Of a DNA stretch of 45,257 nucleotides, positions 1 to 45,257 are shown piece after piece. Within the stretch, counting starts at the first letter, position 1. The number at the start of each line of letters is the position of its first letter. A program made the position numbers and the translations under genes. Below the pieces are notes generated by a model. That model did not search any database and was not told the origin of the DNA. It saw only the letters and a program-made list of their open reading frames with translations. Location: assembly GCA_028710135.1 (NCBI GenBank), contig JAQUSS010000006.1, forward strand, positions 1 to 45,257, in the 5' to 3' direction. Source of the stretch: Gemmiger sp. (GTDB lineage: Bacteria; Bacillota; Clostridia; Oscillospirales; Ruminococcaceae).

Positions 1-6
1 AGGGTC

Positions 7-160
7 GGCCACCATGTATGGTGGCCCTACGGAATTACGGCATGAATTTGGGGGTTACACCGTGGGGGCCAACGCGCCCTGGCAAAATTTGTGCCGCCTA
101 CCACATGGGGGCCTCCGTAGGGGCACGATACATCGTGCCCGCCCAATGGGGGTGACGAGG
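7..160. repeat. Palindromic repeat cluster 1 (type A at 7-26, type B at 121-140)
   Basis: A = GGCCACCATGTATGGTGGCC, B = GGGCACGATACATCGTGCCC; B is followed by GCCCAATGGGGGTGACGAGG. Confidence 0.9.
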
Positions 161-186
161 TTTGGCATGAATCTGCCCCCCCATCC

Positions 187-219
187 GCCTGCTTACGAAC
201 ATCGGTAAGCAGGCTTTTT
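187..219 (+). terminator. Rho-independent terminator
   Basis: GCCTGCTTAC-GAACATCG-GTAAGCAGGC followed by TTTTT; probably ends a gene upstream of the window. Confidence 0.8.
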
Positions 220-267
220 CTTTTGCCGGGGTCACGCGCTTTTTTAAAGTGTTTGCCGGGCATTCCC

Positions 268-317
268 TTGACTTTCATTTTTCGTATGGTATAATTCTAC
301 CTAACGGTAGGTAGAAT
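268..317 (+). promoter_or_regulatory. Promoter with overlapping palindromic operator upstream of TetR-family gene
   Basis: TTGACT (268-273), 16 bp, TATAAT (290-295); perfect inverted repeat ATTCTACCTA-ACGG-TAGGTAGAAT (294-317). Confidence 0.8.
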
Positions 318-339
318 ATTGTGATGGAGGAACGTTGCC

Positions 340-939
340 ATGGATAGCAAGGATAACGCCACAAAAAAACGAATCCTGGAGGCTATGTGTACGCTGGTGG
401 CACAGCGGGGGTACGATAAAGCCTCCATCGGGCAGCTTGCGGATGCCATTGGCATCAAAAAAGCCTCGGTGTATTACTACTTCAAATCCAAAGAGGAAAT
501 TTTTTTAAGCCTCGTTTCCGCACTTTACGAGGATGACTACCTGCAAAGCCCGCTGCTTTTGCAGCCGGATATCGACGCCCCCGGCTTTCAGGCCGAATTG
601 CTGCATTTTGGCGATGCGCTGATTGATTCCTATTTTGAAAACCCGGATATCCGCAAGGTGTATGCGGAAATTGATTTGCAAACCACAAGGATTCCGGCGC
701 TGAAAGAATTTGTTTATGCGGCGAACGAGCGGCTCAACCAATTTCTTTTGCGGTGCATGGCGCAGGGCGTTGCCATCGGCGCATTTCCGCAGGATTTTAA
801 TGCAGCGGTCAACGCCGAGCTTTTGTACACGCTGCTGGTCGGGATCGATGCCGCCATTTTGTATGACCTACCCATTGATACAAAGGCCGTGTGGCGCGAG
901 GCAATTTTGAAGCTATTTATACGAAAGGATTCCCGGTAA
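340..939 (+). CDS. TetR/AcrR family transcriptional regulator
   Basis: N-terminal HTH pattern KKRILEAMCTLVAQRGYDKASIGQLADAIGIKKASVYYYFKSKEEIF. Confidence 0.93.
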   Translation: MDSKDNATKKRILEAMCTLVAQRGYDKASIGQLADAIGIKKASVYYYFKSKEEIFLSLVSALYEDDYLQSPLLLQPDIDAPGFQAELLHFGDALIDSYFENPDIRKVYAEIDLQTTRIPALKEFVYAANERLNQFLLRCMAQGVAIGAFPQDFNAAVNAELLYTLLVGIDAAILYDLPIDTKAVWREAILKLFIRKDSR

Positions 940-942
940 AGT

Positions 943-2283
943 ATGACAGAACGTCAGTTTGCAACACTTCCTATCAAAAAAGTGTTCTTTTATTTAACGA
1001 TTCCCAGCATTTTAAGCATGGTGTTTTCCTCCGTGTATATGATGGCGGACGGCATTTTTGTCGGCCGCTTTATCGGCTCCCAGGCGCTGGCGGCGGTAAA
1101 CCTTGTCATGCCTATCATGACGATTGTGCTGGCGCTGCCCAACATGGTTGCGGTTGGCTCCTCGGTCAAGGTGTCCACCGCGCTGGGGGAGGGCGCGGTG
1201 GAAAAGGCAAAGCGCTTGTTTTCGGCCAGCGTCCTGATGGTGGTTGGCACCGGGCTTGTGTTCACGCTGCTGGGCATTCTTTTTCTCAAGCCGCTCATCT
1301 ACATGGCCATCCAAGACGCGGCCCTTGCGGCCTTCGCCTACGATTACGCGCGCTTTTTTGTTTATGGCCTGCCGTTTATTATGCCCTTGTTTGCCATGGA
1401 TAACTTTTTGCGCGTTTGTGGCAAAGCAAAATACAGTATGTGCGTAAACGTGGTGGTTTCGGTGCTAAATATTGCGCTGGACTGGTTTTTTATTGTGCGG
1501 CTTGGCTTGGGAATCGAATTTTCGGCAATTTCCAGCGTCATCAGCATGATGCTGGGCTCAGTGTTTTGCTTTGCGCCGTTTTTTACCAAAAAAATGACAC
1601 TGCATTTTGCAAAGCCGCAGATATCCGCAAAAGAGGTTGTGGGCATTTTGTACAACGGCAGCTCCGAGTTTTTTAGCGGGGTTGCCGGGTCCTTTCTTGC
1701 AACGGTCATCAACGGTTTTCTGCTGGCCCTTGGCGGCGCAACGGCCGTGGCAAGCTATGGCATTGTCATGTACATCGACACGCTGCTGGTTGGCGTGTTG
1801 TACGGCGTTTTGGACGCAATACAACCGGCGGTCAGCTACAATTTGGGCGCCAAGGAAATTGGCAGAACCTTCTCCTTTTTCAAAATTTCCAGCATCACAA
1901 CCGCGGCGGTATCGCTGGTTTGCATGGTGGGGATTCTGGCTTTCCCCGATGTTTTGGCCGGTATCTTTGCAAAGGGCGGCGACAAAGAGGTGACGGAGAT
2001 GACGATTGCCGCGCTGATTCTCTTCGCGCCCTCCTACCTGTTCACCTGGTACAACATGGTAACCAGCGCCTTTTTAACCGCCATGGACCGGCCCAAAGAA
2101 TCGATGCGGATTATGGCGTTTCGGGCCATTCTGTTCCCGCTGCTTTGCCTGGTTTTGCTCACCTTGTTTATGGGCGTTTACGGTGTGTTTTTTGCAGCAA
2201 CCCTCTCCGGTGGCCTCACGTTTATCGCCGCGGTGGTCATCTGGAATAAATCGGCCCGACAACTGCGCGGCGTATCGGGGTGA
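943..2283 (+). CDS. MATE family efflux transporter
   Basis: 446 aa polytopic protein, MTERQFATLPIKKVFFYLTIPSILSMVFSSVYMMADGIFVGRFIG; follows TetR by 3 nt. Confidence 0.92.
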   Translation: MTERQFATLPIKKVFFYLTIPSILSMVFSSVYMMADGIFVGRFIGSQALAAVNLVMPIMTIVLALPNMVAVGSSVKVSTALGEGAVEKAKRLFSASVLMVVGTGLVFTLLGILFLKPLIYMAIQDAALAAFAYDYARFFVYGLPFIMPLFAMDNFLRVCGKAKYSMCVNVVVSVLNIALDWFFIVRLGLGIEFSAISSVISMMLGSVFCFAPFFTKKMTLHFAKPQISAKEVVGILYNGSSEFFSGVAGSFLATVINGFLLALGGATAVASYGIVMYIDTLLVGVLYGVLDAIQPAVSYNLGAKEIGRTFSFFKISSITTAAVSLVCMVGILAFPDVLAGIFAKGGDKEVTEMTIAALILFAPSYLFTWYNMVTSAFLTAMDRPKESMRIMAFRAILFPLLCLVLLTLFMGVYGVFFAATLSGGLTFIAAVVIWNKSARQLRGVSG

Positions 2284-2371
2284 AATTGGCACCACGCCCG
2301 TGGTGGGGCACAAATTTGCACCGCGCCCGGGTCGCGGGCCAAACCCGCACCAGGCACCACGCCGGGGGTGC

Positions 2372-2848
2372 GGCCACCATGTATGGTGGCCCTACGGAGG
2401 TTGTGGCCATGGTGAAATTGGCACAGCCCGCCATATAGAGGCCTCTGTAGGGGCACGATGTATCGTGCCCGCCCAATGGGGGTGACGGGGTTAGGAAAAA
2501 ATTGTGCCGTGCGCCGTATGATGGCGAAATTTGCGCCACGCGCCTGTGTCGCGACAACCCCCGCACCATGCGCCATGCGGGGGGGGGCGGCCACCATGTA
2601 TGGTGGCCCTACGGAGGTTGTGGCGGGGGCAAGGCACCATGGTAAAATTGGCACCGCCCGCCAGACGGGTTGCGGCGAAAATGTTTGCGGGTGGCCCGGT
2701 GCAATGCCCACAAGGGCCTGCAACCGCCTGCATAAAAAAGGTCGAACAGAATTCCCAAAAGGGTTTCCTGTTCGGCCTTTTTGCTGTAAAATCCGCCACC
2801 ACACAGGGGTGGGCGGCGGCCTCCGTAGGGGCACGATACATCGTGCCC
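2372..2848. repeat. Palindromic repeat cluster 2 (A 2372-2391, B 2451-2470, A 2589-2608, B 2829-2848)
   Basis: Copies of the A/B palindromes; alternating A-B-A-B in the convergent intergenic region between the MATE and PHP genes. Confidence 0.9.
2734..2783. terminator. Bidirectional terminator inside repeat cluster 2
   Basis: AAAAAAGGTCGAACAGAATTCCC-AAAA-GGGTTTCCTGTTCGGCCTTTTT; A-tract and T-tract flank the stem. Confidence 0.75.
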
Positions 2849-3023
2849 GCCCAATGGGGGTGACGAGGTTAGGAAAAATTTGCGCCGCGCCTGTGTTGCG
2901 GCAACCCCCGTACCATGCGCCATGCCGGGGGGCGGCCAACGCGCCATGGCTTTGCCCCGCCACATGGGGTTGCGGCCAAAATGTTTGCGGCCAAAATGTT
3001 TGCGGGTGGCCCGGTGTGATGCT

Positions 3024-4010
3024 TTAGTTCCCTGCCAGGGCGGGCAGTACGCCGGCGGCTTTTAGGGCGGATAGGATGCGGGGGGTGGCGGCATCGCCGT
3101 GGTGGCCGCACAGGGAGATGGCGGGCTTGGTTTTGCCGTGGAAATCGCTGCCGCAGGTTACAAGCAGGCCGTGCGCCTGCGCAAACGCGTCAAAATGCGC
3201 GGCTTCGGCTTCGCTGTGGTAGGAGGAGTAGGCCTCGATGCCGTCGATGCCGGTGGCGGCAATTTGCGCAAGCAGGGCATCGTCGCCCTGCAAATTTTGG
3301 CCGGGGTGGGCCAGCACCGCAATGCCGCCCGCGCGGTGGAGCAGCGCCACTGCCGCCTCCAGCGAGATATAGCGGATGGGCTGGTAGGCGGGCTTGCCCT
3401 GCGAAAAATAGTCCCAGTAAAAATTGACAAAGGGGTTATCGGCCCGCTTGCCGCCGGGCAGGTAGGGACGCAAAATTTCGTGCTGGGGGGTATCGGTGCG
3501 CGCAAGGTAAATTTCCGCAATCTGTTCGCCGGTTATCCCGCTGCCGTTGGTGGCGGTGGCCAGCGCCTCGGGGGGGAGGGGGATGCCGGTAACCTGTTCA
3601 ATTTGGGCGATTTTTTGGGCGGCGGCGCGTTGCTCCTGCCCAAGAATATCGGCCTCAATCTCGGCAAAAATTGGCATCGTATCGTCAAAATGGTAGCCAA
3701 GCAGGTGGAGGTTGTGCCCCGCGTAGGTGCAATCCAGCTCCACGCCGGAAATGGCCACCACCCCAAACTGGGGGGCCAGGGTTAGCGCTTCGGGCAGCGC
3801 GCGCACGGTGTTATGGTCGGCAATGGCGAGATAGGTTGCCCCCGCCCCTTGGCACCGGCGCAAAATTTCAGCAACCGGGAATTCGCCATCGTCGCTGTAC
3901 AGGGTATGGACGTGCAAATCTATTTTTTCGCCGCCGCCGTTGGTGGGGCCTGCCCCCGGCATTTGCCGGGCGGGGCCGGTTGGGTTCGCATACATGGAAT
4001 CGGTGGCCAT
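3024..4010 (-). CDS. PHP domain-containing metal-dependent phosphoesterase
   Basis: DLHVHTLYSDDGEFPVAEILRRCQGAGATYLAIADHNTV and C-terminal GSDFHGKTKP motifs. Confidence 0.88.
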   Translation of the reverse strand: MATDSMYANPTGPARQMPGAGPTNGGGEKIDLHVHTLYSDDGEFPVAEILRRCQGAGATYLAIADHNTVRALPEALTLAPQFGVVAISGVELDCTYAGHNLHLLGYHFDDTMPIFAEIEADILGQEQRAAAQKIAQIEQVTGIPLPPEALATATNGSGITGEQIAEIYLARTDTPQHEILRPYLPGGKRADNPFVNFYWDYFSQGKPAYQPIRYISLEAAVALLHRAGGIAVLAHPGQNLQGDDALLAQIAATGIDGIEAYSSYHSEAEAAHFDAFAQAHGLLVTCGSDFHGKTKPAISLCGHHGDAATPRILSALKAAGVLPALAGN

Positions 4011-4114
4011 AGGTACAACCTCGTTTCATGTTTTTTGTGTGGTGTCGGTGGGCGGGGCGGGGGCAAGGCACCATGGTAAAATTGGCACCGCCCGCCACAG
4101 GGGGGCCTCTGTAG

Positions 4115-4545
4115 GGGCACGATATCTCGTGCCCGCCCAATGGGGGTAACGGGGTTAGGCAAAACGGGCCACGCGCCGTATGGGGGGCAAAAATTACGCG
4201 GTGCGCGTGTCGGGGATGAAATTTGCGCCGTGTGCCGTATCAAGGCAAAATTTGCGCCGTGCCTGTGTTGCGGCAACCCCCGCACCGCGCGTCGCGCCCG
4301 GGGGGCGGCCACCATGTATGGTGGCCCTACGGAGATTGCGGTGGGCACCATGGTAAAATTTGCACCGCCCGCCATATGGGGGCCTCTCTGTAGGGGCACG
4401 ATACATCGTGCCCGCCCAATGGGGGTGACGAGGCCTGGAAAAACGGGCCACACGCCGTATTGGGGCGGAATTTGCGCCGTGCCTGTGTTGCGGCCTCCCT
4501 GCACCGCGTGTCGCGCCCTGGGGGCGGCCACCATGTATGGTGGCC
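4115..4545. repeat. Palindromic repeat cluster 3 (B 4115-4134, A 4307-4326, B 4394-4413, A 4526-4545)
   Basis: Same A/B palindromes; the first B is a variant, GGGCACGATATCTCGTGCCC. Confidence 0.9.
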
Positions 4546-4646
4546 CTACGGAGGTTGCGGCGGGCACCATGGTAAAATTGGCCCCGCCCGCCCTGTGGTA
4601 TTCCGTCATGAATCGGGGGCTCCATCATGTCGGCCACCGCGGCCGG

Positions 4647-5033
4647 TTATTTATCGGCTCCGGCCAGCTTTTCCTCCGCCTCGGTTACCACATCGTCGTA
4701 ATGCTCGATTTTGGTGTTTAGCCGGGCCAGAATGCGCTGCATTTCCGCCATGCGGGCAAGAAGCTGCTCGCGCTGCTCCACCAAAATTTGTTTGCGGGCG
4801 GCGTGGGTGGCATCGCCCTGCTGAAACAGGGCCACATACTCAATCAGCGCCTCCACCGGGATGCCGGCGCTGCGCATACACTTGATAAATTCTACCCAGC
4901 CGCAGTCATTTTCCGAATAATCGCGGATGCCGCCCCCGGTTCGCCCCACGGGGGGCACCAGGCCAATCCGCTCGTAATAGCGCAGGGTATCGGCGGTTAA
5001 GGCGTACTTTTTGCTCACCTCGGCAATGGTCAT
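4647..5033 (-). CDS. MerR family transcriptional regulator
   Basis: MTIAEVSKKYALTADTLRYYERIGLVPPVGRTGGGIRDYSENDCGWVEFIKCMRSAGIPVEALIEYV. Confidence 0.93.
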   Translation of the reverse strand: MTIAEVSKKYALTADTLRYYERIGLVPPVGRTGGGIRDYSENDCGWVEFIKCMRSAGIPVEALIEYVALFQQGDATHAARKQILVEQREQLLARMAEMQRILARLNTKIEHYDDVVTEAEEKLAGADK

Positions 5034-5054
5034 GGCGTGTACCCTCCCTTGTTT

Positions 5055-5594
5055 TTATACCTGCTTGCCCATCTCGTAGGCCTGTTGCAGGGCGGGGCTG
5101 TTTTGAATTTCGCCCACCTGCCATACGCCGGTGCCGTACACAATGCCTTTTTCGTGCGCGTTGGGCAGGCAATCGGCGGTAAAACCGCGGAAACCGCTGA
5201 TGGTCCGCTGCATGGCGGCGGCATCGGTATCGGCGGCGGTTACAATAAAGTAAAAATCCTTGCCCGCAATCTCCTGGTAGCGGGGCACGGTGCGGTCAAT
5301 CATGGTTTTCATCTGGCCGTCCATGGTGTAAAAATAAACCGGCGTTGCCAGCACAATCACATCGGCCTGCACCAGCTTTTCAAGAAGCGCGGCCATATCG
5401 TCCCGCTGCACACATTGGTGGGTGGTGTTGCAAACGCCGCAGCCGGTGCAATAGTTGATTTTTTGGCTGCGCAAAAACACCTTTTCGGTGTCGTGCCCGC
5501 TCTCGCTTGCGCCCCGGATAAACGCATCGCACAGGGTATCGGAGTTGCCGCCCTTGCGGGGGCTGCCGGAAATGACAAGAACCTTTTTACGCAT
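5055..5594 (-). CDS. NAD(P)H-dependent FMN reductase / flavodoxin-like oxidoreductase
   Basis: MRKKVLVISGSPRKGGNSDTLCDAFIRGA, ATPVYFYTMDGQMKTMIDR; start moved from 5609 to the Met preceded by GAGGAA. Confidence 0.88.
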   Translation of the reverse strand: MRKKVLVISGSPRKGGNSDTLCDAFIRGASESGHDTEKVFLRSQKINYCTGCGVCNTTHQCVQRDDMAALLEKLVQADVIVLATPVYFYTMDGQMKTMIDRTVPRYQEIAGKDFYFIVTAADTDAAAMQRTISGFRGFTADCLPNAHEKGIVYGTGVWQVGEIQNSPALQQAYEMGKQV

Positions 5595-5690
5595 GATAAA
5601 ATTCCTCAATTCTTTTTATTATATTTTAAAATGTAGGAGCGCGTGGCCCGGCCCCCCCGCCGGTTGCCGGGCAGGCAAGGGCAGGGCGGT

Positions 5691-5742
5691 GGGGCGTTGG
5701 GGCGCTGGGGCGCTGGGGCGCTGGGGCGTTGGGGCGTTGGGG
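5691..5742 (+). repeat. 8-bp tandem repeat (GGGGCGYT)x6 + GGGG, G-quadruplex-like
   Basis: Seven GGGG runs separated by CGTT/CGCT. Confidence 0.95.
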
Positions 5743-5928
5743 ATGGCCCCTTCTGCGCCCCCCAATAGGCACCCAAAATATACGCCCTAAAATAAGTGCC
5801 TAAAATAGGCATGGATACGATAGGTATACCGCTAGTATACCGCACGGCGCGGCTATTTGCCAGCGGCAAAATCGGTGGAGGCCGCCAGGGCGTTTTGCGT
5901 CAGGGGCATGGTTTTCTCCTTTCCGTTT

Positions 5929-6351
5929 TCATTCGGGGTGTGCGGCCAGGGCGTTATAATCCGCGCTGTTTAACGGCTCACACCATTCGGTGGTGGCGCC
6001 TGCGGCGGGGGCCGCAATGGCCAGGTGCGCAAAGCAGCAATCTTCTGCCGCGCCGTGCCAGTGCTTTACCTCCGGCGGGATGTGTACCACGTCCCCGGCG
6101 CGCAGCGCCCGCGCCGGTTCGCCCCATGCCTGGTACCAGCCCCGCCCGCCGGTCACCAGCAAAATTTGGCCGCCCTTGTGGTGGATGTGCCAGTGGTTGC
6201 GGCAGCCCGGCGCAAAGGTTACGTTGGCAATGGACACCCCCTCGCGCTCGGTGGAAAGGGTGTGCAGGTAGCTGGTGCCATCAAAAAATGCGGCGTAGGC
6301 GGTATTTTCGCCGCCGGTTGGGAAAATAAATTGCTCCATATTCATGTCCAT
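5929..6351 (-). CDS. Cupin domain-containing protein
   Basis: HWHIHHKGGQILLVTGGRGWYQ...AGDVVHIPPEVKHWHGAAED metal-binding cupin motifs; start at 6351 supported by AAAGGAG. Confidence 0.9.
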   Translation of the reverse strand: MDMNMEQFIFPTGGENTAYAAFFDGTSYLHTLSTEREGVSIANVTFAPGCRNHWHIHHKGGQILLVTGGRGWYQAWGEPARALRAGDVVHIPPEVKHWHGAAEDCCFAHLAIAAPAAGATTEWCEPLNSADYNALAAHPE

Positions 6352-6365
6352 ATAAGTTGCTCCTT

Positions 6366-7538
6366 TCATCGGTACGCTTTTTCAAAAATTGCGGCACATT
6401 CTGCGTCCGAGAGCGGCACGCGGTCGCACGCAAACAGGCCGCCCATGGTGGCGCGGGCGTTTTGCGCCAGGGCCATGCACTCGGCTTTGGCAATGCCGTA
6501 GTCAGACATTTTTAGGTTTGCCACCCCGCAAGCCTGTTGTAGGTTTACAAGCGCGGTGATAAAATCCATCGGGGCGGCGGCATCGGCCATGCCTAGCGCC
6601 CGGGCCATTTTCACAAAGCGTTCATCGCAGGCGTGCTTCTCGATAAAATGGGTGTAGTACGCCTGCGAGAGCATAATCAGGCCCGCGCCGTGGGGGAGGT
6701 TGGGGTGGTAGGCGCTCATAGCGTGCTCCATAGAATGCTCGCTGGTGCAGGAGCCGACCACCATCGAATAGCCGGATAGGGTGTTTGCAAAGGCCATCTG
6801 CGCCCGCGCTTCGGCATCATCGCCGTTTTGAACGGCGCGGGGCAGGTATTTGCCCACATTCTCAATGGCGGCCAGGCCTACCAGTTCGCTCATCGGGTTG
6901 GCGGCGGCGGAAATATAGCCCTCCGTGGCGTGGAATAGGGTGTCAAAGCCCTGGTAGGCCGTGAAGGCGGGCGGCACGGTGCGCATCAGCTCGGGGTCCA
7001 CAATTGCCAAAACCGGGAACAGGCTATCCATGCCGCCGCAGCCGATTTTCTCGTGGGTTTCGGGGTTGGTAACAACGCCCCAGGCATCCACCTCACTGCC
7101 GGTGCCCGCGGTGGTGGTGATGGCAATTACCGGCAGCGGGGGGTGAACAAGCGGCTGGTTCCCCCCGGTGGCACCCGCCACGTAGGCCCAAAGGGGGCCG
7201 GGCTGGGGCGCGGCCATGGCAATCACCTTTGCGGCATCCAGCACCGAGCCGCCGCCCAGGGCCACCACAAAATCGCAGCCATTTTCCCGGGAAAAGGCGG
7301 CCCCTTCCTCCACCGTTGCTTTTTGCGGGTTGGCGCCGATTTTGCCAAACACCACGGCCTGTGCGCCCGCCAGGGCAAGCTGCTCTAGCGTGCGGTCAAG
7401 CGCGCCGCTTGTGCGGGCCGATTTGCCGTTGGAAATAACCACCAGCGCCTTTTTTCCCGGCATGGCCTGGGTGTGCAGGGCCGATAACTGCCCGGCCCCA
7501 AATAAAACCCGTGTGGGTAGGTATACCTGAAAATTCAT
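6366..7538 (-). CDS. Iron-containing alcohol dehydrogenase
   Basis: MNFQVYLPTRVLFGAGQLSALH..., GGGSVLDAAKVIA, HSMEHAMSAYHPNLPHGAGL; N-terminal extension in the ORF track to 7661 judged non-coding. Confidence 0.92.
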   Translation of the reverse strand: MNFQVYLPTRVLFGAGQLSALHTQAMPGKKALVVISNGKSARTSGALDRTLEQLALAGAQAVVFGKIGANPQKATVEEGAAFSRENGCDFVVALGGGSVLDAAKVIAMAAPQPGPLWAYVAGATGGNQPLVHPPLPVIAITTTAGTGSEVDAWGVVTNPETHEKIGCGGMDSLFPVLAIVDPELMRTVPPAFTAYQGFDTLFHATEGYISAAANPMSELVGLAAIENVGKYLPRAVQNGDDAEARAQMAFANTLSGYSMVVGSCTSEHSMEHAMSAYHPNLPHGAGLIMLSQAYYTHFIEKHACDERFVKMARALGMADAAAPMDFITALVNLQQACGVANLKMSDYGIAKAECMALAQNARATMGGLFACDRVPLSDAECAAIFEKAYR

Positions 7539-7594
7539 CAATGCTACACTCCTTTTTGTGCCCGTGCAGGGCGGTTGCTTCGGCTGTACCAAGA

Positions 7595-7624
7595 GGATAA
7601 CACCTGGAGTGAACTCGAAGTCAA
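7595..7624 (-). promoter_or_regulatory. MerR-type promoter upstream of the Fe-ADH gene
   Basis: Minus strand: TTGACT-TCGAGTTCACTCCAGGTG-TTATCC; 18-bp spacer holding the imperfect dyad CGAGT-TC-ACTCC. Confidence 0.75.
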
Positions 7625-7735
7625 GCCCTTTTTTTGAATTTTTTGAAAAAGAGGTGGCCAAGCATCACCGCGACACCCGATTTTTCCCGGGCCACGTTGG
7701 CCGCCACGATGATCAATCATCACCGCAACCCGTAG

Positions 7736-8387
7736 GGCCACCATACATGGTGGCCGCCCCCCGGCGTGGTGTGCGGTTTTTGGGTTGCCGAGGTGCGGCG
7801 GGCGGCCGTTCGGGCATGGTGGGTGGTGGCGATTTTGCCCCAACACGGGCGCGGTGCCGGTTTTTGCCAGGCCCCGTTACCCCCATAGGGCGGCCACCAT
7901 ATATGGTGGCCCTACAGAGGCCCCGCACCTCATAGGGCGGTGGCAATTTTCCCATGGCACATTGGCCGCCACGGAGGCCAATCATCACCGCAACCCGTAG
8001 GGCCACCATACATGGTGGCCGCCCCCCGGGCGGTGTTGTGGTTTTGGGGGTTGCCGGGGTCCGGCGGGTGGCCGTTCGGGCATGGCGGGTGGTGCCGATT
8101 TTGCCCCAACATGGGCGCGATGCCGGTTTTTACCGGGCCCCATTGGCCGCCACGGAGGCCAATCATCACCGCAACCCGTAGGGCCACCATACATGGTGGC
8201 CGCCCCCCGGCGGTGTTGTGGTTTTTTGGGGTTGCCAGGGTCCGGCGGGTGGCCGCCTGGGCATGGCGGGCGGTGCCGATTTTGCCCAGACACGGACGCG
8301 GTACAAATTTTATGCCCCAACATGGGTACGGTGCCGTTTTTGCCAGGCCCCGTTGGCCGCGTAGGGCGGCCACCATATATGGTGGCC
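7736..8387. repeat. Palindromic repeat cluster 4 (type A only: reverse 7736-7755, 8001-8020, 8182-8201; forward 7892-7911, 8368-8387)
   Basis: GGCCACCATACATGGTGGCC and forward versions; two reverse copies lie in a ~181-bp near-direct repeat. Confidence 0.9.
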
Positions 8388-8502
8388 CTACGGAGGCACC
8401 CCCGCTTCCCTCCCCCCCCTACACCAAAAATAAAAAAATGTGACATTTTGGGGCGTTTGGGGGTATCCTTGTCAGAACCGGTTCCCGAAGGAGGTAATTG
8501 CA

Positions 8503-9000
8503 ATCGACAATGCAGAATTTGAAACCTTGATGCAAACGTACCAGGATGTAATCTGGCGGGTGGCCCTCAACTATACCAAAAACCCAACCGATGCCGAGGA
8601 TGTGGCGCAAAACACCTTGCTGCGCATCTACCGCGCCAAAAGCACCCCGCCGCTTGGCGATGCGGCACACCTGCGCTACTGGGTGCTGCGCATTGCGGTA
8701 AACGAGAGCAAACGCTGGCTGGCGGCGCCCTGGCATATCCACCGACAACAAAGCCTGCCGCTGCCGGAGGAACTGCCCGCCACCACGGGCATGACCACGC
8801 GCGAGCAGACGCTGTATGCCGCGCTGGAAACCCTGCCCGCAAAGTATCGCATTACACTGTACCTATTTTATTACGAAGATTTGCCCGTGAAAGAGATTGC
8901 GGCGCTGCTCAACATTTCCGCCACGGCGGTCACCACCCGCCTTGCGCGGGGGCGGGGCGCGCTCAAGGCCCATTTGGAAGGAGTTTTTTTCGATGTGTGA
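8503..9000 (+). CDS. ECF RNA polymerase sigma-70 family factor
   Basis: NAEFETLMQTYQDVIWRVALNYTKNPTDAEDVAQNTLLRIYRA...LYLFYYEDLPVKEIAALLNISATAVTTRLARGRGALKAHLE; AAGGAGG lies 8 nt before an in-frame ATC at 8503 (ORF track starts at 8440). Confidence 0.88.
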   Translation: MDNAEFETLMQTYQDVIWRVALNYTKNPTDAEDVAQNTLLRIYRAKSTPPLGDAAHLRYWVLRIAVNESKRWLAAPWHIHRQQSLPLPEELPATTGMTTREQTLYAALETLPAKYRITLYLFYYEDLPVKEIAALLNISATAVTTRLARGRGALKAHLEGVFFDV

Positions 9001-9700
9001 AGAATATGTAACCATGAACCAAAAGCTGCGCGCGCCGTCAACGCTTGGCGGCCGGGTGCGCCGCAAAATCGAAGCGCCCCGCCGCCCGGCACCCCGCGCG
9101 CGCATACCGGCCACCATTTTGGCAACCTGCTGCCTGGCGCTGGCGCTGGTTGGGGCCGGGATGTATTTTAAAACAACGCACACCGTTTTTGGAACGTCCG
9201 TGCAGGAAAGCGTCCCCCTGCAAGAAAAGCTGAACGGCACGACCGAAATTTGGAGCACCCGGGATATGAACCTGCCGGAAGGCACGGTGGGCTATTTTAT
9301 TTTGGGCTCGCTGGGCGAGGCGGACACGCTGAACAGCGGCCTGCTGCTCATGCAGGATGGCCGGGTTTTGCTGCGCCAGGCCGGGCAGGAGGATGAAAGC
9401 ATCGGCGGCGCATTCACCGCGCTGCCGCCCGAAACCTTCCGCTATGCCCCCCGCGATAGCCATGGCGCGACCGACGCGGTGGCAACCGGCACCGCCCTGG
9501 CGCAGTATTGCTTTACCTGCACGGTGAATGACGAGGCGCGCGCCGTCACGCTGACCCGCCTGCGCGACGGCAGCGGCTACATCGGCTACGCGGTTCAGTA
9601 CGAAGGGATGGACGGCGTGGGCATTTTGTATGACCCACAAACCTTTAATGCCGGCTGCGCCATGGATTATGCCCTGGGGTTTTCCGGGGGTAAAAAATAG
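8993..9700 (+). CDS. Single-pass membrane protein, putative anti-sigma factor
   Basis: ATG overlaps the stop of the ECF sigma gene (ATGTGTGA); basic N-terminus, one TM segment (ATILATCCLALALVGAGMYF), extracytoplasmic domain. Confidence 0.65.
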   Translation: MCEEYVTMNQKLRAPSTLGGRVRRKIEAPRRPAPRARIPATILATCCLALALVGAGMYFKTTHTVFGTSVQESVPLQEKLNGTTEIWSTRDMNLPEGTVGYFILGSLGEADTLNSGLLLMQDGRVLLRQAGQEDESIGGAFTALPPETFRYAPRDSHGATDAVATGTALAQYCFTCTVNDEARAVTLTRLRDGSGYIGYAVQYEGMDGVGILYDPQTFNAGCAMDYALGFSGGKK

Positions 9701-9855
9701 CCCGCGAGGGCGCTTCCGCGCGGTAGCTGCGCCCCGGTGCCGGTTCCGGCAGTGCTTTTGCGGTGTGGCTTGTAATGAAAATAGGGATATGCTAGAATGG
9801 CCTCAACCGAAAAAGCAGGGGGTACAAAAAGTACCCAAAATGCGGAAAAGAGGAA

Positions 9856-10500
9856 ATGAAAATGCGGGTGTTGTTTCAGGGCGATTCGATTACCGATGGC
9901 GGTTGGGTGCGCAACGCGGACCCGAACCACTTGATGGGGCAAAGCTATGCCTACCTGGTGGCTTCGCGGGTGGGCTTTCTGGCGCCGGAAAAGAACCACG
10001 AATTTTTTAACCGCGGCATCAGCGGCGATAGCTGCGCCAAGATGGGCGGGCGCTGGCAGGAGGATACGCTGGATTTGAAGCCGGATATCCTCAGCATTCT
10101 GGTGGGCATCAACGATGTGGGCATCGAGGCCAACAGCCCGCGCGAGCTGGCCTACCACGGGATGCGGGGGATGTACGGGTACCTGCTGAACGAAACCTTG
10201 CAGGTGCTGCCGAAGGTGCGGCTGGTGATGATGGAGCCCTTCTTTTTGGATAGCGGCAATATGGAGCGTGCGCGCTTTGCCCGGATGGAGGAAGGCTTGC
10301 AGGATTACCGCCGCGATGTTCGGGAGCTGGCGGAGCAATATAACGCGGTGTTTGTGCCGCTGCAAAGCCGGTTTGAGGCGGCGGCAAAGCGGATGCCCGC
10401 AAACTACTGGCTGTGGGATAGCGTACACCCCACCTACGCGGGCCACGGCCTGATAGCAGATGCCTGGCTGGAAAAAGCAGGCGATTTGCTGCTAAAATAA
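9856..10500 (+). CDS. SGNH/GDSL-type esterase/hydrolase
   Basis: VLFQGDSITDGG, GISGDS, LVGINDVG, SVHPTYAGHGLIADAW: all four SGNH blocks. Confidence 0.9.
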   Translation: MKMRVLFQGDSITDGGWVRNADPNHLMGQSYAYLVASRVGFLAPEKNHEFFNRGISGDSCAKMGGRWQEDTLDLKPDILSILVGINDVGIEANSPRELAYHGMRGMYGYLLNETLQVLPKVRLVMMEPFFLDSGNMERARFARMEEGLQDYRRDVRELAEQYNAVFVPLQSRFEAAAKRMPANYWLWDSVHPTYAGHGLIADAWLEKAGDLLLK

Positions 10501-10591
10501 TTCCCAGCCCGTGGGGCATTTAAAGCAGCAATTTAAAGCAGAAAAAGAAAAGGCGAAAAAGGCCCCAAAAGGCAAAAAAGCAAAATGAAAA

Positions 10592-10637
10592 AGAGATGCC
10601 CTCTCCAATTGTTGGAGAGGGTACCTCTTTTTTGGGG
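10592..10637. terminator. Terminator between convergent SGNH hydrolase and response regulator
   Basis: CCCTCTCCAA-TTG-TTGGAGAGGG within AGAG...CTCTTTTTT. Confidence 0.85.
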
Positions 10638-10684
10638 TGTGTTTGCCTGGCCCCCGGCGGGCCTTGCAACGGCGGCGTGGCGGC

Positions 10685-11872
10685 CTAGCGGGTGTCGGCG
10701 CTACCGTTGTGCTTAAACTCGGTGACGGTACAGCCGTAATATTTTTTAAAGCTAAGGCTAAAATATTGCCCGTTGTTGTACCCGGTCAACTCGGCAATCT
10801 GGTAGCTTTTTAGGTCGGTGGTTTTCAGCAGCTCGGCGGCCTTTTCCATCCGAACCTGAATCAAATAATCGTACAGGTTGATGCCGTACTTCTCTTTGTA
10901 CAGGCTGGTTAGGTAGCAGTGGTTGATGTTAAAATGGTTGGCAATGTTCAGCAGGGTCAGCTCCGGGTTGCTGTATTCGGCCTTGATGTACTGCTGTATC
11001 CGGGACATTAAATCGGTGATTTGGTTGTTTCTGGTTTTTTGGGCGGTTTGGTAGGAAAGGTAAAGGTCCTGTAGCTCTTGAAAATACAGGCCGTAAAAAA
11101 AGGCCCCATAAATATGCAGGTTTTCTTCCAACCAGGCGTTTAAGTGCGCCTGCATCTGCTGTAGCTTCAGCTGAAACGCCTTTTTATCGGCAGTATGGTT
11201 CGCTGTAAAAATAAAAAATAGCTGGGTGGTATCCAGGGGGACAAAAAAGCTACCGGGGAAGGCATCGTTCCACTGCTGGCAGCCCTGCTTCAGCAGTGCC
11301 ATCAACCCCTGGGCGGTAATGGAATCAATGCTTTTTAAATCCACAAAGCCCACGGTACCAAAGCCGTTATCCAACCGCAAATCCAGCGCTTGGCACACCG
11401 ATTGATCAATGCCGGTAAAGTTGTTGGTCATCAACTGGGAGATAAAGTGGCGGCAAATTTGGGGGTACCGCTGCTCCAGCACATAGGTGGTCTTTTTTTC
11501 CTGCTTGATCAGGCATTCGGCTTTTTTTAAAACATCAATCAGGGTTTGGGTCATCACCGGCTTGGTAAGGTAATCGATTGCGTTTAATTTTAGGGCCTGC
11601 TGCGCATACTCAAAATCTTTATAGCCGGAAAGAAAGATGAATTTTACGCTGGGGTAATAATCCTTGGCGATAATGGCCATCTGGATCCCATCCATCACCG
11701 GCATTTTAATGTCGGTTAGAATCACATCGGGTTGGTGGGCCTGCATAAATTCCAGCGCATCCATCCCGTTTTTGGCGCAGTAGATTAGCTCCCACCCATA
11801 CTGCGCCCAAGGGATGCGTTTTTCGATGTTTTTGCGCGCAATCACATCGTCGTCGTTAAATAAAATTTTCAT
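10685..11872 (-). CDS. AraC-type response regulator (YesN-like)
   Basis: MKILFNDDDVIARKNIEKRIPW...DVILTDIKMPVMDGIQM receiver plus C-terminal AraC HTH (YIKAEYSNPELTLLNIANHFNINHCYLTSLYKEKYG). Confidence 0.92.
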   Translation of the reverse strand: MKILFNDDDVIARKNIEKRIPWAQYGWELIYCAKNGMDALEFMQAHQPDVILTDIKMPVMDGIQMAIIAKDYYPSVKFIFLSGYKDFEYAQQALKLNAIDYLTKPVMTQTLIDVLKKAECLIKQEKKTTYVLEQRYPQICRHFISQLMTNNFTGIDQSVCQALDLRLDNGFGTVGFVDLKSIDSITAQGLMALLKQGCQQWNDAFPGSFFVPLDTTQLFFIFTANHTADKKAFQLKLQQMQAHLNAWLEENLHIYGAFFYGLYFQELQDLYLSYQTAQKTRNNQITDLMSRIQQYIKAEYSNPELTLLNIANHFNINHCYLTSLYKEKYGINLYDYLIQVRMEKAAELLKTTDLKSYQIAELTGYNNGQYFSLSFKKYYGCTVTEFKHNGSADTR

Positions 11873-13682
11873 CCTGTTCGCAAATCCCTCCTGGTCGTTC
11901 GTATTCCTTGGGTAGCAAAATGGTGACGGTGGTGCCTTGCTCCGGCGCACTTTCAATGCGCAAACCGTAGTCGGCCCGGTAGGTTAGCTGAATACGCGCG
12001 TGTACGTTTTTTAAGCCGTACAGCTTGCCTTTTTCAACGGGGTCGAATTTTAGGCACAGGTTTTCCTCAATCTGTTTCAGTGCGGGCGGCGGTATGCCAA
12101 CGCCGTTATCGGCAATGGTAACAACCAGCCCCGCGTCCCCCTCCCGCACCTGAATCAGAATATGGCCCATTTTATCTTGCAGGGGGTGGATGCCGTGGTA
12201 GATGGCATTTTCCAAAATGGGCTGCAACAGCTTTTTGATGGTCACGCACTTTTTCAGGTTCTCGGGCAGGTCAATTTCATAGGTGAAATCCGCAAAGCGA
12301 ATTTTCATCACCGATAGGTACATGGCAGCGTGGGTACACTCCTCCTCCAGCGTGAGGAAGGAGGCCCCCTTGCTTACCCCAATGCGGTAAAAGGTTGCAA
12401 GCGAATGGGTCATTTCCATGGCGCTATCCACCTCGCGCAGATCGCAAAGCTGGTAGATGGTATCCAGCGCGTTATATAGGAAATGCGGGTTGATTTGCTC
12501 GTACAAAATATTTAGCTCGGTGATGCGCCGCTCGTCCATCTCGTGGTTTAAATCGCGTATCAGGTGGCGGATATGGGCCAAAAAATTGTTGAGGGTTTGG
12601 TTGATGGTTTGAATTTCGCGGCTGCCCGAAACCTCAAACCGAACCCGCTTGGTTAAATCGTGCGGTTGCACCAGGCAGTTGTTCAGTTCAATCAGCGGTT
12701 GGGATACGGTAAAATAAATTAAAAAATAGGTGCCGGCGCAGCAGGCCAAAAACAGCAAAACCACCACAACCATCGCCTTGGAAAGGGGCTTTTGGTTTAA
12801 GGAGATGGCAGCGCTTGGAATTTCGGACAACACCCCCAGCGAGATATCCGGCGCACCAAAGGCGACCGGCGTGTAAAAAAAGCAATTTTGCCCGAAGGAA
12901 AATTGCGCGGGGGCCAAGCTTCCGGCAGAGGGTTCAGCCGGTATTTTGGCAAGGGCGGCAGCCGCAATGGGCGCGCCGGTTTGCAGCAAAACCTGGTTGC
13001 CGCTGGTGATGGCAAACTGGCTGCCGGGGGCAATGATGGCATTTTGAATTTCCTTTTGAATCAATTGGTCGTTCAGCTCAAACAAGATAAACCCGCGCAC
13101 GGCAGAATTTTCGTCCCCCAAAAGCATCATCAACCCCAGGGCAGAGCGGCCCTGGGTGCTGGTTTGGGGCGGTGAACCCTGCTGCGGGAAAACCCAGGTT
13201 AAATTTTGGGCGCTGACGCTGCGCTGGTACTGCGCGTAATCAAAATCGAAGGAAGAAATATGCTCCGACGATTGGGTGCTTAAAAATACAAAGATGGAGT
13301 TGTTGTCCAAAAACAGCGAGATACTGCGGAAATAGTTGGTGTTGGCGGTAATTTGGTTTTGCAGCAGCTGGTGCAGCCGGTAATAGTTGGCAGGGGAGAT
13401 GGCCTCGGCTTTATTTTTGAGCAGGTTTTGGCGCATATTAAAAAAGTACCAATTGGAGGTAACCCCCTCGGCCGCGTGGTAAACCGCGTTCAGCGTTTGC
13501 CCCAGCGAATTGCTAATTTGGGCGTTGATGTTGGTGGCGCTTTGGTAAGCCTGGCTTTCAAGCTGGCGGCTGCCCACCACAAAAAAGCCGTAATAGGTAA
13601 TTAAAATCAGCAAAATTAGGGGGATAAAGGAAATTAGGATAATGGAACGGATAGAAAACGAGGATAGCCACTTTTTGCTCAT
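11856..13682 (-). CDS. Sensor histidine kinase (YesM-like, HisKA_7TM/His_kinase class)
   Basis: LNILYEQINPHFLYNALDTIYQLCDL H-box and GLVVTIADNGVGIPPPAL ATPase motif; overlaps the RR gene by 17 bp. Confidence 0.92.
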   Translation of the reverse strand: MSKKWLSSFSIRSIILISFIPLILLILITYYGFFVVGSRQLESQAYQSATNINAQISNSLGQTLNAVYHAAEGVTSNWYFFNMRQNLLKNKAEAISPANYYRLHQLLQNQITANTNYFRSISLFLDNNSIFVFLSTQSSEHISSFDFDYAQYQRSVSAQNLTWVFPQQGSPPQTSTQGRSALGLMMLLGDENSAVRGFILFELNDQLIQKEIQNAIIAPGSQFAITSGNQVLLQTGAPIAAAALAKIPAEPSAGSLAPAQFSFGQNCFFYTPVAFGAPDISLGVLSEIPSAAISLNQKPLSKAMVVVVLLFLACCAGTYFLIYFTVSQPLIELNNCLVQPHDLTKRVRFEVSGSREIQTINQTLNNFLAHIRHLIRDLNHEMDERRITELNILYEQINPHFLYNALDTIYQLCDLREVDSAMEMTHSLATFYRIGVSKGASFLTLEEECTHAAMYLSVMKIRFADFTYEIDLPENLKKCVTIKKLLQPILENAIYHGIHPLQDKMGHILIQVREGDAGLVVTIADNGVGIPPPALKQIEENLCLKFDPVEKGKLYGLKNVHARIQLTYRADYGLRIESAPEQGTTVTILLPKEYERPGGICEQDENFI

Positions 13683-13808
13683 ATAGCCACTCCCACTGCG
13701 CTTTCTGCGCAAGAGAAATTTTGTTCATATGTCATAAAATTATTATAGATTGTTTGAAGTGTGTAGTCAACGAACCGAACAAAGTAACAAAAAATATCAA
13801 TATAATTT

Positions 13809-13841
13809 CCAAATATAGTGTAAAACATCCAAAATATACTG
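13809..13841. promoter_or_regulatory. Candidate AraC-type regulator direct-repeat site
   Basis: CCAAATATAGTG (13809) and CCAAAATATACTG (13829), 20-bp centre-to-centre, between divergent HK/RR and ABC operons. Confidence 0.4.
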
Positions 13842-13907
13842 CATTTCCTCGGCGTCAAATCCGTGGTTTAATAAAACCATCACAACAAAACAAGAGAGGA
13901 TGGAACC

Positions 13908-14825
13908 ATGACAAATGTAAAAGCATCGGCTACAGGGCCGGTTCTGGCGCGCAAAAAAACAGATTGCGCCCCCTACCTGCTGTTGTTGCCCGCCGTACTG
14001 CTGGTTGCCGCGTTTATGCTGTACCCCATCGGCAACGTATTTTACCTTAGCCTACAGCATTATAACCCAACCAAGCCCTGGATGAATGGCTTTGCCGGGC
14101 TGGAAAATTTTGCAAAGATTTTGTCGGATGCGGATTTCAGAAATTCTTTGCTGGTATCGGCAAAATGGGTGCTGGCCGAAGTTTCGCTTCAGCTGGTGTT
14201 CGGCATGATGATTGCGCTGATTTTAAACCAAAAGTTTCGCGGGCGGGGGCTGTTCCGCACGCTGGCGTTCATCCCTTGGGCAATGTCCGGCGTGTTGACC
14301 GCCGTGCTGTGGAGCCTGATTTATAACCAAAACGTTGGCTTGCTCAACGATGTACTGTTGAAGCTGGGGCTGATTGATACCCCCCGCGCCTGGCTTGCCA
14401 ACTCGGGGTTGGTGTTTGGCTCGGTGGTGGTGGCCGAGCTTTGGCGGGGCATCCCGTTTTTTGCCATCAGCCTGCTGGCGGCCATGCAAAATATCTCGGG
14501 CGATTTGTACGAGGCCGCCAACGTGGACGGTTGCTCCCGCTGGAAAGCCTTTTTGTACATCACCTTGCCCTCCCTAAAAGATACCATCATCCTTACAACG
14601 CTGCTGCGCGCCGTGTGGGAGTTTAATAGTGTAGATTTGATTTATAGCTTAACCGGCGGCGGGCCGGTGGGCAAAACCACCACCCTTAGCATCTTGATTG
14701 CCAACCACGCCACCAAAACCAACAACTACGGCTACGGCTCGGCAATTTCGGTCATCAGCTTTATCATCTTGGCCATTATCTCGCTGGTGTATTTAAAAGC
14801 TTCTAAATTTGGAACGTCGGAGTGA
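13908..14825 (+). CDS. Carbohydrate ABC transporter permease (MalF/UgpA-type)
   Basis: Six-TM pattern and EAANVDGCSRWKAFLYITLPSLKDTI EAA loop. Confidence 0.92.
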   Translation: MTNVKASATGPVLARKKTDCAPYLLLLPAVLLVAAFMLYPIGNVFYLSLQHYNPTKPWMNGFAGLENFAKILSDADFRNSLLVSAKWVLAEVSLQLVFGMMIALILNQKFRGRGLFRTLAFIPWAMSGVLTAVLWSLIYNQNVGLLNDVLLKLGLIDTPRAWLANSGLVFGSVVVAELWRGIPFFAISLLAAMQNISGDLYEAANVDGCSRWKAFLYITLPSLKDTIILTTLLRAVWEFNSVDLIYSLTGGGPVGKTTTLSILIANHATKTNNYGYGSAISVISFIILAIISLVYLKASKFGTSE

Positions 14826-14831
14826 TAGGGA

Positions 14832-15665
14832 ATGCAAACGAAATTACGCGAAAAAATTTTCCTGCGGTGGCTTCCGCTGGTGGTCATCAACATTTATGTG
14901 CTGGTGCCCATCCTGTGGACGGTCATTACCTCGCTCAAGGCGGAAGGCGATATTTTAAAAAAGCCCATCCGCTACCTGCCCAACCCCGCCACCATTGAAA
15001 ACTACCTGCGCGCATGGGTAAACTGCAATTTCAGCAAATACTTTTTAAATTCCATGTTCATCTCGGTGGTATCGGTATCGGCTATTGTGCTGATTGCCAT
15101 TATGGTGGGGTATGCGCTAAATCGGTTTCAGTTCCGGGGGCGCACCGCGTTTATGCTGTTGCTGCTCTGCATCCAGTTTATCCCCCATGCGGTACTGTTG
15201 ATTCCACTGTTCAACACCTTCCACGCCATGAACCTGATTGGCAAGCCCCTGGCGGTGATTTTGGTGTGCATCACCTTTCAGTTCCCCTTCAACTCCATTT
15301 TGATGCGGGGCTTTATCAGCGGCATCCCCTACACGCTGGAGGAAGCCGCCCAAATTGATGGCTGTAACCGTTTTCAGGCGGTTCTCAAGGTGGTTATTCC
15401 GGTGCTGGTGCCCGGCATTGTAACCACGGCGGCCTTTGCCTTTATCGGCGTGTGGAACGAATTTTTGTTCAGCATGATGTTTTTGAACGATGCGGCAAAC
15501 TATACCATCCCCATCGGGCTGAAAATGATGCAGGGCGAATACAACATCAGCTACGGCGCACTGGCGGCGGGGGCCATCATTGCTATGTCCATCCCGGTGG
15601 CACTGTTTGCCTACCTGCAAAAATACCTGGTAACGGGCCTAAGCGCGGGTGCCGTAAAGGGGTAA
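14832..15665 (+). CDS. Carbohydrate ABC transporter permease (MalG/UgpE-type)
   Basis: EAAQIDGCNRFQAVLKVVIPVLVPGI EAA loop; adjacent to the first permease. Confidence 0.92.
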   Translation: MQTKLREKIFLRWLPLVVINIYVLVPILWTVITSLKAEGDILKKPIRYLPNPATIENYLRAWVNCNFSKYFLNSMFISVVSVSAIVLIAIMVGYALNRFQFRGRTAFMLLLLCIQFIPHAVLLIPLFNTFHAMNLIGKPLAVILVCITFQFPFNSILMRGFISGIPYTLEEAAQIDGCNRFQAVLKVVIPVLVPGIVTTAAFAFIGVWNEFLFSMMFLNDAANYTIPIGLKMMQGEYNISYGALAAGAIIAMSIPVALFAYLQKYLVTGLSAGAVKG

Positions 15666-15728
15666 GCGCAACCGGGGGCCTAAACAATAAAACCAAAAGC
15701 AACCAAAATAAAAAGGAGAGAAAACAAG

Positions 15729-17108
15729 ATGAAACAAACACAAAAAGCCCTGGCAATTTTCATGAGCACCGCTATGGTGGGCGGTGTGCTGGCCGGTTGC
15801 GGCCAGAGCGCCAGCACGGCGGCACCCAGCAGCGATGCTGCACAAAGCACCACCACGCAGCAGGACCCCGCCCCGGCGGGCGAAAAAATTGAGATTACCT
15901 ACTGGGACCAAAACGCCAGTGAAACCCGCACCGCCCTCTACAACCACCTGATTGAAGGGTTTGAAAAAGAAAACCCCGATATCAAGGTGAACCTGGTGCC
16001 TATCCCGGCGGCAGATGCCAAGGCCAAGTACGATGTGGCCATACAGTCCAACACGGCACCCGATTGCGGCGGCGTATCCCAATACTGGATGAGCGATTTT
16101 ATTGTGCAGGATGCACTGGTGCCGCTGGACGATTACATTAGCAATTGGGCCAACGCGGGGGATATGCTGGAGATGTACCAGCAATCCATCCGGGATATGG
16201 CACCCGATGGCAACACCTACGCGCTGGCGTTCAGCGTTACGCTGCCCACCGTATGGGTGAACAACCAGCTTGTGGCGGATGCCGGTGCCGAGATGCCCAA
16301 AGATTGGCTGGAGGTATGCAGCCTGGCCAAAACCCTGACCGATACCACCAAGGGCCAGTACGGCTTTTCCATCCGGGGCGGGGCAGGTTCCTCCCAGCAG
16401 TTTGAGCAGATGATGTATATGCACTCGGGCGAGGCAAAAATGTTTGACGAGGCGGGCAACTCCACCGCCAACGACCCTGCCCACGTAGAGCTGCTTGAGC
16501 AATTTGCCGATTTGTACATGAACGCCACCCCCGAATCGGACTTGACCAACGGCTATGCCGAGATGGTTGCCGCCTTTGATTCCGGCACAGCCGCCATGAT
16601 TTTCCACAACCTTGGCTCCTACGGGGAACACAAAAAGACCCTGGGCGATGGCAACTTTACCGCCATCACCACCTTGGAATCTAAGCAGGGCACCCAGGCC
16701 ATTGTATCCAACGGCGCAACCTGCAACACAGTGTTTAAAGATTCTAAAAACCCCGAAGCCGCCTTTCGCTGGATTTCCTACCTGAATGAGCATGAGGCTT
16801 GCAGCTATTTTAACGAGCAGATTGGCCAGATCCCTTGCAACCAGCAGGCGCTCAAGGATAGCTGGGTCGAGGGGGTTTCCCACATGAAAAATGCGGCCGA
16901 TTCCATCCTTTCGGAAAAATGCACCCTGATTACCCTGCCCATCAACGTTACCGGTTACTACGACCTGCACAACAACCAGCTGGTGCAAGGGTTCCAGCAG
17001 GTGCTGCTGGGCGAAATTAGCGCACAGGATTACCTGGATGGCTGGGCAGCCTCGATGACGCAGCTCAAAAAAGAGTACGACGATTACCTAAAATCAATGG
17101 ACAAATAA
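15729..17108 (+). CDS. Extracellular sugar-binding lipoprotein of ABC transporter
   Basis: Lipobox VLAGCGQ; IEITYWDQNASETRTALYNHLIEGFEKENPDIKV typical of family 1 SBPs. Confidence 0.92.
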   Translation: MKQTQKALAIFMSTAMVGGVLAGCGQSASTAAPSSDAAQSTTTQQDPAPAGEKIEITYWDQNASETRTALYNHLIEGFEKENPDIKVNLVPIPAADAKAKYDVAIQSNTAPDCGGVSQYWMSDFIVQDALVPLDDYISNWANAGDMLEMYQQSIRDMAPDGNTYALAFSVTLPTVWVNNQLVADAGAEMPKDWLEVCSLAKTLTDTTKGQYGFSIRGGAGSSQQFEQMMYMHSGEAKMFDEAGNSTANDPAHVELLEQFADLYMNATPESDLTNGYAEMVAAFDSGTAAMIFHNLGSYGEHKKTLGDGNFTAITTLESKQGTQAIVSNGATCNTVFKDSKNPEAAFRWISYLNEHEACSYFNEQIGQIPCNQQALKDSWVEGVSHMKNAADSILSEKCTLITLPINVTGYYDLHNNQLVQGFQQVLLGEISAQDYLDGWAASMTQLKKEYDDYLKSMDK

Positions 17109-17129
17109 CCCCCGGCACTTTAAAATTAA

Positions 17130-17186
17130 AAAAGCAGGCAGATGAACCGGGGCCATGGTGCCGCAGTGCGTTATCTGCCTGCTTTT
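17130..17186 (+). terminator. Intra-operon hairpin between SBP and sulfatase
   Basis: AAAAGCAGGCAGAT (17130-17143) paired with ATCTGCCTGCTTTT (17173-17186), T-tract at the end. Confidence 0.75.
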
Positions 17187-17227
17187 TGTGGAAAACCACG
17201 CGGCAGCGCAAGCAGAAAGGGAACACG

Positions 17228-18571
17228 ATGCAGACAAACAAAAATGTGATTGTTTTTTTTACCGACCAACAGCGTTACGATACCACCGGGGTGCATGGCA
17301 ACCCGGATGGCTTGACCCCCAACTTTGACCGTATGGCCCTGGAGGGGACGTTTGTACAGAAGGCATTTACCCCCCAGCCGGTGTGCGGCCCGGCCCGCGC
17401 TTGCCTGCAAACGGGGCAGTATGCCACCACGCTGGGCAACTACCGCAATGCCATACCCCTTGCGCAGGAGCATAAAACCATGGCACATTATTTTAACGCG
17501 GCAGGCTACGATACCGCGTATATTGGCAAGTGGCACCTGGGTAGCACCCGCCTGGCCGTGCCCCGGCAGGAGCGGGGCGAGTATGCCGATTGGTTGGGCG
17601 CGGGCGCGCTGGAGGCAAGCTCCCGCCCGTACGATACTGTGGTGTACGATAACGACGACCACGCTGTAAAGCTGCCCGGTAACCGGATGGATGCCCTGAC
17701 CGATGCCGCCATCCGCTACCTGGACCACCACCAAAAGCAGCCGTTTTTCTTGTTTTTATCTTTTTTGGAACCGCATTTCCAAAATTCGAACGATAGCTTC
17801 CCGGCACCCCGCTCGATGAAGCCCATCACCAACCCCTACACCCCGCCCGATTTAAACGCACTGCACGGCACCGCACACCAGCACCTGCCGGGGTACTATG
17901 CCATGGTAAACCGGCTTGACCAATGCCTGGGCCGTGTGCAGGATGCGCTAAAAAGCCTGGGGATGGAGGAGGATACCATCCTGCTGTTCACCACCGACCA
18001 TGGCTGCCACTTTAAAACCCGCAATGCCGAATACAAACGCTCCTGCCACGAAAGCTCGATTCGGCTGCCGATGGCGTTTACGGGCGGGCCCTTTACGGGG
18101 GGCGGCACCGTGCGGGAGCTGGTAAGCCTTGTGGACGTTGCCCCCACCCTTTTGGATGCCTGCGGCATTGCGGTGCCGCCCGAAATGCAAGGCAACTCGC
18201 TGATGCCGCTGCTGCGCCGCCAGCCGGGTGCCTGGCCGCAAACCGCCTTTGTACAAATCAGCGAGGCGGAGGTGGGCAGGGCCATCCGCACCCAGCGATG
18301 GAAATATGCGGTGGCCGCCCCCGATAAAGACCCCATTGCCGACCCGGATTCTGACCATTACCGGGAAACCGCCCTCTACGATTTGGAGGAGGACCCCTAC
18401 GAGTTGGATAACCTGGTGGGCTTACCCTCCCACCGGGGGGTAAGCGATGTTTTAAAGGCAAAGCTGCTGGCCCGCATTGCTGAAATTGAGGGCAAGCACC
18501 CGGTTATTGAAAATGCGCCCGAGCGCCCCTGCGGCCAACGCCGGGTTTTTGCGGGCGAAGAAAATTTATGA
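17228..18571 (+). CDS. Cys-type sulfatase
   Basis: FFTDQQRYDTTG metal site and PVCGPARACLQTGQY (CxPxR formylglycine signature, Cys53 codon 17384-17386). Confidence 0.92.
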   Translation: MQTNKNVIVFFTDQQRYDTTGVHGNPDGLTPNFDRMALEGTFVQKAFTPQPVCGPARACLQTGQYATTLGNYRNAIPLAQEHKTMAHYFNAAGYDTAYIGKWHLGSTRLAVPRQERGEYADWLGAGALEASSRPYDTVVYDNDDHAVKLPGNRMDALTDAAIRYLDHHQKQPFFLFLSFLEPHFQNSNDSFPAPRSMKPITNPYTPPDLNALHGTAHQHLPGYYAMVNRLDQCLGRVQDALKSLGMEEDTILLFTTDHGCHFKTRNAEYKRSCHESSIRLPMAFTGGPFTGGGTVRELVSLVDVAPTLLDACGIAVPPEMQGNSLMPLLRRQPGAWPQTAFVQISEAEVGRAIRTQRWKYAVAAPDKDPIADPDSDHYRETALYDLEEDPYELDNLVGLPSHRGVSDVLKAKLLARIAEIEGKHPVIENAPERPCGQRRVFAGEENL

Positions 18572-18601
18572 GGAATTTTATAAAGAAAGGCGCGGCATAC
18601 C

Positions 18602-21600
18602 ATGCAGCAAGATAACAAGCTAAAGCACGGCATCCAGCCGTTTTGGTTTTGGAACGGTGCCATGGAGGAAGGCGAGATGCGCCGCCAAATCCTGGCGATG
18701 AAGGCACAAGGGCTGACCGGGTTTTTTATCCACCCGCGCCAGGGGCTGGAGATACCCTACCTTTCCAAAACGTTTTTCGAAAAGGTACAGCTTGCCGTGG
18801 CGGTGGCCAAGGAATGCGGCATGGAGGTGTGGCTGTACGATGAGTTCCCCTACCCCAGCGGCATCAGCGGGGGCAAGGTGACGCTGGCCCACCCCGAGTA
18901 CGCCTGCACCGAGCTGATAAAAACCTGTGCCGATTACAGCGGCGGCCAAACGGCCCGCCTGTATGCCCCGTGGGGCAAGGTGCTATCGGCCCGCGCCTAC
19001 CGGGTGGAGGATGGCCGCTGCCGGTGGGATAGCTACCTGGATTTAAAAGACCTGGTGGGCAGCGGCTACCAGCAGGATGTTTTTCAGTTTAGCGGGCTGA
19101 CAAAATACAACAAAAAGCGGTATTTCCAGGGGGAGCTTGCCCAGTATTTGTACTGGCAGGTGCCGCAGGGGCAATGGCGGGTGTACCTTTACACCGAAGC
19201 CGTGATGAAAAACTTTAAATACTTTGAGGAATTTATTGACCCCCTCAACCCGGCGGCGGTGCGGTACTTCCTGGAAACGACCCACGAGCAGTACAAGCAC
19301 TACGTGGGGGCAGAGTTTGGGAAAACCATCCGGGGCATTTTTACCGATGAGGTCACCGCGTTCCCGCCGTTCCACCCATGGTCCCGCTTGCTGCCCGGGC
19401 TGGTGCAGGCCGATACCGGGCTGGATTTGACCGAGTATCTGCCCGCTTTATCCGAAGATATGGGCGAAATTACGGCAAAAATACGCTATGCCTACTGGAA
19501 CGCCGCCACCGAGCAATTTATCAAAAGCTGGGATCAACAGGTTTACGGCTGGTGCGAACAAAATAACCTGTTGTACGTTGGCGAAAAACCAATTTTGCGC
19601 AGCAAGCAGCTTGCCTACACCCATGTGCCGGGCATTGATGCAGGCCACCAAAAATTTGAGAGCCGGGCCGTGCTTGCGGCAAACAAGTACCGTGCCAACG
19701 GCAAAATCGCCTCCTCGGCGGCGCATTTTTACAAAAAACCGGCGGCCCTGTGCGAGGCATTCCACAGCATTGGCTGGGGGATGACCCTACAGGATGCCAA
19801 ATGGATTTTTGATTGGCTGACCGTGATGGGGGTGGATTGGTTTGTGACCCACGGTGCCTACTACACCACCGATGCCCTAAAAAAGCACGATGCGCCACCC
19901 TCCGGCTTTTACCAGATGCCCTGGTGGCAAAACACCCACCAGCTTAGTGGCTATGTGCGGCAGCTTAACAACTTTTTGACCCAAAACCGGCGCAGGGTAT
20001 CGGTGCTGCTGCTAGACCCCATCACCAGCACCTGGACGGAAACCGACGCGGCCCTTGCGCGCCTAAACCAGGATTTTGCCGATTTTCAAAACCAACTGTT
20101 GCGCGCCGGGGTGGATTATTATATTATGGACCCACAGCTATTTGCACAGGGCACCGTATCCACCCAGGGGGGCAGGGCTTGCTACCATAACGGCGAGGAT
20201 GCCTTTGAAATTGTGGTGCTGCCGTTTATGACCAACCTGGAACCCTGCGCCGTAAACAAGCTGCAAGAATATGCGGCGGCGGGCGGGCAGGTGTTGGCCG
20301 CCGCCACCCTGCCCTACCGGAATGTGGCGGGCCTGGCCTACGAAAGCTGGGTTGCCGCCGCGTTTGGGGTGGCGCCCGCCGCGGCCTGCCGCGCCTATTT
20401 TGCCCCGGCAAGCCCCAACACCCAGCCCCCCCTGCAGCCCCAAAAGCAGCCGGATGCCCAGCCGGGCAACTGCCGCTTTGTGGCCGATTGGCAGCAGGCG
20501 GTAACGGCCCTTGCCCAGATGGAACAACCCCTGCGCAAATGGCAGGTGCGTGCGGATGCGGGCGATTTATTGCAGGTGCAAAGCACCGGGCCGGATGGCA
20601 CCGAAAAACTGTTTTTAACCAACCTGGCCCCGCAGCGCTGCACGGCCGAGATTTGCTTGGGAGGCAAGCGTATAAAGCGCTGCCTTGCCGGGGGCGAATC
20701 TCTATTTTTGAGCGAGGAAACGCTGCTGGAACCGCCGGTGGCCTACCCGCTGCTAACGCTGGATACCGCCGAAATTTTGCCCTGCCGCGCATTATCCCCC
20801 AACGCGCTGCGCCTTGGCCGGTGGCAGCTACACCTGCCGGACGGCCAAACCGCCCCGGCGGAAACCTTCCCCTTAATTGACCAGTTTGAGGCTGCGGGCA
20901 TCAAAATTGCGGTTTGCCAAAAAGATTTCTTTGGTTGCCCCAAGGAGCTTGCCTTCCCGCCGGTAACGGCGCGGTATACCTGCTACTTTGAAAATACCCT
21001 GCCGCACGGCACCAAGGTGCTGCTGGTGATGGAGCCGGGCACCCTGTTGGGGGATTGGCAGCTCCGCCTTGGCGGCAGGGAATACGGCCCGGCGGATTTT
21101 GCAACCACCCCCGTTTACCTGCCCAGCAACCTGGCCCTGGATGTAACCGAGGCCCTTTGCCCGGGGCAAAATTGCCTGGAGCTATGCCTAAGTGCCGAAA
21201 AAAGTTTTGGCGGCATCCGCAACCCGCTCTACCTGTGTGGGCGGTTTGGGGTGGCGCTGGGGGCAAACGGCCCGGTGCTGGGGCCTGCCAAGGCCCAGGG
21301 GCCAATGGCGGGGCTTGCTGCCTGCGGCCTGCCCTACTACGCGGGCACAGCCGAATTTACCAAGCAGATTCCGCCGCCGCTTCGGCAGCAGGCGCTGCAA
21401 AGCGGTGGGCTGCGCGTTTGCGTGGGGGACGAACATTTCCACCAGGCGCTGCGGCTGAAGGTAGGCGGGGCCGAAATTGGCACCTGTGCCTTTGCGCCCT
21501 ACGCTTTTACGGTGCCTGCCGCTGCCCTGCAAACCGCCGATACCCTTACCATGGCGGTGGATACCGCCCTGGAACGCCTGTTTGAAGGCGAATATTTTGA

Positions 21601-21655
21601 GGAAACCGCCCACGAATACCGTGGGGTGGAAACCGAACCCATGGCCACAATTTAA
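18602..21655 (+). CDS. Large glycoside-hydrolase-like protein (GH106-like, possible alpha-L-rhamnosidase relative)
   Basis: 1017 aa: LKHGIQPFWFWNGAMEEGEMRRQILAMKAQGLTGFFIHPRQGLEIPYLS plus C-terminal beta-sandwich-like region; family assignment from memory only. Confidence 0.6.
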   Translation: MQQDNKLKHGIQPFWFWNGAMEEGEMRRQILAMKAQGLTGFFIHPRQGLEIPYLSKTFFEKVQLAVAVAKECGMEVWLYDEFPYPSGISGGKVTLAHPEYACTELIKTCADYSGGQTARLYAPWGKVLSARAYRVEDGRCRWDSYLDLKDLVGSGYQQDVFQFSGLTKYNKKRYFQGELAQYLYWQVPQGQWRVYLYTEAVMKNFKYFEEFIDPLNPAAVRYFLETTHEQYKHYVGAEFGKTIRGIFTDEVTAFPPFHPWSRLLPGLVQADTGLDLTEYLPALSEDMGEITAKIRYAYWNAATEQFIKSWDQQVYGWCEQNNLLYVGEKPILRSKQLAYTHVPGIDAGHQKFESRAVLAANKYRANGKIASSAAHFYKKPAALCEAFHSIGWGMTLQDAKWIFDWLTVMGVDWFVTHGAYYTTDALKKHDAPPSGFYQMPWWQNTHQLSGYVRQLNNFLTQNRRRVSVLLLDPITSTWTETDAALARLNQDFADFQNQLLRAGVDYYIMDPQLFAQGTVSTQGGRACYHNGEDAFEIVVLPFMTNLEPCAVNKLQEYAAAGGQVLAAATLPYRNVAGLAYESWVAAAFGVAPAAACRAYFAPASPNTQPPLQPQKQPDAQPGNCRFVADWQQAVTALAQMEQPLRKWQVRADAGDLLQVQSTGPDGTEKLFLTNLAPQRCTAEICLGGKRIKRCLAGGESLFLSEETLLEPPVAYPLLTLDTAEILPCRALSPNALRLGRWQLHLPDGQTAPAETFPLIDQFEAAGIKIAVCQKDFFGCPKELAFPPVTARYTCYFENTLPHGTKVLLVMEPGTLLGDWQLRLGGREYGPADFATTPVYLPSNLALDVTEALCPGQNCLELCLSAEKSFGGIRNPLYLCGRFGVALGANGPVLGPAKAQGPMAGLAACGLPYYAGTAEFTKQIPPPLRQQALQSGGLRVCVGDEHFHQALRLKVGGAEIGTCAFAPYAFTVPAAALQTADTLTMAVDTALERLFEGEYFEETAHEYRGVETEPMATI

Positions 21656-21674
21656 AAAGGGGGCCGTTTGGCTT

Positions 21675-22454
21675 ATGGAAAAAACAATACGCTGGTGCGC
21701 CATTGGCGATTCCTTCACCTACTTGAACGACCACCGGGACGAGATGGGTTTCCGCGTTCAAAAAGGGTATTTGACCCGCACGCTGGAAAAGCTGAACACC
21801 CCGGTGGAACTGATTAATTTGGGGATCAATGGTTCCACCACCGCCGATTGGCTAAACGCCCCCCTGGCGCAGGCCGAGCTGTACACCATCCTGCTGGGCA
21901 CCAACGATTGGTTCCACGGGGATATCCCGCCCGGCACCAAAGCCGATTACCAAAACGCCCTGCCCGGCACCACGCTGGGCAATTTGGGGCGGCTGGTGCA
22001 GCGCATCCGCGCGCTGTGCGCCACCGCACCCATTTTGGTAATGAACCCGGTGGAACGTGGGGATTTTATCTGCCTGAGCGATTTTACCAACACCGCGCAT
22101 GGCAGCTACCGCCCGGCGGGCGGGGGCACCCTTGCCGCGCTGGCCGAGCAAATTTTGCAGGGGGTAACCGGCCCCGGCGTTGAAACGCTGGATTTACATG
22201 GCCTGTGCGGCTTTACGCCGGGCAATGCCGTGCATTTTAAGCGGGTGCGCCGGGCGGGGGCTATTTGCGAGCTACCCTACCCCCAGTTTGTGGACCTTCC
22301 GTTTGACCCCGTGGCCGACCCCTACCCCTACCCCGAGGCCGCTGTTGCCCTGACCTATGATGGGCTGCACCCCTCCGACGAAGGGTGCGAAATTTTGGCG
22401 GGGCTGCTGGCCGGCCGGCTGAACGAGATTTTGGCGCGCAAAACCAACCCCTAG
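21675..22454 (+). CDS. SGNH/GDSL hydrolase, putative carbohydrate esterase
   Basis: IRWCAIGDSFTYLNDH, LGINGSTTADW, LLGTNDWFHG, DGLHPSDEGCEILA. Confidence 0.87.
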   Translation: MEKTIRWCAIGDSFTYLNDHRDEMGFRVQKGYLTRTLEKLNTPVELINLGINGSTTADWLNAPLAQAELYTILLGTNDWFHGDIPPGTKADYQNALPGTTLGNLGRLVQRIRALCATAPILVMNPVERGDFICLSDFTNTAHGSYRPAGGGTLAALAEQILQGVTGPGVETLDLHGLCGFTPGNAVHFKRVRRAGAICELPYPQFVDLPFDPVADPYPYPEAAVALTYDGLHPSDEGCEILAGLLAGRLNEILARKTNP

Positions 22455-22461
22455 GCATAAC

Positions 22462-22507
22462 AAAAGCGTAAGCTGTGTACCAAAACGGTGCAGCTTACGC
22501 TTTTTTT
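22462..22507 (+). terminator. Rho-independent terminator after the sulfatase/GH/esterase operon
   Basis: AAAAGCGTAAGCTG ... CAGCTTACGCTTTTTTT. Confidence 0.88.
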
Positions 22508-22579
22508 GCCCCCCAGCTCGCCAGAATAAAACAAAAACAACGGCCCAGCGCTGGATGGTGGGGGCGCAAAGTGGAAAAT

Positions 22580-22610
22580 ACTTGACATTATCAAGTTGTT
22601 TTTATATACT
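22580..22610 (+). promoter_or_regulatory. Promoter and probable operator of MarR gene
   Basis: TTGACA (22582) - 17 bp - TATACT (22605); dyad ACTTGA-CATTA-TCAAGT overlaps the -35. Confidence 0.8.
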
Positions 22611-22635
22611 GGAGGTATTGAGAAGGGGTGCCGCC

Positions 22636-23094
22636 ATGCAACAAACGCTTGCCTATTTTGTGACCCTGCTGCGCAAAAATTTTACCGAATATTGTAACCG
22701 CCGCCTGGCAAAGGTGGGGTTAACGCAGGGGCAGCTTTACTTTATTTTGTACATTGGGCGTCACCCGCGCTGCGCCCCCAAGCAGGCCGCGCAGGCCCTA
22801 CAGGTGGATGCCGGGCAGGCCACCCGCACCCTGGCCCGCCTGGTGCAGGATGGCTTTGTGCTGCAAGAAAAGGACGAGAAAGACCGCCGCGCCCACACCC
22901 TGCGGCTAACCGAGCAGGGGCAGGCGGCCTTTGGGTTAAGCCACGCCCTGCTTACCCAGTGGGAGGCAAAGGCGCTGTGCGTGCTTTCGGCCAAGGAGCA
23001 GGCAACCCTGCTGGCGCTGCTGGCCAAGGTGGCCCGGCAGGGCTGGCAGAACGAAGAAAACGAGCCGGGCGAAAAGAACCAACCGGCGCAATAG
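22636..23094 (+). CDS. MarR family transcriptional regulator
   Basis: LTQGQLYFILYIGRHPRCAPKQAAQALQVDAGQATRTLARLVQDGFVLQEKDEKDRRAHTLRLTEQG. Confidence 0.92.
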   Translation: MQQTLAYFVTLLRKNFTEYCNRRLAKVGLTQGQLYFILYIGRHPRCAPKQAAQALQVDAGQATRTLARLVQDGFVLQEKDEKDRRAHTLRLTEQGQAAFGLSHALLTQWEAKALCVLSAKEQATLLALLAKVARQGWQNEENEPGEKNQPAQ

Positions 23095-23367
23095 GGCCAA
23101 TCGGCCCAGCCGGGGCAGTGGGTGCACGGCAACGCGGCCCGGCCCGCAAGGGTACACCCGCAAAAATACCATGGCAAAATACCCCCGCTAAAAAACGGCC
23201 CTTATACCCCGGCCAAACCCCCGCCCCAAACCCGGCGCAACCCCACCTAAAAACAGGTAAAACCCCGTGCACGGGGCACAGGGCGGGGCGGGTATGCCGC
23301 CGCCCTGCTGTGCGGGTTACCACAAACCCCCACCAAAACACCCAAAAACAGAAGGAGAATGAAAACC

Positions 23368-23868
23368 ATGACGTATGCAATTGTTTACAGCAGCCAAACC
23401 GGCAACACGGCACAGCTTGCCGGGGCGCTGAAAGCGGCGCTGCCCGCAAGCAGCCTGGTGTACTGCGGCGCGCCCGATGCCGCCGCCCCCCAAGCCGATT
23501 TTGTTTTTGCAGGCTTTTGGACGGATAGGGGCAACAGCGACCCTGCCGCTACCGAATTTTTAAAAACCCTGCGCGGCAAGCAGGTGTTTTTGTTTGGCAC
23601 GGCGGGCTTTGGCGGCAGCGATGCGTATTTTGCCCAGATACTGCAACAGGTGGAAACGGCGCTTGACCCCTCCAACACGGTGGTGGGGCGCTATATGTGC
23701 CAGGGCAAAATGCCGGCATCGGTGCGGCAGCGCTACCAGGCCATGCAGGCCCAGCAGCCCGAAAAAATGCAGGAAATGATTGAAAATTTTGACCGCGCAC
23801 TCGCCCACCCGGACGAAGCCGACCTGGCCAATTTTGTGCAGGCCGCCACCCCCTTTGCCGCTCAGTAA
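23368..23868 (+). CDS. Flavodoxin family protein
   Basis: YAIVYSSQTGNTAQLAGAL FMN-binding loop; KQVFLFGTAGFGGSDAYF. Confidence 0.88.
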   Translation: MTYAIVYSSQTGNTAQLAGALKAALPASSLVYCGAPDAAAPQADFVFAGFWTDRGNSDPAATEFLKTLRGKQVFLFGTAGFGGSDAYFAQILQQVETALDPSNTVVGRYMCQGKMPASVRQRYQAMQAQQPEKMQEMIENFDRALAHPDEADLANFVQAATPFAAQ

Positions 23869-23891
23869 AAATACGGAACACGCCAACCAAA

Positions 23892-23935
23892 AACACCCGC
23901 CACATTGCAAAAATGTGGCGGGTGTTGCTGTTTTG
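23892..23935. terminator. Bidirectional terminator between flavodoxin and MATE
   Basis: ACACCCGCCACATT-GCAAA-AATGTGGCGGGTGT then TGCTGTTTT. Confidence 0.85.
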
Positions 23936-23938
23936 CGC

Positions 23939-25288
23939 CTATGCCGAGGCCCGGTGCAGGGTGGTGCGCCATTTGCCGGTGCGGTACTCGGCAAAAGAAA
24001 TCAGGTAGTTGGCCAGCCAGCCGATGGGCACGGCAAACCACACCATCTGGATGCCGAACCGGGGGGCCAGGGTGACGGCCAGCACCACCCGCAGCCCCAA
24101 ATTTACAAGGTTTGCCACCGTGAACATGGGCATATCGCCCGCGCCCCGCAGCAGGCCGTCCGTCATCATTTTTAGCCCAATCAGCAGGTAAAACAGCCCG
24201 GTAAAGCGGGTGCAGGCGGTGCCGGTGGCCAGCGCCACGGCGCTGCTATCGGTATCCATAAACAGCGAGATTAAGGGGGTGGCACACGCTTGGGTAACCA
24301 GGCAGATGCCGGCGGCAATGGCCGCCACAATGCCGTAGCCCACATGGTAGCCCCGCGCTACCCGGCCCTGCTGCCCGGCCCCCAGGTTTTGGGCTGTATA
24401 GCTGGAAAAGGCGTTGCCAATGGCGGCCATGGGCACAATGCAAAGGCTTTCAATCCGCATGGAGGCCGAGTACCCGGCCAACACCTCCGACCCAAAGCTG
24501 TTTACCACCGATTGCACCAGCATCATCCCGATGGAAACGGTGGACTGTTGCAAAATGGAGGGCAGAGCAATGCGGTTCATCCGGCCAAATTCCTTGGTGT
24601 CAAAGCAAAGCCCGGCCCCCTTGGCCGGGTAGCCGTGCAGCACCCGCAAAAAAATTACAAAGGAGGCAACCGCCGATACCCCCTGGGCAATCAGGGTGGC
24701 CCAGGCAACCCCGGCCACCCCTAGGCCCAGCACCCGCACCATATATAAATCCAGCGCAACGTTAAAAAGGGACGAAAAAACCAGCAAATACAGCGGGATG
24801 CGGCTTTTGCCCAAAGAGTTGAACAGGGCCGAAAGCACGTTGTACATAAATAAAAACGGCAAGCCTAAAAAGTAGATATCCAGGTAGGTGGTGGCATCGC
24901 CCAGCACGTTGGCGGGGGTTTGCAGCCACGCCATAAAGGTGGAGGAAAACCGCAGCCCCACCCCGCCCAGCACCAGGCCCAACACCAAAAAGGCCACCAG
25001 CGCGGTGGAAACCGAGCGCCGCATACGGGTGTAATTGCGGCTGCCAAACATCTGCGCCGTGATGACGGAAGCCCCCACCCCGCCGCCGATGGCGATGGAG
25101 ATGAACACATTGGTCAGCGAGTAGGAGGCGCCCACAGCCGCCAGGGCCTCCTCGCCCACAAAGCGGCCCACAATTACTGAATCGGCCATGTTGTAAAATT
25201 GCTGGAACAAATTGCCGATGATCATGGGCAGGGCCAGGGTCAGCAGTGCCCGTGCGGGCGGGGTGCGTATCAGATATTCCTTTTCCAT
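23939..25288 (-). CDS. MATE family efflux transporter
   Basis: MEKEYLIRTPPARALLTLALPMIIGNLFQQFYNMADSVIVGRFVGEEALAAVG; ORF-track extension to 25549 reads through a repeat cluster. Confidence 0.92.
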   Translation of the reverse strand: MEKEYLIRTPPARALLTLALPMIIGNLFQQFYNMADSVIVGRFVGEEALAAVGASYSLTNVFISIAIGGGVGASVITAQMFGSRNYTRMRRSVSTALVAFLVLGLVLGGVGLRFSSTFMAWLQTPANVLGDATTYLDIYFLGLPFLFMYNVLSALFNSLGKSRIPLYLLVFSSLFNVALDLYMVRVLGLGVAGVAWATLIAQGVSAVASFVIFLRVLHGYPAKGAGLCFDTKEFGRMNRIALPSILQQSTVSIGMMLVQSVVNSFGSEVLAGYSASMRIESLCIVPMAAIGNAFSSYTAQNLGAGQQGRVARGYHVGYGIVAAIAAGICLVTQACATPLISLFMDTDSSAVALATGTACTRFTGLFYLLIGLKMMTDGLLRGAGDMPMFTVANLVNLGLRVVLAVTLAPRFGIQMVWFAVPIGWLANYLISFAEYRTGKWRTTLHRASA

Positions 25289-25368
25289 GGGTACCTCTCT
25301 TGTTTGTTTTACATCTGTTTTTGCTGGGGGGAAAATTTGCGGCGTTGCCAAACGGGGAACCTCCGTAG

Positions 25369-26148
25369 GGGCACGATACATCGTGCCCGCCCAATGGGGG
25401 CAACGGGGCATGGCAGAACGGATGGGGCGGCGGGGGGCGGCAGGCCGCGCACCACGCCTGTGCCGGGGCAACCCCCGCACCGTGCCCATTGCCCGGGCAA
25501 AATTTGTGGCGTGCGCCCGCGCCGGGCCAATCCGGGGGCGCGGTGCCATGGCGGGGCGGCCACCATGTATGGTGGCCCTACAGGGTTGCGGTTATGGTTG
25601 GGCCTGCGCGGCCCGGCAAAATTGGCACCGCCCGCCACACGGAATTGTGGTGATGGTTGGGCCTGCGCGGCATGGCAAAATTTGCACCGCCCGCCACACG
25701 GGGCCTCCGTAGGGGCACGATACATCGTGCCCGCCCAATGGGGGCAACGGGGCCTGGCGAAACGAATGGGCCCACCGGGCGGCAGGCTGCGCACCGCGCC
25801 TGTGCCGCGGCAATCCCCCGCACCGTGCCCGTGCCGGGGAAAAATTTGTGGCGTGCGCCCGTGCCGGGCCAATCCGGGGGCGCGGTGCCATGGCGGGGCG
25901 GCCACCATGTATGGTGGCCCTACAGGGTTGCGGTTATGGTTGGGCCTGCGCGGCATGGCAAAATTGGCACCGCCCGCCACACGGGGCCTCCGTAGGGGCA
26001 CGATATATCGTGCCCGCCCAATGGGGGCAACGGGGCCTGGCAAAAACCCGCACCGTGCCCGTGCCCGGCCAAAATTTGTACCACGCCGGTGCCCGTGCCA
26101 ATCCCGGGGCCGCGGGCCATGGCGGGGCGGCCACCATGTATGGTGGCC
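25369..26148. repeat. Palindromic repeat cluster 5 (B 25369, A 25558, B 25713, A 25900, B 25996, A 26129; each 20 bp)
   Basis: Strict B-A alternation in one orientation with ~340/283-bp spacing and a ~59-bp internal tandem duplication (ATGGTTGGGCCTGCGCGG at 25594 and 25653). Confidence 0.9.
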
Positions 26149-26480
26149 CTACGGGGTTGCGGTTATGGTTTGGTGTGAACAAATTTATCTTAGTATATAG
26201 AACTTCCCCCCGTTTGTAAACAACAAAAACCCTATCCACACCGCCGTACACACTACACTTTGTTAAGCGGAAATTTAGGGTGGAATTTCAAGCGGGGCGT
26301 TTACCGGCTCTTGGCACCGGAAACCTGCCGGCAAATTGCTGGCAACCACAATTTTGGGGTTTGCCCTGCGGTGGGCGGGTGTGTTAAAATGGCAAAAACA
26401 GGGCAACGGCAAAATGCCCGGGGCGGCGGGCAAAGCGGCGGTTTTTTATGCCCGCGCCCAAAAAAGGAGGGGGAAGCGAT

Positions 26481-27380
26481 ATGGCCCTTGCAACCCTTGG
26501 CAACCCGGCGCCGGGCAGCGCGGGGGAGCCGGTATTTACCAAAAGCAACACCATCCGGGAGGAATCCTCGCAGTATTTTAACACGCCAAGCAGCTTTGCG
26601 CGGGAAAATTTGCTGTATGTGGAAATGTACGGCAGGTTTGCCTGTGCTGAAACCTACCGGGTGGAGCGGGATGGCTTTGACAGCTACCTGCTGATGCTTA
26701 CCACCGAGGGTAGCGGCACGGTGGAAACCGCCGCCGGTGCGGTAAGCTGCGGCAAAAATACCGTCACACTGGTGGATTGCAATGCCTGGCACCGCTACTA
26801 CGCCAACGGCCACTGGCGGTTTTACTGGCTGCACATCAACGGCCGGGCGGCCGGGCCGCTGATGGGGCAACTGCTGCGGCGGCAGGGGGCCGTGGTGCCG
26901 GTAGCGCCCACCACGCCCGCCATGGCCGCCTTTTGCAGGCTGGCAACCCAAGGGCCGGGGCATACCATTGAGCAGGAGATTACGGCCTCGGCCCAGCTGC
27001 ACGGCATGATGGCCGCGCTTTTAACGGCCACCCACGGCGCGGATGCCGCAACCACCCAGCTAACCACCCAGGTGCTGGCCTACCTGGATGCCCACTACCA
27101 AGAGCCGTTTGGGGTGGAGGCACTGGCGCGGCGGCTGGGGGTCAGCACCTCCACCCTAAGCCATACCTTCAAGCAGGAAACCGGGTTTTCCCCCTACGAC
27201 TTTTTCATCAACCGGCGGATGAACCAGGCCAAATACCTGCTAAAGGCCACCCAAAACGCGGTTGCCGAAATTGCCGAGGCGGTGGGCTACCAAAGCACGG
27301 CCAATTTTATCACCCAGTTCCGCCGCCGGTACGGGCAAACGCCGGGGGCCTTCCGTACCAACAGCCAGCACGATGCCTAA
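26481..27380 (+). CDS. AraC family transcriptional regulator
   Basis: N-terminal sensing domain; C-terminal AHYQEPFGVEALARRLGVSTSTLSHTFKQETGFSPYDFFINRRMNQAKYLLKAT. Confidence 0.92.
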   Translation: MALATLGNPAPGSAGEPVFTKSNTIREESSQYFNTPSSFARENLLYVEMYGRFACAETYRVERDGFDSYLLMLTTEGSGTVETAAGAVSCGKNTVTLVDCNAWHRYYANGHWRFYWLHINGRAAGPLMGQLLRRQGAVVPVAPTTPAMAAFCRLATQGPGHTIEQEITASAQLHGMMAALLTATHGADAATTQLTTQVLAYLDAHYQEPFGVEALARRLGVSTSTLSHTFKQETGFSPYDFFINRRMNQAKYLLKATQNAVAEIAEAVGYQSTANFITQFRRRYGQTPGAFRTNSQHDA

Positions 27381-27505
27381 AAAGCACCCGCGTTTTTTGG
27401 GCAGTTTTGCAGGGGCAGCACCGGCGTTGGGGTGCCTTTTTTTTTGCGGGGGCGGTTTGGGGTGGAGAATTGCAGGATGTTTAAATTTTTTTGCGGTTTC
27501 TTGCA

Positions 27506-27534
27506 TTGCGGCGGGGGCAAAAAAGCGGTATTTT
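27506..27534 (+). promoter_or_regulatory. Candidate promoter for DUF5107 gene
   Basis: TTGCGG (27506) - 17 bp - TATTTT (27529). Confidence 0.35.
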
Positions 27535-27547
27535 AAGGGTAGATTAC

Positions 27548-27592
27548 GACGCGCTGGACGCACTGGACGCACTGGACGCGCTGGACGCGCTG
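27548..27592 (+). repeat. 9-bp tandem repeat (GACGCRCTG)x5 in predicted 5' UTR
   Basis: GACGCGCTG GACGCACTG GACGCACTG GACGCGCTG GACGCGCTG. Confidence 0.95.
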
Positions 27593-27633
27593 GTTCAAGC
27601 GCGTTTGCCAACACCCAACAGGAGGGAACCACC

Positions 27634-30600
27634 ATGCAGCAAACAAATACCGCCAAGGTGTGGGTAGAGCAGGTTACGCTGCCCACCTACGGCACCGGCA
27701 AGCCGGATAAAAACCCCATGTTTTTGGAAAAACGGGTCTACCAGGGCAGCTCCGGCCGGGTGTACCCCTACCCCGTCATCGATAAAATTTACGATGAAAA
27801 AACCGACCAACCCTACACTGCCGTCTGGCTTGAGAACGAGTACCTGAAGGTGATGGTGCTGCCGGAGCTGGGCGGGCGAATCCAGCGCGCGCTGGATAAA
27901 ACCAACGGGTACGATTTTGTCTATTATAACGAGGTGATCAAACCCGCCCTGGTTGGGCTAACAGGGCCGTGGATATCGGGCGGCATTGAGTTTAACTGGC
28001 CGCAGCACCACCGCCCCACCACCTTTGCCCCCACCGATTACCAAATTTTGCAAAACCCGGATGGCAGCGTGGCGGTGGAGTGCAGCGAGGTTGACCAAAT
28101 GTACGGCACCAAGGGCAAAATACGCTTCACCCTCTACCCCGGCAAGGCCTACCTGGCGGTTACGGGCCAGCTGTACAACCGCACCAACCTGCCCCAAACC
28201 TTTTTGTGGTGGGCCAACCCCGCCGTGCCGGTGAACGAGAACACCCAGTCCATCTTCCCGCCCGATGTAACCGCCGTGTTTGACCATGGCAAGCGGGCGG
28301 TTAGCACCTTCCCCCTTGCCACCGGCACCTACTATAAGCACGATTACGGCGCAGGGGTGGATATTTCCCGCTACAAAAACATCCCGGTGCCCACCAGCTA
28401 TATGTGCGCCCACTCCGATTATAACTTTGTGGGCGGGTACGATTACGGCGTGGGCGCGGGGGTGCTGCATATTGCCGACCATCACATCAGCCCCGGCAAA
28501 AAGCAGTGGACCTGGGGCTGTGGGGATTTTGGCAAGGCGTGGGACCGGAACCTGACCGATGCCAACGGCCCCTACATTGAGCTGATGACCGGGATGTTTT
28601 GCGATAACCAGCCCGATTTTACCTGGCTCAAGCCCTTTGAGGAGAAGGTGTTTACCCAGTATTTTATGCCCTACAAGGCCGCCGCCAACGTGAAAAACGC
28701 CAGCACCGAGCTGGTGATGAACCTGGCGGTGGCGGGCGGCAGCGCGGCCATCACGGTGTATGCCACTGCCGTTTACCACAACGCCCGGGTGGTGTTGGCC
28801 GCTGCGGGCAGTGCAGCGCCCCTTTACGATAAAACGGTGACCCTTAGCCCGGTAAACCTGCTAAAAGCCACCGCCACCCTGCCGGAAGGCACCGCCGAAA
28901 CCGCGCTGACCCTGGCAGTGTACGCGGAAGATGGCCGCAAAATGCTGGCCTACACCCCGCAGCCCAAAAAAATTGAGGAGATACCCGCCCCCATGCCCCC
29001 GGCCAAGCTGCCGGAGGAAATTTTGACGGTGGAGGAGCTGGTGCTAACCGGCCAACACCTAGAACAGTACCGCCACGCCACCTACCTGCCCGACCCCTAC
29101 TACCGCGAGGCCCTAAAGCGGGATAAGGGTGATAGCCGCGCCAACACGGCCTACGGCCTGCTGCTGCTGCGCTGTGGCCAGTTTGCCGAGAGCGAGGGGT
29201 ATTTCCGCGCGGCCATCGCCCGGTTAACCGCCCACAACCCCAACCCCTACAACAGCGAGGCCTACCTGGATTTGGGGCTGTGCCTGCTGTACGGGGGCAA
29301 CCAAAACGATGCCTACGATGCTTTTTACAAGGCAACCTGGGCCGCCGCCGAGCAGGAGATGGGCTTTTACTACCTGGCCGCCATCGATTGCCGCCGTGGG
29401 GAGTATGCCTTAGCGCTTGAGCATATCGACCGCAGCCTTGTAAAAAACTACCACAACCTGAAAGCCCGTGCCCTGCGCGGCCTAATTTTGGCCAGCCTTG
29501 GCCGTGCGGCGGAGGCCGCGGCCTGGTACGCCGAAAACCTCAAGCTGGATGGCTTTGATTATACCTCCCACATTGAGGCAGGGGAGGTAGCCGCCGCCCT
29601 GCGCTTGATGGCCGGGCGCGCCAGCAGCTTTATTGAGGTTGCCATCGATTATGCCGAGGCCGGGTACTACCAAAAGGCGGTGGCAATTTTGGAAAAGTGC
29701 CCCGCCGATGCCCCGATGGTGTACTACCACAAGGCGCTGTATGCCGCGCAGTACGATGCCGCGCTTGCCCAAGCGGCGCTGCAAAAGGCCGCCGCCGCAA
29801 GCCCGCTCTACTGCTTCCCCAACAAGCTGGAGGATATTTTGGCGCTGCAATACGCCATCAAGCAAAGCGCAGCCACCCCGGCGGATGCCAAGGCGCCCTA
29901 TTACCTGGGCTGCCTCTACTACGACCACCGCCGTTTTGCCGAGGCCACCGCCCTTTGGGAGCAAAGCGCCGCGCTGGATGGCAGCTTCCCCACCGTGTGG
30001 CGCAACCTATCGCTCGCGTATTATAATAAGGAACACGACCCCGAAAAGGCGCGCTGCTACCTTGAAAAAGCCTACGCCCTGGAGGAGGGGGATGCCCGCG
30101 TTTTGCTGGAGCTTGACCAGCTTTACAGCAAGCTCGGGGTGCCGGTGGCCCAGCGCCTGGCCGTGCTGGATGCCCACCGTGCGGTGGCCTTCCGGCGGGA
30201 TGACCTCTATGTTACGTATGTTACGCTGCTCAACTGCCTGGGCCGCTACCGCCAGGCGTACGATTTGATGCTGGCGCATAAATTCCACCCGTGGGAGGGG
30301 GGCGAGGGCAAAATTACCACCCAGTATGCGGTGGCCCTAAGCCAGCTTGCCCGCCAGGCGCTTGCGGCGGGCGATGCCGCCACCGCCAAAACACTGCTGC
30401 AACAGGCGCTGCATTTCCCCGAAAACCTGGGCGAGGGCAAGCTGGAGGGGGCCAAGGATAACGACCTGTACTATTACCTGGGCCTGGCCGAGCGTGCCCT
30501 GGGCAACGAACCCGCCGCCACCGCCTATTTTGAGCGTGCCGCCGCCGGCGAGGAGGAACCCGCCGGGGCCATGTATTATAACGACCAACCCGCCGATTTG

Positions 30601-30921
30601 ATTTTGTACCAGGGCCTTGCCAACCGCGCCCTTGGCCGGGAAGAAAAAGCCCGCGCCCGCTTTTATAAGCTGGTAAGCTACGGCGAAAAACACTACTACG
30701 ATGCCCCAAGCTACGATTATTTTGCGGTATCCCTGCCGGATTTGGCGCTGTTTGAGCAAGATTTAACCCAGCGCAACCGCATCCACTGCGAATACCTGAT
30801 TGCCCTTGGCAGCTATGGCCTGGGCGATGCCGCCCGCGCCGCCGCCTGCTACGATGCCGCCCTGCAACAAGACCCCGCCCACCAGGGGGCCATTTTGCAC
30901 CGCCAGCTACTAGAAACCTAA
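27634..30921 (+). CDS. DUF5107 domain protein with TPR region
   Basis: WLENEYLKVMVLPELGGRIQRALDKTNGYDFVYYNEVIKPALVGLTGPWISGGIEFNWPQHHRPTTF; repeated TPR-like helices in C-terminal half; SD GGAGGG at 27621. Confidence 0.82.
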   Translation: MQQTNTAKVWVEQVTLPTYGTGKPDKNPMFLEKRVYQGSSGRVYPYPVIDKIYDEKTDQPYTAVWLENEYLKVMVLPELGGRIQRALDKTNGYDFVYYNEVIKPALVGLTGPWISGGIEFNWPQHHRPTTFAPTDYQILQNPDGSVAVECSEVDQMYGTKGKIRFTLYPGKAYLAVTGQLYNRTNLPQTFLWWANPAVPVNENTQSIFPPDVTAVFDHGKRAVSTFPLATGTYYKHDYGAGVDISRYKNIPVPTSYMCAHSDYNFVGGYDYGVGAGVLHIADHHISPGKKQWTWGCGDFGKAWDRNLTDANGPYIELMTGMFCDNQPDFTWLKPFEEKVFTQYFMPYKAAANVKNASTELVMNLAVAGGSAAITVYATAVYHNARVVLAAAGSAAPLYDKTVTLSPVNLLKATATLPEGTAETALTLAVYAEDGRKMLAYTPQPKKIEEIPAPMPPAKLPEEILTVEELVLTGQHLEQYRHATYLPDPYYREALKRDKGDSRANTAYGLLLLRCGQFAESEGYFRAAIARLTAHNPNPYNSEAYLDLGLCLLYGGNQNDAYDAFYKATWAAAEQEMGFYYLAAIDCRRGEYALALEHIDRSLVKNYHNLKARALRGLILASLGRAAEAAAWYAENLKLDGFDYTSHIEAGEVAAALRLMAGRASSFIEVAIDYAEAGYYQKAVAILEKCPADAPMVYYHKALYAAQYDAALAQAALQKAAAASPLYCFPNKLEDILALQYAIKQSAATPADAKAPYYLGCLYYDHRRFAEATALWEQSAALDGSFPTVWRNLSLAYYNKEHDPEKARCYLEKAYALEEGDARVLLELDQLYSKLGVPVAQRLAVLDAHRAVAFRRDDLYVTYVTLLNCLGRYRQAYDLMLAHKFHPWEGGEGKITTQYAVALSQLARQALAAGDAATAKTLLQQALHFPENLGEGKLEGAKDNDLYYYLGLAERALGNEPAATAYFERAAAGEEEPAGAMYYNDQPADLILYQGLANRALGREEKARARFYKLVSYGEKHYYDAPSYDYFAVSLPDLALFEQDLTQRNRIHCEYLIALGSYGLGDAARAAACYDAALQQDPAHQGAILHRQLLET

Positions 30922-30927
30922 TTGCCA

Positions 30928-30975
30928 CAAACGCCACCTGCCCGGCAAAACCGGGCCGGTGGCTGGTGGCGTTTA
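30928..30975 (+). terminator. Hairpin terminator after DUF5107 gene
   Basis: AACGCCACC TGCCCGG-CAAAA-CCGGGCC GGTGG..GGTGGCGTT. Confidence 0.6.
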
Positions 30976-31054
30976 ACACAAAAAATGGCCGGATGCCTCA
31001 AAAACCACAAACCGCCTAAACCACACAGGATAAACGTATAAAGGAGATTGCCCC

Positions 31055-33088
31055 ATGACAGAACAAATGCTTTACCACGGTGCCGATTATAACCCCGACC
31101 AATGGCTGGGCCACCCGGATATTTTGGCGCGCGATTTGGCGCTGATGCGCCAGGCACACATCAACGTGGTTACGTTGGGGATTTTTGCCTGGCCTACCCT
31201 GGAGCCCACCGAGGGGGATTACCAGCTGGATTGGATGGCGCAGGTGATTGATAATTTGTACCAAAACGGGGTGCAGGTGGCCCTGTGTACGCCCAGCGGC
31301 GCCCGCCCCGCCTGGTTGGCCCAAGCCTACCCCGAGGTGCGCCGGGTGGATGCCAACCGGGTGCGGCAGCTGTTTGGAATGCGGCAAAACCACTGCTATA
31401 CCTCGCCCATTTACCGGCAAAAGGTGCGGCTGCTCAACCAGCAGCTGGCCCGCCGCTTTGGCAGCCACCCGGGCGTTATTTTGTGGCATATCTCCAACGA
31501 ATTTGGGGGCGAATGCCACTGCCCGCTCTGCCAGGCGGCCTTTCGGGGCTGGCTGCGGCAAAAATATACCACCCTGGATGCCGTGAATGCCGCCTGGAAC
31601 AGCAAGTTTTGGGGGCACGATTATACCGATTGGGAACAGATTGAAAGCCCTGCCCCCCATGGCGAAAACGCCCTGCACGGCCTAAAGCTGGATTGGCGGC
31701 GTTTTGTAAGCCACCAAACGCTGGATTTTTATAAGTGGGAAACCGCCGCCATCCGCGAGATTGTGCCCCAGGCCAAGTTTACCACCAACATGATGTACCA
31801 CTTTGACGGGCTGGATTATTTTAAGTTTGCGAAGGAGATGGACATTGCCTGCTGGGATAGCTACCCCACCTGGCACAAACCCGGCGAGCCCGAGGCCGAA
31901 ACCGCCCTGGATACCGCCTTGATGCACGATTTGATGTATTCCATCAAGCACAAACCCTTCTGGCTGATGGAAAGCACGCCCAGCACCACCAACTGGCAGC
32001 CCATCAGCAAGGTGAAAAAGCCGGGGATGCAGCTATTATCCAGCTTGCAGGCGGTGGCCCACGGGGCGGATGCGGTGCTGTATTTCCAGTGGCGGCAAAG
32101 CCGTGGCGCGTTTGAAAAGTTCCACGGTGCGGTGGTGGGCCACGATGGCCGCGCGGATAACCGCGTGTTTGTGGAAACCGCCGCCGTTGGCCGCGCGCTG
32201 GAAAGCTTGCAGGCGGTGTCGGGCAGCAAAAAGCCGCAGCAGGCGGCCATTGTGCTGGACTGGGAAAATAAGTGGGCCATGGAGGAGGCGCAAGGGCCCC
32301 GCAACGCCGGGCTTGGCTACTGGCAGGAGCTGCAACGCCACTATAACGGGCTGGCGCGGGCCGGCATCACGGTGGATTTTGTGAACGAGGATAGCGATTT
32401 GGCCGGTTACAAGCTGGTGGTGGCCCCCATGCTTTACCTCCTGCGGGAGGATTTTGCCGCCACGCTACGGGCGTTTGTGGCCCAGGGCGGCACCCTGGTG
32501 GTAACCTATTGGTCGGGCGTGGTGAACGAAACCGACCTGTGCTGGCTGGGGGATACCCCCCATCACCTGACCGACCTGCTGGGGCTGCGCCGCACCGAGA
32601 TTGACGCGCTGTACGATGGCGAAACCCGCCGCTGCACCGCCGTGGGGGCGGAAATGCCGCCCGCAGCCACCGGCAGCATTTTGTGCGAGGTTGCCGCGCT
32701 GGCGGGGGCCACGCCCCTGATGCAGTACGCGGAGGATTTTTATAAAGGTAGCCCCGCCGTAACCCGCCACCCCTTTGGCGCGGGCAAAGCCTACTACCTT
32801 GCCACGCGGTTTGAGGAGGGCTTTTACACCACGTTTTACGAAAAAATTTGCGCGGGGCTTTTCCCGCCCGCCTGGCCCACACCGCTGCCGCAGGGCGTAC
32901 ACGCCACCCGGCGGGCGGGGTATATCTTCCTGCAAAACTTCACCACCCAGCCCGCCACCGTGGGCGCGCTTACCATCCCGCCCTACGGCACCCAACTGCT
33001 GGAAGCCGAAACCCACACCTCCCTGTGCCAGTGCAGCTTTGCCCCGGCAGATGCGGGCGTGCAGGGGGCTAGCGGGCAGGTAAACTAG
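31055..33088 (+). CDS. GH42 beta-galactosidase
   Basis: YGADYNPDQW, WHISNEFGGECHCPLC (acid/base and metal cysteines), WLMESTPSTTNWQP (nucleophile region). Confidence 0.93.
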   Translation: MTEQMLYHGADYNPDQWLGHPDILARDLALMRQAHINVVTLGIFAWPTLEPTEGDYQLDWMAQVIDNLYQNGVQVALCTPSGARPAWLAQAYPEVRRVDANRVRQLFGMRQNHCYTSPIYRQKVRLLNQQLARRFGSHPGVILWHISNEFGGECHCPLCQAAFRGWLRQKYTTLDAVNAAWNSKFWGHDYTDWEQIESPAPHGENALHGLKLDWRRFVSHQTLDFYKWETAAIREIVPQAKFTTNMMYHFDGLDYFKFAKEMDIACWDSYPTWHKPGEPEAETALDTALMHDLMYSIKHKPFWLMESTPSTTNWQPISKVKKPGMQLLSSLQAVAHGADAVLYFQWRQSRGAFEKFHGAVVGHDGRADNRVFVETAAVGRALESLQAVSGSKKPQQAAIVLDWENKWAMEEAQGPRNAGLGYWQELQRHYNGLARAGITVDFVNEDSDLAGYKLVVAPMLYLLREDFAATLRAFVAQGGTLVVTYWSGVVNETDLCWLGDTPHHLTDLLGLRRTEIDALYDGETRRCTAVGAEMPPAATGSILCEVAALAGATPLMQYAEDFYKGSPAVTRHPFGAGKAYYLATRFEEGFYTTFYEKICAGLFPPAWPTPLPQGVHATRRAGYIFLQNFTTQPATVGALTIPPYGTQLLEAETHTSLCQCSFAPADAGVQGASGQVN

Positions 33089-33372
33089 GCGAAACCGGCA
33101 AGATGGGGGGGCGCTGCGGCAAGGGAAAGGGCAAATGGGAAAAGGGCAAAGGGCAAAAGCAAGCCCGGCGGCGGGGGGGGGGCAAAATGGCAGTGGTGCT
33201 ACGCTGCTGCATACAAACCGACGGTTGGTATCTAAACTGGGCCGCGCTAGATAGTGCAGTATGCCGGGGAGCTGCACCCCAATTTGCACACGGGGGCGAG
33301 AAAAGGGCCCGAGCTGGCGCGGGCGGCTATTTCGATGCTTGCTCGGCTTTTCTTCACTACGGCAAATTTTTT

Positions 33373-33418
33373 GCAGATTCGTTGTGGATGCTTCGGCAGA
33401 TTCGTTGTAGATGCTTTT
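33373..33418 (+). repeat. Tandem duplication, ~23 bp x2
   Basis: GCAGATTCGTTGTGGATGCTTCG / GCAGATTCGTTGTAGATGCTTTT. Confidence 0.9.
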
Positions 33419-33520
33419 GATAAAGTGGTGCAGCGTGCGCGGTGGAACGAGAACCCCGCAAAGCAACGGCAGCTTGCTTGAAGGAGGTACAGGCAAAAAA
33501 CTTAACAAAAGATAATTACA

Positions 33521-33540
33521 TATCACCGATTAATGTGATA
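33521..33540. promoter_or_regulatory. Candidate palindromic operator upstream of Crp/Fnr gene
   Basis: TATCAC-CGATTAAT-GTGATA. Confidence 0.45.
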
Positions 33541-33615
33541 CTATGTAGACAAAACCATGCGACCGAAAGCACGAGGCTTGGTATAACGGTCTGGCCATGG
33601 GGCGGAGGCAGAAAC

Positions 33616-34215
33616 GTGGAATCATTGGAAAAATTTTTTATGCACATCCTGGGCCAGGGCAACGAGGAGCTGGCGGCCAAAGCTGCGGAGGCATCAACGA
33701 TTGTCCAATACGAAAAAGGGGCTGTGTTGATTCAGCAGGGCGAAATTCCGCGCAATATGTTCTTTCTCGTCAACGGGCTTGCACGCGGCGTAACGCAGGG
33801 GGACAAAGGGCAGGAGCTCACCCTTTGCTTCGTGCATATTCCCGGGCAGTGCATCATGCCCAATGCGGATCTTCATGCGCCGGCAAGCTGTGCAATGGAG
33901 GCAATTGCGCCCTGCAAGGCCATCCGCCTGCCAATTGCCAGCTTGGAACAGCTGATGGACAAAAACCCGCAGGCCCTTTTGGCCTATGTAAGCTATGTGC
34001 GCCGCGAATGTGATAACCATATTGAACTCAACAACGCGTTGGGGCAATATGACGCGCATGGCCGGTATTTGTGGTTTTGCAAAAAGTACCCCGACCTTTT
34101 GGGCATTGTGCCGGATAAACAGATTGCCTCTTACCTAAACATGACGCCCGTTACGTTAAGCCGTGTGCGGCATAAAATCAGAGAAAAGCGGCTAGAACAC
34201 CCGGACATCGTGTGA
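33616..34215 (+). CDS. Crp/Fnr family transcriptional regulator (GTG start)
   Basis: YEKGAVLIQQGEIPRNMFFLVNGLARG cNMP fold; DKQIASYLNMTPVTLSRVRHKIREKR HTH; GGAGGC before GTG at 33616. Confidence 0.87.
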   Translation: MESLEKFFMHILGQGNEELAAKAAEASTIVQYEKGAVLIQQGEIPRNMFFLVNGLARGVTQGDKGQELTLCFVHIPGQCIMPNADLHAPASCAMEAIAPCKAIRLPIASLEQLMDKNPQALLAYVSYVRRECDNHIELNNALGQYDAHGRYLWFCKKYPDLLGIVPDKQIASYLNMTPVTLSRVRHKIREKRLEHPDIV

Positions 34216-34361
34216 GGGCTTTGCCCTTGCCGTTGCCTTTGCCGCGTTGCAGGCAGGGGGCTTGCTTTTCTAGATGCAAGGGTTTTTCGGTGGTAAGCGG
34301 CAGAGATACTGCCGGTTTGTTGGATGCTTGCTGGCTGCTGCTTTTTAAAAAATCAAAAAAA

Positions 34362-34401
34362 GAAAACCCTCGGCCAATCTTTCGATAAGCCGAGGGCTTT
34401 T
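34362..34401 (-). terminator. Terminator downstream of the tRNA-Arg 3' half
   Basis: CCCTCGGC-CAATCTTTCGATAA-GCCGAGGG with T-tract on the minus strand. Confidence 0.8.
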
Positions 34402-34446
34402 TGGTGCGACCGGGAGGATTCGAACCTCTGGCCCTCAGAGTCGGAG
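34402..34446 (-). pseudogene. 3' half of tRNA-Arg (CCG anticodon), probable att site
   Basis: Minus strand CTCCGAC-TCTGA-GGGCC-AGAGGTTCGAATCCTCC-CGGTCGC-A-CCA; homology stops exactly at the end of the anticodon loop, no 5' half present. Confidence 0.82.
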
Positions 34447-34593
34447 AAGGGAAGCATACAGCGGAATAACGATGATGGAGCACAGATTTTGGTGGGTATG
34501 CACAAGCAGGCGGGTGGTTGCAGGAAAGTCGGGAAAGGTTGCAGCTATGCGGTTTAGGCGGGTTGGAGAGGGAAGTGGTCAAATAGTGGTCGA

Positions 34594-35028
34594 TCACCAG
34601 TAGGCTCTCCGGGCTTCTTCCAACTCAATTGTGGCAGCAAGCAACTCTTCCTGTAATTGTTTTTTGCTCAGCGAATTGATGCGCTTTTCCAGTTCATCGT
34701 AGTGCTCTTGAATGCGTTTTTCTTCATCCGCTTCATATTGATCCACTTCGGCCTTATACGCGACGGCTTCCTCGGGAAATGCTGTAAAAAACAATGCAAC
34801 CATGTGCTTGCAAACGATACGTGTGCCGTTGGCATGGGGGCAATTACATTTGGATTTACGACTGTGGACAATATCTATTTTTACTTGATAGGAATCGGAA
34901 GAGCTTCCCTTTACTTCGCCTTCATAAATATCAGGCGCGGTTTGTTGGCAGGTGATTACCTTTTTATCGATGTAATATTCGTAACCCCGCCATGCCGAAG
35001 CGTTGCTTGCGCAAGATAGAATTCCCAT
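34594..35028 (-). CDS. SWIM zinc finger domain protein
   Basis: KCNCPHANGTRIVCKHMVALFF (CxC...CxH). Confidence 0.85.
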   Translation of the reverse strand: MGILSCASNASAWRGYEYYIDKKVITCQQTAPDIYEGEVKGSSSDSYQVKIDIVHSRKSKCNCPHANGTRIVCKHMVALFFTAFPEEAVAYKAEVDQYEADEEKRIQEHYDELEKRINSLSKKQLQEELLAATIELEEARRAYW

Positions 35029-35145
35029 AAAAACTCCCTTTCAGACCTGAAAAAGTGGCAATTGATGGATGAAGTCAGTCGCTTGAAATGCGAGATTCCT
35101 TGCGGGAGATAGTCCTGTCAAAGTTCACTACCGCCGGGGAAACTC

Positions 35146-35316
35146 TCAAATCATTCTCGGAAATAGAGTGCAATAGGTGTAATCCCGTGATCGTGCGTTG
35201 GATTTTCCCTTGACAACCTGTTCACATTCTTTCCATGACGTGTATATCTTATCAATCCTTAAAAGGTAGCCGTTGTTTTCATAAGAAGCAACAGCATAGA
35301 ATCTTTTCTGAGCCAT
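35146..35316 (-). CDS. 56-aa ORF resembling RNase H1 N-terminal/viroplasmin domain
   Basis: Hand translation MAQKRFYAVASYENNGYLLRIDKIYTSWKECEQVVKGKSNARSRDYTYCTLFPRMI; AAAGGA 6 nt before ATG; below ORF-track length cut-off. Confidence 0.5.
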   Translation of the reverse strand: MAQKRFYAVASYENNGYLLRIDKIYTSWKECEQVVKGKSNARSRDYTYCTLFPRMI

Positions 35317-35477
35317 AATAAATCCTTTATTCGTGCGTTTATGCTAAGGGGGGAAAAGGTAGTGGTTATTTTGGTTACAATTATATCGCACAAGAGATTT
35401 TACTTCAATGTGCTGTGTTTTGAATTTTTACAGTTTTCTACTGCGGAAAAATCATTGTAGTGCTATGATTGTGAACC

Positions 35478-36647
35478 CTATTTCACCCAATATTTTACCC
35501 TGTTCCCATACGCCTGCGCCCCCAGCAGCCCCAGCCCCTCAAACTTCTGCACAAAGGTGCGGATGGTGGCGTATGCCGCGGCGCCGAAATCTTTTTCCAA
35601 GCGTTTGGTGGTGAATTCCTCGGTGCCGTAGGCAGTCAGCACAAACTCCCAAAGCTGGCGCTCCTTCTCGGTGATTTTCCCGGCGGCGAGTGCATTGCGG
35701 TAGGTTTGCATATCCGCCTTGCCCTGCGCGGCGGTGGGCTCCAGTTTGTCGTACACTTGCTGGGAAAAATAGGCGAGGAACGGTGTGATATCCAGCCGGC
35801 CACTGAGGTTAGCGTTCTGCTCGGTTAAATCAAACGCGCGGTAGTAGCCACTGCGGCTCTGCTCGATTTTTTGCGAAACCGAGGTAAACAGTGCGGCAGG
35901 GTAGCCATTTTGCACCAAATACCACAGGTGTAGCAGCCGGGCTGTGCGGCCATTGCCATCAAAATAGGGGTGCAGATACGCAAGGTAAAAGTGCAGCGCG
36001 GCCGCCTTGTGCAAATCGTTCATCTCGCTGTCCGCACCTGCAAAAGCAACCAGTGCTTTCATGGCGGCGGGCAGCTTTGCGGTGGAAAGCCCCTCGCGCG
36101 GCTGCTTGCCACCCAGAATAAAAACAGCACCGTCACGGTAAAGCTGCCCCGTTTTCAGCCGGTCATCCTCCGGCAAAAAGTCACCGATGGCAAGCTGATA
36201 CAGCGTGTGCAGGTTTTCCTCGGTGATGGTGTGGGCGGTGTCGGCAATGAAATCCAACCCGCGCTTCAAGCCGTAGATGCGGTTTTCATCCTCGCTCTGC
36301 GGGGCGCGGCCAGCCAAAATATTGCGGATGCTATTCCGCTCGGAATGGATGTTTTCAATCGAAAGGCTGGCGTGGATTTCCTCCACCATCGCTTGCTGCC
36401 CATAGGCTGCCTGTAACCCGGTGGGAGTCAGCAGTGCCCTTGCACCCCGCAGCGAGAGCTGCACCGACTGGGGAAAGTACAGCAAGAGCTTGCCGCCAAA
36501 ATCCGCCAGCGGCAGGGGGCGCAGCATACTTTCCTGTAGCACCGCCAGCAGTTCGCTGACGGCTGCGCGGCCATATTTGTGCGCCATGCGCTCCAAATCC
36601 AAATACTGCTTGTCCGAAAGCATTTCGGCAAACTGTGTTGCGGTCAT
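35478..36647 (-). CDS. Fic family protein (class II-like, N-terminal inhibitory motif)
   Basis: HPYFDGNGRTARL catalytic motif; SLSIEN fits (S/T)xxxE(G/N). Confidence 0.92.
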   Translation of the reverse strand: MTATQFAEMLSDKQYLDLERMAHKYGRAAVSELLAVLQESMLRPLPLADFGGKLLLYFPQSVQLSLRGARALLTPTGLQAAYGQQAMVEEIHASLSIENIHSERNSIRNILAGRAPQSEDENRIYGLKRGLDFIADTAHTITEENLHTLYQLAIGDFLPEDDRLKTGQLYRDGAVFILGGKQPREGLSTAKLPAAMKALVAFAGADSEMNDLHKAAALHFYLAYLHPYFDGNGRTARLLHLWYLVQNGYPAALFTSVSQKIEQSRSGYYRAFDLTEQNANLSGRLDITPFLAYFSQQVYDKLEPTAAQGKADMQTYRNALAAGKITEKERQLWEFVLTAYGTEEFTTKRLEKDFGAAAYATIRTFVQKFEGLGLLGAQAYGNRVKYWVK

Positions 36648-36667
36648 TACTACACCTCTTTTGCCTG

Positions 36668-36701
36668 ATACTAATTGATATAATTTTATATCAATTAGTA
36701 T
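36668..36701. promoter_or_regulatory. 15-bp perfect inverted repeat upstream of fic
   Basis: ATACTAATTGATATA-ATTT-TATATCAATTAGTAT. Confidence 0.85.
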
Positions 36702-36786
36702 ACCCCGATAGGAAAAGAAATGCAACAGAATTATCGAAACAAAAAGCAGAAGCATTCATCATCAATATTTGGCATACACAAAATCC

Positions 36787-36850
36787 GTGTATACCATTAG
36801 GGTGGTATACACAGAGCCGCCGCTCTCCCGGCGGAGAGCAGCGGCTCTGT
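36787..36850. terminator. Compound hairpin, probable terminator of the minus-strand ORF 36905-37183
   Basis: GTGTATACC...GGTATACAC followed by ACAGAGCCGC-c-GCTCTCC...GGAGAGC-a-GCGGCTCTGT. Confidence 0.5.
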
Positions 36851-36904
36851 GTTTTGGTATTAGCTTTTTTCCAAGCAGTCGGTCGGTATGGCCTATATTC
36901 TGCC

Positions 36905-37183
36905 TTACGCCGCCGTTTGCAATGTCGGCGCGTACGCATATGCCAGCGGGGCGCCGTTCTCCAAGCTGCCTTGGCGGCGGAACCCGTGCCGCTCAAAGGC
37001 GGCAGTGCGCACTTCATCCCGCGCATCAATCGCTGTGCGCAGGTAGCCGCAGCAAGCCTTGCCAAACTGTGCGCAAACCATGACAGGTACTTCTGGCACG
37101 CCGACAATCACAAACCGCTCAATAAAGGCATAGGTGCTTTCGTAGCTCCAGCGTAGTTGCCGAACTTTTTCACCAAACTGCAT
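36905..37183 (-). CDS. Hypothetical protein
   Basis: MQFGEKVRQLRWSYESTYAFIERFVIVGVPEVPVMVCAQFGKACCGYLRTAIDARDEVRTAAFERHGF. Confidence 0.45.
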   Translation of the reverse strand: MQFGEKVRQLRWSYESTYAFIERFVIVGVPEVPVMVCAQFGKACCGYLRTAIDARDEVRTAAFERHGFRRQGSLENGAPLAYAYAPTLQTAA

Positions 37184-37215
37184 GGACAATCTCCTTTTGT
37201 GCAGAAAATATGCAT

Positions 37216-37299
37216 ATAATTTGCATTATGAGAAGTTCCAAGATGGCAGCGTAAAATGTATTGAAGAGGAGATACCGTTTGAGGTGCCGGAGGGGTGGG
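37216..37299 (+). repeat. Inverted repeat IR-A left arm (84 bp)
   Basis: Identical by eye to the reverse complement of 41429-41512. Confidence 0.93.
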
Positions 37300-37946
37300 A
37301 ATGGTGCAGATTGCGAGAGTTGTTTAATGTATGCTCTAGCAAAAGAGTTTTACAATCTGAGTGGAAAACAGAAGGCGTTCCATTTTATAGAGCTAGAGAA
37401 ATTGCAAAGTTAGCAAATACAGATTATGTTGATAATGATTTATTTATTTCCCAAAAACACTATCATATGTTAATGCAAACTTATGATGTTCCTCATGCGG
37501 GTGACTTGATGGTTACTGGTGTTGGTACTATTGGTAAAGTATATATTGTTAAGGAAAAAGATTGCTTCTATTACAAGGATGCAAGTGTTCTCTGTTTTGA
37601 GAATTGTTACCATGCGATAGAGCCGCAGTTTGCAAAGTTTATGATTGATTCTTCTCTTTTGCAAAAACAAATACATAGCAAAACTTACGGAAATACGGTC
37701 GATACGATAACAATTGCAATCGCAAATGATTATCTTTGTGTTTTGCCACCGTTGTCAGAACAAACAAGGATTATCAGTAAACTGCAAGACAGCTTGCAAA
37801 TGGTAAGTTCAATAAAATGCAGTTCTGACAAAATTGAAACAAGCATCAGAATGACAAAATCCAAAATTCTCGACCTCGCCATCAGAGGCAAACTTGTACC
37901 GCAAGACTCCGCAGATGAGCCTGCATCTGTTCTGCTCGAACGCATA

Positions 37947-38035
37947 CGAGCAGAGAAAGAAGAACTGATAAAGCAAGGCAAAATTAAGCGTGATAAGAAC
38001 GATTCTATCATCTACAAGGGTGATGATAACTCTTA
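37947..38035 (+). repeat. Inverted repeat IR-B left arm (89 bp)
   Basis: Identical by eye to the reverse complement of 40696-40784. Confidence 0.93.
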
Positions 38036-38631
38036 TTATGAGAAGTTCTCTAATGGGTCAATTATATGCATAGATGAAGACATACCATTTGATATTCCGA
38101 ATTCATGGCAATGGGTAAGATTGAACAATCTTGTTGTTAAAGACGTCAAACGTGGTAAGGCTCCGAAATATTCAGAGGACGTAACCAATACTTTAGTCTT
38201 TGCACAAAAATGCAATCTTAAAGCAGGTGGTATAAATACAGAATTGGCAAAGTACCTTGATGAAGCTGTTCTTTCCAAATATCTCGAAACGGACTTTCTT
38301 ACAAGTGGGGATATTGTTGTAAACTCTACCGGAACCGGAACCCTTGGACGTGTAGGAATTCTTGAAGATATACTCATATCAATCGTTCCAGATACACATG
38401 TGACGGTAATTCGGACAAGTCCTCACATTTGCTCTCGATATATTTATTGTGTACTAAAAGAAAGCCAACCAGTTCTTGAGGATAGCGGAGAGGGTTCAAC
38501 CAATCAAAAGGAGCTACGGCCTAACACATTGACAAGTTTTCTTGTGCCGTTGCCACCACTTGATGAACAAATACGCATTGCATCAATCATTACAAAAGCA
38601 AATAAGGTACTATTGCAAATTACTAAAAAAA

Positions 38632-39204
38632 TCAGTTGATGCATTCAAGAACAGAATTAAGAACTTTGTGAATTTCCTTCATTTGTAACACCATTCGTGT
38701 CTGATATTTTTGCGGTGGTATCGGTAAAATCAAATTCAAAATATCTTCTCTTGAAATGCCTGGTATTAGTCCTTTAGCATTTGTAATAAGCAAGTCAAGG
38801 TAATATCGTATGCATAGTTCCATATATTCAGAATCAAGATTGCAAACATTTCTGATTGCCATTATTTGACGAGCTATATGAGCATTACCAAAATCATTAA
38901 ACGCAATTTCACCAACAGTTCCCTTACAGGTAAGGAGTAAATCACCTGTTTCGCTGATAACCTGCGGGGAAGTTGTCCATCGGTTAATGATTACAGAACC
39001 ATTTGAAAAATTGCTTGCTCCAGTAATATATGGAATTCCATCATTACTGGAATTGTATTCCGATGGCGCAAGATCACGACCAGAAAGCAACTGCCATATA
39101 CTTTTTAAGCGAACAAACATCCAGTTGGCAGGCAATTCGAAAGGGATCTCCTCGTTGATACAAACTACTTTATTTCCTATCTTCTCATAATAAGAGCTGT
39201 ACAC
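38632..39204 (-). pseudogene. Orphan HsdS half-gene (single TRD)
   Basis: YYEKIGNKVVCINEEIPFELPANWMFVRLKSIWQLLSGRDLAPSEYNSSNDGIPYITGASNF...ISREDILNLILPIPPQKYQTRMV; tail-to-tail 8-bp overlap with the silent hsdS. Confidence 0.85.
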
Positions 39205-39263
39205 ACTTCACCTCTATAATTTGAATTGCAGCAATGCAAAACAAATTATGGAGGTGTCTTACT

Positions 39264-40073
39264 ATGAAAGACAAAAATGAATTCGAAAAATTCTTGCGAA
39301 AGGAGAACTTGGCGGCAAATACGATTACTTCGTATCTTTGGACATTGGACTATTTTCTTGCCCATTATGATAATCTCACAAAAGAAAACTTGTTGGCATA
39401 CAAAGGCTACCTGATGGAGCACTACAAGCCGAAAACGGTCAATCTGCGTATCCAAGGCATCAACAAGTATGTTGAGTTTACAGGCAAGAACAGTCTTTGC
39501 CTAAAGGCTGTGAAGGTGCAACAGAAGAATTTCTTGGAAAATGTAATAAGCAATGCTGATTACACATTTCTAAAGAAACAGCTTCTTAAAGATGGCAATA
39601 AAGCATGGTACTTTGTTGTGTGGTATTTAGCAGCAACGGGAGCACGAGTCAGCGAACTGATACAGATTAAAATTGAACATATTGAAATCGGGTATTTTGA
39701 TTTATATTCAAAAGGCGGCAAACTTCGAAGGTTATACATACCAAAGAAATTACGAAATGAAACGCTTTTATGGCTGGAGGAAATCAATCGTCCCTCTGGT
39801 TTTTTATTTGTTAATCGCTTTGGTGAACGCATAACCACAAGAGGCATCTCGCAGCAGCTTAAAAACTATGCAGATAAATACAGTCTTGATAAGAAAGTGG
39901 TTTATCCGCATTCATTCAGACATCGTTATGCTAAAAACTTTCTTGAAAAATACAACGACATTGCCCTGCTTGCAGATTTGATGGGGCATGAGAGTATTGA
40001 AACAACTCGTATCTATCTTCGCAGAACAGCCAGCGAACAACAGGCTCTGGTTGATAAAATTGTAACTTGGTAA
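39264..40073 (+). CDS. Tyrosine recombinase (XerC/D-like), probable hsdS invertase
   Basis: TGARVSELIQI (Arg I), HSFRHRYA (HxxR), LMGHESIETTRIYLR (H...Y); SD GGAGGT upstream of 39264. Confidence 0.9.
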   Translation: MKDKNEFEKFLRKENLAANTITSYLWTLDYFLAHYDNLTKENLLAYKGYLMEHYKPKTVNLRIQGINKYVEFTGKNSLCLKAVKVQQKNFLENVISNADYTFLKKQLLKDGNKAWYFVVWYLAATGARVSELIQIKIEHIEIGYFDLYSKGGKLRRLYIPKKLRNETLLWLEEINRPSGFLFVNRFGERITTRGISQQLKNYADKYSLDKKVVYPHSFRHRYAKNFLEKYNDIALLADLMGHESIETTRIYLRRTASEQQALVDKIVTW

Positions 40074-40078
40074 AAAAG

Positions 40079-40109
40079 CAAGCCACTCTCCGTCAAAAGA
40101 GAGTGGCTT
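40079..40109. terminator. Terminator between recombinase and expressed hsdS
   Basis: AAGCCACTCTC-CGTCAAAA-GAGAGTGGCTT. Confidence 0.8.
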
Positions 40110-40112
40110 ACT

Positions 40113-41704
40113 TTATGATAGTGATGCTGATATTTGGTCGAGATATACAAAAGCTTTATCTACGGCTTCAACAATTCTATTCTGTTCAGATATTGGCGGT
40201 AGTGCAAATGGTATCTTTGATAATACATCACCGGTTAGATGCTTTATGGTTACGCCAGCACACATTCGTTTAAGTTGAGCCTTACTTTCATAACACATCA
40301 AGTAGTACATGAAATAATAAGGATTACAGTTTTGGAAGAGTTTTACTCGATGTAAAGCATTTTGATATTGGATTGAAATGTCTTTGCACCAAACGCAGCA
40401 ACGCCCTACATCTCCACCTTCACAAATAAGCAAATCATTCTTTGAGATTGCATATCTTTTAAGTTCTTTCTCCTCAAATCTCATTTCTTTAATATCTGAG
40501 AGATCAACAGCGTTCCATCGCACATTTACACTTCTCAGATACGGATAGAGGTTACCCGTGTTTTTTGCTTTATCTAATGTTTTACCCAAATCAATTCTAG
40601 CTATTTCATAGAGGGTGCACCAGCGCCATCCATGTGGTAAATCAAACAGTAGTTGGTCTGACAGACATTCTTGCCGTTTTGCAAACTTGAGATAGTAAGA
40701 GTTATCATCACCCTTGTAGATGATAGAATCGTTCTTATCACGCTTAATTTTGCCTTGCTTTATCAGTTCTTCTTTCTCTGCTCGAATGTGTTCAAGCAGA
40801 ACAGATGCAGGCTCATCAGAGGAGTCTTGCGGTACAAGTTTGCCTCTGATGGCGAGGTCGAGAATACGAGATTTCAGGGTACTAATATAGTTCGTCAAGG
40901 TTTCTCTGCTGACAAGAATATCGGAAACAGCCTTTTTGCTTTTTGCCAGACCAATTACGATCTGCTCTTGCTCGCAACGTGGTGGAATAGGAACAAGCAT
41001 GTATTTGAGCTGTGCTTGATTAAGATTGAGCATAGTGTTACCAATAGAACCACCCGAAAGATAATCTACGGAATAGGACGATGCTATCACAGAAGACAAG
41101 TAGTCGGGTGAGATTTGAGATGATTTCCGTAAAACAAAACTACCGGTGCCGCATAACCAGCCTTCTGCATTTTTTCTTGCAACTGCGCAGCGCCCCATAT
41201 CGCCACGACGGGCAACCAAAATATCTCCGCATTTAATCTGAAATGTTGACAGGCGTGCAAAGGTTTCTTCTGATACCGTCATTTTACCATTTGGCACAAG
41301 GGTCTCGTCAATTATGCTTATGGGATTAATAACAGGAATGCCATTTTCAACATAGTCCGACTTGTGGAGAGAACTACCAAAAGGACCTGTAATAAATTCC
41401 AATAGTACACTGTTGATTCTCGCCCACGCCCACCCCTCCGGCACCTCAAACGGTATCTCCTCTTCAATACATTTTACGCTGCCATCTTGGAACTTCTCAT
41501 AATGCAAATTATCCTCACCCTTGAAAATGATGGTATCGCCTTTAATATCCTTTGCTTTCAGTTTGCCGTCCTGGACCATCTGCTGTTTTTCGGCACGGAT
41601 ACGCTCAAGCAGAACGGATGCAGGCTCATCGTTAGGGTCTTGCGGTACAAGCTTCCCACGAATTGCAAGGTCAAGTATTTTTTGGCGAAGCGCCCCTGTG
41701 TCCA

Positions 41705-41705
<1 letters not shown>
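40113..41705 (-). CDS. hsdS: Type I restriction-modification specificity subunit (expressed copy)
   Basis: MDTGALRQKILDLAIRGKLVPQDPNDEPASVLLERIRAEKQQMVQDGKLK; two TRDs separated by a conserved helical region; TAATG overlap with hsdM. Confidence 0.94.
40696..40784 (-). repeat. Inverted repeat IR-B right arm (89 bp)
   Basis: Reverse complement of 37947-38035. Confidence 0.93.
41429..41512 (-). repeat. Inverted repeat IR-A right arm (84 bp)
   Basis: Reverse complement of 37216-37299. Confidence 0.93.

Positions 41706-45257
<3,552 letters not shown>

Follow-up and report, generated by a model that had tools for sequence, protein, structure and literature searches.

The window analysed here, a stretch of 45,257 nt from Gemmiger sp., is part of contig C112, from its base 1, of a 2.8-Mb MAG that comprises 229 contigs and is 88% complete and whose gene content suggests a Clostridia-like affiliation. 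The window contains five clusters of short palindromes of two closely related types, A and B, which raises the questions of what these repeats are, why they come as sister types, and which activity has spread them.

Sequence and copy number of the palindromes

A script scan of the window recovered every one of the 21 palindromes (13 of type A and 8 of type B) that the sequence-only reading had assigned to five intergenic clusters (Table 1); the start positions given in that reading refer to the 20-nt palindromic core, which begins 4 nt inside the 28-mer listed here. Type A has the form GTAG-GGCCACCAT-AC-ATGGTGGCC-GCCC and type B the form GTAG-GGGCACGAT-AC-ATCGTGCCC-GCCC. As proposed earlier, the two differ by two C:G/G:C swaps in the stem; besides these, only loop variants were seen, with ATACAT replaced by ATATAT or ATGTAT in several copies, and there were no intermediates. 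The shared GTAG and GCCC flanks and the perfect hairpins that had been ascribed to all copies are present in general, but the exact GCCC tail is missing in two A copies (3-30 and 2368-2395), and in the B copy at 4111 the innermost A:T pair is broken. All 21 copies are indeed intergenic once the start of ORF 23939-25549 is corrected. This start was judged over-long because the MATE domain begins only near residue 108 (a MurJ match runs from residue 97), and a plausible start codon is located beyond the B copy 25365-25392, on its 3' side. The copies adjoin convergent, divergent and tandem genes.

Table 1. REP copies, doublets and a duplicated block in the window (positions counted from the first base of the window)
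Feature	Position	Strand	Basis
REP type A, tail GACC, partner past contig end	3..30	-	script scan
REP type B	117..144	+	script scan
REP type A, tail GCAC	2368..2395	-	script scan
REP type B, loop GATGTATC	2447..2474	+	script scan
REP type A	2585..2612	-	script scan
REP type B	2825..2852	+	script scan
REP type B, loop ATATCT, one pair broken	4111..4138	+	script scan
REP type A	4303..4330	-	script scan
REP type B	4390..4417	+	script scan
REP type A	4522..4549	-	script scan
REP type A	7732..7759	+	script scan
REP type A, loop ATATAT	7888..7915	-	script scan
REP type A	7997..8024	+	script scan
REP type A	8178..8205	+	script scan
REP type A, loop ATATAT	8364..8391	-	script scan
REP type B	25365..25392	+	script scan
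REP type A	25554..25581	-	script scan
REP type B	25709..25736	+	script scan
REP type A	25896..25923	-	script scan
REP type B, loop ATATAT	25992..26019	+	script scan
REP type A	26125..26152	-	script scan
REP doublet B...A, 166 bp, GTAG feet outward	2447..2612	.	scan and doublet analysis
REP doublet B...A, 220 bp	4111..4330	.	scan and doublet analysis
REP doublet B...A, 160 bp	4390..4549	.	scan and doublet analysis
REP doublet A...A, 184 bp, minority homo type	7732..7915	.	scan and doublet analysis
REP doublet A...A, 214 bp	8178..8391	.	scan and doublet analysis
REP doublet B...A, 217 bp	25365..25581	.	scan and doublet analysis
REP doublet B...A, 215 bp	25709..25923	.	scan and doublet analysis
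REP doublet B...A, 161 bp	25992..26152	.	scan and doublet analysis
424-bp block: A, B, A and half a terminator hairpin; 96% copy on contig C13	2336..2759	+	

The genome as a whole contains at least 151 A/B copies with up to 2 mismatches, as opposed to 0 for a reversed-pattern control, so these repeats are not a product of chance; the count is a lower bound because several contigs begin or end within A/B arrays. A figure of 293 matches was dropped as a measure of copy number, each near-palindrome having been counted twice in it. A sample of 302 kb, analysed in detail, comprises 135 copies (84 A and 51 B) in 29 clusters. Each copy consists of a GTAG foot, a stem of 8-9 bp and a 2-nt loop, and all nine pairs are intact in 125 of the 135. 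Single-base decay aside, the four diagnostic positions read CCGG (A) or GGCC (B) in every copy of this 302-kb sample, and copies with one swap only were not found in it.

Covariation between A and B had been taken as a sign that the hairpin is under selection. The direction of this argument is right, but within the genome A and B reflect one linked compensatory change that was subsequently amplified, and not a case of repeated independent compensation. Selection on the hairpin is supported by other species, among which the covariation recurs and different stems stay palindromic. As those palindromes came from a palindrome search, covariation statistics on them would be circular.

Arrangement of the two types in doublets and arrays

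With B on one strand and A on the other, the palindromes form outward-facing doublets of ~130-260 bp that are tandemly repeated as BIMEs, and the clusters are built of tandem units of ~180-340 bp. Hetero A/B pairs account for 41 of the 50 outward-foot doublets in the 302-kb sample (label permutation gave a mean of 23.7 and a maximum of 37 in 5000 shuffles) and for just 1 of 14 pairs of same-direction neighbours. Tandem duplication makes neighbours non-independent, and the count is therefore also given by cluster: A and B are strictly opposed in 22 of the 24 two-type clusters of the sample.

The two ends of a doublet are unlike beyond the swaps, since B carries a conserved ~30-nt 3' extension inside the doublet and A has hardly any. 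DNA folding yielded one long hairpin for all nine A-A units; A-B units folded as two separate hairpins in 24 cases out of 41 and as one long hairpin in 16. Duplex energies were -22.7 for A:A versus -7.9 or -13.5 for A:B. These predictions fit, short of proof, the notion that sister ends serve to keep two hairpins apart. An origin of the doublet spacers from the RAYT gene was rejected, as convincing protein similarity was absent.

A similar design is seen in the BIMEs of E. coli, which combine REP type y with z1 or z2 (PMC8266576) and likewise have a GTAG foot and sister types with a compensatory stem change (GGCCGGAT/ATCCGGC versus GGCCTGAT/ATCAGGC); in a control of 100 kb from E. coli K-12, all 7 pairs of y/z neighbours were hetero and in inverted orientation. 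However, the stems in E. coli are long, contain bulges and differ by G:C to T:A, whereas A and B have perfect 9-bp stems with two C:G to G:C swaps, and the A/B doublet spacers are longer. The GTAG REP super-family (Di Nocera 2013, PMC3733652) shares with A and B the GTAG tag, a 6-9 bp stem, a 2-nt loop, outward-foot dimers and large clusters. According to that paper, sub-families that carry alternative complementary residues in the stem occur in most of its families; its main text names neither Firmicutes nor Clostridia. REPINs of Pseudomonas fluorescens (PMC3116915) are comparable in having an inverted REP doublet as the unit, in forming arrays and in their link to a RAYT. Unlike the A-B units, most of which form two hairpins, REPINs fold as one long hairpin, and in this respect they resemble the A-A units.

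The RAYT gene and the distribution of related repeats

We identified an intact RAYT gene on contig C31 (G000:C31 6349-6912, minus strand), encoding 188 aa from the likely ATG. Pfam PF01797 (Y1_Tnp) at its default threshold gave no RAYT match in the genome, and it was at E<=10 that this profile led to the 220-codon frame in question; a plain Pfam Y1_Tnp search thus overlooks RAYTs of this kind. The protein matches NCBIfam NF047646 (REP-associated tyrosine transposase) at E=2e-15, with a score of 56.8 that lies below the curated cut-off of 80, as do the scores of most RAYTs of relatives; this cut-off is exceeded in only 1 of 120 genomes and is therefore non-discriminating here. Its closest solved sequence is 4er8, the E. 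coli TnpAREP, and 4er8, in which TnpAREP is bound to a REP hairpin, is also the top fold match of its AlphaFold model (pLDDT 80). In an alignment with 21 relatives, the core residues H78 and H80 of the HUH motif, W144, the catalytic Y165 and N169 are all present, as are the motifs MPNHIH, W, HDHI-RN and YI--NP.

The sequence-only reading had called for a search for a RAYT flanked by the same palindromes. Such a flank exists on the 5' side, where a four-copy array (A,B,A,B) starts 267 bp upstream of the C31 gene, but none was found 3' within the stretch read. From the density of clusters, we estimate the chance of finding one gene beside one array at roughly 5%. There is no A/B palindrome inside the gene, which has a palindrome relic alone at the site where relatives have an in-gene REP. 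The second RAYT of the genome, on contig C106, is broken by a frameshift, has lost the HUH motif and carries other REPs in its reading frame. The most likely RAYT partner of the A/B family is the one on C31, a pairing to be read with the one-sidedness of the flanking array and with the 88% completeness of the MAG, from which another cognate RAYT may be missing.

In their features, the RAYTs resemble TnpAREP subclass 2.4 (RAYT group 4; Quentin 2018, PMC6006769): their REPs are long and canonical, with three G-C pairs at the base of the stem, the HUH-to-Y insert is variable, and REPs are inserted in frame in many relatives' RAYTs and in the RAYT pseudogene of this genome, whereas the intact RAYT has a palindrome relic there. 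REPs inside the gene have already been reported for this subclass in the same source, mostly between HUH and Y. Among 41 distinct RAYT ORFs of relatives, 23 have in-frame REPs around HUH, in sense orientation ~40 codons before it and in antisense orientation ~12-22 codons after it; some of these are sister pairs. This trait has a scattered distribution over the tree. To regard the two REPs as a pair around HUH is our own reading, one that the supplement of Quentin 2018 (PMC6006769) may already contain.

In a search of 120 relatives, no genome of the genus or of the family had the exact A/B family: it was absent from the 34 other species of the genus that were sampled, and the 85 additional relatives yielded just a few weak look-alikes, in two genomes of another family. 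Several species of the genus possess their own GTAG palindromes with different stems; REPs near RAYTs have been described as varying yet remaining palindromic (PMC2817692). An excess of GTAGGG...CCGCCC was detected in 8 of 15 genus genomes with a RAYT and in 0 of 20 without (Fisher p=3e-4), RAYT presence being defined as an NF047646 match at E<=1e-11, plus the present genome by its own match, with cut-offs chosen after the tables had been seen. The dispersed outward doublets of relatives (30-150 bp) include 14 sister pairs and 3 identical pairs among 42; compared with random pairs, sister doublets are more frequent and identical ones fewer in most of those relatives' genomes, in a small sample. 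Gene order around the clusters is not conserved in 16 relatives, and neither insertion polymorphism nor an empty site could be demonstrated. No member of the A/B family was found in viral contigs or in plasmids, and Rfam gave no gathering-score match in the window. One scan of genome contigs detected the exact B palindrome in Acidobacteria, in single copies there, and a near twin of it in a KSB1 MAG; we read these as convergence or a shared alphabet.

Origin and significance of the sister palindromes

The likeness to REP/BIME elements and their RAYTs, pointed out earlier from the letters of the window, is borne out by the GTAG foot, the 8-9 bp stem, the inverted doublets, the BIME arrays and the RAYT gene that adjoins such an array. 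We therefore interpret the palindromes, with a probability of roughly 0.82, as GTAG-tagged REPs, the two sister types of which are the ends of BIME/REPIN-like doublets (GTAG-B ... A-CTAC) that are most likely copied non-autonomously by an HUH/Y1 REP-associated tyrosine transposase. The family is rated as new and species-specific, and its kind, the GTAG REP/BIME, as already known. We infer that movement would proceed via single-stranded DNA, for example at replication forks, where each doublet end would fold into its own hairpin. The C31 RAYT would recognize the GTAG foot together with the hairpin in both A and B and cut close by, after which the doublet would be copied or moved, and local tandem duplication would give rise to arrays. 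Being alike in outline and unlike in sequence, A and B may favor self-pairing over pairing with the partner, and such self-pairing ends could either keep the two recognition hairpins separate or mark the left and right ends.

An alternative that we consider unlikely is that spreading takes place solely through recombination and the tandem duplication of intergenic blocks captured by chance, the RAYT being no longer involved. The 424-bp block with its several REPs and half a terminator, which recurs at 96% identity on contig C13, and the tandem units of the clusters speak for this alternative; yet the 29 sampled clusters, whose spacers differ, draw on the same two end types and on the same orientation rule, and the excess of GTAG palindromes follows RAYT presence in the genus. 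Retention of the hairpins mainly for a host function, with spreading as a secondary matter, appears more doubtful still. Published roles of E. coli REP/BIME (references in PMC8266576) are the binding of gyrase, of IHF or of Pol I, transcription attenuation and protection of mRNA 3' ends, and copies placed beside convergent, divergent and tandem genes would suit such roles, but a conserved host role is not visible in the distribution of the family, which is missing from the other sampled species of the genus and leaves few look-alikes beyond it.

Inverted ends and units of ~130-260 bp are also expected of MITEs of a DDE-type insertion sequence. This origin is very improbable, as both ends are palindromes in their own right, with a GTAG foot, and the enzyme encoded beside an array is of the Y1 type, not DDE. 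Their GC-rich intergenic hairpins could likewise suggest that the palindromes are intrinsic transcription terminators, a reading that deserves hardly any credence: a T-tract is absent after either strand, the terminator scan selects another hairpin, a separate canonical terminator at 187-214, with no excess over shuffles, and copies occur between divergent genes too. The earlier statement that the palindromes are not simply terminators is thus upheld.

Interpretation of A and B as REP doublet ends adds a large species-specific REP/BIME family and its probable RAYT outside Proteobacteria, where most are described, and indicates that the y/z BIME design of E. coli recurs with unrelated sequences. 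It is conceivable, although we put this forward quite tentatively, that a general rule operates in this bacterial order, whereby the ends of a doublet are self-folding sister hairpins one or two compensatory swaps apart and the swap serves as a functional left/right code for the RAYT; the RAYT genes of several relatives would hold such a pair in frame around HUH, as a doublet of their own. If this rule holds widely, a question of long standing would become testable, namely why a REP doublet combines two hairpins that are related yet unequal, and whether it is by the stem that TnpAREP distinguishes left from right.

Palindromes within RAYT genes

In several relatives, the gene for the RAYT (REP-associated tyrosine transposase) contains a pair of GTAG palindromes that flank the HUH segment in frame; five such loci are listed as examples, and further relatives are alike. 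REPs within the gene are already known for TnpAREP subclass 2.4 (PMC6006769). The genome from which the window comes has a RAYT pseudogene too, and the two palindromes inside it, GGGCGGATATTATCCGCCC and GGGCGGATATCATCCGCCC, showed no amplification within the sequence read from that genome. In relatives, the in-gene palindromes are often the dispersed REPs of the same genome, or sister types of these.

Coordinates of RAYT loci and repeats
Feature	Location
RAYT gene, in-frame GTAG pair around HUH segment	L061:3671-4213
Same	L063:3633-4130
Same	L087:1429-1959
Same	L090:1348-1893
Same	L154:17661-18200
RAYT pseudogene, two in-gene palindromes	L153:3370-3570 (G000:C106)
Multi-REP block	window 2336-2759
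Multi-REP block, second site	G000:C13:11693-12114
GGGGCGYT octamers	window 5684-5742

Tandem repeats and the multi-REP block

The window also carries an intergenic tandem array of GGGGCGYT octamers, and in another genome (G018, stretch L107) about 12 tandem GTAG palindromes, GGCGGGATGCCC..CATCCCGCC, lie downstream of a RAYT gene at a spacing of ~30 bp. A 424-bp multi-REP block occupies two sites in the window's genome (96% identity); the C13 copy ends within the loop of a terminator hairpin, which is whole in the window.

The B palindrome in distant phyla

The 28-nt B palindrome, exact or with an ATATAT loop, is present in MAGs of Acidobacteria (L175, L180, L181) and KSB1 (L176), as single copies.
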